Shown piece by piece: positions 1 through 64,000 of a stretch of 64,000 nt of DNA. The notes beneath the pieces were generated by a model that ran no database searches, was not told the origin of the DNA, and saw nothing but the letters and a program-made list of their open reading frames with translations. The position numbers were made by a program, and so were the translations under genes. The stretch's first letter is position 1. Each line of letters starts with the position of its first letter. Origin of the DNA: Neocallimastix lanati (nom. inval.) (taxonomy: Eukaryota > Neocallimastigomycota > Neocallimastigomycetes > Neocallimastigales > Neocallimastigaceae); NCBI GenBank assembly GCA_016946835.1, contig JACVTC010000094.1, positions 170,001 through 234,000 on the forward strand, written 5' to 3'.

Positions 1-336
1 GCAGCCTTTAATGATAATAAAGACATGGTTAATTTACTAATTGGATATGCAGAAGAAAATAATTACATTTTAAATTTGGATGATCGTGATGAAAAGGGAT
101 CCTATCCTCTTCTATATGCTACAGTATGGAATAATGAAGAAATAATAAAGTCAATTGGAGATTATGCTCGAAGCCATAAACTTGTTATGGAATTCGCTGA
201 GAAAGATAATGAGGATATTTCAAAAGCAAATCCTGAAATCATCAAATTACTACATCAATACAAGACGGAGGGTATTCTTAAAGTTGAATTTAAGGAAGAT
301 GGCGCTCTTTCAGAAAAATTTAAAAACTTAGAATAG
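1..336 (+). CDS. Ankyrin-repeat protein, C-terminal part (5' end outside window)
   Basis: The frame is open from base 1 (it begins AAFNDNKDMVNLLI) and stops at 334-336, so the gene starts upstream of the window and the ATG at 25 is internal. Seen: ankyrin-like helix pairs such as KDMVNLLIGYA and GSYPLLYATVWNNEEIIKSI, with the typical D-x-x-G-x-x-P-L-x-x-A core. A charged tail follows (IIKLLHQYKTEGILKVEF). Ankyrin repeats are protein-binding scaffolds; the partner and cellular role cannot be read from this fragment. It is the only host-type gene in the window and borders about 63 kb of transposon DNA. Codon use is more even than in the elements. Confidence in the family is good, in function low. 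Confidence 0.75.
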   Translation, partial: AAFNDNKDMVNLLIGYAEENNYILNLDDRDEKGSYPLLYATVWNNEEIIKSIGDYARSHKLVMEFAEKDNEDISKANPEIIKLLHQYKTEGILKVEFKEDGALSEKFKNLE

Positions 337-886
337 AATTGATGGGGTTATCTAGTAGTAAATACTATTATTTTTAAAAAAAAAAAAAAGATTTTTTTTT
401 AAATAAATAAGAATAAAAAAGAATAAATAAAAAAATCATTAAGAAATTTTTTTCATAAAATAAAAAAAAGTAGATATATTATTGAAGGAATAATAAATAC
501 ATATTAATTAATTATTATTATCTTTTTATTTTATTATATATACTATGTTAAAATAAAATATTCTAGTATATTTATTTTATAAATTATGAGTTAAAAACCT
601 TTATCTTTGTTTAAAAAAATAATATAAGAAATCATTACAAATAAATAAATAAATATTAAAAGAATTCTTTTATTATTTTATTTACGATTATTATATTTAT
701 ACCTTTAAAATTATTGTCTAATTTTTTGTAAAGAATGTTCTTTTAAAATATATAAATATTTATATATAAATATATATATATATACTTTTTTTTTTATTTT
801 CATATTAAATTTCACATTGTGTTATTATTCAAAATTATTATTTAATTATAAATAAAAGTCCCTTATATCAAAATAGGTGGAAATAT
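337..886. other. AT-rich intergenic spacer
   Basis: Homopolymer A and T runs and short TA tracts (for example around 770-783) follow the ankyrin stop. No coding frame and no GC-richer island is seen. It presumably holds the ankyrin gene's polyadenylation region, but no signal can be singled out among the many AATAAA-like strings. Confidence 0.6.
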
Positions 887-1143
887 TGTTAGAATTAAAT
901 TATATGTTTCTATATATTGTTTATTTTATATTAATTATTTATAAAATTTCTCTATATATATATTTTCAGATAAAAATTAAAAGTAAAACAAAATTACATT
1001 TGTCTATTTTATAAATTCTACCACTGAATTATCATTAGACAATAAATAGGACAAAAAATAATATTTTAACATCTTATATTCTAATAAATTATGATTGTAT
1101 ATCAAATAGAATAAGTAATATTTTAACTTTTTATATTCTAACA
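887..1143. repeat. Candidate solo LTR (257 bp)
   Basis: The segment begins TGTTAGAAT and ends ATTCTAACA, the 5'-TG...CA-3' form with short inverted termini seen in the copia LTRs of this window, which start TGTTAG. Flanking 5-mers are AATAT on the left and GATAT on the right, so a degenerate target-site duplication (4 of 5) is possible. No internal copia region adjoins it, which fits a solo LTR left by LTR-LTR recombination. It matches no other LTR here closely, so this is a candidate only. Confidence 0.4.
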
Positions 1144-1652
1144 GATATTGAGGATGTGCATTAGTATATTTATATTATTTTTGGAATATTGTTTGAAAAT
1201 TATAATTAAGAATTAATAAAACATTTTGAAGCATTAAAATTATATTTTTATTGGCATTAAATTGTAATTAGACTAGAATAAAAACGAATAAGTCTTTAAA
1301 TTTATTAAACTAATTAAAAATAATTAGTAATAATAATAATAATAGTTATAATAATTATAATTAATAATTGTAAATATATAAATAATTTTAGATATAATAA
1401 TTATACTTAATAATTGAATATATAAAATAATATTTATTAATAATAGTTAATTGTGGTATATATAAAATAATATTTAATAATAATAGTTAATTGAGATAAC
1501 TAGAATAGTTGAAGAAAGCTATTAATAATTTTAAAAAAAAAAAAAATTAAAAGTAAAAATAAAATTATTACTACCGATAGTAACAAATTTAGCTATATTA
1601 TTTCTTCTGATGAAGACGATATTATAAGGGTGTTTATGCAGAAGAAGTAAAT
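1144..1652. other. AT-rich spacer
   Basis: Low-complexity AT sequence with two tandem-like blocks near 1370-1500 (repeated TATAAAATAATATTTAATAA-type strings). No gene is seen until the gag scrap that begins about 1653. Confidence 0.5.
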
Positions 1653-1844
1653 GGAGCTCCTACATTAGATGAATATGTTAATTAAGTAAAAAGGAAGTAT
1701 TTGAGTGAAAATCAAAAGGATAATAAATTAAGGAAAATAGAACGATTAATTATTGAACCAAATGAGACAATACATGATTTTAATACAAGATACCTCAATT
1801 TATACGACCTATTAGAAAAGGAGAGTAAGAGTATCTACCTCAGT
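1653..1844 (+). pseudogene. Ty3/gypsy gag fragment
   Basis: One frame reads APTLDEYVN, an in-frame TAA, then KYLSENQKDNKLRKIERL, then TIHDFNTRYLNLYDLL. The last motif matches the Gag of the other gypsy elements here (VKEFNTKYLELYNNL at 24275-24877; IKDFNIRYRTLYIKL at 48783-49433). It belongs to the capsid-like part of Gag. About 64 codons survive and the protein is cut on both sides with no zinc knuckle or pol attached. It is a decayed insertion scrap and cannot be functional. Confidence 0.65.
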
Positions 1845-2048
1845 ACAAATGTCCAATAAAATTTTTACAAATAAATTCACCATATCAAATTATTATATAT
1901 TACAAATTAAATAAACTAGCATTACAAAATTAAACAAACATTCAAAAATCCCTATCAACTCCAAATATATAAATACACATCAAATTCATTGCACTTAAAA
2001 CTAATACATCATTAAAATATATAACAAATAAACATCAACACAAACAAT

Positions 2049-2219
2049 ATGGAAAACAAAAGAAATAATAATAGAAGAAACAATTTTGACAATATAACTC
2101 TACACCGTATCTCTTTCACTTATTCTGAAAATTTTAATAAAGTTGTCAATTTAACCACTGAAAACTACCCTTCATGGAAAATCAAATCAGTAATCATAAT
2201 AAAACATAAAGTATTCTAA
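2049..2219 (+). pseudogene. Ty1/copia gag 5' fragment
   Basis: The ORF starts MENKRNNNRRNNF and contains FTYSENFNKVVNLTTENYPS followed by WKIKS. This aligns with the start of the Gag of copia A at 7887 (FNYSENFNRIIELNTENYVG, then W). Homology stops after about residue 47 and the frame ends at 2217-2219 in unrelated AT-rich sequence, so the rest of the element is lost or was replaced. No LTR or primer-binding site was found next to it. Confidence 0.65.
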
Positions 2220-2446
2220 TGGAATGTACTATGTAATTATAATCTGTAATTAAGGTTAGATGAAAAATTAAATTAAATAAAATGTAATCAAACTAATGAT
2301 TATTAATTATTAATGTGTACCAAACACAAAATATTTTATTAAAATAATTTAATATTTTTTTTTTTAATAAATTATTAATTCATTTTTTTAGAATATAAAT
2401 TTTTATTTATTAATTTTTAAAGATTATAATAAAATAATAATACTTT

Positions 2447-2502
2447 ATGTTATATTATTTTATGTTATATTATTTTATGTTATATTATTTTATGTTATGT
2501 TA
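2447..2502. repeat. 17-bp tandem repeat, about 3.5 copies
   Basis: The unit TTATGTTATATTATTTT is repeated head to tail with one variant last copy (TTATGTTATG). It is a short AT minisatellite with no coding content. Confidence 0.7.
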
Positions 2503-2719
2503 TTTAATAATTAATAAGTAGTTTATAAGTAATTATTTTATTTTATATTATATGTATTTTGTTTTAATAATCTTACGAAGGATTTTAGTTATTAGAAAAT
2601 TTTAATACTATTTATTATAATTTTTTTTACTTTATTCTCTATAAGGAAGAATGTTTTTAACATGAATGTTTTTTTTTTAATATTATTCCTAATTTTTCTT
2701 CTTGTAGCTTTACGGTATT

Positions 2720-2908
2720 TCAAGTTGCATCCTTTATTGATGAAGGACCAGTATTATATGGGTCAAACTTATGTCTTTGAAATACTTTAATTTTCACTTT
2801 ATCACCAACTTTATACTCAGGAACTTTTTCTATACTTCTCTTCGCTTCTCTTCTAGTCTTCCAATAATTAATTGTTCCAAATTTCTTATTTTCAGTATCC
2901 TTCACCAT
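2720..2908 (-). pseudogene. Gypsy G1 integrase C-terminal fragment
   Basis: Minus-strand frame with NYWKTRREA, then YKVGDKVKIKVF and HKFDPYNTGPSSI. This is the region before and within the GPY/F module at the end of Ty3/gypsy integrase; the G2 copy reads KYWETRREEI ... KLDPYFVGPFEV. Here GPF has become GPS. The reading frame stops at 2720, short of the usual end. The 3' region (2520-2719) shows no convincing LTR. Confidence 0.7.
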
Positions 2909-3039
2909 TTATTGTGTTCCAAAATTCTTTCTAGTAATAGTTCATCAAAAGGAGAGTTCAACAGATTCCTCCAAAGAATTCATCAAAGTAATTTTTGTAT
3001 AATCACTATTCAATTATTATCCGTTATCCATATTAACTA

Positions 3040-3412
3040 TTTGTGGTAGTCCATGCCTACTAAACACATTTACTTAAGAAATCAACAACATCTTGAAGAG
3101 TAAGAGAAGGATAAGCTTCCGCTTCAGTCCGTAAGGTGAAATAATCTACATAAACAATTATATATTTATTACCTTTAGTCGTAGTTTTTAAAGATCCAAT
3201 AATATCTTAGGCCAATTCTAACAATAAGAACTTCTTCAGGAATCCGAAATATTACTATTAAATTGGAAAGGACCCAAATCTATTAATTTGGTATATTTTA
3301 CAAATAGATATATATATTTTTTATATCTAAAATCATATTTTTCCAATAATAATTTTTCTTAATTCTATCATATGTCTTTTGTAAACCCCTCATAGCCAAT
3401 TCTATGAACCAT
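3040..3412 (-). pseudogene. Gypsy G1 integrase core relic
   Basis: A frame on the minus strand between about 3060 and 3180 reads NKYIIVYVDYFTLRTEAEAY and then LQDVVDFLSK, the start of the integrase catalytic core (G2: IVIVDYFTKWVEAQ; D of VDYF is the first catalytic Asp). The second Asp and the Glu are not recoverable in a clean frame, so the core is inactivated. Upstream (3200-3412) are further frameshifted integrase and zinc-region traces. Confidence 0.55.
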
Positions 3413-3886
3413 TCAGATTATTTTTATCTTTTCTAGATAATCATCCATCACTAGTTTTAGTTTATCTTTAACTCTAATATATATTTTATCATCTATTGTA
3501 ACAATTCTATCCTTTAAATACTTTTTCATGAATTCGGAAATATATCTATTATTTTCTTTATCAAACAGTGGATAACATAAAATTAGATCGTTACATAATG
3601 CATCTTTTGAACTATTAAAATTATTCGGGTGTTCCATAATCCATAAATAAAGAGTATTTTTCTTTAGTAATTTACATATAGGAGCAGAAATTGGTGCATA
3701 TTTGTTAATAAAATTTCTATAATATCCTCGCATACCTAAAAAAGAACGTAATTCTGAAATAATTGTAGGATTTTCTAATTTTTGTATCGCATCAACTTTC
3801 TTCTCTATTGGTAATAGTCTTTTATAAGGAATTTTGTGTTTTAATGCTTCTACTTCATAGATACAAAAATGGCATTTATTATTCAT
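3413..3886 (-). pseudogene. Gypsy G1 RT thumb joined to pre-integrase region (RNase H deleted)
   Basis: The 157-residue frame begins in RT (KCHFCIYEVEAL; LRSFLGMRGYYRNFINKYAP, then CKLLKKN) and then passes directly into ISEFMKKYLKDRIVTIDDKI. In G2 and G3 the latter lies after RNase H, just before the integrase zinc finger. The RNase H motifs (TDAS..., DLEG, TDHKPL) are therefore absent, showing an internal deletion of about 150 residues near 3550. After deletion the frame stayed open by chance or selection; the product would lack RNase H. Confidence 0.7.
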
Positions 3887-3888
3887 TT

Positions 3889-4420
3889 TTAAATTATTTT
3901 CAGCCTATATTTCAAAAACATTTGATAAATCAAATATTGTTTAATTGAAGATGAAAATACAATAATATCATCTAAATAAACTTCCACACATTTATCAATG
4001 ACATCAAAGAATATGCTTCTCATTTTGTGTCGAAATGACGTAGGAGTGTTAGTTAACCCAAAAAGCATTAACTTTAAATAATAGGCAAACTTGGTAGTAA
4101 AAGTAGTTAGTTCTTGGTCATCTTTAAACATAGGTATCTGATGATACCCACTAAAGGGATCAATTATGGAGATAATAATTGCATTTATTAAACCGTCGAA
4201 ATATTCTTGAATTATTGGAATTTCATATCCATCATTTTTTGTTGTTTTATTCAATAATCCATGGTCCATACATAATTTCTATTTATCATTTTTCTTAGGC
4301 ATTAAGACTATAGACGACTACTAAGGTGAGGGGGAAGGGATAATGAATTCTTTATCAATTAATTTCTTTAATTCTTCTTTTAACGCCGACGATTGCACTT
4401 GTGAAATCCTATAAGCTTCT
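3889..4420 (-). pseudogene. Gypsy G1 reverse transcriptase palm
   Basis: Minus-strand frame 3889-4269 carries DPFSGYHQIPM (first catalytic Asp), LTTFTTKFAYY, FGLTNTPTSF and VYLDDIIVFS, the YLDD active site, in the order of Ty3 RT. Upstream to about 4420 the fingers region (a TIVLMPKKN-like string) is recognisable but carries stops. The catalytic motifs are preserved although the ORF is broken at both ends and followed by a frameshift into 3413-3886. The length is well below a full RT domain of about 250 residues. Confidence 0.75.
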
Positions 4421-4626
4421 TATTTTATTGATTTGGTTTGCTATCACCTACTAATTTAATGTGATGAGGTATCGATTTTGATGGTTCCAAATCATCTAGA
4501 AATAGTTAATATGGATTTAAATTCATTTTTAAAATTTTCATCCTTAATATCCATATTATTAATTAATTCTTCCAATATTTTATTTTTATCAATTTTATTT
4601 AATTAGTACTAAATAAATTATTAATA

Positions 4627-4908
4627 TTAGTTTTTCTTTCTAAAATATGACAAAAAGATAGGCTTAGAGTGAAAATCACATACATCCTCTAGAAGGGCCA
4701 AACGTACCACATTCAATGTAAATATACCATTTATTTTATTAGTATTATTTTTCACATATAAATATTTACTTTCTACATCTACTAATAAATGATAATTAAT
4801 TTTTGTTTTTAAATTAATTATTATGTCAAATATTGAGTCATCATTATCAAAAATTCGAAAAATAGCATTAATTTTTAGTGTATCGATTTGTACTTCTAGT
4901 TTTACCAT
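4627..4908 (-). pseudogene. Gypsy G1 protease C-terminus and PR-RT spacer
   Basis: Contains FDIIINLKTKINYHLLVDVE, matching the segment after protease in G3 (YDMLINFKTQIDHCLFIHP). Upstream on the same strand, about 5020-5045, lies the protease active-site region IDDGSNTNLVT, separated by frame breaks. The Asp is kept but the canonical D-T/S-G reads D-D-G. Confidence 0.6.
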
Positions 4909-5499
4909 TTCATAAACACGTTCATCTGCAATAAATAATGCTTTATGTACCCTACCAGATGTTGATTCAACTATAGTATAATTTTTAATGTTTTATTAAA
5001 AAAATTTCTGGTTACTAAATTTGTATTGCTACCATCATCAATTAATACATCGGCAGAATGACCATAACCTTTCATTAACAATAACAATATCATGTCCTTG
5101 AACTTCTCATATAGCGTAGCAATGAGTAGGATTATCTACTATTTCAAATTTCTCGATACAGTTATGATATTCTACATATCCTACCCCTGCATCATCCTAA
5201 ATTTTGACCTTTTTAGAACTTTTATTAATATCTGAACATAGAGCACTACTTAAACCTATTTTTATCATCTTTATCATTATTATTATTATCCTTAATATTA
5301 TTATTATTTATTGAACCATTATTTATATTTGGTGTTAAAATTTTCCTATTTATTAAATTGTATGAAATATTATTTTTACTATTATTATCTTTGTTTTTTA
5401 TTAATTTTAAATTATAATTATTTCCGTTATAATAGAAGAAATAACAAATTGATTATCGAAAGTTTGCCTTCTTCCATTATTTGGTTTTTTTGTGAATTA

Positions 5500-5990
5500 A
5501 TGTAGTTGACAAAATTAGAATCTTGTTTTAATTTTACCAATTTCACATAGTCCATAATTATATGACCAGGTTGATCACAAAAGAAACATGTTTTAATTTA
5601 CAAATGTTGCATTTTGTTTACTAATTCTTACTTTCATTATTATTATTATCATTATTTTTTTTGAATTACTATTATATATATCAAATCTGTTATAATTATA
5701 AGTATTCTGTCTAGGACTAGAGTATTGATTTAAGTTATTATTTCGTATTCCATAAGTTGTAGATATAATATTTATAGGCGAATTTCAATTGTTCCTCTAG
5801 ATCCTATTCTTATTGTTATGTTCACCCATGCATTGTATGTGTTATAATTATAATTACTGGTAGTAGTATATCCATTATTGTTATTGGATGAACTGTTAAT
5901 AGGTGTTCTACCATTTCTACCATTTGAATTATTATAACTATTGTTTGTATAATATGCTTCTTCTATAATACCTTTCTATCTCTCGGCTTA
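5500..5990 (-). pseudogene. Gypsy G1 gag C-terminal relic with zinc knuckle
   Basis: The minus strand around 5520-5600 reads TCFFCDQPGHIIMDYVK, a CCHC-type knuckle (C-x2-C-x4-H-x4-C) whose last Cys is replaced. The knuckle binds RNA in functional Gag. Asn-rich sequence follows towards 5990 with many stops. Homology ends near 5990 (CTCTCGGC), so the N-terminal half of gag and the 5' LTR are missing. Confidence 0.6.
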
Positions 5991-6486
5991 TAAAAGAAAC
6001 ACCAAAATAGATTACAATAACAACACAATATGAATTTATTTTATTAAAATTTTTTATTAAAAATATTTTTTCTTAATATTATATATTTATTAATAGTTAA
6101 TAACAATAACATCGAAAAAAATGTGAAAAGTATCTTCCATTTATACTTTTCCTAAATACATTGATAATATATTATTTTATTTAAATTACATATATTTTAA
6201 TATAAAACTATCCTAATGAATTTTGTTAAATAATAAATTCATAGTAAACTATAGCTAAATTTAGAAAAATATAATTACTAATTAAACTAAATACTAAGTA
6301 ATTTAAATTAAGTACATTTATTATCTATTTATTATTTTAATATTATAAGTAAAATCTTTATTTATTTTCAATTTAAAAACAATGTTAAAAGAGTCATGAT
6401 TAAATTTTGAAACTTAATTTTCACAAAATAAATTATTAATTTATTTTGTTTTAAACTTTAATCAATTCATTTAAATCATTGTAAAA
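5991..6486. other. AT-rich spacer
   Basis: No reading frame, repeat or GC-richer island beyond random AT sequence. It forms the left flank of copia A; its last five bases (6482-6486, TAAAA) are the left target-site duplication. Confidence 0.6.
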
Positions 6487-6718
6487 TGTTGGAAATAAAA
6501 ACAACATTCATTTTTATTATTAATTTAAATATATCCAATTATTTGTTATGAATAAATTAATGTATTGTTTCATGAATGATATAAATTATTCTATGATTCT
6601 TAAAAATAAAATTTCTCTTCTTAATCTTTTTACTGATAATTATAAATTCAAAATAAAACTAATAAAAGATTACATAAATTAAAACTTTTATATTTGGTGT
6701 TTAAAATTGTTCTTAAAA
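6487..6718 (+). repeat. 5' LTR of copia A
   Basis: Begins TGTTGGAAATAAA and ends TTCTTAAAA directly before the primer-binding site. It pairs with 12434-12665, which begins TGTTAG. The 3' terminus lacks the usual CA. Differences seen are G/A at position 5 and C/T in CTTTTTACTGAT versus CTTTTTATTGAT. Confidence 0.92.
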
Positions 6719-6732
6719 GATTAAGAGTCTCA
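6719..6732 (+). promoter_or_regulatory. Copia A primer-binding site (tRNA-Lys CUU anticodon arm)
   Basis: GATTAAGAGTCTCA lies immediately after the 5' LTR. Its complement TGAGACTCTTAATC is the anticodon stem-loop (about nt 27-40, anticodon CUU) of eukaryotic tRNA-Lys. This implies priming by an internally cleaved half-tRNA. The same 14-mer occurs at the same place in all other copia elements here. Confidence 0.85.
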
Positions 6733-7886
6733 ACTCATCCAGTTGAGCAATATATCAAAGCTAAGTTGAAAAATTTAATAATATATATATATTTATAACT
6801 ATAAATTTCATATATCTAACTTTTTTTTAAATTTACAGGAAACGATTTTTTTTTTGAACCAGAACCATCAATTACAAAATTTTGAGGACATAATAATAAA
6901 TAAATTAACATATATAGATAGTAACATATATAATAATGAAATAAAAATTAGATTATTTCAGATAAACACTCTTTAAAATAATTAATTAAGATGAAAATAA
7001 TTGATAGTCATCTAATTAAGTTACAAATTTAAGACATAGAGTCAACTAATAAACACTAATTTGAAAATATAAATTGAATGATAGTCAAATAGTGGTTGTT
7101 AAGTTGAAAATAATAATGATAAATAAAAAATGAATAAATTTAAATTAAGATAATTTCATCTAATATAAAAAGGAAGGAAATTATAGTCAACTAAATCAAA
7201 GTTGAAAATAATACTTTAATGTTGAACAAAAATAATAAAAATAATAATAATAAAAGGGGTGTATTATAAATATAAATATTTTATATAAATATAATAATTC
7301 GCAATTTAAAACAAACCAATGAAATAACAATTAATATATAAAGTATAACATATTTATAAATTTTAAATGAAATAATCTAAAAAACAAGAATAACAATAAC
7401 AACAAACAAAATTAAAAAATAAATATAAAATTTAAATTTAATATATTATTAATATCCAACATCTCATTTGATAATATATACTATTTATAGGAACCAATCG
7501 AAGTTATGATCAATTAATTTCAATATAAATAATCAATAAATGACAAACTAACTTCCAATCTAAAGTAGAATAATTAATAATATAAACGAATTCATTTAAA
7601 AATATCAAAATAAGTCATTAACCAAACATTTGATTGAATAAAATAAATTATTCTTTTACAAATGGAAATTTAGCCCAATCTCTAATCAATGTAATATATT
7701 TAATATATAAGGTCCCACCTATAAACAAACAGGTTTCCTTACAAATTTTTCAAATAATAATAACATCCATAATATATATATATATATAAAAACAGTGAAG
7801 AGCAAATTCAAATAGTAAATTGAAAACTATAAACAATTTCAATAAATACAATATAAAATATTAACAAATATTATCCGTTATTAAAG
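6733..7886 (+). other. Long untranslated leader of copia A
   Basis: 1.15 kb between the primer-binding site and the gag ATG with no sustained coding frame and a TA dinucleotide tract around 7776-7790. The other copia elements here have leaders of only about 60-170 bases, so this one is unusually long or contains an old insertion that could not be delimited. Confidence 0.6.
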
Positions 7887-8946
7887 ATGACATCTAGAAG
7901 AGGAAGACCACAATTAATCAATGTCGAAGACTCAAATATCCCACGCAAGATTAACTTCAATTATTCAGAAAATTTTAATAGAATAATTGAATTAAACACT
8001 GAAAATTATGTAGGATGGCGTAATAATATGTTATTCCTTCTAACTATAAATGATTTAGTAAGTTATGCAACTCAAGAAAAAGTAAAGAAACTGCGTAAAA
8101 GAGACATAAAAGAAAACCTTTCCAATTATATTGTAGATCAATTTGATGACTCACTAGTCTATGACAAGGGAACTAACGATAACGATATAAACAATGACAT
8201 TACGGCCAAATGGATGATTTTAAACAGTCTTGGAGAGAAGACTCAAGAAATTGTACAAGGGTATGGTAAAACAGCCCATCAAGTATGGAAAATTCTTAAA
8301 GCCTCTTTTACTAAAAGTGAGAAAACAAGAAAAATGGAACTAAAAAATAAATTAGAAGAAATCAAATTTGACGAAGATAAAGATATAAATATTTTTATGG
8401 CCGAACTTCAGAATACAATTGATGAACTTGAGAAGATAGATACCGACCTCACCAGTAGTACAAAAGTTGGTATTTTGAACAGGGCACTTCCCGAAAACCT
8501 TCGCTGGATAAACGTTTTCCAATATAAAGACGATTAGCTTAAGTGTTCTTCTTATGTAAGAGACACAATTCCAGAAATATTATCATCAAACCAAATGGAA
8601 TCTTTTAACATGAAAATAAATGAAACCAAAAATATTTTTTATTCACAAAACAAAAATCCAAAAGACCCATATAATAAAAGAAACATTAAATACAAATGAT
8701 GAAAAGAAAAATAGAAAAGGAAGAAATGGTAGATGCAATTATTGTAAGAAAATGGGTCACTATTTTTTTGAATGTAATAAAAGAAAACAAAACAAATTAA
8801 AACGAAAGAATTTTAAGAAAAACAATTATAAAAAATATTATTATAGAAACAATAAAAGAAATTATCAAAAAAATAAGAGATATGCGAATTTCATTCAAAA
8901 AGATAATTATAACACTTCTTATGCGGAATCTTTTAGTAAAGATTAA
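7887..8946 (+). pseudogene. Copia A Gag (nucleocapsid precursor)
   Basis: The ATG at 7887 opens a 216-residue frame with the DUF4219/UBN2-type Gag fold. FNYSENFNRIIELNTENYVG is followed by W, then HQVWKILKASFTKSEKTRKM and IKFDEDKDINIFMAELQNTI. A TAG at 8535-8537 interrupts it; the same frame resumes (LKCSSYVRDTIPEI) to about 8697. A frameshift then leads to 8620-8946, which holds the zinc knuckle CNYCKKMGHYFFEC (CCHC) and a Lys/Arg-rich RNA-binding tail, ending in TAA 8944-8946. Pol continues in this last frame, so translation would need read-through or the TAA is a lesion. Gag coats the RNA in virus-like particles. Confidence 0.85.
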
Positions 8947-11900
8947 AATACAGAAGATACATTAGACATCAATCTTATTGAAGAAGACGACCAAACCAAT
9001 AACATCATTACTCCTAAAAAGGAATTAATCTGTTGGATACTTGATTCAGGAGCTTCTATAAACATTACTAACTGTTTAGATAAACTAACCAACATTAGGA
9101 AATGTCATGAAAAAATATACTTTGCAAATAATAAATTTTTAATTGCAAAATATATTGGTACATTTATTGGGTATATTAATAATTATAAATTTATAATTGA
9201 AGAAGTATATTACTCATCTGAAATAAATAAAAATTTATTATCTATTGGACAACTCACCAAACAAAACTATAAAATAATCTTTAATTATAGTAATAATCAA
9301 TCATGCGCAACTATTTATGATAAGTACAACAACAAAATTCAAAATGTACTCTCAAACAGATCAAATACATTTAAAATATGGATCTCTACTCAATCACTTA
9401 ATCTTAATAACAAATACGAATTAAAAAATAACGAAGAAATTAATTATGCAAGTATGAAAACAAAAGACAAAATCAATCTATGGTATAGGCGCTTTGCTCA
9501 CTTTGACATTAAATCAATAAGACATAAACTCTTAAAAACAGATATTAATTTAAAATGTCCATTATGTATACATTCAAAACTTAGAAACAAACCATTTCAC
9601 CCATCACCAACAACAAATTCAAATCATATTTTTGAATTAATACATATGGATTTAGTCGGACCTATCACAGAATCCATTTATGGTAACAAATATCTTCTTT
9701 CAATTATTGATGATTATTCTAGATTCGGATGGGTCCTGTTCCTCAAAAATAAATCAGAAACATTCTCAGCATTCTCAATTTGGTTCACTAAGATGAAAAA
9801 TCAATACAACACAAGAATAAAATTTTTACGCACAGACAACGGTACAGAATTTACTAATTCAAGATTCAAAGAATTTTGCACCAATTACGGCATTAACCAT
9901 CAATTCATTATTCCGTACAATCCTCAACAAAATGGTAAAATAGAACGACTAAATCAAACTCTCATTTATTCAGCAAAAGCAATGTTACACGATTCAATGT
10001 TAAATCACCAATTTTGGGAAGATGCAATAAATACCTCCAACTATATTCATAATCGTCTACGCCATAGAGGCATTAAAAATAGAATTCCATTTGAAATTCT
10101 AAATAAGACCAAAGTTAATTACTCAAATATTAGAGTCTTCGGCTGTAAAGTCTTCTTCTTCATACCTAAAGCATTTAGGTCAAAATTTGACAATAATGCT
10201 GCTCCTGGAATATTTATAAGATATTCTGAAAATCCCAGCGGATACAAAATTTTTAATGTAACGAATAACAAAATCATTTTATCAAGAAATGTTGAATTTT
10301 TCGAATCAAATCCTGGTAATTCTTATCCTACTTTATGCCATCCCGATATTTCAAATTTTATTCCACATAATGAAATTTGGGGAAGCAATAGTTATTATAA
10401 TAATAACACTTATACAAGTTTAATTAATAATAATTTTGGAAATACAAACTCCAATAATTTAATAAAAATAATCAACGATAACAAAGGAAACCAAAGCAAA
10501 CTAAACAAAAATCAAATTAATGGCTCAAATAATTCTATTATGAACAACACAAATATAATTAATGACAATAATAACGATAAAGACAATAATATAACTTACA
10601 ATAAAAACACTAATGACAATAATAATAAAAACATTAATTCGACAGAAATAATCCAAAGTGTAAATAATACTTCCAGTATAAACCAGAATACTTATAATGA
10701 CATAAATATCACATCACCTAAAAATTATAATCATAAAAGAATATTTATAAATAATGTCTCAGAAAATGAAAAATACAAAAAACAAAAATTAAGTAATGAC
10801 TTACGAGAACCCTTCAACTATAATGATATTTATAACCTTAAAGATAAAGAAGAATGGTTAATATCTATCAACGAAGAATTAGAAAACATGAAAATGTTGA
10901 AAGTATTTAAACCCATTGAAAAAGTTCCCGAAGGTGCAAATATAATCACGTCCAGATGGGTATTCAAATATAAAAAGAATTCTAAAGGAGAAATTACTAA
11001 GAGGAAATCAAGACTGGTAGCAAGAGGCTATACGCAACAAGAAGGAATTGATTATCATGAAACATTTTCGCCTACATTAAAATTAGACTCCATTAGAATC
11101 TTCACAGCTCTTGCCGTACAAAATAATTTTGACATACAACAAATAGATATTAATGCGGCTTATTTAAATGCTAAATTAAAGGAAGAAGTTTATATGAGAC
11201 CCCCAAAAGGACATCCCGACTATAGAAAACGTTACTGGAAACTAAATAAAGCCATTTATGGCTTAAAACAAAGTGGAAAAGAGTGGAATGAAGAGCTCAA
11301 CAAATACCTTCTTATCATTGGATTTAAAAGATTAATAAGCGAACCTTGTTTATATTTTAAAGTTGATAAAAAGAAAAAATTATCATGTATACTTGCTATT
11401 TATGTTGATGATATTTTACTTGCAGGTAATAGAATAATTGTAGAACGAACTAAAGAATTAATTAAAAATAAATTTAAAATAAAAGATATAGGTAATGTAA
11501 ATTTCATTATAGGAATAAAATTTATAAAACACAAAGCAGGATACTTTATTAACCAAACAAGATACATAAAAGAAATAATAGAAAAATTTGAAATGAATAA
11601 TGCTACTCCTATAAAAAATATGATCCCTAGTGAAAACGAAGAACTCAGGAAAATAAAAGTAGACCAAACGAAATACAGGAGTGCTATAGGAAATCTGCTT
11701 TACTTCAGTATATGTACCCGTCCTGATATAATCTACCCGGTCTCAAAAGCTGCCCAAAAATCAAAAGATCCCAATTTAGAAGATTGGCAAAATGTTCTGA
11801 AAATAATTAAAATACCTAAAAGGTACAATAAAATATGGCATAAATTTTTCTAGAAATCCAAACATAAGTGTATTTACTGATGCAGATTATGCAGGTGATA

Positions 11901-12340
11901 TAGAAACTAGAAGATCCACTACCGGGTTTGTTATATTAATTGGAAATTCCTCAACTAGTTGGTGCTCTAAACTCCAACGTTGTATTTCAACTTCAACAGC
12001 TGAATAAGAATATTACAGCCTAAGCGAATGTTGTAAACATTGTATGTGGTATATGAATCTCCTTAATGAATTGAAATACAAAATAAAAAATATAGAAATC
12101 AATATCGACAATAAAGCTGCTATTTATAATGCCAAAAACCAATCAATCAACCCCAAGACAAAGCATATGGATATTAGAGTACACTACATAAGAGAATTAA
12201 TTAAAGATGAAAAAATAAAATTAAAATATGTTAAGTCACAATACAATCTTGCAGATGGATTTACAAAATATTTAAACAATACTGCAATGGATAAATTTAG
12301 AAACTCTCTTTTAATTAAAATAGACAACTTAAATTATTAA
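8947..12340 (+). pseudogene. Copia A Pol: protease, integrase, RT, RNase H
   Basis: One frame is open from 8947 to 11812. The protease motif WILDSGAS has its Asp at 9042. The integrase zinc region follows (RRFAHFD; CPLCIHSK), with catalytic IDDYSR, RTDNGTEF (Asp codon 9835) and GKIERLNQ (Glu codon 9943), a D-35-E spacing. An Asn-rich linker is at about 10390-10790. RT follows with RLVARGYTQQEGIDY, IDINAAYLNAK and the active site YVDD (about 11401-11412). A 1-base shift near 11811 moves RNase H (FTDADYAGD, IDNKAAIYN, LADGFTKYL) to another frame ending at 12340. A nonsense TAA at 12005-12007 lies in TAE-EYY. Protein products would lack RNase H. All domains are otherwise recognisable and of usual size. 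Confidence 0.9.
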
Positions 12341-12375
12341 TTGTTTATATACTCTAGAAATTCAATGCATTCAAT

Positions 12376-12421
12376 TATAACTTTATAAAAAAAAAAAAAA
12401 ATTTAAATTTATAAAGTTATA
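12376..12421 (+). repeat. Stem-loop before the copia A polypurine tract
   Basis: A perfect 14-bp inverted repeat (TATAACTTTATAAA at 12376-12389; its complement at 12408-12421) with an A-rich loop, directly 5' of the polypurine tract CTTGAGGGGGAA (about 12422-12433). The purine tract primes plus-strand DNA synthesis. The hairpin could act in RNA 3'-end formation or be chance in AT-rich DNA. Confidence 0.7.
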
Positions 12422-12433
12422 CTTGAGGGGGAA

Positions 12434-12665
12434 TGTTAGAAATAAAAACAACATTCATTTTTATTATTAATTTAAATATATCCAATTATTTGTTATGAAT
12501 AAATTAATGTATTGTTTCATGAATGATATAAATTATTCTATGATTCTTAAAAATAAAATTTCTCTTCTTAATCTTTTTATTGATAATTATAAATTCAAAA
12601 TAAAACTAATAAAAGATTACATAAATTAAAACTTTTATATTTGGTGTTTAAAATTGTTCTTAAAA
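12434..12665 (+). repeat. 3' LTR of copia A
   Basis: 232 bp, beginning TGTTAGAAATAAA right after the GAGGGGGAA purine tract and ending TTCTTAAAA, followed by the TSD TAAAA. Nearly identical to 6487-6718. Confidence 0.92.
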
Positions 12666-12704
12666 TAAAACAATAATTTTCTCAGAATTAGTTTTTTACA
12701 AAAA

Positions 12705-12862
12705 TTGTTACATTAAAAATTTGTCTTGTGGCTTAAGGAATATAATTCAAAAATTTAGTTCATATGATTTATTTACTTTATTTATTATTTTATAAATCAA
12801 AAAATAATTTACATTTTTGAATTATACAAGAAAAATTTTTAATTTAAAATGTGATTGGGATA
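12705..12862. repeat. Imperfect foldback (inverted repeat)
   Basis: The left arm (ACATTAAAAATTTGTCTTGTG ... ATAATTCAAAAAT, split here for length) is mirrored by a right arm containing ATTTTTGAATTATA, ACAAG and AATTTTTAAT. The arms are about 45-55 bp with small indels. No reading frame. It resembles a degraded foldback or MITE hairpin between copia A and the gag relic. Confidence 0.5.
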
Positions 12863-13280
12863 ATCACATCTTTACACAGCTAAACTACATGCTTTTTCAA
12901 TAGTATCGGATTCATCCATAGCCATCTTTTTATATATTTGAGCTCTTGGTCTAAGAGCATTCTCATAATCAATTACTGAGATAGAATCCCTATCCGTTGT
13001 TTCTAATTGATCGTATTGTTCCAAATACCTCGTAATGAAATTAAAAAAGTTTCTTCAGGTCCTATGGTTAAGCGTTTAAGTAGTCTAAGTTTATTATCCT
13101 TTATATTTCCTCTTCAATACTTCTTATTGATCATTTCCATACATTCTTCTAAGGAAAGGGATCTATTCATTTCAGATTCTTTATTTTTAATATCTTACAA
13201 TATCCTATTCAGCAGAAGAGATAATATGGCTATATTTATCCCTGTCGGAAGAGCACCTTCTCTTTGGAACTAGTTACTAA
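12842..13280 (-). pseudogene. Ty3/gypsy gag relic
   Basis: On the minus strand one frame reads NKESEMNRSLSLEECMEM, a TAA, then RGNIKDNKLRLLKRLTIGPE. After a 1-base shift comes FFNFITRYLEQYDQLE, then ISVIDYENALRPRAQIYKKM and DTIEKACSLAV. FNFITRYLEQYDQL corresponds to FNTKYLELYNNL of the other gypsy Gags. Only the capsid-like middle region is present. The protein is broken by at least one stop and one shift, and no LTR or pol is attached. Confidence 0.7.
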
Positions 13281-13574
13281 TTCTAAATTTCCAGATTTCA
13301 TAATTATGGTTTTATAATATTTAAATTATATATTTAAATATTATATTATTATATTTATAAAAATTAAAACAAAAATGAATTATTAATATAAAATTAATTC
13401 AATAATTCTATAAAATTATTTAAATTATAAACAAATAATTATAATTAAATTTACAAAAAAAATATAAATATCACAAAAAATTTTTAAATAAAAATATGTA
13501 ACTTGAAGAAAAATATTAAATATTAATAAATAATAAATAATTTTATTAAAAAAAAAAAGAATTTTATTAAATTT
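13281..13574. other. AT-rich spacer
   Basis: Almost pure A/T with short ATATTTAAAT palindromes; no gene or longer repeat seen. Confidence 0.5.
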
Positions 13575-13620
13575 ATTAAATCAAAGCAGGGTAACTCCCA
13601 TCTCCCTTGCTTGATTTAAT
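13575..13620. repeat. GC-containing hairpin
   Basis: Left arm ATTAAATCAAAGCAGGG (13575-13591) pairs with right arm CCCTTGCTTGATTTAAT (13604-13620) with one offset, loop TAACTCCCATCT. It stands out from the surrounding AT sequence and borders the satellite array. It could be a transposon terminus or structured RNA element; no coding content. Confidence 0.6.
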
Positions 13621-13689
13621 TAGTTTAACCCCGAGTCTACCATGTTTGATACGGGATGTCACTAAATACCTTGTATTTCCTATTAAATA

Positions 13690-15085
13690 CTCTTAATAAT
13701 AATAAAATAAAAATTATTATTAAATCTTATTATTAAAATCTTTTATTAATATTAAATATAATAAAAATTATTATTAAATATTCTTATAAAATATTTTATT
13801 AATATCAAATATAATAAAAATTATTATTAAATATACTTATAAATTTCTTTTATTAATATTAAATATAATAAAAATTATTATTAAATATTCTTATTAAAAT
13901 CTTTTATTAATATCAAATCTAATAAAAATAATTATTAAATATTCTTATAAAAATCTTTTATTAATATTAAATATAATAAAAATTATTATTAAATATTCTT
14001 ATAAAATATTTTATTAATATCAAATATAATAAAAATTATTATTAAATATTCTTATAAAATTCTTTTATTAATATTAAATATAATAAAAATTATTATTAAA
14101 TATTCTTATAAATTTCTTTTATTAATATCAAATATAATAAAAATTATTATTAAATATTCTAATAAATTTCTTTTATTAATATTAAATATAATAAAAATTA
14201 TTATTAAATATTCTTATAAAATTCTTTTATTAATATTAAATATAATAAAAATTATTATTAAATATTCTTATTAAAATCTTTTATTAATATCAAATATAAT
14301 AAAAATTATTATTAAATATTCTTATAAATTTCTTTTATTAATATTAAATCTAATAAAAATTATTATTAAATATTCTTATTAAAATCTTTTATTAATATCA
14401 AATATAATAAAAATTATTATTAAATATTCTTATAAAATTCTTTTATTAATATTAAATATAATAAAAATTATTATTAAATATTCTTATTAAAATCTTTTAT
14501 TAATATCAAATATAATAAAAATTATTATTAAATATTCTTATTAAAATCTTTTATAATAAAAATTATTATTAAATATTCTTATTAAAATCTTTTATTAATA
14601 TCAAATCTAATAAAAATTATTATTAAATATTCTTATTAAAATCTTTTATTAATATCAAATATAATAAAAATTATTATTAAATATTCTTATAAATTTCTTT
14701 TATTAATATTAAATCTAATAAAAATTATTATTAAATATTCTTATTAAAATCTTTTATTAATATCAAATATAATAAAAATTATTATTAAATATTCTTATTA
14801 AAATCTTTTATAATAAAAATTATTATTAAATATTCTTATTAAAATCTTTTATTAATATCAAATATAATAAAAATTATTATTAAATATTCTTATTAAAATC
14901 TTTTATAATAAAAATTATTATTAAATATTCTTATAAAATTCTTTTATTAATATTAAATATAATAAAAATTATTATTAAATATTCTTATTAAAATCTTTTA
15001 TTAATATCAAATCTAATAAAAATAATTATTAAATATTTTATTAAAATTAAATATAATAAAAATTATTACTAAATATTCTCATTAA
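13690..15085. repeat. Satellite array, ~54-bp unit, about 25 copies
   Basis: The unit is built of ATAATAAAAATTATTATT, then AAATATTCTTAT(T)AAA, then ATCTTTTATTAATAT, then CAAAT or TAAAT. Spacing between successive units is 54 bp (for example 13757 and 13811). Several units are shortened to about 38 bp by loss of the TTAATATCAAAT part (near 14550, 14810 and 14905). Each unit contains a near-palindrome around AAAAATT. Two subtypes (CAAATA / TAAATA) alternate in places, suggesting higher-order duplication. No coding potential. Confidence 0.9.
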
Positions 15086-16259
15086 AAATTATATAATATT
15101 TAAATCATTACTAATTCTTATTTTTATATTAAGAATAATAAAAACCTATTTCAATAAATATTTGATATAAAATACAGAATTATAAGTTTCTGTATAATAT
15201 TTTCTAAACCTTTGAAATAAACTAAAAATAAAACAAAAATCAATAATAAATTAAATCTTTATTAAAATAAAATGAACTAAAATACAGAAGAATTTCAATA
15301 ATAAAAATGATCTAAAATACAGAAAATATCAATTCTTTATAATTCTTTCTCTGAAAACAATATCAAAAAGAAGTTACCGCCCGGAATGCCCTTCGTGATA
15401 CAATCTCTAAATTAATTTTTATATTTTAATTTATTAAATATTTTTTTTTAAAAAATAATTTAAAATAATAGTTAAAAATTAAAATAAAATAGTTATAATA
15501 GTTTTTTTTTTTTAAAAAGAATATATTAATGATAAATAAAATATATTAAAATAAAAGTATAAAAAGAAGAATAATTTTTTTTCTTTTTAATACTGGGAAC
15601 AAAATAATTTTAGTTTTAATTTTAAATAAAGAATATTTTAAAAATTAATTTTTTTGTTTCCAAATTCATTTTTGTGTGTTAATATTTATTTTTTGTTTTG
15701 AATATCTTAGTGTTTCAACCCCAGCCCGTATCATTATTGATACTGTACCACCATAAATACTATAATTTAGTGAAATTTAGGTTAGAAATTATTTACTGAA
15801 ATCTTATTGGTTAATAATAATTTAATAATAATATATATAGTTAGTAAATAATAATAGTTTAAAGAATGGTTCTTTTATTAATATTAATTTAGTTTATTAA
15901 TAATTCAACCCATAAACATGCTTATTAGTATAGTTTAGTATAGTTTTATTTTTAGTTTACATTAATAATATGAAAGATTTTAGTAATTAATTATATTTTA
16001 TTAAATGATTTAATTATATTTTAACTAGTTAATAATTATTTTATATTGATGAATAATAAATAATGTATTTTTATTGATGAATGATAATAAATAAATAAAG
16101 TAAATAAAATAAATATTAAAGAGTGACTATTATTATTGTGTATATTATTCTATATTATATTAGAATATATTATTTTGTCAATTATTCCCTACTGTTATCG
16201 TCCAAATAAAATAAAAAAAATATTGATATTGATGTTTAATAAATATCTCGTATCATTAT
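15086..16259. other. Non-coding region with repeated 11-mer and GC islands
   Basis: No gene. AAAATACAGAA occurs three times (15169, 15279, 15314) and twice more at 19063 and 19082. A GC-richer island at 15374-15410 contains CCGGAATGCC, repeated at 20393-20402. A second island at 15719-15760 contains CGTATCATTATTGATA (15727), found again at 16248 just before the gypsy LTR. These are probably pieces of repeats not otherwise represented here. Confidence 0.5.
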
Positions 16260-17057
16260 TGATAAGAATGTACTAATTAATACATTCTTAATCAAATTGA
16301 TTATTTATTTCTAATATATTATGAGTACATTATTATTTTTGTACTTTAATAAATTTTTAAATTCAAAGATCAAAAATTAAATCAAAAATTATAATAAACT
16401 TTATATTTTATATTAAATCTTATATTAATAGTAATGTTATTATATATTTAAAACTTATATTAGCAATATTAATAATAAATATTATTTTTTTTTATTTTAA
16501 TATTAATAATGAAAATTTTGTATTAATAATATTTTTACATATTGATAATTAAAATTTATATATTATATTTTTAACTTTTATTATAAAATTTTATATCAAA
16601 ATGTTTTATTTTATATTGAAAAATATTTTATTTTATTAAAAACCTTTATATTAGAATAGTATTTTTATTTTTATTTGAATATTTTAACAGATTGTAATAA
16701 TTATAGCCATTTAAATAAATTCTTATTAGTAATATTTTAGATAAATTATTCTAAAAAAAAAAAAATGTTTTATTAATATTATAAATGTATTTTATCTATA
16801 TTGTTATAATTAAAATTTATATAATTGATTATAAAAATCAATTTAAATTTAATAATTTTAAAAAAATAAAATGTAATAAAATTTAGTGGCAAAAACGACT
16901 TTTATGCCTTAGAAAAAAGTATAAATAGTTGTAGATTTTGCTACCAATTTTTATAAAATCATCAATTAATAAAAAAAGAATTAATAAATAAAAATAAAAT
17001 AAATAAAATAAAATCTTTGTATTATTGTTTTCTATTTAATTTCTCATAACCTTAACA
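16260..17057 (+). repeat. Gypsy LTR of G3 type with downstream PBS (5' LTR configuration)
   Basis: 798 bp from TGATAAGAATGTAC to AACCTTAACA, nearly identical along its whole length to 53422-54219, the 3' LTR of gypsy G3. A primer-binding site follows 6 bases downstream, so this copy is placed as a 5' LTR. It is followed by non-coding DNA and not by an intact gag. Upstream CATTAT (16254-16259) equals CATTAT at 54218-54223, so both LTRs may bound one element opened by later insertions. The motif is AT-only except C, so chance is possible. Confidence 0.85.
16920..16928 (+). promoter_or_regulatory. TATA box in G3-type LTR
   Basis: TATAAATAG lies about 130 bp before the LTR end, after a GC-richer stretch (GTGGCAAAAACGAC) that is also conserved in the second copy (TATA at 54082-54090). 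The placement suits an RNA polymerase II start within the LTR. Confidence 0.55.
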
Positions 17058-17063
17058 TTTATA

Positions 17064-17080
17064 TGGTGGAGATATCGGGG
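17064..17080 (+). promoter_or_regulatory. Gypsy primer-binding site
   Basis: TGGTGGAGATATCGGGG, 6 bases after the LTR. It starts with TGG, complementary to a tRNA 3' CCA end; the complement implies an acceptor 5' strand of GGAGATA. G2 has the matching TGGTGGAGATATC next to its own LTR (32306-32318, minus). The tRNA identity was not determined. Confidence 0.7.
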
Positions 17081-18069
17081 AATTAAATAGAAATAATAGT
17101 AAATTACATATATTTTTAAATTTTTTTTTATTATTGATAAATAAGTCATTAATCCTTTGATTAACTTATGGCGCTTGTTTGATATATATATAAAAAAAAT
17201 TTTAAATAAGTAAAATAAGATTCTTAAAAAAACAATTTGTAAAATTATAACAAGGAGCGGATAGAGCTCATACACAGTGTTTTCTCAGAAAACAACAAAT
17301 TAACTCTAATCATAGTAGGTTATTGAATAGTGGTTAATTTGGAGATTAGTTTGGTTATAGACTAAGGTGGACAGAAAGGCGTATCACCTACCCGGTAAAA
17401 ATTGCTTAACTGCCCTTCCAAATTCAACAATTCATAAGGTACGGGTACAACCAAAGCACTGGCGAATAAGGAGCTTACGTCACCGAAGGTGTAAGATTGT
17501 TTTTTTTTATATTTTTTTTATTTTTCTTTGTGCTAGTTATAAGCCACTATATTATATAAAGTATTAGACTTTGGCTAACTTTGCCACTAAAATTTTTTTT
17601 TATTTTTATTATTACTGATACTTTATTTGTTTAATAATCCCTGTAAAAGAATCTTAATTTACTTTGAAAATATTGGGTTTTTAGTTAATTTTTATTAGTT
17701 AATAAAAATATTATTGAATACTTTTAAAATTTTCTTATTTCGTACATAGATTATCGGATTAAGTTTATCCTACATAGTAATTGGGCTAGTGGGCTCTGAA
17801 CTGCTATATTTTATATTGAATATAGTAATCGTGACACACGCGTGGTATGACACCATTAGGTAAGCTGCACGTCAGACAGTGTGTACTATCAGATTGTACG
17901 ACAAAGAATTTTTTTTTGTATTTAATAATTATAATTAATTAATAATTTTATTAGCTATAATAATAATCGTTTAAAAAGAAAATAAATTTTTTGTGAAAGG
18001 AGAAAATAAATTAAACCTTGCTTCTTAATCTCTAAAATTAATACTACAAGAATACTAAATAACCAAATT
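17081..18069 (+). other. Leader-like non-coding region after G3-type LTR
   Basis: No convincing protein. A GC-richer island at 17255-17490 and another at 17740-17900 (containing GTGACACACGCGTGG and ending GTACGACAAAG) interrupt AT-rich sequence. G2's leader (31469-32321) has similar GC islands, so this may be a gypsy 5' untranslated leader. The short frame at 17367-17567 has no recognisable domain. Confidence 0.45.
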
Positions 18070-18212
18070 CAAGCGATCGATAAAGATTTCGAGTTTGAAA
18101 AATTTTCTTTAAGTCGTCGATAAGGATTTCGAACTTAAAATCATTCTTAATAAAGTGGTCGAAAAGAACCTCATGTTTATAATTTCTACTAAGTTGTCGA
18201 TAAGGATTTCGA
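18070..18212. repeat. Degenerate ~40-bp minisatellite, four units
   Basis: GTYGTCGATAAGGATTTCGA-like cores recur at about 18074, 18115, 18157 (diverged: GTGGTCGAAAAGAACCTC) and 18194, each followed by an A/T-rich filler. The GC-containing core is unusual for this region. No reading frame spans it. Confidence 0.65.
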
Positions 18213-18499
18213 GCTTATATCTACTAAAGAAAGCAAATAAGATTATTATTTTCAAAAGTTACTAAAATATATTGTTTTAAAAATTGATTCAACAAATTAC
18301 TTATTAAATTATAATTTTAAAAGTTGGATTTCCATATTTATTCGTATTTAGTCACCTCATTAATTTATAACAAGAAATTTTTAGACAAAATGTCCATGTA
18401 ATAATTTAATTAAAAAATTATAATTAAATTATTAATCATTAATATTAGCTCTAACTGCTAATATTAAAGGTTTAGAAAAGAATCATACTTACCTATGGT

Positions 18500-20060
18500 T
18501 CTTTCTAATTATCGAGTTTATTATAACGAATTATAATAGAAGAAACACTAAAATTGATAAAGAAAAGTTTTAATTATAAAATTTGTTTTATTAAAATAAT
18601 TTGTTTTATTAATTATTAGAAACTTTAAATGTTAAAACTATTATTATTATTATTATTATATTATAATTGTTATAATAATAACTCTTGATTTCTCAAAGAG
18701 AACTCAAGAGCCTTATTTATACTTTTTTGTCAAAATAAGGTTAAAATCAAAAGGGGTTCTAATCTTAATAAATCTCTTATCTAGGAAAAGACTAGAAGAA
18801 AAACCCAGATAAGTTTTTGATCGATATTCTATCCATATCGATCATCGCGTTAATTAAGTAAAACCGATTACTTTTAAAAAATAATTGGAAAAGCCTTAAT
18901 TAACAGATTACTTAATCTAATATAATGATCGAAAATAAAAGAATAAAATAATGAAAATTATTTCGATCATAAAATTTAAAATTTATTCTATTTAGTTCTA
19001 TTTTATAGAACTTTACATAAAAATATAAAACAATACAATAATAATGAAAATACATAATTAATAAAATACAGAATACATGATAAAATACAGAATAGTGTTT
19101 TAGTTTATGATTTAATAAGTAAGAGAAAACTAAAACTAATAAATTTAATAATTAAGTGAATAATTAAATAAATTTAATATTATTTTAAATGTATAAAAAT
19201 TATTTAATTAAATAAAATTTTAATATTAAACTAAATAAATTTTTAATATGTAATTAAATAAATTATTAATTATAACTAAGTGTATAAATGAAGTATGAGT
19301 TAAATAAAAGTTATATTAATTATAAATTAACTAAGAAAATATAATTATTTTGTTGAAAATAATTATATTTTCTTACAGTCCATGTAAGAAACTATAATTA
19401 TTTGTTAAACAATCATAATTTCTTTATTTGATTATTTATCTATTACATAATTTATACATTCATTTATTAAATTAGTAATTATTTATCTAGTTAATATGTA
19501 TTTGTACATTTAATTATAGTTTTAATTTAATTAAAAATTTTCTTTAAATTTATTTAGTATACATTTATTTTATTTAATTTATTTAATTAATTATAAATTT
19601 TATTAATTGCTATAGTAATAAATTAATTATTTAATTATTATTTTAAATTAAAATTTGAATTAACTTACTCGGACTTTAAAGTTTTTTATTTTCTTATTAA
19701 AATATAAATTAATTTTATCGGACTTTAAGGTTTTTTCTATTTTATTATAATAATAAATTGGTTTTTCCTTAAAGAACTTATCTAGTTTTTTCTTCTAATC
19801 TTTTTCTAGATAAGATAATTGTTAAGATTAGAAAACCTTTTAAATTATTATTTTATATAAAATTTCATTATTTAATTTTTCGTATAAAAAGCTATTGATT
19901 TCTCTAAATTTTTGAGAAATCAAGAGTTATTATTATATAACAAATATTAAATAAATATATAATAATAATAAATAAAATCTATAACATTTTCAATAAGTGT
20001 TCTTTTTATTTTGTGTTGTTTATTATATTTATTTATAATAAACTCTTCTTTGTCAAGATA
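18500..20060. repeat. Large imperfect inverted repeat (foldback)
   Basis: The left arm (about 18500-18835) is related to the reverse complement of the right arm (about 19745-20060). Landmarks in both are CTTGATTTCTCAAA (18686; inverted at about 19906-19925), GGTTCTAATCTTAA..ATC, CTTATCTAG and AGATAAGTT, and GAGTTTATTATAA. The arms differ by many substitutions and indels. The middle (18.9-19.7 kb) has no ORF and contains a perfect hairpin at 19332-19375. It resembles a foldback-type transposon or two inverted copies of one repeat. Confidence 0.6.
19332..19375. repeat. Perfect 20-bp hairpin, 4-nt loop
   Basis: TAAGAAAATATAATTATTTT (19332-19351) is followed by the loop GTTG and its exact reverse complement (19356-19375). 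A second, imperfect hairpin follows at about 19385-19430. It lies near the centre of the larger inverted repeat. Confidence 0.85.
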
Positions 20061-20112
20061 AGTTAAAATTTTCTTTATTTTTTCTAATTGTTTTCTTATT
20101 TTCTCAACTTGA

Positions 20113-20280
20113 TGTTAGTATCAGGTTGTAGTTAATAATTTTGTTATAATAAATATTATAATGAAATTATGTAAAATAAACTAATAGTTTAGGTCGGTGC
20201 GGACAGACTATTATTTATTTTGCACAATTTTATTATATTAACACTATAATTAATTATTAACTAAAACACTAAAACTAAAA
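20113..20280. repeat. Imperfect long stem-loop with GC-rich apical loop
   Basis: The left arm ends GTAAAATAAACTAATAGT and the right arm starts ACTATTATTTATTTTGCA. Pairing continues outward for about 55 further bases through TAATAATT and TTTTAGT-type segments. The apical loop is about TTAGGTCGGTGCGGACAG, the only GC-rich part. No ORF. It could be a structured RNA or a MITE. Confidence 0.55.
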
Positions 20281-21059
20281 ACTAATTTAATTTTTTGTTT
20301 TATAAAAATTCCTTTATTAATATTTCATATTTATCAAATTTAACTATACTATAAACCAACAATCACTTAACTGGGTACCGTAGGGTCCTTTACCGGAATG
20401 CCTACTAGCAGTTAAGATTTTTAAATAAAATTTAAAATAAAATTGTTTTATAAAAAATAACTATTCTAATAATAGTTATAATACTAATTAATAAAATATA
20501 AAATTTATAATAGCTATACTATTCTAGTTTCTATACTATTCTATACTATTTTCTACTATACTATACTATTTTCCAACTATCGTTCAATAGTTGAAAATTA
20601 ACTCTTTTTATACTTTTTGAAAATTAAAATTTAAATTGAATAAATTGTAATAAACTAACTAAAATATTATTATATATTTGTAATTATATTTAATAATAAA
20701 TTACATGAAATTTTATGAATTATTTTAATATAAAAACTATTTAAAACTATCTAATATTTCTAAAATTTTCTTGGAAGAAAATTTAGAGTTTAATTCATTA
20801 ACTATATGATTAAATATATTCTATTCATATATTTAATATAAATTTTTCCAAGTTGTAAAAAACTAATTTGCTAAACCACAACTTGCTATTTTTTTTTAAT
20901 TTTAGAATTTCTATAAATTTAAAATAAATAAACAAAACGGCAAGTTTTTGTAAACAAACAGAAAAGGCAATTTTTCTTTGATTATTTTAGTTTAACTAAT
21001 TTATGACTAATTATTTTTAATTTAAAAAGTTTCATGATTCAAAGTAAGTAATAATGATG
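20281..21059. other. AT-rich spacer with small hairpin and CTATA repeats
   Basis: CTTAACTG (20366-20373) and CAGTTAAG (20409-20416) flank a GC-richer island that includes ACCGGAATGCC. A CTATACTATT/CTACTATACT simple repeat lies at about 20515-20575. No gene is seen. The end (21055-21059) abuts the gypsy G2 LTR. Confidence 0.5.
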
Positions 21060-21756
21060 TGATAAAGTACACCTTTGGGTTCAAGTTCTCTTGTTGGGAG
21101 AAGTTTTATTAAGTATTTATTTAATTATAAAATTTTATTTATTTATTATTTAAAAATAATTATAAAATTAATACATGTATTTAATATTTATCTTGAAAAT
21201 ATAAAATAATTATAATATAATTTTGGCATAAAACTGTGCTGCAAAGAATAATTATAAAGAATTATTCTTGTTTTATATTTGAAATTCATAATAAACTATT
21301 TAATTAATTAATTCTCTTAGAGTAACTATTAAGTATTTAAAGTATTTAAAATAAAAGTATAAAATAAAATATAAAATATTAAAATAAAATATTCATAAAA
21401 TAATAAATTTATTATAATTAATAAAATATTAATATAAAATAATAATTATTAAAAATAATTAAAAATATAATAAAATAAAATATCAATATAAAAATAATAA
21501 AAATAATAAAAAAAAATTTATAAATTATTTCAATTTTAGCATAACATAAAATTTATTACATAAATTTTATGTTTACATTAATTTTTATGTTCTTTCATAA
21601 TTTTATGTCTTTACATAATTTTAATTTTATCACGTTATTTTCGATCACGTTTTATTTATGTCACGAATTTGCAAATGATTTATTAATTTATTTTTATATA
21701 ATTATTAATAAAAATAATTTATTAATAATTAAAGTTTTTATTTACATTTTATATCA
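21060..21756 (-). repeat. 3' LTR of gypsy G2
   Basis: Plus-strand ends TGATAAAGTAC (21060) and CATTTTATATCA (to 21756). It shares sequence with 32322-32739 and 47171-47617. On the minus strand it follows the purine-rich AAAGAAGGGACGAA (21757-21770), a plausible plus-strand primer. Contains a GC-richer string GGTTCAAGTTCTCTTGTTGG conserved in the other copy. Confidence 0.75.
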
Positions 21757-21778
21757 TTCGTCCCTTCTTTAGTTACAA

Positions 21779-23438
21779 CTATGGTATAGTTGTTGAATTA
21801 AATTTTATTATATTTTTAATATGTACTGGTCTTTCTAAAGGTAATTTTGTATTTGGGTCCACTAATTTTACGGTATTAAATTGTTTTCCTGTAACTTCAA
21901 ATGGTCCTACAAAATAAGGATCAAGTTTATATCTAGAAAAATTTCGAACTTTCACTAAATCTCCTATTTTAATTTCGTTTTGTTTATTAATACTAGTAAT
22001 TTCTTCTCTTCGAGTTTCCCAATATTTATTATTCTTCTTTAAATTATTACATGCGTCTATAACCCATTTATTATGATTAATAAATTTTTCAATTAATAAT
22101 TCTTCTTTACTTCCTTGTACGTTTGAAGTTGGAAGAGATGAAGCTAATTCAAATGGTTGTTGATCTCTTCTTCCATAAAGTAATTCGAAACTTGAATATT
22201 TAGTAACTGAATTTTTCGAAGTTCTTAAAGCCCATAAAGCAAAAGGAAGGACAAGATCCCATTCTTTTTCTATACTTGCTAATAGACGTAATAATTTTCC
22301 TATTTCTCTATTACGATTTTCAGTTAGACCATTAGATTCAGGATGATACGTTACAGTAAATTTAATGTATACGTCATACAAATCCAAAAATATATTTGTA
22401 TAATCTGAATTAAATTGTACACCATTATCAGTTGTAATTATATTTGGTGTACCAAATCTTGCAAAAATTTGAGACAAAAAGTTGACTACGTCACGTGAAG
22501 TAATGGTAGATAGCGGTTGTGCTTCTACCCATTTTGTAAAGTAATCTACTATAACAATAATATAGATTTCCACTACTGGTTTCTGGTAGTGGTCCAATTA
22601 TATCTAAACCCAAGTGCGTAAAAGGAGCTTCTACTTGTGTTGCAAATTTTTCGGTAGGTTCAGGGATTTCGTTTCTTTTGTTTAATTGACAACTTTCGCA
22701 ATTTGCAATAAATCTTTTTATATCTACTGTCATTCCTTTCCAGTAGAAAGATTTTCTTAATCGTTCATATGTTTTATCAAAACCTTCATGACCGATGGCA
22801 TGGGCTTTCCATATAAGATTGAATTTTTCTTCATTCGTGGTAATAATTTTTCTTAAATTTTCCTCTTCTTTCAAATATTTATTACCATCAATAGTTATTA
22901 TATGATCATTAATGAATTTTTGCATAAATTCAGCAATATTTGAATTTTCTTCATTAATAGTTTCATTATTATTTCCATTTTCTTCAATATTATTATTATT
23001 AACATTATTAGAATTAATAGTATTAATGGAATATATTTTATAAGTATTATTATTATATTCTTCACTTTTATGGTCTAGTATATTATCAATATATTTTATT
23101 GTATTATTTTTCAATTGATTTATTTGTCTTTTTAATTGACATAGATCATTAAAATTATGTTTTTCGTACATAGAAGAATTACCTTGGTTATATTGTAATA
23201 TATAGGAATTTATATTTGGTAATATATTAGAATAATATTCAATTATATTTCTTTTTAATTGAAGTAATTGAATTAAAATTTTTTTTAATTTACTCTGATT
23301 TAATTTTAATTTATTGAAATTTATATTGAGCCATATATTAGGATTATATTGTAATTTATTGAAATCCATATTGTCAGTAAAAAGATTAGAAATTTTTGAA
23401 AATTTCAGATTGTCTATATACAACCATTTTTCCCTCAA
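21779..23438 (-). pseudogene. Gypsy G2 integrase (frameshifted)
   Basis: Frame 22491-23438 holds an Asn-rich segment, then NIAEFMQKFINDHIITIDGN, the HHCC zinc finger (HAIGHEGFDKTY ... CESCQLNKR) and LGLDIIGPLPE. A frameshift near 22590 joins 21779-22597 with VDYFTKWVEAQ, TTDNGVQFNSDY and NGLTENRNREIG, the catalytic D, D and E. The GPY/F-like end KLDPYFVGPFEVTG and a tail to the stop at 21779 follow. Integrase inserts the cDNA into host chromosomes. All catalytic residues are present, so the shift is the main lesion. The segment before the zinc finger is long and low-complexity. Confidence 0.85.
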
Positions 23439-23579
23439 TTTTTGAAATTTGAAATTTTTAAATTTTAAATTTTTCTTAATTTTTAAACTTGAAATTTTTT
23501 TATTATTTAATATATTAATATGTGGTATATTTGACTCTTTTAATTTATTATTTTCTTTATTAGAATTATTTTTAATGTC

Positions 23580-23890
23580 CAGTTTGTTATCATTAATTTT
23601 TTATTCTTGATAACGCATCCGCTAAGTAATTTCTTTTACCAGGTTCATATAAAATTTTTTTTCTTAGCATACTGATTGTTATACACCATCGGATGTGGCG
23701 TATACTATCAGGTTCCTTAGTTTTAAATAATCCAATTAGTGGCTTATGATCTGTATATAACTAAGTTTCATGCTTATTAACCTGATATGTGTTATTTGAA
23801 CTCACTTGCACAGTAATATACTGCAGTACCTTCCAGGTCCGTAATACTGTAATTTAATTCAGCTTTGTTTATTATTGTTCTTGTGACCAT
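23580..23890 (-). pseudogene. Gypsy G2 RNase H remnant
   Basis: The minus strand in broken frames shows YSITDLEGTAVYYCASEF, YTDHKPLIGLFKTKEPDS and KRNYLADALSRIK, the middle and end of Ty3 RNase H (catalytic Glu and Asp). The first Asp (TDAS) and the entire RT are absent. The sequence upstream (from about 23890) is already the gag Asn tail, marking a deletion junction. The segment 23439-23579 holds only AT-rich linker. Confidence 0.7.
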
Positions 23891-23943
23891 TATTTCTATT
23901 ATTATTTCCGTTCCAATTTGGATTATTTAAATTAAAATTATTA

Positions 23944-24150
23944 TTATTTATTAGAATTATTAAAATTATTACTAGGAAAATTATTAAAATTATTTAAATT
24001 AAGATTGAAATTATTAAAATCGTTATTCATCTTAGAATCCATATATTTAAAGTATTGGAATTTAGCATAACCTGAACAGTCGGAGATTGAATGTCCCTTT
24101 TCATGACAAAATTTGCAAAAAGAAACTTTGTGTTTATTATTAAAATTAGA

Positions 24151-24183
<33 letters not shown>

Positions 24184-24877
24184 ACCACTTTGATTATTAT
24201 AATTAGAGGATCTATTATAATTGGAATTTTTATTATTATTCTGAGTTTTCAATTTTAATTCATTCTCCGTTTTGTCATAAAATTCTACAACTTCCATTGC
24301 TTCTGATAAAGTAATTTTTTTTTTTAATTTCCGATTTAACACTACGCCATACAGCTGTTTTATTGATTATAGAATCCAAATAATCACTTGTACATATTCT
24401 TAGTTTATATTCTTCATTTAAATTATTATATAATTCTAAGTACTTTGTATTGAATTCCTTGACATCATCTCCTTTATTAATTTTCATTGATTTGATTTCA
24501 TTAATGATGTCGTCCGGATCTTTTTCTAATTTATATGTTTTTAGCAAGGCATCTCTCATTTGCTCAAGGGTAGGATAAATTAAATTTCCGTGAGTATCCT
24601 TTGTTACTAATGCTTGGATACTCTTTGAACCTTGACCTTGAACTTTCATACGGCACCAATCGTAAATATCGGTAGAATTAGTTATTTTTTGCATTCTAAT
24701 CCATGTTACGAATTGGTCGTACCAACGCTCTACATCATGTTCCTTGTCTGTATCATTAATTATGGCTTGCAAGGACATGAAGCGTTGTTGTAAGAGCATA
24801 GCCTCATTGAAATCGGACATTTTTTTGATTTTACGTATTTCAATAAGTTTTTCCAAAATTTCTTCAATGGAAATCAA
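23944..24877 (-). pseudogene. Gypsy G2 Gag
   Basis: Frame 24275-24877 encodes the capsid-like region (MSDFNEAMLLQQRFMSLQAI, ERWYDQFVTWIRMQ, DVKEFNTKYLELYNNL). The likely start is MSDF at about 24820; the longer ORF start (MISIEE) is also possible. A shift in an A-rich run near 24320 moves to 23944-24342: EAMEVVEFYDKTE, an Asn repeat, and the zinc knuckle CKFCHEKGHSISDC. The C-terminal poly-Asn sequence runs into the deletion. Gag forms the particle and binds RNA. The shift sits in a homopolymer, consistent with slippage. Confidence 0.85.
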
Positions 24878-24898
24878 TTTAATATTTATTAAAGTTTA

Positions 24899-24934
<36 letters not shown>

Positions 24935-24965
24935 ATAATAATTCACTATAATTTAATATAGACTA

Positions 24966-25277
24966 TATTAAGAATTTATGTTTTTTTTAATTTTAGAATG
25001 TGTGATCACTTTATTAATTATATATAATTATTATTATATTTTTGTTAAAGGTTATTTTTTTAATTTTAATTATATGATTATAATCATTTACATTTCTTAA
25101 AAATTTAACTATATTTGTTTATACATGTAAAACTCTGATGTATATCAGGCATGCGCCTCATACATCTACATAACATACATATTTAATTTATAATTAAATA
25201 TAAATAAATATACTAATCTAAGTTAAATATACCAAATTATTATTCATTATTTAAGATATTAAACTTTATTTCTAACA
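24966..25277 (-). repeat. 3' LTR of copia B
   Basis: On the minus strand begins TGTTAGAAATAAAG after the purine tract and ends CTTAATA. Contains the GC-richer block TGATGTATATCA followed by ATGCGCC (about 25137-25156, plus strand). Confidence 0.92.
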
Positions 25278-25283
25278 TTCCCC

Positions 25284-26185
25284 CTAAAGTTTAAGATCCT
25301 TAAAGCTAGTGAGAATGTTTTCTCTGAATTTATTCATCAAAGTAGTATTTAAATACTTTGTAAATCCGTCTGATAAATTATATTCGGATTTAACATATTT
25401 CAAATTTATATATTTTTCTTTTATTAACTCCCTTATGCTATGATATCTCAAATCAATATACTTAGATTTCGGATTAATTGTTTCCTTTTCGCAGTTATAA
25501 ATAGTGGCTTTATTGTCAGTATTTATTGTTATACTGTTATTATTCAATCCAAGTTCCTTAAAAATGTTTCTATACCAAAGACAATGTCTTGCACATTCAT
25601 GTATACCATAATATTCGCTTTCTGCGGTAGAAACGGAAACACAATGTTGGAGTTTAGAATACCAACTTGTTGGAGCTGAATTTATTAACATCAAGAATCC
25701 TGTAGTAGATCTTCTAGTATCTTTATCTCCACCTAAATCTGCATCTACGTAGACTTTAAACTCGAGTTTATTATTATATGTAAATTTAATTCCATAATCA
25801 GGCATACCTTTTAGATATCTAAAAATTTTTATTACATTATACAAATTTTCATAGGTTGGATCCTTGGATTTTCTTGAAGCTCTACTTACTGAAAATAGGA
25901 TATCAGGTCTCGTACTTATAGCTAAGTACAATAAGGATCCAATTGCTTGTTTGTATTTTGTTGGATTAAATTTCTTTGATTTTAATATATTATTTTCGAT
26001 TGGAATCATGTTTGAAGTAGGTTTAAATTTGTTTATTTCAAATTTATTTAATATATCTTCTAAATATTTCTTTTGGTGTATAAAATAACCATCTTTGCAT
26101 TTAACAAATTTTATACCTATAATATAATCAACTTCACCTACATCAGTTGCTTCAAAATTTTCTTTTATTAAAGATTTTGTTTTAT
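25284..26185 (-). pseudogene. Copia B RT C-terminus and RNase H
   Basis: The frame continues from the RT after a 1-base shift at about 26185 (EEVK then KTK). It has the connection IIGIKFVKC and YFIHQKKYLEDIL, then IGSLLYLAISTRPD and RNase H KVYVDADLGGDKDTRRSTTG, STAESEYYGIHEC, INTDNKATIYN and LSDGFTKYLNT. It ends at 25284, six bases before the purine tract. RNase H removes the RNA strand during cDNA synthesis. Catalytic Asp, Glu and Asp are present. Confidence 0.88.
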
Positions 26186-28137
26186 TTTACTTCTTCTGAA
26201 GTACCAGCTACAATTATATCATCTACAGAAACTGCTAATAAACACTTAATATTATTATTTTCATCTTTCTTGATATATACACAAGGATCACTCAAGAATC
26301 TTTTAAAATTTAATTTTAACAATACCTTATTTAATGTTTCGTTCCACATTCTGCCAGATTGTTTAAGGCCGTATAATGCTTTGTTCAGTTTACAATACCC
26401 TTTTTGATTCATTCCTTCTGGCATACTCATATATATATCCTCTTCTAATCTAGCGTTCAAATATGCAGCTTTGATATCCATTTGATGAATATCAAATTTA
26501 TTTTGTACTGCAATCGCAATAATTGTTTTAAGTGTATCCTGTTTAAGTGTTGGCGAAAATGTATTTTTGTAATCTATTCCGTAAACTTGTGTATAACCTT
26601 TAGCAACTAATCTAGCTTTATACTTCACAATTTTACCGTTAGCATCTCTTTTATGTTTTAGTACCCACCTTGTTGACACAACATTAGCGTTCTTAGGTAC
26701 TTTATCCACAATTGTAAAAACATTCATCCTTTTCATATTACCTAACTCTTTATCAACAGCTTTTAACCACTTATCTTTATCTTTCATATTAAAGATATCA
26801 ATATAACTACGTGGTTCAATAAAATCATTTTCATTTGTTGATAAGAGTGCAACTGTATCTAGAATATCTTTTATTTTAAAAGAGCGTTTTGAAGGATGAC
26901 TAGTAATATTATATTCATCACGATAATGATATTTGCGTTTACATCTAGTTTTATTGTTTTTATTTTTATTTTTATTTAGATGTTGTTTATTAACGTCTTT
27001 ATACTTATTTCTATTATTAATATTATCTACTCTTTCAATTTGGTTTATTTCATTAGTATTATTAATATCATTAATGTTATTATTATTTTCATTAGTCTTA
27101 TAATTTTTCATTTGTTCCTTTGATTTTTGAGAAAGTTCTTTCAATTTATTTAATAAAAAATGAGTATCTTTTATTTTATCTGATTTCCTCTCTTTAATTG
27201 AATTTGCTTGTTTTATATCTTTAATTTTATTGATATTATCAATTTTATCATTATCACTTTTATCATTATTACTTTTATTTAAGGTAACACTTTTATTTAA
27301 ATTATTATTTATTTGTTTGTTTATATAATTTATTTTGTCCATATAAGTTACGTTATTTTGATAATTATTACTTGCAAATTCTTTATTATTATAACTATAC
27401 TCACTTCTTAGAGAATGCTTTTCATTTAAATTATTATTATTAAATTTACCTTTATTTAATTCTTCAATTAATTCATTAAAGAATTCACTATTATTTTCTT
27501 TATTATATTTATTTTGTTCATTTAAATTATTTTTATCATTTATATCTTCTTTGTTTACATCATTTTCTTTGTTTACATTATTTTTATTTTCTTCAATTAA
27601 ATTTTGATTTAAATTATAATTTATAGAATTGACATTTTTATTACTTACATTTAAATTATTAACGTCGTTGGTTTCTATATTATTATTTATGTTATTATTT
27701 TTATTATTTGTGAAATTGTCATTTGAATTATAATTATTTAGATCAAAATACTCATTGTTTACATTTTTTGATAAATTTGAATTATTTAAATTATTTTTAT
27801 TTCCTTCGATAATTAAATTATTTTTATTTATGTAATTATTGTGAGTTTCCAAATCCTGTATATTTTTATAATTAAAATCCTGCTTATTTATTCCCGTTAC
27901 GTCTTCATTGGTTTTCATATTGGTTATCTTATTTCCATTACTTTCTGTGACTTTACTTCCTAAATTCTGATTTAAATTATTATTTAAATTTAAATCATTT
28001 AAATTATTAATTTTAATTAAATTGTTAGTACTATAATTTTCTTTATTCCCATTATGAAAATTTATATTATTTTCTTTTTGGAAATAAATATTATTATTAT
28101 TATTTTCATTTATTTCTGTAAGGTTGTTTTTATTATT
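26182..28137 (-). pseudogene. Copia B Asn-rich linker and reverse transcriptase
   Basis: Same frame as the upstream protease-integrase part; a single TAA (28138-28140) separates them and no other stop occurs to 27918. The linker (about 27000-28137) is dominated by Asn, Lys, Glu and Asp. RT follows: FIEPRSYIDIFNM, KDKWLKAVDKELGNM, RWVLKHKRDANGK, RLVAKGYTQVYGIDYKNTFS, MDIKAAYLNARL, KLNKALYGLKQSGRMW and the active site SVDD (AVSVDDIIVAG). Tyr of the YVDD box is replaced by Ser. The stop at 26182 is due to the frameshift. Confidence 0.88.
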
Positions 28138-29943
28138 TTAATTTAAATTTAATGATGAATCATTAAATTCATGATTTGAATGTAAATTATTAAATCGGTA
28201 ATTTAAGTTGTAATTTGAAAAATTTTTATTATTATTTTCGAAATTACTGTTATATCGTAAAAGACCAATAGAATTATTTTGTGATAAATTATTTATATTA
28301 TTAAAATTATTTTGATTTAAATTATTTAAATTATTATATGGGACATTCATTTGATTTAAATTATTTATATTATTATATGGAACATTCATTTGATTTAAAT
28401 TATTATTTAAATTAATTTGATTTTCATTATTAAATAAATTATTATTGTTATTATTAATATTATAAACTTCATGATATTCATTATTATTGTTATCATTTAT
28501 ATCGTCTTCAATTTCTTCAGATTCATAAAATGGAGTAAAGTTAAAGATATCTGGAGAGGACAGAGGAGGACCTATATTTGCAGGTTCATCTTCAAGAAAT
28601 GCGACTGTTCGTGAAAGAATTATTTTATTATTATTAATATCATATATTCTATATGCTGTATGATTAATTTCGTCATAACCTAAGAATACACCTGATAGAG
28701 TTGTATTACAAAACTTCTTTCTGAATTGTTTAGGAACATAAAAGTACACTCGACAACCGAAAACTTTAAGTCTATTATAATCTACCTTTTGGTTATACAA
28801 TAATTCATATGGAATTTTATTATTATTACCTTTATGTGGTAATCGATTATGAATATAATTAGCCGTTGCAACTGCATCCTGCCAAAATTTATGACTTAAT
28901 TTAGCATCAGCTAACATTGCATCTCCATTAGATATCAATGTTCTGTGCAATCTTTCTACTCTACCGTTTTGTTGGGGGTTATGTGGTACTGTGTGTTCAT
29001 GAATTATTCCAGTTTTATTGTAAAACTCATTAAAATTATTATTGAAAAATTTTGTCCCATTATCTGTTTTTATGTATTTAATATTATAATTTTTAAATAT
29101 ATTTTTAATTTGATTATACCAAATAATAAAAGCATTATATACATCGCTTTTATTTTTAACAAATAGTACCCAACTATACCGTGTAAAATCATCGAGTATA
29201 GTTACAAAATATCTATTGTTATAAAATGAAAAATCAGGAGCCTTAACCAAATCCATGTGTAAAAGTTCAAAAGGTTCCTTTGTATGATTGATTGAAGGGT
29301 AATATGGTAAATTTGTAAGTTTTGATTTTAAACAAATTTTGCATTTTGGTGTAAAATTAATTTTCTTTAATTTATTTTTAATTAGGTCAATATTAAAATG
29401 ACCAAATCTTCTATGCCACAGATTCAAACTTGAGTCATTCGTGGCATCTTCAATATTATAACAAGTAACGTTATTGAAACTTGTAGATATATTACTTTTT
29501 GTTGTAAATATTTTGTAGACTTTAGATTCATTTGAATAACTTGTATATATTCTTTTTCCTTTATTATTATACAATAGAGCACACCTTTTATTATTGTATT
29601 TATTTTTATAGAAAACTATTTTATAATTGTCATCACTTAGATGGTCAATTGATAAAAGACTTCTTTTAAAAGATGGAACATATAGGACATCGTTTAATAT
29701 TATTTTGTGGTTATTGATTAATCCTATATATTTACCTATTAATTTTGATTCAACGACATCACCATTAGCAAAATGAATATTAATATGGTGATCATGTGTA
29801 TCTACTAAATTTTCTCTGTTATGGGTCATGTGATATGACCCCCAGAGTCTAAAGTCCATATTGTGATGTTACTGTTATTAATATTGGGTTTTTGGTTTTG
29901 GGCAGTATAATAACTTAAATTTTGCCCTTCTGGCTGAAGCCAT
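28138..29943 (-). pseudogene. Copia B protease (frameshifted) and integrase
   Basis: From the end of gag, one frame reads EWLQPEGQNLSYYTAQNQ and TIWTLDSGG. A missing base at about 29850 then shifts to GSYHMTHNRENLV, so the protease active-site Asp and the rest of the protein lie in different frames. Integrase shows the zinc finger (LWHRRFGHFNIDLI; CKICLKSK), LDDFTRYSWVLF, IKTDNGTKFF and NPQQNGRVERLHRTL (D, D, E). NYIHNRLPHKG and VFGCRVYFYVPK follow. Repeats of NLNQMNVPYNN occur in the linker at about 28330-28410. It ends with the TAA at 28138. Confidence 0.88.
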
Positions 29944-30963
29944 TCAACGAAATTTCTTGTTATCAGAAATTGCGCTATTCGATTGATTTATATTATCATC
30001 ATTATAATCGATGGATAACGCATTACCAAAAATCTCATTATAGTTTTCTCTTTCTTCTTTATCCAGGTTTACCTTAACATTATCAGCATGGTACTTTTCT
30101 TTTTTCTTTCTTTGGTCTTTATTTTCATATTTTCTTTTGTAGTTATTGTATCTTTTGTAGCTATTTTGTCTTCTTCTGAGGGTTTTGACTCTACAGTCAC
30201 GTGCTATATGGCCTGCTTTGCCACATTTGAAACATATAACCTTCCTCTTGTTATTTTGTTGATTGTTTATTTCTGAATTGTACACCTTAATTTTTTCTTG
30301 ATCACTTTTTAAACTTCGTAAATACTTTAATCTTGGAATAGTCTTTTTTAATTGTTCACAACATTTCTTCCAGTAATCTTGGTATGATATCACATTGGTT
30401 AATTGAATAATGTCGCTGGGTAGTGCATTATATAAATAATTAAATTTTCTTTCGTCACTTATTGACTCACCTAGTTCTTCTAACTTGTCAATTGTATTTA
30501 ATAATTTGGAAAGAAATATTCCAAAATCATCATTTATATTGTATTTTAAAGTATTCAACTTTTTGACTGTTTCTAATTTTATTTCTTCGTTATTCTTTAC
30601 AAAGAGTCCTTGTAAGTGGTTCCAAACTTCGTAAGCGGTTTTATTTTTAAAATCTATTGTACTTTTGGTTTTATCGTCAAGATTGGTACTCATTAAAAAT
30701 TTTGTTTTGTTATCGTTTTTAATCATTTCATCCGTGACATCTTCGGCATAGTAATATTTAGTTGAACCTCTGACGTTCTTACAATGGCCCTTCTTAGGCG
30801 AATTTTCGGTGATCATCTTTACATTCTCTTCGTATATATGATCATCTAAACCTTTATATGTTAACATGAGATCCATTTCTGAGGCCCACAATGGATAGTA
30901 GCTCGGTGTGAGTTCTCTTTTGGTAGCAGTAGTATTAACTACGTTAATTGAATTGTATTCCAT
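29944..30963 (-). CDS. Copia B Gag
   Basis: Open 339-residue frame from ATG 30963. SYYPLWASEMDLMLTYKGL is the N-terminal motif of copia Gag, followed by KTAYEVWNHLQGLFVKNNEE, DFGIFLSKLLNTIDKLEEL and SDERKFNYLYNALP (UBN2-type capsid region). The CCHC knuckle is CFKCGKAGHIARDC, with a basic tail after it. Gag ends in TGA at 29944; pol resumes at +1 relative to it (GAATGGCTTCAG). The ORF looks intact. The start follows a 160-base leader after the PBS and has a long A run before the ATG on the minus strand. Confidence 0.88.
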   Translation of the reverse strand: MEYNSINVVNTTATKRELTPSYYPLWASEMDLMLTYKGLDDHIYEENVKMITENSPKKGHCKNVRGSTKYYYAEDVTDEMIKNDNKTKFLMSTNLDDKTKSTIDFKNKTAYEVWNHLQGLFVKNNEEIKLETVKKLNTLKYNINDDFGIFLSKLLNTIDKLEELGESISDERKFNYLYNALPSDIIQLTNVISYQDYWKKCCEQLKKTIPRLKYLRSLKSDQEKIKVYNSEINNQQNNKRKVICFKCGKAGHIARDCRVKTLRRRQNSYKRYNNYKRKYENKDQRKKKEKYHADNVKVNLDKEERENYNEIFGNALSIDYNDDNINQSNSAISDNKKFR

Positions 30964-31122
30964 TTTTTTTTAATTTTTATGTTGAATGTAATTTAAATTT
31001 TAAATTTTAATTTTCTAAATTTGAAATTTCAAAATTAATTTAATTTTTAAATTTTGGTAAAAATGTTTTTTAATGTTTTATTAATAATCGTTTAGTTATT
31101 ATGGTAAGATTATTGAGCTGAT

Positions 31123-31136
31123 TGAGACTCTTAATC
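31123..31136 (-). promoter_or_regulatory. Copia B primer-binding site (tRNA-Lys CUU anticodon arm)
   Basis: Minus strand GATTAAGAGTCTCA directly after the 5' LTR. The plus strand therefore reads TGAGACTCTTAATC, the tRNA sequence itself. Confidence 0.85.
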
Positions 31137-31463
31137 TATTAAGAATTTATGTTTTTTTTAATTTTAGAATGTGTGATCACTTTATTATTTATATATAATT
31201 ATTATTATATTTTTGTTAAAGGTTATTTTTTTAATTTTAATTATATGATTATAATCATTTACATTTCTTAAAAATTTAATTTAACTATATTTGTTTATAC
31301 ATGTAAAACTCTGATGTATATCAGGCATGCGCCTCATACATCTACATAACATACATATTTAATTTATATTTAAATATAAATAAATATAAATAAATATACT
31401 AATCTAAGTTAAATATACCAAATTATTATTCATTATTTAAGATATTAAACTTTATTTCTAACA
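31137..31463 (-). repeat. 5' LTR of copia B
   Basis: 327 bp; ends match 24966-25277 and are flanked by the TSD GACTA. Extra tandem copies of TTAAT and AAATAAATAT account for the length difference. Confidence 0.92.
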
Positions 31464-31468
31464 GACTA

Positions 31469-32305
31469 TTTATAGTCAGGTGATTTAATAATACTTTATG
31501 TAAATTTATTATATTTTAAGTTTAGAATAATATTTCTATTTTTAAAATTCAATATTTTCACAATTTTTAAAATTTATTTAATGATAATTATTGTGGTATT
31601 GTTATTATTAGAACTAATTCCGACCAAAGTAACTATAATAGACGTATTGATTAGGGTCTTTCGCACAATAATAATGGTTCCGTCACCTTATTCACACGAT
31701 CTATGTTCCGTCACGTGCTTCAGGATCTTATTATTACTGCTTAATATACCCCTGATGAGAATCAATACGGCTTGTCTATGCTGAGATACTTTGTTAATTA
31801 GTTGCTAATAAGAAAAGTATATTTCGATTAGCAACGCCACAATAATAAATATTAAAATTTTTTTTTTTTTAATAAATATAAATATATATTCAAATATATT
31901 TATATATATAATACTATTTAATCAATTCTTTTAATAATATTATATAAATATATATTACAATATATTTATATATAATACTATATAATTAATTCTTTTAATA
32001 AAATTATACAAATATATATTACAATATATTTGTATATATAATACGATTAATTCAATTTTTTTTTTTTTTTTTTTATAAAATTATATAAATATATATAAAG
32101 ATATATTTATATATAAAATATTATTTAATTTAGTAAAAAAAATTTTTTATAAAATTAATTTTTAAATTTTAGAAAATGTATTTTTAAAAAAAAAAATTTA
32201 GAAATAATATTTTTATTATAAAATTCTTATTAAAAATTTTTATTATTTTTTTTTTTTTAATAATTATTGGAAATAATTATATTCTTCTCCTCCTCTAAGA
32301 GAACA
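31469..32305 (-). other. Gypsy G2 leader (5' untranslated region)
   Basis: Lies between the G2 PBS and gag (gag resumes across copia B). A GC-richer island at about 31610-31840 carries CCGTCACCTTATTCACACG, CCGTCACGTGCTTC and a mirrored GTTGCTAATAAG...GATTAGCAAC pair (about 31801-31833). The remainder is AT-rich with tandem repeats. No protein is seen; the short frame at 31581-31784 runs through the island on the wrong strand for G2. Confidence 0.55.
31877..32122. repeat. ~65-75-bp AT tandem repeat, four units
   Basis: AAATATATATTACAATATAT-type blocks start at about 31877, 31946, 32009 and 32087, each followed by TTATATATAATACTAT and a TTAATTCTTTTAATAAAATTA-like spacer (split for length). Later units include T-runs. 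Located inside the G2 leader. Confidence 0.65.
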
Positions 32306-32318
32306 GATATCTCCACCA
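32306..32318 (-). promoter_or_regulatory. Gypsy G2 primer-binding site
   Basis: Minus strand TGGTGGAGATATC three bases from the LTR. Complementary to a tRNA 3' end GATATCTCCACCA. The same 13-mer follows the G3-type LTR at 17064. Confidence 0.7.
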
Positions 32319-32321
32319 AAA

Positions 32322-32739
32322 TGATAAAGTACGCCTATAGGTTCAAGTTCTCTTGTTGGGAGAAGTTTTATAAAGTTGTTATTTAATTATAAAATTTATT
32401 TATTTATTTAAAAATAATTATAAAATTAATTAATACATGTATTTAATATTTATCTTGAAAATATAAACTAATTATAATATAATTTTGGCATAAAACTGTG
32501 CTGCTGCAAAGAATAATTATAAAGAATTATTCTTGCTTTTATATTTGAAATTCATAATAAACTATTTAATTAATTAATTCTTTTAGAATAACTATTAAGT
32601 ATTTAAAGTATTTAATATAAAAGTATAAAATAAAATATAAAATATTAAAATAAAATATTCATAAAATATTAATAAAAATATAAATTTATTATAATTAATA
32701 AAATATTAAATATTAATATAAAATAATAATTATTAAAAA
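32322..32739 (-). repeat. Gypsy G2 5' LTR, inner part (left of copia C)
   Basis: Matches 21060-21470 from TGATAAAGTAC onward, including GGTTCAAGTTCTCTTGTTGG. It breaks off where copia C begins; the LTR continues on the far side of C (47171-47617) but restarts about 200 bp earlier. Confidence 0.75.
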
Positions 32740-33038
32740 TATTAAAAATATTTCTTTGAAATTGAGATTTCGATCTCTACTTTTAATAATATCTTTATTT
32801 AATAAAGTTATTGTTTATAATTAATTGTATAATACAATTATATAAACATTATTTATTACATTTAATATAACTATATTTGGTTGTTTATGTAAGTATATGA
32901 TGTACGTCATATATGCGCCACGATATATTTACATAACAATACATGTATAATTATTTAATATATTAATAATATTATATTCTAAGTTATTATATAACTAACT
33001 ATAATATAGTATCATAATATTAAACTTTATTTCTAACA
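32740..33038 (-). repeat. 3' LTR of copia C
   Basis: 299 bp, plus-strand ends TATTAAAAATATTTC and TTTCTAACA, followed by the purine tract (plus strand CCCCCTAAAG). Contains TGATGTACGTCA then ATGCGCC (about 32899-32919). Confidence 0.92.
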
Positions 33039-33044
33039 TTCCCC

Positions 33045-34037
33045 CTAAAGTTTAAGATCATTAAAGCTAGAAAGAATGTTATTTCTAAATTTATTCATTA
33101 AAGTAGTATTTAAGTATTTAGTTAAACCGTCTGATAAATTATACTCAGATTTAATATATTTTAAATCTATATAATTATTTCTTACCAGTTCTCTAATACT
33201 ATGGTATCTTAAATCTATATGTTTTGATTTCGGGTTAATTGTTTCATTTTCGCAATTATAAATTGCTGCTTTATTATCTGTGTTGATTATTATACATTCA
33301 TGTTTGATTCCAAATTCTTTAAATATATTTTTATACCATAAGCAGTGTCTTGCGCATTCATGAATACCGTAATATTCACTCTCTGCTGTTGATACAGAAA
33401 CACAATGTTGAAGCTTAGAGAACCAGCTTGTTGGGGCTGAATTAATTAGCATTAGAAATCCAGTAGTTGGTCTCCTAGTTTCTTTGTCGCCACCTAAATC
33501 GGCATCAACATATACTTCAAGGTTAATTTTATCATTATATGAAAATTTTATACCATAATTTGGGTTCTTTTTTAAGTATCTAAATATTTTTAATAAGTTA
33601 TACCAATCCTCATATGTGGGTTTTTCAGATTTCCTTGAAGCCTTACTGACTGAATATAGAATATCAGATCTAGTACTTAAAGCCAGATAAAGCAAACTTC
33701 CAATTGCTTGTTTATATCTTGTAGGATTAAAGTATTTATTTCTTAATTCTTTATATTCAATAGGTATGGTGTTCGACGTTGGACTATATTTGTTTATGTC
33801 AAATCTATTTAGAATATCTTCTAAATATTTTATTTGATGTATAAAATAACAGTCATCACATTTAACGAATTTTATACCAATTATAAAATCAATCTCACCT
33901 ACATCGGTAGCTTCAAAATTATTTTTAATTAATTTTTTGGTTTTCTTAATTTCGGCATCAGTTCCAGATATAATAATATCATCTACATACACGGCTACAA
34001 TACATTTTATTATCGTTATCTTTTTTAATATATACAC
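33045..34037 (-). pseudogene. Copia C RT active site and RNase H
   Basis: The frame enters after a 1-base deletion in the KKDNDNK region near 34020 and reads CIVAVYVDDIIISGT (YVDD intact), then VGEIDFIIGIKFVKC, IHQIKYLEDIL and IGSLLYLALSTRSD. RNase H follows: EVYVDADLGGDKETRRPTTG, STAESEYYGIHECARHC, INTDNKAAIYNC and LSDGLTKYLNT. It ends at 33045 next to the purine tract. Very similar to copia B but a separate copy; the two are about 75-85% alike by eye. Confidence 0.88.
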
Positions 34038-34884
34038 ATGGATCGCTAATGAACCTTTTAAAGTTTAAACTTATTAATACTTTATTAAATGTTTCATTCC
34101 ACATCCTACCTGATTGTTTCAAGCCGTATAAAGCTTTATTTAATTTACAAAAACCCTTTTTATTTAGACCTTCAGGTAGCTCCATGTATATATCTTCCTT
34201 TAGTTCGGCATTTAAATAGGCGGCTTTAATATCCATTTGATGAATATTAAATTTATGGTGAACTGAAATAGCTATAATTATTCGAAGTGTATCCTGTTTA
34301 AGTGTGGGGGAGAAGGTATTTCTATAATCCACACCATATATTTGAGAGTACCCTCTTGCTACTAGTCTAGCTTTTCGTTTAATTATATTTCCTTCTGAGT
34401 CTTTTTTATATTTAAGGACCTATCTAGTAGAAACAATATTTGCTCCTTTAGGTACTTTATCTATCAATGTAAACACTCTCATTTTTTTCATATTACTTAG
34501 CTCCTCATCGACAGCTTTCAACCACTCCTTTTTATCTTCTAAATTAAAAATATCTCTATAGTTGTTTGGTTCCCTTAAGTTATTATTATCAGTAGATATA
34601 AGAGCCACGTAATTATTTAAAATGTTATCTATACTAAAAGGTTTTAACCGTTTGTTATTATTTCCTGGGTTATATCTAATTTTTCTTTTTGTACCTAATA
34701 AACTTATTTGTTGGTTATTATTAATGTTTAATTTCGAATTATTATCGTTATTATTTAACACATTAGATTGTTGCTTATTTTGTTTATTTACATAAGTACT
34801 TTTAATCTTGTTTTTATTTTTATAAAAAGAATTAGTTTGTTTATCTTGTTCAGTATGTTTAATATCCTTGTTTACTTCATTCAA
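33979..34884 (-). pseudogene. Copia C reverse transcriptase N-terminal part
   Basis: Frame 34420-34884 ends at VPKGANIVSTR followed by a TAG at the position of the Trp in STRWV. The same frame reopens: RLVARGYSQIYGVDYRNTFS, MDIKAAYLNAEL, KLNKALYGLKQSGRMW and RFISDPCVYIKKDN. A frameshift before YVDD then ends it at 33979. One nonsense and one frameshift therefore separate the RT into three pieces. Confidence 0.88.
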
Positions 34885-34909
34885 TTTATTAGTTAATATT
34901 TTATTTACC

Positions 34910-35119
34910 TTATTTTTTTTTATTTTTCTTTTTTATTTTGTTACATGCTGACTTCTTTGAAGTTGCATTATTATTGTCAGCATTCTTAGTGTTAACAATA
35001 CTAACCTTTTCTTTATTAGTTTTATTAAACGTATTGTAATTATATTTATCATTCATATTAACATTATTATTTTTATCAATATATGTATCTTTAATATAAT
35101 CTCCATAACGTTTTAAGTA

Positions 35120-35164
<45 letters not shown>

Positions 35165-36365
35165 TTTTATATGATATATTTCATTTATATTATTATTATA
35201 ATTGGTTTTTAAGTGTTCTCTTAATTCAGTAAATTCATCATCAACATTTGCATTATTAATATTACTATTTTTATTTTTATTTGAATATATATCATTGTTA
35301 TTCTTATTCATATTTTTATTTATATTTATTTTTTCAATAATAGTATTATTCAAAATATCTTTAGATTTATTTAAATCATTATATTCCTCATTACTTTCAT
35401 TCGGATTTAAATAATTATTTGAATTAACATTTGGTTCATTTACACTAATATTATCATAAGTTATATTACTTACGTTTATTTCATTACCTGTAGTATGATT
35501 TATATTTTCTTGATTGTTAACATTTAAATTATGTTTATATTTATCATCAAAATCATTCCCATATAACTCATTAACATTATCCGAGTTAAGTTTATTTATA
35601 TTTTCATTGGCATTATTATTATAATTAAATTTTAAATTATTAGTAATATTTCCATTATTATTTATTCCTGTATATACATTTTCCTTTAAAGGTTTGTTTA
35701 CATTATCTACTTCAAAATTTAAGTTTTCTTGAATTGAATCAGTATTTATCTTATTTGAATCTTGATCCTTAAGGAGATTATTAATATTGAATGGATTATT
35801 GTTATTCTCAATGGGTTGATTAATATTGTTTGCTTTATTGAAATCAATGTTAATATTATCTGTTTCATTATCCTGAATATTCCTGATTACATTTTTCGAA
35901 TTACCTATAAATTTATTATTATTATAATTAACAATATTTTTATTTAAATTATTTGAATAATTAGCATTATTTAAATTGTTATTATAATTATTCAATAGAT
36001 AATCATTATTATAATTATAATTTTTATTTCCATTTAAAAAATATTTATTATTTTCATTTTGGAAATAATTATAATTATTATTTGAATTAAGTTCATTTAA
36101 ATTATTTTTATTATTATTTATAAATGAAGGATTAATGTTTTGTGAATTTATTCATTGAGGATTAAAGTCAGGATTTAAATAATTTGGTACATTAATATTA
36201 TAAAATGGTACATTAGGATAGTTGTAATTGATTGGGGAAATAAAATTATTATTACTATTTTGGTAATTATTAAAATTAACATCATTATAAGGAATATTTG
36301 GATTAAAATATGGATTAATAAATTTTTCATTTAAATTATAATTATTATAATTATTATAATTATTA
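34910..36365 (-). pseudogene. Copia C Asn-rich integrase-RT linker
   Basis: Two frames (34910-35995; about 36152-36365) consist largely of Asn with Asp, Lys and Ile, including an uninterrupted poly-Asn run encoded by ATT repeats at 35120-35163. A frame change at an A-rich run (about 34900) leads to the RT. The ORF ATG at 36382 lies in the copia E LTR and is not native. The linker has no folded domain. Repeat-length change in AAT codons easily shifts frame. Confidence 0.8.
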
Positions 36366-36686
36366 TTGTTGACTGCACTCATAATTTAACTATATATTTA
36401 ATTTATTTATTTATATTATTTATTTATATTTATGTGTATTTATTTATTTATATTTAATGATTACTTAAATGTATTATGATCTATCGTCTTGTATAAATCT
36501 ATGTTAATTATCTTTTAATATTTATTTAATTAATTTTTAATTTATTTTATGTTATGGAAAACGCATGTAGTAACATGTGACTTTATTACTTATTTAAAGC
36601 TGAAAGATAGATCATACACTTATTTCCCTTGTATACCATATTCCATAAGGAATATTATTATAGATCTAAATTTAATAAAGCTAACA
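36366..36686 (+). repeat. 5' LTR of copia E
   Basis: TGTTGACTGCACTC ... AAAGCTAACA; TG/CA ends intact. Contains several TTATTTATTTATATT runs and a GC-richer block around 36555-36625. Confidence 0.94.
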
Positions 36687-36700
36687 GATTAAGAGTCTCA
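36687..36700 (+). promoter_or_regulatory. Copia E primer-binding site (tRNA-Lys CUU anticodon arm)
   Basis: GATTAAGAGTCTCA directly after the LTR CA. Because the LTR end is unambiguous here, the primer 3' end can be placed at about tRNA nucleotide 40. Confidence 0.88.
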
Positions 36701-36761
36701 GTTGACTCATATTATTTATTATTAAAAGTACTTAATTAATTCGCTTCACCGCTCCGAAATC

Positions 36762-39700
36762 ATGCAAGACTTTAACTTAGCTAAGGACCAACGCCTCCAT
36801 GGAAAATCCAACTTTAATGAGTGGAAATTCCTTATTGACAATGCCGCTAAACGTCAAGGTATTAAGGAATTCATGGAAGTCGACGTCGTTGGAAAACTTA
36901 ATGATGTAGGTTTTGATTACAACCCCAATGTCAACGATGTTATCAACAAGGTAATTACTAAATTAATTACCAAAATGTTACCGCAAGCTCCTGCCGAACC
37001 TATTCGAAACAATAATGCTGAGGTTAATCGAAACAATAATGTTGATATCAATACTCAGCTAACTAACTTTTTTGGTAATCCTCTTAATCATATCAGATTA
37101 GTTGAGGAAGCAGAAAGGATCGATGCTGACATGATACTCATGATCAGTAAGAATGTCGATGATTCTGTTTTAAGAGAAATCAGCAGACTTAATAATGGTT
37201 TCCGTATAATGTAAAGACTCAAATCAAAATATGGAAATTCAAATGCTGATATGGAATACTGGCTTAAAAGATTAAGAAGTATTAAAGCCAGAGATAGAAA
37301 TCAAATCATCGAAAAGCTAGAACTTATGAAAGAAACTTTCGATGATATGGAAGAACAACATGTGGAGATCACTGATAAGGAAAAATTAAAATATCTCTAT
37401 AACGTACTACCGGATGATTATAAAAATATCATTCAAATTAATTTGAATAGTGACCCTAATGTATATATTAATAATCTCAAAAGTTTTATTTATGCAAAAT
37501 CTTACCTAGAAAATTGGGAAGATAACAAAACCATTGAAAAAGATGATCCAATGGATCTAGATTTTATCAGTAGAGGAAGAAGAACTAGTAATTCCTCAAA
37601 GAAAAGTGAACACAACAACCATAATAACAAAAGCTCTAACTCTAAGAAAAGAGGAAAGCAAAATGGTAACCAATATAACAATAATAATAAAGATAATAGT
37701 AACAAAGACAATAATAATAAATCATATTGTCACATTTGTGAAGTTAAAGGACACTCTACCAGAAACTGCATATATAATATGAAGACGAGGTCAAATCATA
37801 ATAAAGGGAGGCAAGAAAAGCTTCAAGTAAAGACCACATTAAATGATCATCCAAGGAAGTCTTTACATTTAATAAGTAAAATTTCTGATCCAGACAGTGC
37901 CAGTAGTTATGACGATAATTTTGATTTTGAAGACGCAAGGGCACTGATAGAAAAACAAGAAGAAATAAACATTGACAATAAGGTTAAATTTTCTGGATTA
38001 ATTGAATACGTGAATGATAGTTCTATTATTCCAAAGGAGATAACAATTCCTAATAAAAAAGAGGAATTATATGTAAACAACATCAATTATTATGAAGAAA
38101 ATGATAAGACTAGTGAATGGTTATATGATACTGGTGCTGGAGAACATATAACTAATGATTTTAATTTGCTAAATAATTTTATTCACTGCAAAATAAAGTT
38201 AAGATGCGCCAATGGGACAATGTGTAGCTTCGAAGGATATGGTACTTACGAATGTTACATTAATGGAATATATGTACGACTAGACAAGGTATTATATTCA
38301 AAATCTGCAACTAAAAATCTTATTAGTGGAATAGAACTGGCCAAAATAGGATATAGAGTCATTATTGACACTGATGATTATACACGTGGTAGATTTAACT
38401 TATGGGGTCCAAATAATGTATATATAGGAACTTATTATTCTACAAATGATAATCAATTCTTAGTAAATACTTACAAGATTAATAAAAACTTTGAAGAAAA
38501 GGATAAAAATATTATGGCTTTAAACGAAGTTGATGAAAAAAGCCTTGAAATTTGGCATAGAAGACTAGGTCATTATTACCTAGAAAACATAAACAAATAT
38601 CTAAGTTTACACCAAATAAAAACTCCTAAATGCATAGAATGTAAAGTAGCTAAAATGTCAAGAAAATCACACGGAGGAAAAATACCGAAAGCTACGAAAA
38701 TATTGGAAATAATACATTCAGACATTTCAGGTCCATACAATTCATCTATCAATAATAAAAAATACTTTATTACATTCATGGATGAATTCTCAAGAAAAGT
38801 ATGGATATATACTTTAAAATCTAAAGCCGAAGCTCCCGAATTAATTGTGGAATTCTTCAAGTACTTAAATAACCAATTTGAAGAATATAATATTAAAATA
38901 TTTAAATCAGATGGAGGAAAGGAATTTAAAAATAAAACAGTTAATAAATACTGTAAAGAAAATGGAATAGAAAAAACCTATTCTCCCCCAGGTTGTCCTG
39001 AAGTTAATGGAAAAGCTGAAAGAATAAACAGAACTCTTAGAAATTCAGCTAAAACTCTTCTATATTGGGCAGAATTATCAGAAAACTTTTGGAATTTCGC
39101 CATAAAACAGGCATGCTACATATATAACTTAATTCCCCATTCAGGAAATAAATTTTTAATACCCAATGAAGTATTTTACAACAAAAAGGTAGAGTTAAAA
39201 CATTTAAAAACCTTTGGTTGTGTGTGTTATTACAGGGATGATACACAACACAAATCAAAATTTTTACCAAATGCTAAGAAGGGCGTATTCTTGGGATTTG
39301 ATGATAAAAAATATTCATATATTATCATGGATATTGAAAATAATAAAATACATTATACTAACGATGTAGAATTCGTTGAAGAAGAGCCTAGTAAACACAA
39401 ATACGAAACAAGCAATTATAAAGACTCTTACTTCTCATTTATGAAAGACAACAATAGAAAAGATATGAATCCAGAAGATAATATTATAAATGAAGATAAT
39501 AATATAAATGAAGATAATAATATGAACAATGAAAATAATTTTAATGGAAGAAACATCTTAAATGAAGAAAACAGTTTAAATGAAAATATTAATAATGAAA
39601 GGACTACTAATACAGAACATAAAAGTAATTACATTAAAAATAAGCATGTCAATAATATATCGTTAAATGAAGAAAATCAAGAATTTGATAATAAAGATAT

Positions 39701-42386
39701 AAACCAGAAAAATAACCATAATTTAAATAAAGATGTTGAAATTAATTCTAAAATTAATCCTGAAATTAAAAATAAAAATAATTGTGAATTTAAATTGAAA
39801 TTCAATTTCAACAATGTTGACAAAAATAATTCTGAAAATAATTATTTGAATGAGATAAATAGAAATTTAGAAATAATAAATAAAAATTATAATAAAAAGT
39901 TTAGAAATAATACTAAGAATACCAATTTTAATTCTAACATTATTGAAAAATATAAACCAGAAGATCCTGCTTACGCCGCCTCAACTTCCAGCAGGAACAA
40001 AGGAAAAGAAAAAATAACCGAATTTGAAAATTTTGATAAAAATAAAATATTTTTAAATAATGAAAAATCAAGCCAAAATTTACAGAATTTTACAATAAAT
40101 AATAATAATATGAAAAAAAATTTTAATAATAAAAATTTTTCAAAAAATGATGAAAAAATTCAAGAAAATCTATTGGCTGTAGCAAAATCATATTCATATC
40201 ATATCAAAAAATTTTCAAATAATTCAATAATTTCAAATAACACTAATGAATCACATATTACATATGACAACAATAATGATTCACATAAATCTATTAATAA
40301 TTCAAATAAATCAATGAATATCAAAAATTTTCCAAAAAATGATCAAAATTTTATTAATAAAAATTTTTTATCGAAAAATAATAAATTAATTCAACAAAAT
40401 TCAAAATCCAGCGACTCTATGAAGAAAAACTATAATTTCTCCACTCCTACAATAGATATCAATAATATTCCTTCAGATAATAAAAATACGGTAATGGAAA
40501 ATCTTAAAAATATAACTCTTCCATATAATTTTAATCAGAATTTACCTTTAATAACCGATTCTTCAACCAACCAAATTTCTCAAAAAACAGACGAAATTTC
40601 ACTTACTAATAATAACGAAATAAATAATAAATTTAGCAACAATAATATAGTAAACAAAGAAAATTATGCCCATAAATCTCTTATAGATGCATCAAGTGTT
40701 ATTGATTTTAATAAAGATGAAATTATGGATGACATTGTAGCCAATACAGAATATGGCAATATCCATAAAAGACCACTTAGTCCAAAATATAAAGAGACTG
40801 CACCTACTAATATTAGTTCTCGTAGAAAACTAGACCAAATCAACGACATTATTATTGCTTCTATATTTTGTCACATTCCTAATACGTATGAAGAAGCAAT
40901 AAACAGTGAAGACAAAAATAACTGGATTGAGGCTATTAATGATGAACTTAATAACCTTTATTCTAATAATATTATGACTTTTGTTAAAAATGTACCTAAA
41001 AACAAGAACATCATTACCACAAAATGGGTTTTCAACACTAAACGTGATTCAAATAATAATATTTATAAATATAAAGCTCGTTTAGTTGCTCGTGGATTTA
41101 AACAAAAATGGGGAATCGATTATGAATTAACTTATTCTCCTACTCTAAACATTGATGGTCTTAAATTAATATTCGCTATTTCTGCTGCTCTTAAGTGGAA
41201 TATTTTCCAGCTAGATATAAAGGCCGCTTACCTTAATGCTCCGCTTGATAAAGATATTTATACTACTATTCCTAAAGGCGATACGCGCTTTGGGCGGGGA
41301 TATTGGAAGCTCAACAAAGCTTTGTATGGCCTTAAGCAATCTGGTAGACAATGGTATAATACCATTAGAAAATTCCTAATAAAAAATGAGTTCATTCAAA
41401 TTAAATCCGAACAATGTATTTTCAAATTTACAAAAAATAATATAACAAAATGCATTATCGGCTTGTACGTGGACGACATGGTCATCGCTGGAGAAAACGA
41501 ATACATTAAACAAATAATAAATAAAATAAAATCAAAATTTAAAATATCTAAATGTGATCCAATTGAATACATATTAGGAATTGAAGTAAAGAAAGAAAAT
41601 AATTCATATATTATTTCACAGAAAAATTTTATAAATAATATGTTATATAAATTTAATATTGATAATACAAAGAAAAGAAAAACACCATGTACTGGTGATA
41701 ATAAAATATCAGAAAACAATAAACCTTTCGATAAAACAATCTACAAAAGCGCAATAGGTTCCTTAATATACCTTTCGAAATGTACTAGACCTGACATAGC
41801 TTTCGCTGTAAATAAAGCTTCAAGAAAATGTGAAAATCCAACTATATCGGATTGGAACAAAATAATAAATATTCTAAAATATATTAATAGTACCAAAGAA
41901 TTTAAGATAGAATATAATGGAAAGGGGGAGCTTGTTGCATATACCGACTCTGACTTTGCCGGCTGTTTGGAAGATAGAAAATCTACCTCAGGAGGAATAA
42001 TACTTATGGGAACAAGTCCGATATGCTGGTTGTCCAAGAAACAAACAAGTGTTGCTACGTCTACTGCTGAAGCAGAGTACATAAGCACTTCCGAAAATAT
42101 AAAGAAAATATTATGGATTAGAAATATAATAAAAGAAATTTTAAACAAATGGATAACTGTTAAAATCTATACAGATAATCAAGCAAGTAAGAAAATAATG
42201 GAGAACGGAGAAATAAATACAAAATTAAAGCATATAAGTGTAAGATATCATTTCAACAGGGACAATATTGCAAAGAAGAAAGTAAAATTAGAATATATTG
42301 ATACTGAAAACATGCTAGCGGACATATTAACCAAGGACTCAAATGGACCAAAGATACAAAAATTTACAAACAACATTTTTATCTAA
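36762..42386 (+). CDS. Copia E Gag-Pol polyprotein (one internal stop)
   Basis: The start ATG 36762 is 61 bases after the PBS. Gag N-terminus: KDQRLHGKSNFNEWKFLI. TAA at codon 151 (37212), with the same frame resuming as RLKSKYGNSNADMEYWLKRL. CCHC knuckle CHICEVKGHSTRNC from about residue 323. Protease WLYDTGAGEHIT (about 453). Integrase zinc WHRRLGHYYL and CIECKVAK (about 596-630), catalytic Asp 674 (MDEFSRKVW), Asp 717 (KSDGGKEF) and Glu 753 (GKAERINR), spacing 35. Asn-rich linker about 900-1340. RT has RLVARGFKQKWGIDY, LDIKAAYLNAPL and YVDD at 1569. RNase H has YTDSDFAGCLEDRKST, TSTAEAEYI, YTDNQASK and MLADILTK. Gag and Pol share one frame, so protease cleavage, not frameshifting, would separate them. 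Confidence 0.95.
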
Positions 42387-42406
42387 AAATATTATTTGAG
42401 GGGGAG

Positions 42407-42722
42407 TGTTGACTGCACTCATAATTTAACTATATATTTAATTTATTTATTTATAGTATTTATTTATATTTATGTGTATTTATTTATTTATATTTAATGA
42501 TTACTTAAATGTATTATGATCTATCGTCTTGTATAAATCTATGTTAATTATCTTTTAATATTTATTTAATTTTTAATTTATTTTATGTTATGGAAAACGC
42601 ATGTAGTAACATGTGACTTTATTACTTATTTAAAGCTGAAAGATAGATCATACACTTATTTCCCTTGTATACCATATTCCATAAGGAATATTATTATAGA
42701 TCTAAATTTAATAAAGCTAACA
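42407..42722 (+). repeat. 3' LTR of copia E
   Basis: 316 bp, preceded by the purine tract GAGGGGGAG and followed by the TSD ATTAT. It lacks 5 bp (an AATTA-type unit) relative to the 5' LTR. Confidence 0.94.
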
Positions 42723-42727
42723 ATTAT

Positions 42728-44324
42728 TATTAGATTTTCTCATATTTTCTATATTTTCTGTTGTATTATTAACATTATAAATGTTATAATTATAGTTATT
42801 GTTACTGTCACCTATATTATTATTGTTATAATTATTATTAACATTATTATCAATATTATTATCATTTTCAATATCATCATTATTTTCTTCGATTTCACAA
42901 TATGGTATGAAATTTAATGTGTCTGGAGTAGTAGAAGGGGAATTCATATTACCTGGTTCATCTTCTATGAATACTACAGCTCTTGAAAGAATTATTTTAT
43001 TGTTTGTAATATCATATATTTTATAGGCTGTATGATTAATTTCATCATACCCTAAAAATATACCTGGTAAAGTGGTATTCGAAAACTTTTTTCTAAATTG
43101 TTTGGGTACGTAGAAATATGTTAAACACCCAAATACCTTAAATTTATTATAGTTAACCTTATCATTATATAATATTTCATATGGGATCTTATTATTGTTA
43201 CCTTTATGTGGTAACCTGTTATGGATATAATTAGCAGTTGAAACTGAATCTTCCCAAAATTTATGATTTAACTTTGCATCTGCAAGCATTGCCTCTGCAT
43301 TAGAAATCAAAGTTCCATGTAATCTCTCAACTCTTCCATTTTGTTGAGGATTGTAAGGAATAGTACTCTCATGTACTATACCGGTTTTATCATAAAATTC
43401 TCTAAATCTATTGTTAAAGAACTCAATACCATTGTCAGTCTTAATATACTTTATATTTTTATTAAAAATATTTTTAATTTGATTGTACCAGTTGATAAAT
43501 GCATCAAATGTTTTACTTTTATTTTCTATAAAACAAATCCAGCTGTATCTTGAGTAGTCATCTAATATAGTTAAGAAATATTTATTTCCATAAACAGAGT
43601 AGTCTGGTACATATACTAGATCCATATGAATAAGCTCGAATGTTTCTTTGGTATTATTTTTTGCAGGTGGATAAGGGAAATTTTTTAGTTTTGATTTTGA
43701 ACATATTTTACATCTTTTCGAGATGTTAATTTTGGATAATTTATCTTTAATTAAATCAATATTAAAATGACCCATACATCTGTGCAACAATTCCATATTA
43801 TTATCTTCTGTGGCTTTTTCTAAATTATTACAAGTGTATCTGTTGGGCATATTAATATTTTTTCTAGTCATTATTACTTTATATGTTTTAGAATTATTTG
43901 ATATTGATGTGTATATTCTTTTATTTTTGTTATTAAATATAGCAGCATGATTTTTATTTTTATATCTATAAAATACTGTTTTAAAGTTTTCATTACTCAA
44001 ATGATCAATTGAAAGAAGATTTTTCTTGAATGTAGGTATATACAAGACGTTATTAAGAGTAATTTTATTACCATTAATATAACCTACAAAATTTCCAATT
44101 AATTTTGATTTAATTATATGATTATTTGCGAAGTGGATGCTTACTTCATGTTTTTGAGAGTCGACTAAGTTATTAACATTCCCAGTCATGTGATATGACG
44201 CTCCATAATCTAAAGTCCATTCAGTAATGTCATTATTGATTTTATTAGGTAAATTTATTGTTAAATTATCGGCAGTATAATAATCAATATTCTGCATAGG
44301 GAGTACACTGCCGTTATTTAAAAA
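42728..44324 (-). pseudogene. Copia C protease and integrase
   Basis: The pol frame starts at -1 relative to gag at the TTTTTAAAT junction (44316-44324) and reads FLNNGSVLPMQNIDYYTA, then WTLDYGASYHMTG. The protease triad here is D-Y-G. Integrase: LLHRCMGHFNIDLI, CKICSKSK, LDDYSRYSWICF, IKTDNGIEFFNNR, NPQQNGRVERLHGTL, HNRLPHKG, VFGCLTYFYVPK. The zinc-finger WHRR has become LHRC, losing its first residues. The ORF runs into the copia E LTR after the Asn-rich start of the linker. The native continuation is at 36360 downward. Confidence 0.88.
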
Positions 44325-45397
44325 TCCTTTTTATTATTTATCTTTTCCTCTACAATCGCACTATTAGATTCACAATGTTCATTATCGTTGTAATCTGTAT
44401 TTAAAACGTTATCATAAATGTTTTAATAATTTTCTTCATATTTTGTTTCTTCTACATTGTTCGCATATGTACGTCCTTTTCTAGAATTGTATTTTCTATT
44501 TTTGTATGAATACTCTTTTCCTTTATTATTGTGTTTATATTTATTTAAGTTGTAATTTTTACCATTGTTAATGTGGCGTTTACTGCTACAATTTCTTGCA
44601 ATGTGCCCGAAACCGCCACAATTATAACATTTGAAATTTTTATTAATATTGTACGTATTATTTCTTTTGTTTATATAATTATGATTTACATTTTTATGTT
44701 TATTTTCTTCAGTGCTGCTAAACAAGGCATTAGTGTTATATTGATTATTTTTATATTCCTTTAAGAATTTTAACTTTGGAATTATTTTATTTAAATGCTT
44801 GCAGCGTCCTTCCCAATTATCGTGAGAGCTAATAATGTTGGTCGCATGTATGAGGTCATAAGGTAACGATTTATAAAGATAATTATATTTTGCTTCGTCA
44901 CTAACTTCATCATTTAAATCCTTGAGTTTATTAAAAATATTTATCATATTAGACAAAAACAATTCAAAATCTTCATTCTTGTTAAAGGACATTACTTCCA
45001 ATTCTTTTCTATAATTTATTTTCCTTTGCTCTTCACTTTCTAAGTAGGTAGATTCAATCAGCTTCCAAACTTGATGTGCTGATTTTGTTCTGAAATCTAT
45101 TTTAATCTTGATTGAGTCATCAAGATTAAGACTTATTATTCTTTTTGTCATTGCATCATTTTTTATTTGCTTTTTAGTCACTCCTTTTGCGTAGTACAGG
45201 TCCTTAGTGCACATAATTGGAATACATCCTTCTTCGTATTTGCTGTCTGATTTATGTATTATCTTAACGTTATCTTCGTAAATATAAGATTCTAATTCAT
45301 GGGTGACAAGTAACAGTTCCATATCAGAGGCCCAACAAGGATAATTCTTTTTACTCAATACTTTGACATTAGATGAAATTGTTAATGATTCACTCAT
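44318..45397 (-). pseudogene. Copia C Gag
   Basis: Start ATG 45397: MSESLTISSNVKVL, NYPCWASDMELLLVTHEL, SAHQVWKLIESTYLESEEQ, DFELFLSNMINIFNKLKDL, SDEAKYNYLYKSLP and knuckle CYNCGGFGHIARNC with a basic tail. A TAA at 44423-44425 interrupts the tail. The frame continues NIYDNVLNTDYND to a natural end GAT TTT TAA (44318-44326) that matches the copia B tail (SIDYNDDN). The last stop overlaps pol in -1. Pol motifs follow directly. Confidence 0.85.
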
Positions 45398-45564
45398 TTT
45401 GTTTTATTTTTATTTATTATTTTTTTTTAAAGACAACAAAATAAAATATGTAATTACTATATTGAATAATCAATAAATGATTTAATCGTTATTAAAAAAA
45501 TATTTCTGAATTTTAATATTAAAAACTCGTTATATAATATTATAAAACACTAGTAGAGTCAAAC

Positions 45565-45578
45565 TGAGACTCTTAATC
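45565..45578 (-). promoter_or_regulatory. Copia C primer-binding site (tRNA-Lys CUU anticodon arm)
   Basis: Minus strand GATTAAGAGTCTCA adjoining the 5' LTR; leader to gag about 167 bases. Confidence 0.85.
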
Positions 45579-45835
45579 TATTAAAAATATTTCTTTGAAA
45601 TTGAGATTTCGATCTCTACTTTTAATAATATCTTTATTTAATAAGGTTATTGTTTATAATTAATTGTATAATACAATTATATAAACATTATTTATTACAT
45701 TTAATATAACTATATTTGGTTGTTTATGTAAGTATATGATGTACGTTATATATGCGCCACGATATATTTACATAACAATACATGTTTAATTATTTAATAT
45801 ATTAATAATATTATATTCTAAGTTATTAAATAACT

Positions 45836-46041
45836 TGTTAGAATATGTGAATATGATGTTATAATATGTGAATATGAGATTAATGTAATAAAATGTAATG
45901 TAATATAAATAATGTATTAGCCATAATGTATTAATATAAAAGCATTTAATTTAGAATAATTAAGTGCTAGTAACTCTTTATCACAAAAATATATTAATAA
46001 AGTTGACATAATTATAAAACCTAAATTCTTAATTCTTAACA
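45836..46041 (+). repeat. 5' LTR of the TRIM
   Basis: Starts with two tandem copies of a ~21-bp block (TTAGAATATGTGAATATGAT, TTATAATATGTGAATATGAG). Ends AATTCTTAACA. Confidence 0.92.
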
Positions 46042-46055
46042 GATTAAGAGTCTCA
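46042..46055 (+). promoter_or_regulatory. TRIM primer-binding site
   Basis: GATTAAGAGTCTCA directly after the LTR, identical to the full-length copia elements in the window. Confidence 0.88.
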
Positions 46056-46919
46056 TCGACTCTTAGAAAGGATTCTTTGGAATAGAAATTCTTAGCCGAA
46101 TGTAATATTATGTCAAAGAAATAAATTGGAAACTAAAATTGTGATAAAAGTTGCTCATTATGTCAATCTTAGAAAAATAAATAAATTTGATTTTGAACAT
46201 TTGAAATGATCAAGATTACAAAAATTGAAGAAACGCGTAAAAATTTAATATAGTTGATAAAAGAGAATCCCCAAGTAGAATAAAAGTAAATTAAAGCTCT
46301 AAACATATTGAAACATTAAATAAATAGAGATAAACAAGCTTAAGCATATATTAGTATAAATTATATTTCCTCATACAATACTGAGACTCTTAATGAAAAT
46401 TATACTGAAAACATTAAAACATTAATTGATAATTAAATATCTTTTGAATATTATATAGCATATTTTATTAAAGAATAATTTATAAATACAATATTGATTC
46501 TTAAATGATGTAATACCCAAGAGGTTATCATACAATAAACAAATAGCGTAAATCCTAACGAGTAGCTATAAACATAATTAAATGGCGTAAAACCTAAAGA
46601 ATAGCCATAAATATAAACATTTATATAAAGATAGGATTGGTATAAAACCATAAGAGTATTCAACCTACAATAAACATTAAGTTTGAATTATATTAAAGGT
46701 TTAAACGTTTAACCATAAAAACGTAATAGTATTTAATAATATAAATTTTTGAATAAAATAAATAAAAAATATGCATTAAATGTTTAAAATTTCAATTAAG
46801 AAAAATTTATAAAAGAGAATAAAATTTTGTAAAAATTAAATTTTGGAATAATAGTAATTTGCACATATTCACCTATAAACCGAATTTTATCTTTTAGAAA
46901 AACTAGGTTTAGGGAGGAA
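46056..46919 (+). other. TRIM interior, non-coding
   Basis: No domain on either strand. At 46381-46393 the tRNA-sense string TGAGACTCTTAAT appears, inverted relative to the PBS. At about 46535-46620 two ~40-bp units repeat (AATAGCGTAAATCCTAACGA / AATGGCGTAAAACCTAAAGA). An antisense frame at 46451-46663 repeats YSLGFT because of these units; I do not regard it as a gene. Confidence 0.7.
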
Positions 46920-47125
46920 TGTTAGAATATGTGAATATGATGTTATAATATGTGAATATGAGATTAATGTAATAAAATGTAATGTAATATAAATAATGTA
47001 TTAGCCATAATGTATTAATATAAAAGCATTTAATTTAGAATAATTAAGTGCTAGTAACTCTTTATCACAAAAATATATTAATAAAGTTGACATAATTATA
47101 AAACCTAAATTCTTAATTCTTAACA
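46920..47125 (+). repeat. 3' LTR of the TRIM
   Basis: 206 bp, matching the 5' copy base for base as far as I can read, followed by the TSD TAACT. Confidence 0.92.
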
Positions 47126-47170
47126 TAACTAACTATAATATAGTATCATAATATTAAACTTTATTTCTAA

Positions 47171-47617
47171 TATTTGAAATTCATAATAAACTATTTAATT
47201 AATTAATTCTTTTAGAATAACTATTAAGTATTTAAAGTATTTAATATAAAAGTATAAAATAAAATATAAAATATTAAAATAAAATATTCATAAAATATTA
47301 ATAAAAATATAAATTTATTATAATTAATAAAATATTAAATATTAATATAAAAAATTATTAAAAATAATTAAAAATATAATAAAATAAAATATCAATATAA
47401 AAAATAATAAAAATAATAAAAAGAAATTATAAATTATTTCAATTTTAACATAACATAAAGTTTATGTAATAAATTTTATGTTTACATTAATTTTTATCTT
47501 CTTTCATAATTTTATGTCTTTACATAATTTTAATTTTATCACGTTATTTTCGATCACGTTTTATTTATGTCACGAATTTGCAAATGATTTATTAATTTAT
47601 TTTTATGTAATTATTAA
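47171..47617 (-). repeat. Gypsy G2-type LTR, outer part (right of copia C)
   Basis: Resumes at TATTTGAAATTCATAATAAA, which is also present at about 32537, and runs parallel to 21268-21715 up to ATTTATTTTTATGTAATTATTA. The last ~40-70 bp of the LTR (21716-21756) are absent. It repeats about 200 bp of the left flank of C. Confidence 0.75.
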
Positions 47618-48782
47618 AATATTAGGAATAGACAAACTATAATCCATCCATCAAGGATATTAATGATACTTACATAATTAATAAAATAAAATAATAAATA
47701 AAGTTGAATAATTGAGTGATATCCCGGTAAACACTAATCTATTGATATACAACTCAAAAGTTCGATGTACTTTTGTTGGGATTTATTTATTAAATTTATT
47801 AATTTATTATTTATTTATTAATTTAATTTTATATAGAAACTACATATATTTAAAAAGACTATTTAACAACTTTCTTATTCTTTTAATTACAAACTAACTT
47901 AACATAATATAACTTTTAATCTTAACTTTTACTTAACAACGACGACTACAGCCATTCTCTTAATTCAGAGAAATGCTTTATTTTTATGTTATTTAATTAT
48001 AACTAACTATTTAATTAATTGTTCTTGTGATTAGAATAAACTATTAATAATTATTATTTAAGGAAATATTTAATAACTATATAAATATAAATATAAAATA
48101 ATAAGAATATAATTAAAACATTGATTTATGCTATATAATTTATTATTAATTATAAATATAATTAATATATAGAAATCAAGCCACATATTGAAATTGTTGT
48201 AAAATCATTAGATTTAAATTTGATTTATGACATTAATTTATGTTTGAATAATAAAACTAATTTTATATTAATTAAGGTTTGAATATTTCATTTTATATCA
48301 CTATTGCTAATATATTAACAGTAAATTTTTGAGAAAATTATTTAAATTAATAATTTGGAATACATTTAAATTTATATTAAAAATTTGGAAAACATTTTTA
48401 TCCACAATAATTTACATTACATTACATTTAAATACGTATTCAAATTATTAAATATTTTACATATTATTACAGTCCAAGTGGTACAGAATTGAAGATTATT
48501 AAAAAAAAAAATAATATATTCTAATAATTAAAAATCTAATTTTTCACTAACAAAATAAATATTATTTTAACTATTCCAATATAGATAACTTAAATAAATA
48601 TTTTAATAAAATTTATCTCTAAATTAAAACTAAATTACCTAACATACTAAATATTTAAACTAACCAAAATTATTTTTATCCTTACTATAATAAAACACAA
48701 AAACAAAACTAATTAATTTAACTAGAGAACAATTTAATTTTATTTAATTATTTATTTAATTATTTATTAATACTAATATTAA
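47618..48782. other. AT-rich region between G2 LTR and G3 gag
   Basis: No coding frame of note, a few GC-richer spots (AACAACGACGACTACAGCC at about 47935). If G3's 5' LTR is the one at 16260, this is the inner part of its leader. The N-terminal ~100 codons of G3 gag are not found here. Confidence 0.45.
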
Positions 48783-49433
48783 ATATTTTACTATTTCATT
48801 CTCGAAAAATTAAAAGAAAAATATAAAAATAAATTTCCTTCCCTTGAAAAAATTATTTCAAGTCTTGAAAATTTTTACGGTATTAAAGAAGACCAAAATT
48901 TACTTCTTAAAGAACTTCGTGCAATGCGAATTAAAAGAAACGAAAAGATTAAAGACTTTAACATAAGATATAGAACTTTATATATTAAACTTGATAAAAA
49001 GAGAAGAAAGCGCATTGGTGTACTTGATTATATTGATTCTATTCAAAATAATTATGAAGCCTGGAAGAAATTATCCCTTAAAGATGATATAAGTATGGAT
49101 AAAGCTTTCAAAATTGCCGAGAAAGTAGATAGACTTTCTGTAAAGTACAATAACATTAATACCTATAATAATTCCCAACATAATCAAAACAATACTACTT
49201 CAAGATTTTATCCTAAAAGAAGAAATGAAACTTTCCAAACAAGTCAACCAAATAATGAACCGAAACTACAAGATATTATAGAAGAATCAACCCAGAAAAT
49301 GAGAAATTTATCCGTTAAAACTTGCTTCTTCTGTAAAGAAGAGGGTCATTACTCATACTATTGCCCTCAATTAAATAAGATTATGGAAAAAAATAAAAAA
49401 GAAATATATTCCAAAAAGTCTTTAAACTTCTAA
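48783..49433 (+). pseudogene. Gypsy G3 Gag, N-terminus missing
   Basis: Open from 48783: LEKLKEKYKNKFPSLEKIIS, LLLKELRAMRIKRNEKIKDF, NIRYRTLYIKL, VLDYIDSIQNNYEAWKKLSL and knuckle CFFCKEEGHYSYYC. The ATG at 48924 is internal. Compared with G2 Gag, about 100 N-terminal residues are absent and the upstream sequence is unrelated AT-rich DNA. Stop at 49431-49433; the next frame carries the linker. Confidence 0.82.
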
Positions 49434-49469
49434 ATGGGAGCAGAAGCACTCCCAATGACAAAAAAATAG

Positions 49470-50203
49470 CTTCATTAAATAATTTACAAAAGAATCTAAA
49501 TACCAAGCATACATCAATTGATAATAGTTCCTTTAATGAAGATTATGAAGAATCTGATTTTAGTGACACAACTGAAAGTGAGGATGATATCATTATAAAT
49601 GCTATAAAAAGAAAAATGAATGATAATAACAGCGAAAAAGAAGAAAATAATTCCAAGAAAGTACATAAAAGTTTAAAAGATAATCCAAGTCCCTTTGCAA
49701 CACCTGATTTAAGAAAGAAGAAAGAAAATGAACTTCATAATAAATCTAATAAAGTTTATAAAAATCAAATACTTCCTTCAATTTTAACTCAACCAAATAT
49801 TAACAAAGAAAAACAAAAAGAAAATGAATTAAGAAATATGACAAGAGTAAAAGAAAATAAAGAAGAAAACGACAATTATTCATCAGATGGAAAGGAAAAA
49901 GTTGAATCTGAAGATATACTTGCAATCTATAATGAAATAGAAGATATAGAAAGGAATAAAGATAATCAACAAAATGAAACTAATACGTTGGAAAAATTAA
50001 TTTCAACAAATACTAAAAAAACTAATAATGGAAATACTCAGTTAATAAAGAGGAATATCAAAATGATGAATAATAAAGAACCTTACAATATAATGGACGA
50101 TTTAAATAATCTAAAATCTAATATTACGATAGGTCAATTCTTGAATGCATGTCCGAAGATTCGTTCACAATTAAATCAAGGTTTAAAGTTGGAAAAATCT
50201 TAA
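49470..50203 (+). pseudogene. Gypsy G3 Gag-protease linker
   Basis: Charged low-complexity region in one frame (IDNSSFNEDYEESDFSDTTE, then SEDDIIINAIKRKM; NPSPFATPDLRKKKENEL), ending with ITIGQFLNACPKIRSQLNQG and a TAA at 50201. G4 has the same arrangement (NPVPIITPAIKKKI). The function of this spacer is not known; its conservation in two elements argues it is a true part of the polyprotein. Confidence 0.7.
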
Positions 50204-50647
50204 ATAATTGGAACTGTAGACAATGTGATAGTACGAACTTTATTAGTAAATTACTATGGTCATAGCTACATAAGTAAAAGTAATGAAGTAGCTGAAGAAG
50301 ACTTAGCAATGGTTAATACAAGTGTTGATGGAGTACTAAGAAAACTTTTAATTGATTCTTGTAGTAATCTTAGCATCGTTACTAAACAGTATTTTGATAA
50401 ATTACCTGGTGAATATGAAACAGTTGGAAAAAGTCGTGGAAGAATCCAACTAGCAACACAAGATGAAGAATACTCAGAAGGAATTGTTGTTCGATCACCA
50501 GTAAAAATTAATTATTGTGAATTTAATGCAGACTATAGAATTATTGAAAAAGAAGACTCTTTTTATGATATGTTAATAAACTTTAAAACTCAAATCGATC
50601 ATTGTTTATTTATTCATCCAACCTTAAACAGTTTATTCAGAAAGTGA
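50204..50647 (+). pseudogene. Gypsy G3 aspartic protease
   Basis: Same frame as the linker after the TAA. GTVDNVIVRTLLVNYYGHSY precedes KLLIDSCSNLSIVTKQYFD, the active-site loop with catalytic Asp codon at about 50354. The triad reads D-S-C in place of D-S/T-G. SPVKINYCEFNADYRII and YDMLINFKTQIDHCLF close the domain. Stop at 50645, then a shift into RT. The protease would cleave Gag-Pol during particle maturation. Confidence 0.75.
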
Positions 50648-50689
50648 ATACGAAGAAATAGCTAAAATAAATAATTAATATTATGATGA

Positions 50690-51565
50690 ATAAAGTATAA
50701 TCTGCACTATTAGAAAAGTTAAAGAAACGAATAATGAAAAGGAATTTATAAAGGAATTAACTCCAATGAAATTTATTGAAAGTGATGAACTTCTAAGTAC
50801 CTTAAATAAAGATTATAAAGAACAAATTATTAAAATACTCAAAGAAATGATTGACATATTTGCTACATCAACAGAAGAATTAACTCCTTCTAAACTTTCA
50901 CCACATAAGATTTGTTTAAAAGCTAATGCAAAGCCAGTAAAATTAAGAAGTAATAGGTTAACAAAATTAAAGTCAGATATATTAAAAGAAGAACTTACAA
51001 AGCTTATTAAGAAAGGATTAATAGAACCATCCTGTTCAGAATGGTCATCTCCAGTAGTACTTATTCTAAAACACAATGGAAAGTGGCGCTTGTGCATTGA
51101 CTAACGAAAAGTCAATGATATGACAGAGAAGGATTCTTATTCAGTTCCATATATAGATGAAATTTTTGATAGTCTTGGAGGAGCTAAAATATTTACAACT
51201 CTTGATTTATTTTCTGGTTTTCACCAAATTTTAATGGATGAAGAAAGCGTTGAAGTAACCACTTTCACTACTAAGTTTAGAAATTATCAATTTAAAGTTA
51301 TGCCTTTTAGACTTACTGGAGCTCCCTCAACCTTCCAAAGAAAAATGAATAAATTTTATTCCCTTTTATTGGTGAATTTGTTTACGTCTTTATTGATGAT
51401 GTTTTAATCTACTCCAAAAGTATCGAAGAACATTTAGTTCATATTAAACAAGTCTTAAAAGTATATAAAGAAAACAAGTTAAAAATTAATATTGAAAAGT
51501 GCCATTTTCTTCAAACTGAAGTTGATGTATTAGGTCACAAACTTACTACTAAAGGATTAAGTCCC
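50690..51565 (+). pseudogene. Gypsy G3 reverse transcriptase
   Basis: MIDIFATSTEELTPSKLSPH, IKKGLIEPSCSEWSSPVVLI, KWRLCID, TAA at 51102 (Tyr position), RKVNDMTEKDSYSVPYIDEI, FTTLDLFSGFHQILMD (first Asp), TTFTTKFRNYQF and FRLTGAPSTFQRKM. A shift at about 51355 then gives VYVFIDDVLIYSKS, where the active-site box is FIDD. The thumb ENKLKINIEKCHFL and LGHKLTTKGLSP follow. All RT blocks are present, broken by at least one stop and one shift. Confidence 0.82.
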
Positions 51566-52200
51566 ATGGAAAGCAAAATAACAGCTATTAAGAAGTGGGA
51601 AGCCTCTTCATCATTACATGAACTGAGATTATTCCTTGGAGCAGTAGGATATTATCGTGACTTTATTCCTACATATTCTCAAATCACTAATCCTTTATGT
51701 AAATTATTGAAAAAGAGCACTAAATATGTATGGAATAAAGAACAACAAGAAATTTTTGAACTTCTAAAAGAAAAATTAATTAATGCACCTATTACAAACC
51801 TTTTATTATTAGAACAGACGCCTCGTATAATGGAATTGGTGGTGTTCTCTTACAAAAAGAAGAAGAAACCGGAAAGGGACATCCTATACACTTTATAGGT
51901 AGAAGTCTGAAGAAAGCAGAAAAGAATTATGGTATCACAGATTTGGAAGGAACCGCTTTGTTTTACTGTATGACTAAATTTAAATCTTATATATTGAAGG
52001 AAACCCATTACCTAAACAACTATTTACACAGATCATAAACCATTAGTTGGTTTATTTAAGAAAAAAGAACCATTGAATGCAAGGTAAACAAGATGGTGTC
52101 TAACCGCTAGTATGCTTGGAATTAATATAAAATATGAATCCGGTAAAAAGAACGTTTTAGCTGATGCACTTTCAAGAATGAAAAGTAAGGAAGATCGAAA
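51566..52200 (+). pseudogene. Gypsy G3 RT tail and RNase H
   Basis: LRLFLGAVGYYRDFIPTYSQ and KSTKYVWNKEQQEIFELLK run to 51790; a shift gives RTDASYNGIGGVLLQ (first Asp), RSLKKAEKNYGITDLEGTAL (Glu) and, after another shift, YTDHKPLVGLFKKKEP (Asp), WCLTASMLGINIKYESGKKN and VLADALSRMKS. The order and spacing are those of Ty3 RNase H. The gene is broken in at least two places. Confidence 0.8.
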
Positions 52201-53403
52201 AGTCTTGTTAACTAAAATAACTAATGGAAATGACGAAGAATTATTATCCAAAGTAATAAAAGAATTTATCAACGAAAAGTTTACAGTTATTGACGGAGAA
52301 GATTATTTTATTGACAATGGAAATTATAGGAAATTAATAAAAGATGAAAATGAAAAATTTAAATTAATATGGAAAGCTCATAATATTGGCCACGAAGGAT
52401 ATTTTAAAACTTATCAAAGACTCAAGAAAAATTTTTACTAGAACAATATGATTAAAGATATTAGAAGAATTGTTAGTAATTGCGAAAAGTGCCAATTAAA
52501 CCGTCCGCAACCATATCCAGAACCAACTGAAAGCCATCCAACAAAAGTAGAAGGTCCATTCGTACACTTAGAATTAGATATTATAGGACCTTTGCCAAAA
52601 ACAAGAAATAACAAGCAATATATTATTGTTACAGTTGATTATTTCACTAAATGGGTTGAAGCGGAACCCACTGAGAATATAACTTCCTATGATGTAATTA
52701 AATTTTTAATTAACGTTTTTGCTAGACATAGTGTTCCCCAAGTTATTACTACTGATAATGGAGTCCAGTTCACCTCCGACATGACAAAAATCTTTCTTGA
52801 CCTTTATGATGTTTATGTAAAATTCATAGCTACCTATTACCCTGAATCAAATGGTCTCACTGAAAACCGAAATAAAGAAATTGGAAAATTGCTTCGTTTA
52901 TTAGGAAAGAAAAATCAAGATTGGGATGAAGTTCTGTTTCTGCTCTATGGGCTCTTAGAATAACTAAAAATACAACTACAGGTCATTCCAGTTTTGAACT
53001 AGTATATGGAAGAGAAGATCAACAGCCCTACGATATAGCCATAAGAATAATTGAAAACGCCGATAAATCTTACGACGAAATTCTCATGGAAAAATTTGTT
53101 CGACACTACCAATGGACAAGAGAATCATGCGAAAATGTAAAGAATGCCAACAAGTATTGGGCAACAAGAAGAGAAGAACAAATAAACATGAACAAAGGAA
53201 AAGAACTAAAAGTTGATGATCTAGTCTTAGTTAGAAACTTTAGCCGTACTTAGTTAGAACCTTACTATAACGGCCCATTCAAAATTTTAAAAATTCAATT
53301 CAACACAGCAACCCTAATCGATCAGAAGACTGGAAAGCAACTCGATAAGAATGTTCATTTTAAAAATTTAGTAAAATTTAACTCCGCTTACAGAGAAGCT
53401 TGA
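52112..53403 (+). pseudogene. Gypsy G3 integrase
   Basis: Zinc finger HNIGHEGYFKTYQRLKKNFY, TAG at 52439 (Trp position), then CEKCQLNRPQPYPEPTES and LELDIIGPLPK. Catalytic VDYFTKWVEAE, TTDNGVQFTSDM and NGLTENRNKEIG (D, D, E). A shift at about 52940 leads to LWALRITKN, SSFELVYGREDQQPYDI, KYWATRREEQ and LVLVRNFSRT, a TAG, then LEPYYNGPFKILKI (GPY/F module), ending at TGA 53401. Highly similar to G2 integrase. The segment between 53404 and the LTR has a short purine/GC tract (TCGGGGCATCT). Confidence 0.85.
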
Positions 53404-53421
53404 GTCTTCGTCGGGGCATCT

Positions 53422-54219
53422 TGATAAGAATGTACTAAATAATGCATTCTTAATTAAATTTACGATTTATTTCTAATATATTATGTGTACATTATTATTT
53501 TTGTACTTTAATAAATTTTTAAATTCAAAGATCAAAAATTAAATCAAAAATTATATTAAACTTTATATTTTATATTAAATCTTATATTAATAGTAATGTT
53601 TTTATATATTTAAAACTTATATTAGCAATATTAATAATAAATATTATTTCTTTTTTATTTTTATATTAATATTTAAAATCTGTATTAATAATATTTTTAT
53701 ATATTTATAATTAAAATTTATATATTATATTTTTAACTTTTATTATAAAATTTTATATCAAAATGTTTTATATTGAAAAATATTTTATTTTATTAAAAAC
53801 CTTTATATTAGAATAGTATTTTTATTTTTATTTGAATATTTTAACAGATTGTAATAATAATTATAGCCAATTAAATAAATTCTTATTAGTAATATTTTAG
53901 AAAAATTATTCTAAAAAAAAAATATTTTATTAATATTATAAATATATTTTATCTATATTGTTATAATTAAATTTTATATAATTAATTATAAAAATCAATT
54001 TAAATTTAATAATTTTAAAAAAATAAAATGGAATAATATAAAATTTAGTGGCAAAAACGACTTTTATGCCTTAAAAAAATGTATAAATAGTTGTAGATTT
54101 TGCTACCAAATTTTATAAAATCATCAATTAATAAAAAAAGAATTAATAAATAAAAATAAAATAAATAAAATAAAATCTTTGTATTATTGTTTTCTATTTA
54201 ATTTCTCATAACCTTAACA
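53422..54219 (+). repeat. 3' LTR of gypsy G3
   Basis: 798 bp, TGATAAGAATGTAC ... CCTTAACA, same length as 16260-17057 and mostly identical. TATAAATAG at 54082-54090. Followed directly by the RT of the opposite-strand gypsy G4. Confidence 0.88.
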
Positions 54220-54224
54220 TTATG

Positions 54225-54560
54225 AGTTTCGTTACAATATAAGGGTTTAGCAATTTTAGCAAAATTACTAATAAATTTCCTATAGTATCCAGTTTCTCCA
54301 ACAAATGAATGTAATTATTTAATATTAGTAGTACAGTTATTAATCCTCCTATAATCAACACACATTCTAACTTGTTCATTTTTCTTTCGGAGTAAGTACG
54401 ACAGGGGAAGACCAGGGAGAACTAAAAGGAACTATTAATTTATTATTAATAAATTTAATTAATTCATTTTTTAATGTGTCGGCTTGAGTTTTGAAATACG
54501 ATAGGCGTGTTGTTTTATGGGTTCCGTTCTAGAAATTAAATTTATTCTGTGGGTTATAAT
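54225..54560 (-). pseudogene. Gypsy G4 reverse transcriptase fragment with internal deletion
   Basis: PFSSPWSSPVVLTPKEK and RMCVDYRRINNCT (fingers) are followed at about 54330 by LHSFVGETGYYRKFISNFAK and IAKPLYCNETH, which in other elements come after the YxDD box. The palm with the catalytic aspartates is therefore deleted. Several stops and shifts are also seen. Confidence 0.7.
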
Positions 54561-55310
54561 TTTGAGGACTCCCAAATCATCAATTTTCAATGCGAGTACA
54601 CTAATGTATTCTAAAATAAATTTTCAGCACTTGATTTTAGAATATCTGGTAGTTTATTATTAATATAATAAATAATCTCAAATTTTGTCTTAGTATGATT
54701 AATGGGTATGTTGTCTTTGTTGTCTATTACTTCATTTGTTTGAGACTAAAAGTATTGGTATTAAATAAGTATTAATATTATGTAAATTATTTTTATCTTC
54801 TTTATCATTTATTTTAGCTTTAAGTAATTTAGAAGGTTCATTTATTTCTTATTAAAATTTCTTTCTGAAATATTTTTAATTGAATTTTTGGAATTTAATT
54901 TTGACATATTACTATTATTAATATTTGCAGTATTTATTTTAGGATTATTTATTTTAAAACAAGTAATTTCATTATTATTATTTTCAAAAATTATTTATAT
55001 TTGAATTAATATTATTGTTAATCAAGAAAACATGATGGATCATCTTTAAAATTATTAATATTAATATTTGGAATATCAAATTCTGCGTAAATAAAGTATT
55101 ATTATCATTATTTATATCCAACTCGTTATTTAATTCATTTTCATTATTGTCAGAACATTTATCACTTAAACTAAAATAATTATTATTTTCATCTAGTTCT
55201 AGAGCACATTCATTTGTTTCATCAATAGGTTTAAGATTAACATCATAAAATTATGGGGCTAGTTTAACAAAATTATTATCATCATCAATATGATACAGAG
55301 TGTCATTTAC
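54561..55310 (-). other. Gypsy G4 protease-RT spacer
   Basis: Fragmentary acidic and Asn-rich frames (DVNLKPIDETNECALELD; SLSDKCSDNNENELNNELD) continue the pol polyprotein after the stop at 55311. EPIKQHAYRISK-like sequence just before RT marks the connection. No separate gene. Confidence 0.5.
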
Positions 55311-55901
55311 TTAGTTTATATCAAAATGATTTCTTTTTAAAGTATCAATACCAATTAATATATCAAATATAACATCTTTCTCTATTTTTTTAAAATAATC
55401 GACAAATATGTAATTTTCAATAGTTATTAATAATTCATAATTATCAGAGTTAAGAGAATTATTTGAGTAAGCTTGAAAAATCTTCTCTGATATTCTTCCA
55501 ATAGGATTTTTATTAATATTATATTTTTTCAGAGCTGAAGATGTAATTAAATTTACACTAGCACAAGAGTCAAGGAATATTTCGACTGATTTTTCATTTT
55601 CTGTTCCTTTGACTTTAATCACCTTGTGTTGACTTATAATATTCATAACATTAATTAGTGAAGTGTTTGCTTTTTTCGCTTTATTTCCTTTTCCTTCTGT
55701 TAAGCGTAGAGCTTTATAAAATTTTGCTATAAATTTTGGGAATAAGTCTAATAAATAAACTAGTTTTGTTATTACTTCAGTTGAAGTTACCTCATTAATT
55801 AAATCATTTATTTTATATTCTCCAAAAGTTTCCATCATTTTAATGTGTTTTTCCGGTATTAAATTCTTGAGTGATGGATATTTTATTATTATTTTCTTCA
55901 C
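55311..55901 (-). pseudogene. Gypsy G4 aspartic protease
   Basis: Open 196-residue frame: KNLIPEKHIKMMETFGEYKI, INVMNIISQHKVIKVKGTEN, active site VEIFLDSCASVNLITSSAL and YDIL-type VIFDILIGIDTLKRNHFDI. The catalytic triad is D-S-C (Asp codon about 55569-55571), the same Cys substitution as in G3. The stop at 55311 is followed in frame by VNDTLYHIDDDNNF, so the polyprotein originally continued. Confidence 0.75.
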
Positions 55902-56112
55902 TTAATATTTCGTTTATTTTTTTTTATTGATTTTTTGGCATTCCTTATATTTGGTTGATTAATTACCGAAGGGTCAAGGTAATTTAATTTATCTGTATCC
56001 ATATTATTATTATCATTATCTTGTAATATATTATTTTTCGAAGATTATTATTACGTATTTCTTTTTCCTTATTTATTAAATTTTCATTATTTTTTGAGTT
56101 AGTAATAATACT

Positions 56113-56472
56113 TTAATTATTTATTTGTGTATCTGAAAGATAAATATTATTATGAATTTCAATTACGTCATTAAAAGAAAAATTTCTATTATTAGCTTTT
56201 GGAATATTTTTTTCATTAATTATATTAATTTTTTTAATAGTGTTATTTATTTCTTCATTATTTGGAAGATCATTAGTCATCACATAAATATTTTCTATAT
56301 CTTCTATTTCCATATTGGAATTTATAGATTTATTAGCTTTATTATTTAGTTTACTTTGAATTTTCTTTTTTATTGCAGGTGTGATAATTGGGACAGGATT
56401 ATCAATTAACTTTTTATTAGCTTCTTTTAGAAAAGGAGTTGATTTTGAGTTATTTTTATTTCCCTGCTGCAA
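56113..56472 (-). pseudogene. Gypsy G4 Gag-protease linker
   Basis: KSTPFLKEANKKLIDNPVPI and ITPAIKKKIQSKLNNKANKS resemble the G3 linker (NPSPFATPDLRKKKENELHN). The function is unknown. The region on either side (55902-56112, 56473-57050) is Asn-rich with many stops. Confidence 0.55.
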
Positions 56473-57700
56473 TTTCCTCTACTTCATCATTATTATATTT
56501 ACTTATTTCATCATTTTCAATATTATTTTCTTCATTATTAAAATAATATTACTTCTTTTTCATGTAATTTTACATATTAGAATAATCTATGTAATTATTA
56601 TTTTTTTTCAGTTCGTCTTTATAATATTCATTACTTTTAAAATGTTCACTATTATTATCATAATTACTCTCATCTAATTTTATATTATTAGAAAAATTAT
56701 TATTTTTAACATTATTATTTATTGTTGCTTATAATTTCACCCTCAATTTTAAAACTGTTTTTATTATTAATATTGGTAATATTATTTATATTATCATTAT
56801 TACTTATATAATTATTAATATTTTTAAAATTGTTATATTTAACATTGTTAGGAGAATTATCATAATTCATGTAGTTATTCTTTTTATTTTGTCACTATCA
56901 TTTTTATAATTATATTTTCTATTATCATTATAAAGAATTTTATTTGTTTCCATTATATTATTATTATTTAAATATAATTAATATGTTAAATTCACATATT
57001 CGTTATTATTGTTTTTATTATAGTTAATTTATTGTTGATTGGTTTGTTTAATGGAAGAAATCCTTTTCCCAGTATTTAGTTTAAATAGTTATTTTTAAGA
57101 AGTCCTTTTTCCTCCATTTCAACTAATTGCTTAAATGGGTAAGGGCGTTTATTACTTTTGTGTCCTTCTTGATAACTACGATGGGAATATAATGTACAAT
57201 TTGAATTGTTTAAATCTAACTCTGGTTGAATTCTATTTCGAAGATCTGAGTTATTATTAAATTGTTCTTTCTTTTTTTTATATACTGATTTTTAATATGA
57301 TTTTTTTGATCATGATAATTATTATATTCTTGAATATTATTATAATTATTTTGTGAAACTCTAGTATTATAATTATTAGTTCCATTGTTTATATAATTAA
57401 AATTATTATTTCTTCTATTATTGTTATTATTAATAATTATTTATATTTCCATTTGTACGGTAGTTAATATATGAATTATTGAGTTTAGCTCTATATGGAT
57501 TATATAAATTAAAATTATACTATTATTAAAAGAATATCCATTATTATTAGTATTTCAGTTATTATTGTTATTAATATTATTATTTTGTTGATAATTATTT
57601 CTTAGATCTGAATTAAAATAATTAAACGTAGGATTTCTAATTCTTCTTGAGAAACTTGTATTTTGAGTCAATATAAATTTCAAATATTTTTTTATTGTTA
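56473..57700 (-). pseudogene. Gypsy G4 Gag C-terminal half, low-complexity
   Basis: Dominated by AAT/ATT repeats encoding Asn on the minus strand. At about 57060-57200 the frame reads NCTLYSHRSYQEGHKSNKRP, a zinc-finger-like Cys/His cluster, then FKQLVEMEEKG. RT-proximal gypsy elements of fungi often have such a CTLH-type cluster after Gag. No intact frame longer than about 60 residues. Confidence 0.55.
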
Positions 57701-58262
57701 GTTGTTCTAATTTTGATATTCCTAATTACCGTTATTATTATCTGGTTTGTTTCGCTCCTTCTCTGCTTCTTCATCCGTTTCAGCAATTTCGTTAGCTTCA
57801 TTCAAGGAATCACATTTTGGCATAAATACTTGAGAATAAGTAAAAGTTCTTGAATTTATGGCATTCCTATAAGTTTTTACTAAAACAATTTTTTGTTAGT
57901 CTCTTGACAAATCGTGATTTAATCTTTTACATCTATCATTAAAAGTTTCTATTGTTTCATATTTTTAATTTTTAATCCTTGAAGGTAGGTTAATTTATCT
58001 CCTTCAATAATGCCAAGATATTTTTCTACTACTTTTTGAATTTCCTTTAGAGAAGGGTACACATCTGATCTTTTATCTTTTAGTCTTCATAAAGCAGCTT
58101 TGGTATATGAATCCACAGCTTCAGAAGTCCAAGTGAAAATTCTCAGGATCTTTAATATTACAAACTCTCATTAGGTTGCTAAGATCTTCAATCCAATTCA
58201 CTACATTATAATCATAGTCTTCTAGTAAAGGGAGGACTTTATAGATTTTCAAAGAATCCATG
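57701..58262 (-). pseudogene. Gypsy G4 Gag N-terminal part
   Basis: ATG at about 58262: MDSLKIYKVLPLLEDYDYN, VVNWIEDLSNLMRVCNIKDP. Further pieces are ETIETFNDRCKRLNHDLSRD and FTYSQVFMPKCDSLNEANEI in changing frames. The arrangement matches G2 and G3 Gag (ERWYDQFVTWI; FNTKYLELYNNL). At least four disruptions. Confidence 0.65.
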
Positions 58263-58666
58263 TTTATTATTATTTCTTTATTATAATGTATATTATATAT
58301 TATTAATTATTTTTAATATATATATATAATTCTCTGAATTTCTTGACTATTTGTTTTAAATTTTCAAGTCTGTGAATTATATCTACTCTATTGCTTTATT
58401 TAATTTTCGATTCTATTCACCCCTTATTCTCTTTAAAACAAATCCAGTAATATCTCAGTAATAATGTAATTTTATAACTGAGTTTATATGTTTTTATATA
58501 TTTATAAAATTACCACATTATAGTATTATTTTTTTTATAATTTTTTTTATTTTGTAATTTATTTTTTTTTTATTTTTTTATTTTTATAATTATTATTTAT
58601 TTAATTTATATACAATAATTTTCACGATATTTTCTTGCTTGCTACGCCTGGATTCTCCATCAAAAA
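58263..58666 (-). other. Gypsy G4 leader with PBS-like sequence
   Basis: AT-rich. At 58648-58663 the minus strand reads TGATGGAGAATCCAGG, placed like the G2 PBS (TGGTGGAGATATC) a few bases from a TGATTGATAC string at 58667 that could be the LTR edge. By analogy this is a mutated PBS. A nearby inverted pair CACGATATTTTC / GAAATATCGT spans 58622-58740. Confidence 0.4.
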
Positions 58667-59931
58667 TGATTGATACAATTAATTTAAAAAATATCATAAA
58701 ATATTGGATAAGCAAGAGGGAATTAATCAGGAAATATCGTATTTATTAAATAGTATAATAATTATTATATATTTATTTAATACAATCAATGTAAAGATTT
58801 AATAAAATCTTTAATAATTAATTATGTAATAATTAATTAATGTAATAAAATTACATAAATTTATGATTTACATATATAAAAATTAATTATAAATTTATGT
58901 AAACTTTTCATAAAGGATAAATTATTATTTAAATAATTCTGGATAATAAATTTAATCTAAAAAAATTTATTTATTTTAGTTATTTTAGTTTATTTAAATT
59001 AGTTATTTTATTTAACTTAGTTAATTTAGTTTAGTTAGTTTAAAATACTTTAAAATTAATTTCGGAATATTTTAAATAGTTAAAATTAGTTTAAATAGTT
59101 TACAAAAATAGTTTTGATTTATAAATATATAAACATTACTATCAATAATATTTAAATAATAAATAATAATAAATGAGTTCTTATTGAATTTAATTATTAT
59201 TGTAAATAAGTTGAAAGTTTATTGAATTAATTATTGTTTAGTTTTAGTTAATTATTATTTAATAAAATTATTAATAAATTTTTTTTTTATAAATAAATAA
59301 TAATATATGTATATTAAATAGGTTTGATATATTAAAATGTAATCATGAAAAAATATAAATACATGTAAAATTCATTATTTAAATCGATGTATTAGTTATT
59401 GACTATCAACTAGTTAATAACAATAAGTGATTTGTTTTTATTAATTAATAAAGATTATTTTATTTGAAAAACAAATTTTTATTACGTGTTCTTTTAATTT
59501 TAGTGTTAAAATTTTGTTATTTGTAATCTGTTTCCATTAGAACATTTTACACTCAAATTATTATTTTAGAATACAATATTCATTTTATTATATTTATTTA
59601 TTAAAATAATTATTCCCTTTATTATATTTATTTATTGAAATAATTATTCACTATTATTCACTCTCAATTAATATATTAAAATAAAATAAAAACACAACAT
59701 TTTTTTATAATTAAAACTTCCTAATTTTTATCATGTTATTCTCTATATTATTATTATTAAAATTTGTATTTATTATATAATTAATATATTTTTTATAATA
59801 AACTTATATTAATAATAAAATAATAAAATAATTTTATATATTATATCTTATATAAAATAAATATTAATTTTAACTTATTTAGAAAATATTAATAATAAAA
59901 TTATTTACAATATTATTTAAAATAATAAATA
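58667..59931. other. AT-rich region, possible G4 LTR remnant
   Basis: No gene. It may contain the 5' LTR of G4, but without a second copy its far edge cannot be set. Simple repeats of TTTAGTTA type lie at 58975-59100. Confidence 0.4.
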
Positions 59932-60489
59932 TGTTAGGTTTTCAAACTAAAATTCCTTTCATCAAAATACAAAATTCATTTTTCGTACGAAATATAAAAA
60001 TTTCTATTATATATTTCTGAATCTTATTTTATATTATTTTATTTTAATTAGATAGTTATTAGTTAAATTAATTTAGCCTTTAAAATATAATATTAAATTA
60101 TTAAAAAAGCCCTTTTCCAATAAAAGAAAACAAACAGAAGAAGGTGTTATAAAATAATAATAAAAAAAAAATTAATTAATACTTATTTAGTAATAATTAA
60201 AAAAAAAATTTATATAAATATGATAAAAATTAATATTTTTTATTTCAGAGGTAGTTTTTTAGAAAAAAGAAGTTTAAAAGGAATTTTATTTTTAAAATAT
60301 AACGAGAAGAAGTTATATTTACAAAAGGTGTTTGTGTTTTAATAAATAAAAAGTAAACAAAAGAAAAATTTTTCATTTTAGTACAAATCATTTTATTAGT
60401 TTAATAAATAATAAATTTTATAATAAATAAGGTTTATATTAAAAATTTTTTGTTCATTATTGAATTTTAATAGTCGAACTTATCTAAAA
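59932..60489 (+). repeat. Candidate 5' LTR of copia F
   Basis: Starts TGTTAGGTTTTC, matching the TGTTAG start of other copia LTRs, and ends TTATCTAAAA directly before the PBS. The left boundary is inferred from this motif only, since the 3' LTR is outside the window. Confidence 0.55.
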
Positions 60490-60503
60490 GATTAAGAGTC
60501 TCA
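60490..60503 (+). promoter_or_regulatory. Copia F primer-binding site (tRNA-Lys CUU anticodon arm)
   Basis: GATTAAGAGTCTCA, the sixth copy of the shared PBS in this window, in an element otherwise clearly divergent from the rest. Confidence 0.85.
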
Positions 60504-60589
60504 ACTGTACAAAAAAATAATTATAATAATCATAAAACAAAACAAATCTAATAAAAAAGGTTATATTATCATTACAATTAAACATAAAA

Positions 60590-61422
60590 ATGGAAAGAAT
60601 AATCAAACGAAAATAATTATAAAATATGGAGTAAAATAGTAATGGGAGAATTAGAGGATGCTAGTCTCGAACATACTATATTACCACATATAGACACTAA
60701 TAACACTAAGAAAACAGGAGAAGAAACTATAAAGACCGACTCTATTCGTCCAAAAGATGACTCCAAAGCCAGGAGAATCATCTACAAACACTTAAGTGAA
60801 GAGACTTGGACCGAAATAGAAGACATTGATACAGCTTTTGAAATTTGGAATTACTTAAAAGCCTACTATGAAGAATCTGATGATGAAAAGGCGAGAAAAT
60901 ATAAGAAAAGGCTTGAAGAACTTACATATAAAGGAGAAAATGTTAGGACTTCGAAAATTTATGAAATGCTATTATAAAATTATGGTAGGTATGGACCCTA
61001 TTCTTTGCAAGGATGAAAACTCTATTAAATTAGATTACTTACGTAATAGTTTTAGACGATACTATACCAATATCTACGAAAGACTAACTTATGCAGTTGT
61101 GAAAGAAGAAAGTATGTCAGTCATTAAACAAATAATTCAATTATTCTTAAATGAAAAGGAAACAGTAGTTCCATTTACTAAAAGAAATTCAGAAGAAAAG
61201 AAGTATAATAATCAACCATACAATGCCCAACCAGTCTTTAAAAGGAAATGTGTTTTATGTGGATCAACAGAACATATGCTATACCAATGTGATATGAAAG
61301 ACTCATTCTATAACTGGAAAAAGATTGAAAAAGAGAAACGATTAAAAAGAGAAAACCATGAAGAAAATTTCAACATTGAAACCCATGAAGATAGCTCTAT
61401 TAATAACAATAATGATTTTTAA
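60590..61422 (+). pseudogene. Copia F Gag
   Basis: A likely start ATG (about 60590, MERI) is separated by a shift from ENNYKIWSKIVMGELEDASL. Frame 60642-60977 continues with ARRIIYKHLSEETWTEIEDI, TAFEIWNYLKAYYEESDDEK and ARKYKKRLEELTYKGENV. After a second shift, 60868-61422 gives LCKDENSIKLDYLRNSFRRY, LTYAVVKEESMSVIKQIIQL and knuckle CVLCGSTEHMLYQC. Gag ends GAT TTT TAA (61414-61422), overlapping pol in -1. Confidence 0.82.
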
Positions 61423-61781
61423 TTGAATGGGTGGTTGATTCAGGTGCCACTCAGACTATAATCAACAATCCTGAATTATTGAAATCTAAAAAAATAAAAT
61501 ATCCTCTTATTAATTTCCTCAATTACAAAATCAATGAATCAAATATTTCTGGAAAATTAAAAATAAAAATAGGATCAGAAATATTAAACATTGATAATGC
61601 TATTCTCGTTCAAAATGGTAGAAGAAACTTATTATCAATAATAGATATATTAGATAATAATATCAATTGTATATTTTATAACCAAAATAATAAAAAATAC
61701 TTAAAATTGTTTAAAGATAATATTAAACAATTAAACATAAAAAATTCTATAGATAATAGAAATAAACAATGGATTATTTAA
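61416..61781 (+). pseudogene. Copia F protease
   Basis: Frame -1 to gag, opening at TTTTTAATT: FLIEWVVDSGATQTIINNPE, with catalytic D-S-G. Then NISGKLKIKIGSEILNIDNA, ILVQNGRRNLLSIIDIL and IFYNQNNKKYLKLF, the usual C-terminal part of copia protease. Stops at 61779; integrase follows after a shift. Confidence 0.8.
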
Positions 61782-62902
61782 AATAATAACGAAAAATGAA
61801 CCAAATGCTAAAAATAATAATCTAATTGAGAACTACTTAGTCGAATCAACAAATGAAAATGTAAACAAAATTATTTGACATAATAGATTCCTACATTATG
61901 ATGCTAATCAATTAATTAATAAATTAAAAAATATTAAACTATCACTCAAAACATGCAAGGATTGTAACATATCTAAAATCGCTAAATTACCAAATAAAGC
62001 CAGTAATCTTAAGACTAAATCTAGAGGAGACTTAATATATAGTGATGTACTAGAATTTAATAAAAGGAAAAAAGGTGTTGAAGGGGTAAATGGTGAAAAT
62101 TATTCGGTAATTTTTGTGGATGATTTTTCAAGAAAATTATGGATCCATAATATTACAAGTAAAAGAGAAATGGGGAATGTAGTTATAAAATTTTTTAACT
62201 ACTTGAAAACACACTTCGATATTAATATTAAGTATTTTAAAACAGATTGTGCTCCAGAATATAGTACACAGTTAGTAAATGAATTATGATAATTATGGAA
62301 CAATTCATCTAACCTCCGCTCCTAGAAATCCTGAAGAAATCAGAAGATCTGAACGAAATAACAGATCCTTGGAAAATTGTTTTAAAACTATTCTTAAATA
62401 TTCAAATTTAAATTTAAAATATTGGCCGTATGCTATAAAGTCAGCTATTGATGTCAAAAACATCATACCTCATAAGGGTATAAATAATAACATCCCTGAT
62501 CCGGTATGGTTTGGTCCAGAACATACCATTAGGTATGACAAATTAAGAGCTTTCGGCTGTTTTGTAACATATGATAGACAAGAAAATTTAAATAAGTTAC
62601 ATATGTTTAAAAAATTCGATACAAACTTAGGCAGAGCAGAAAATGCAAATGATTACAAAATTTTAGATATACAAAGTGGCACAATATACTTGCGTAGAAA
62701 TGTAGAATTCTATGAGACCAAATTTATTAAGTCAAAAGATATTGATATATTCCATATAAGTAAAGAAATTTTTAGTAAAAATATTGAAGATCTAAATAAT
62801 ATTGAATTTTATCAAGAATTAATTCTTGAAGATATAATTGATCACCTTGAAAATAAATCAATAAATTTGAACGTAGATAATAATACCAACGACAATATCT
62901 AA
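61782..62902 (+). pseudogene. Copia F integrase
   Basis: IENYLVESTNENVNKII, TGA at the Trp of the zinc-finger start, HNRFLHYDANQLINKL and CKDCNISKIAKLPNK. Catalytic IFVDDFSRKLWIHNI and KYFKTDCAPEYS (normally TDNG). After a shift at about 62280 comes RNPEEIRRSERNNRSLENC, where the Glu of SERN is the likely third catalytic residue. YAIKSAIDVKNIIPHKG, LRAFGCFVTYDRQ and IYLRRNVEFYETKF follow. It ends at 62902. Confidence 0.82.
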
Positions 62903-63559
62903 TACACAAAGAAACAAAAATACAAGCATAAATAATGAAAAGTAAAATAACGGAGTTACAAAAGGTAACCAAGAAAATACAGAATCTAACATTTCATCGA
63001 ATAATGAGGTTGAAAAACAAAATATAAGGAAGAACAATATAAAAGAAAATAATAATAAAGTTGATAATATAGAAGAAAGTGACTCACTAAGTGGCGCGGT
63101 AGATAATGTAAACAACAATAATTATAATTACGTAAGTGGATCGGAAAGTGATATTGAAAGTAGTTATGATTCATCAAGTGAAATTGTACCACTTACTGTA
63201 AGAAAAATTAATATCAAAAGAAAATTAAATAGTACTGATTCTTCTTCAAATAATGAATATGACTATAAAAAGAAGAGATTTGAAAGTAATGAAAATAACG
63301 AAAATGGAGAAATACATTTTACTGAAATTTGGGATAATTTACCTATTATCGATGCTGATGATTTATTTATTCCTAAGACTATTCAGGAAGCATTAAATAG
63401 CAAATATAAAAATTATTGCACACTCGCATTCAATGAAGAATTAGAAAATTATGACATTCATAAAACCACAACCAAGATCAATTTAAATCAAGTAAACAAA
63501 AACAGAAAATTATTTAAATTAAAATGGATATTTTCTGTAAAAACAAATGAAAATAATAA
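62903..63559 (+). pseudogene. Copia F integrase-RT linker
   Basis: After a frame change, an acidic Asn/Ser-rich frame runs from about 63008 (EESDSLSGAVDNVNNNNYNY; VSGSESDIESSYDSSSEIVP) into the RT start (FIPKTIQEALNSKYKNYCTL; KLFKLKWIFSVKTNENNK). The KRKLN and YDYKKKRF segment at about 63215-63275 resembles a bipartite nuclear localisation signal, as described at the integrase C-terminus of yeast Ty1; that reading is inference. Confidence 0.6.
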
Positions 63560-64000
63560 AGTAAAAGATTAGTAGCAAAAGACTAAACACAAAAGAAAAA
63601 CGTTGATTACTTTACAACATACTCTCCTACACTTGCCTATGAATCTTTGAGATATTTAATAGCTTATACAGCAAGACATAGCTACAATTGCTATCAATTA
63701 GATATTAAAGAAGCTTACCTCAATTCAAAAATTGATATAAATCTATATACAGAAATTCCTATGTTGCATCCGGATTATGAAGAAGGCTACTGCTGGAAAT
63801 TAAACAAAGCTTTATATGGACTTAAACAAGCCGGAAAACTATGGTATGAAGAAATCAATAATTCCTTAATCAATAAATTAGGATTTACAAGAACATACGC
63901 CGATACTAATATATACTATAAAACCATTGGCAACAACGATATGTTAATCATAGGATTATACATTGATGACATGGTTATCATAGGCACAGACGAAAGTATA
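63560..64000 (+). pseudogene. Copia F reverse transcriptase (cut by window end)
   Basis: KRLVAKD, TAA, TQKKNVDYFTTYSPTLAYES, LDIKEAYLNSKIDINLYTEI, YCWKLNKALYGLKQAGKLWY and LIIGLYIDDMVIIGTDESI. The active site is YIDD, and the first Asp is in LDIKEAYLN. Apart from the frame break at 63560 and the TAA, the domain is intact to the window edge. Confidence 0.85.

Follow-up and report, generated by a model that had tools for sequence, protein, structure and literature searches.

Copia elements and a shared 14-mer in the window

The window, the whole stretch of 64,000 nt analysed here, covers positions 170,001 to 234,000 of the forward strand of Neocallimastix lanati contig JACVTC010000094.1 (GCA_016946835.1). 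Its GC content is 15-28%, except for one 2-kb stretch at 10%. A pattern search located six exact copies of GATTAAGAGTCTCA, a putative primer site (PBS), in five copia elements (A, B, C, E and F) and one non-autonomous element of 1.29 kb. Element A lies on the plus strand. Its PBS (6719-6732) abuts the 5' LTR (6487-6718), which pairs with a 3' LTR at 12434-12665, and the TSD is TAAAA. Element B occupies 24966-31463 on the minus strand and encodes integrase and RT domains; its PBS (31123-31136) is flanked by a 5' LTR at 31137-31463, with a 3' LTR at 24966-25277 and the TSD TAGTC. Element E (36367-42722, plus strand) is a copia element nested in C, with a PBS at 36687-36700, LTRs at 36367-36686 and 42407-42722, and the TSD ATTAT. 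The PBS of C (45565-45578, minus strand) adjoins its 5' LTR at 45579, and the 3' LTR is found at 32740-33038; a TSD was looked for in C and none was found. The 5' LTR of C is broken by the insertion of the small non-autonomous element (1,290 bp, 45836-47125, plus strand), which has a PBS at 46042-46055, two LTRs of 206 nt (45836-46041 and 46920-47125) that are 100% identical, and the TSD TAACT. Finally, the PBS of F (60490-60503, plus strand) is accompanied by diverged LTR pieces only (87-90% identity), and the exact LTR end could not be placed. The RT of F is the most diverged of the 25 RTs in our tree.

The site thus lies directly 3' of a 5' LTR with a matching 3' LTR in five of the six elements (A, B, C, E and the small element), and a 5-bp TSD places the LTR end directly before it in four (A, B, E and the small element). 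All copia RTs found in the window by tblastn (A, B, C, E and F) are downstream of one such site. The rve domain precedes RVT_2, within one ORF in A and E and in separate ORFs in B and C. This order of integrase and RVT_2-type RT, together with two LTRs and a 5-bp TSD in A, B, E, the small element and loci sampled elsewhere in the genome, is that of Ty1/copia elements (Pseudoviridae). The initial annotation had listed the same six sites, and every coordinate proved exact; it had also proposed that one site is common to these elements, which agrees with the exact 14-mer in all six and the LTR junction resolved in five.

Occurrence of the site across the genome

From the dinucleotide composition of the window, 3.4e-4 exact copies of GATTAAGAGTCTCA are expected per 64 kb, or 1.06 per 199 Mb. 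The whole genome contains 1,902, and the reversed pattern, used as a control, has none. The 13-mer core is present in 2,064 copies, of which 1,902 carry a G at the first position of the site and 162 lack this pairing G. Both totals include tRNA genes; about 1,800 sites lie outside them. With at most one mismatch the count rises to 2,573, including the 1,902 exact copies. Matches with up to three mismatches are little informative in the window (15, against a shuffle mean of 8.0).

We sampled 20 copia RT loci from the best 150 of 2,891 candidates, a choice that is not random. Many copies belong to near-identical families; the RT matches, for example, include series with the same score. In 18 of the 20 loci the site was present upstream, at a distance of 4.0-5.4 kb from where the RT stretch ends. 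The two loci without it, L021 and L015, are apart in the tree and each sits beside a site-bearing element. In L021 an insertion is likely, since a site lies upstream on the opposite strand. In L015 the RT is interrupted by a stop, and a second integrase-like match, a weak one, lies upstream. A 3' piece was added for 16 loci, and 13 of them yielded an LTR pair. In 12 of these 13 the LTR runs right up to the site (one is unresolved), and 10 of the 13 show a 5-bp TSD. The 14-mer is identical across elements whose RTs share about 40-60% identity, which bears out the earlier claim that diverse copia elements share it, down to an RT identity of about 40%. Grouping the flanks of the site with an identity cut of 72% gives 58 groups. 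A PBS was also looked for in gypsy elements and none was assigned. A search for relatives elsewhere gave none in viral_contigs; one 3.4-kb contig in a Methanosphaera MAG is a relative that lacks the site but is not long enough to extend to it.

Match to the host tRNA-Lys(CUU) and probable position of the primer end

The initial annotation had assigned the site to tRNA-Lys(CUU) nt 27-40. We located the host gene: there are 73 pattern matches to tRNA-Lys(CTT) genes in the genome, and ARAGORN calls tRNA-Lys(ctt) at all 10 loci scanned, with an identical anticodon arm in each. The intronless tRNA-Lys(CTT) genes match the 14 nt of the site perfectly at nt 27-40. The anticodon arm of tRNA-Lys(TTT) differs, and this tRNA was rejected as the source. 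The site is therefore complementary to an internal tRNA segment rather than to the CCA end, as in Hemivirus-type elements. This supports the earlier proposal that an internally cut 5' half, and not a CCA end, would be needed.

We consider, with a probability of about 0.86, that GATTAAGAGTCTCA serves as the minus-strand PBS of a host-wide set of Ty1/copia and short elements, and that the primer would be the 5' half of tRNA-Lys(CUU). The basis is the host tRNA gene match, the exact LTR junction, the genome-wide copy number and the spread over divergent RTs. From these we infer the presence of the half-tRNA in the cell, its packaging and extension, and the cut at 40/41. The short non-autonomous elements probably use the copia machinery.

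The LTR pairs and 5-bp TSDs together imply a 40-nt 5' half-tRNA as primer. The initial annotation had placed the cut in or just after the anticodon loop; this can be refined to a primer end at C40 on the basis of the LTR junction. The cut would most likely separate C40 from U41, on the 3' side of the anticodon stem; in the resulting 40-nt 5' half, C40 would pair with the G that opens the site and be extended into the LTR. At the other end, pairing stops at nt 27, because only 3 of the 58 flank groups have the complementary C as the following base. Of 108 sites, 106 are preceded by an A; the 108 were chosen by exact match and inform on the flanks, not on conservation inside the 14-mer. The half initiator tRNA-Met that primes Drosophila copia ends at nt 39, compared with the nt 40 implied here by the LTR junction. 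An end at nt 39, as in copia, or at nt 41 of the same tRNA half is an unlikely but serious alternative. A 39-nt primer may act if one base is trimmed, and a 41-nt primer may act by pairing of the terminal A of the LTR with U41; the 162 sites without a pairing G at position 1 speak for this alternative. Against it, this G is present in 1,902 of the 2,064 cores despite the low GC content of the window, and the LTR stops directly before it in every resolved pair.

Predicted pairing beyond the anticodon arm and predicted local hairpins

In element A, a second block, CCAGTTGAGC (6739-6748, plus strand), resembles the complement of the tRNA-Lys D arm (CCGATTGAGC) and also takes part in a short hairpin. 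The D-arm duplex predicted for A itself has an energy of -15.8 kcal/mol, and that of the representative of its group (L038) -16.4 kcal/mol (p=0.010). Other elements carry an inverted partner of their own PBS. In E, GACTC (36704-36708, plus strand) can form a hairpin with GAGTC of the PBS, with a predicted fold of -7.3 kcal/mol (-8.0 for its group's representative, L018+, p=0.025). In C, GACTCT (45555-45560, minus strand) is the partner of AGAGTC (-9.3 kcal/mol, p=0.035). In the small element, GACTCTTA (46058-46065, plus strand) would pair over 8 bp with TAAGAGTC of the PBS (-10.9 kcal/mol).

Using shuffled controls, D-arm complementarity after the PBS reached p<0.05 in 15 of the 58 groups, and fold-back on the PBS in 17, with about 3 expected in each case. 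An earlier run with fewer shuffles gave 16/58 for folding, 15/58 for the D arm and 32/58 for neither. A first hairpin control used the segment from +31 to +60 of the same element, and the adjacent segment was stronger in 53/58; it is weakened by a difference in GC (0.26 versus 0.18), and the shuffled control was therefore relied on. Hairpins with the LTR side of the PBS were not significant (6/58 at p<0.05). The D-arm comparison covered ten tRNA species, those in loci L001-L010. Six unrelated host tRNAs (Val, Ser, Gln, Asp, Asn and Arg) paired in only 2-6 of the 58 groups and were rejected as the D-arm source. Lys(TTT), Ile and Ala paired in 13, 12 and 9 of 58; since they share the GCTCA...GAGC D stem, the D-arm test alone cannot single out Lys(CTT). 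Judging from these predicted duplexes and folds, some families probably extend their pairing with the tRNA into the D arm (nt 10-26), and in some the PBS can probably be held in a local hairpin, which the tRNA would need to open. We found no report of such D-arm complementarity or fold-back after a PBS.

The small element also carries, at 46382-46394 (plus strand), the sequence TGAGACTCTTAAT, which repeats tRNA-Lys nt 27-39 in the sense direction and is complementary to positions 2-14 of the element's own PBS. Read on the opposite strand, it is a 13/14 match to the 14-mer (46382-46395); it was absent from the initial annotation. Such copies occur in some short elements, 276-354 nt downstream. 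Nine relatives fetched for this 13-mer all have it, as does the window's copy, by the way in which they were chosen. When 13 relatives were chosen solely by their PBS flank, the 13-mer was present in 3 (1-2 mismatches) and absent from 10 (4 or more mismatches); the internal 13-mer thus marks some subfamilies and not the whole group.

These partners raise the question of self-priming of the Tf1 type (treated in PMC7175516), in which a cut piece of the element RNA complementary to the PBS would act as primer. The candidates are the local GACTCTTA partner and, in some short elements, the 13-mer that lies about 300 nt downstream. Although downstream partners are enriched (17/58 groups by folding, 15/58 by duplex) and some short elements do carry the sense copy of nt 27-39, we regard self-priming as improbable. 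Only 9 of the 58 predicted folds pair the first PBS base, which any primer with its end at the LTR junction has to cover. When LTRs were used in place of a mapped transcript start, the complement to the PBS was at most 8 nt, with longest stretches of 8, 7, 5, 7 and 5 nt in A, B, E, the small element and C and no consistent long one. Moreover, a single 14-mer is common to elements with varying partners, which the tRNA accounts for. It is very improbable that the site is merely inherited from a common ancestor, or left over from bursts of a few families, with no present function as a primer site, for despite many copies in near-identical families the non-coding 14-mer is identical across the 58 flank groups and across RTs of about 40-60% identity.

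Discussion

Priming by the tRNA-Lys(CUU) half, if correct, would extend lysine half-tRNA priming to an anaerobic gut fungus, at genome scale. That the host is a gut fungus, suspected in the initial annotation, is in line with the presence of CBM_10 fungal dockerins (150 scored of 1,440 candidates). If one element class is indeed tied to one tRNA fragment, it offers a clean test of half-tRNA making and primer choice, and the hairpin and D-arm variants are natural comparisons for primer placement.

More tentatively, the copia population and its short parasites may be locked to one tRNA half and have a two-state PBS. A local hairpin with an element-supplied tRNA-like strand (GACTCTTA) would be opened by the 5' tRNA-Lys half, which in other families would pair over two blocks (nt 27-40 and about 10-24). 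The 13-nt copy 276-354 nt downstream in some short-element subfamilies could act as a decoy, switch the folding or provide another priming site, for the plus strand. Such elements would then be a transitional form linking half-tRNA priming with the Conserved Hairpin Site of fungal GalEa elements, which is tRNA-free.

Like copia and Ty5, the N. lanati elements are of copia type with a tRNA primer that would be internally cleaved. Yeast Ty5 uses initiator tRNA-Met in Hemivirus-type half-tRNA priming, according to the excerpts available of PMC5371799 and PMC8515867. The lysine half-tRNA site, taken in the initial annotation for a notable variant, is less novel than that: Donnart et al. 2017 (PMC5445492) print ATTAAGAGTCT, complementary to an internal stretch of tRNA-Lys, as the PBS of the fungal Copia clade FunCo1, which is reported there almost exclusively from Pezizomycotina. 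ATTAAGAGTCT is contained in the N. lanati 14-mer, a likeness in PBS sequence. The FunCo1 PBS is termed classical, and half-tRNA cleavage, the primer end, D-arm pairing and a hairpin are not discussed in the excerpts of that article. Fungal Copia elements and Helenus TRIMs have anticodon-loop PBSs for tRNA-Tyr, Ile, Asp, Asn and iMet (Kojima 2024, PMC10886601). As in N. lanati, both autonomous Copia and short non-autonomous elements carry such a PBS there, with a 5-bp TSD; several primers are used per host in those fungi, and no tRNA-Lys is named among the fungal ones in the portion of the paper at hand. The GalEa Conserved Hairpin Site of fungi is described, in the same excerpts of PMC5445492, as palindromic 9-bp CHSeq1 and CHSeq2 without a tRNA-complementary PBS. 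The N. lanati site is a tRNA-Lys 14-mer and does not belong to this type; only the hairpin-like arrangement is common, with an inverted partner just after the LTR, able to fold at the PBS position. Unlike in GalEa, the hairpin and the tRNA site coincide in the N. lanati elements.

Putative primer binding sites in the window

The 14-mer GATTAAGAGTCTCA, the putative primer binding site (PBS) for the 5' half of tRNA-Lys(CUU), had been placed at six positions by the initial annotation, and all six carry an exact match: copia elements A (6719-6732, + strand), B (31123-31136, -), C (45565-45578, -), E (36687-36700, +) and F (60490-60503, +), and a 1,290-bp non-autonomous LTR element, hereafter the small element (46042-46055, +). 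About 3.4e-4 exact copies are expected by chance per 64 kb. The pol domains are of copia type, and the view that the site is common to these elements is borne out, every copia reverse transcriptase (RT) found by tblastn (A, B, C, E and F) lying downstream of one. LTR pairs were found for A (5' 6487-6718, 3' 12434-12665, +), B (5' 31463-31137, 3' 25277-24966, -), E (5' 36367-36686, 3' 42407-42722, +), the small element (5' 45836-46041, 3' 46920-47125, +) and C (5' running upwards from 45579 and interrupted by the small element, 3' 33038-32740, -). The 5-bp target duplications of A, B, E and the small element place the LTR end immediately ahead of the initial G of the site, and the 5' LTR of C abuts the site without a target duplication. 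The proposed location of the 5' LTR just before the site holds for these five elements and not for F, which is diverged and whose exact LTR end is not settled.

The retrotransposons between 24966 and 47125 are nested, with E inside C and the small element inside the 5' LTR of C; B adjoins gypsy-type integrase pieces in this region. A tandem array with a period of ~54 bp lies downstream of A (13651-15000), for which a 300-nt reference gave 37 overlapping copies.

Host tRNA-Lys and host identity

The genome holding the window (199 Mb, 762 contigs) contains 73 matches to a tRNA-Lys(CTT) pattern. ARAGORN calls tRNA-Lys(ctt) in all ten scanned loci, each with the intronless anticodon arm TGAGACTCTTAATCTCA, to which the site is exactly complementary over nt 27-40, as predicted. 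The tRNA genes (L001-L010) occur in arrays; on contig C188, for example, the matches lie on alternating strands every 5-6 kb. Fungal-dockerin (CBM_10) domains mark gut fungi, and because they are present here (1,440 candidates, 150 of them scored; none in 14 control genomes), the host is judged to be an anaerobic gut fungus, as had been thought probable.

Genome-wide distribution

The genome contains 1,902 exact copies of the 14-mer and 2,573 with at most one mismatch, against 0 and 22 for the reversed-pattern control; subtracting the 73 tRNA-gene matches leaves about 1,829 exact sites. At the position pairing with C40, 1,902 of the 2,064 core 13-mers have G. Twenty RT loci were drawn from 150 scored matches among 2,891 RVT_2 candidates, and 18 have an exact upstream site in the same orientation. 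The two without one, L015 and L021, are related to site carriers: L015 shares 84% identity with L011 (support 98/96), and L021 pairs with element A in the RT tree (support 89/93). This tree of 25 RTs, with identities as low as about 40%, comprises two groups plus F, with supports (81/90 and 86/88) that are not strong.

At one locus (L137, contig C2, 444485-444524), two one-mismatch copies of the site lie on opposite strands, with starts 26 nt apart. A 3,419-base contig of a Methanosphaera MAG (L151, SUTQ01000046.1) carries a copia RT with 68% identity to the query RT, which is likely eukaryotic contamination of the archaeal bin.

Predicted primer end at the LTR junction

The 3' pieces were obtained for 16 of the 20 RT loci, and 13 of these have LTR pairs. 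The 5' LTR stops directly at the site in 12 of the 13, the junction of L025 being not settled; the alignments of L012 and L018 overrun by 5 bases, and there the target duplication fixes the end. A 5-bp duplication is readable in 10 of the 13 (L011, L012, L016, L018, L019, L020, L022, L026, L029 and L030), less certainly in L026 and L030, where it falls within an ATAAT-rich repeat. The duplication of L017 is ambiguous, and L023 has none at its LTR pair. If the ends are untrimmed at integration, the first copied base would be the last base of the LTR and the primer would end at C40. The primer of copia itself ends at nt 39. Among 108 sites (82 in 80 stretches, 20 in RT loci, 18 of them RT-linked, and 6 in the window), the last LTR base is A in 106 and could pair with U41. 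On the side away from the LTR, pairing with tRNA-Lys ends at nt 27.

Sequences flanking the PBS

The 108 sites form 58 groups by flank identity at a 72% cut, which may merge unrelated flanks in AT-rich DNA (element B with L025), so that the groups only approximate families. A complement of the D arm extends the PBS in some groups. In L098, the 14-mer is followed by ATCTCAACCGATTGAG, aligning in register to nt 7-26 at 13 of 20 positions; the exact block CCGATTGAG occurs within 8 nt after the PBS at 115 places, of which up to 73 are tRNA genes, leaving about 42. Other groups carry an inverted PBS partner directly downstream, and ACTCT occurs within 8 nt after the PBS at 542 places and in 17 of the 58 groups. 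When each 30-nt stretch was compared with its own dinucleotide shuffles (p<0.05; about 3 of 58 groups expected), 15 groups showed D-arm pairing, 15 showed pairing of the downstream sequence with the PBS and 17 showed folding; at least one occurs in 30 groups and none in 28. These p-values are optimistic because groups may be related. The D-arm test yielded 2-6 of 58 groups with six unrelated host tRNAs, and 13 with Lys(TTT), 12 with Ile and 9 with Ala, which share a common D stem. The folding test on the LTR side of the PBS yielded 6 of 58.

Some short elements also contain, 276-354 nt after the complementary PBS, a 13-mer in sense orientation that matches tRNA-Lys nt 27-39 exactly or almost exactly. 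In the small element it is TGAGACTCTTAAT (46382-46394), 340 nt past the PBS. Nine relatives chosen for having the 13-mer (L127-L135) keep it at 276-340 nt with differing flanks, and further blocks of their internal region are conserved besides it. Among 13 relatives chosen regardless of the 13-mer, three have it (L138, L144 and L150), with 1-2 mismatches, at 342-354 nt. A primer derived from the 13-mer would have its end at the equivalent of nt 39, in disagreement with the LTR end of the small element.

Proposed priming and comparison with known elements

The genome-wide pattern of the site is real and strong, and the initial annotation is correct in essentials. By analogy with copia and with Ty5 (PMC5371799), a nuclease would most likely cut tRNA-Lys(CUU) in the anticodon stem and its 5' half would be packaged, annealing over 14 bp, or longer in the D-arm families, before the RT extends C40 into U5.

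Neither the site in gut fungi, nor a D-arm extension of the PBS, nor a hairpin at a PBS for tRNA-Lys turned up in a limited literature search, which is weak evidence of absence. What makes the pattern interesting is its scale, the implied primer length of 40 nt and the two arrangements next to the PBS (D-arm complement and inverted PBS partner). The Lys half-tRNA had been presented as a notable variant; other fungi were already known to have primer sites of this kind. Donnart et al. 2017 (PMC5445492) describe a tRNA-Lys internal-region PBS in the fungal clade FunCo1, Kojima 2024 (PMC10886601) reports fungal Copia elements and TRIMs with anticodon-loop PBSs for Tyr, Ile, Asp, Asn and iMet, and, for plants, a survey (PMC6317226) lists Copia lineages with half-tRNA-Met and half-tRNA-Ile.
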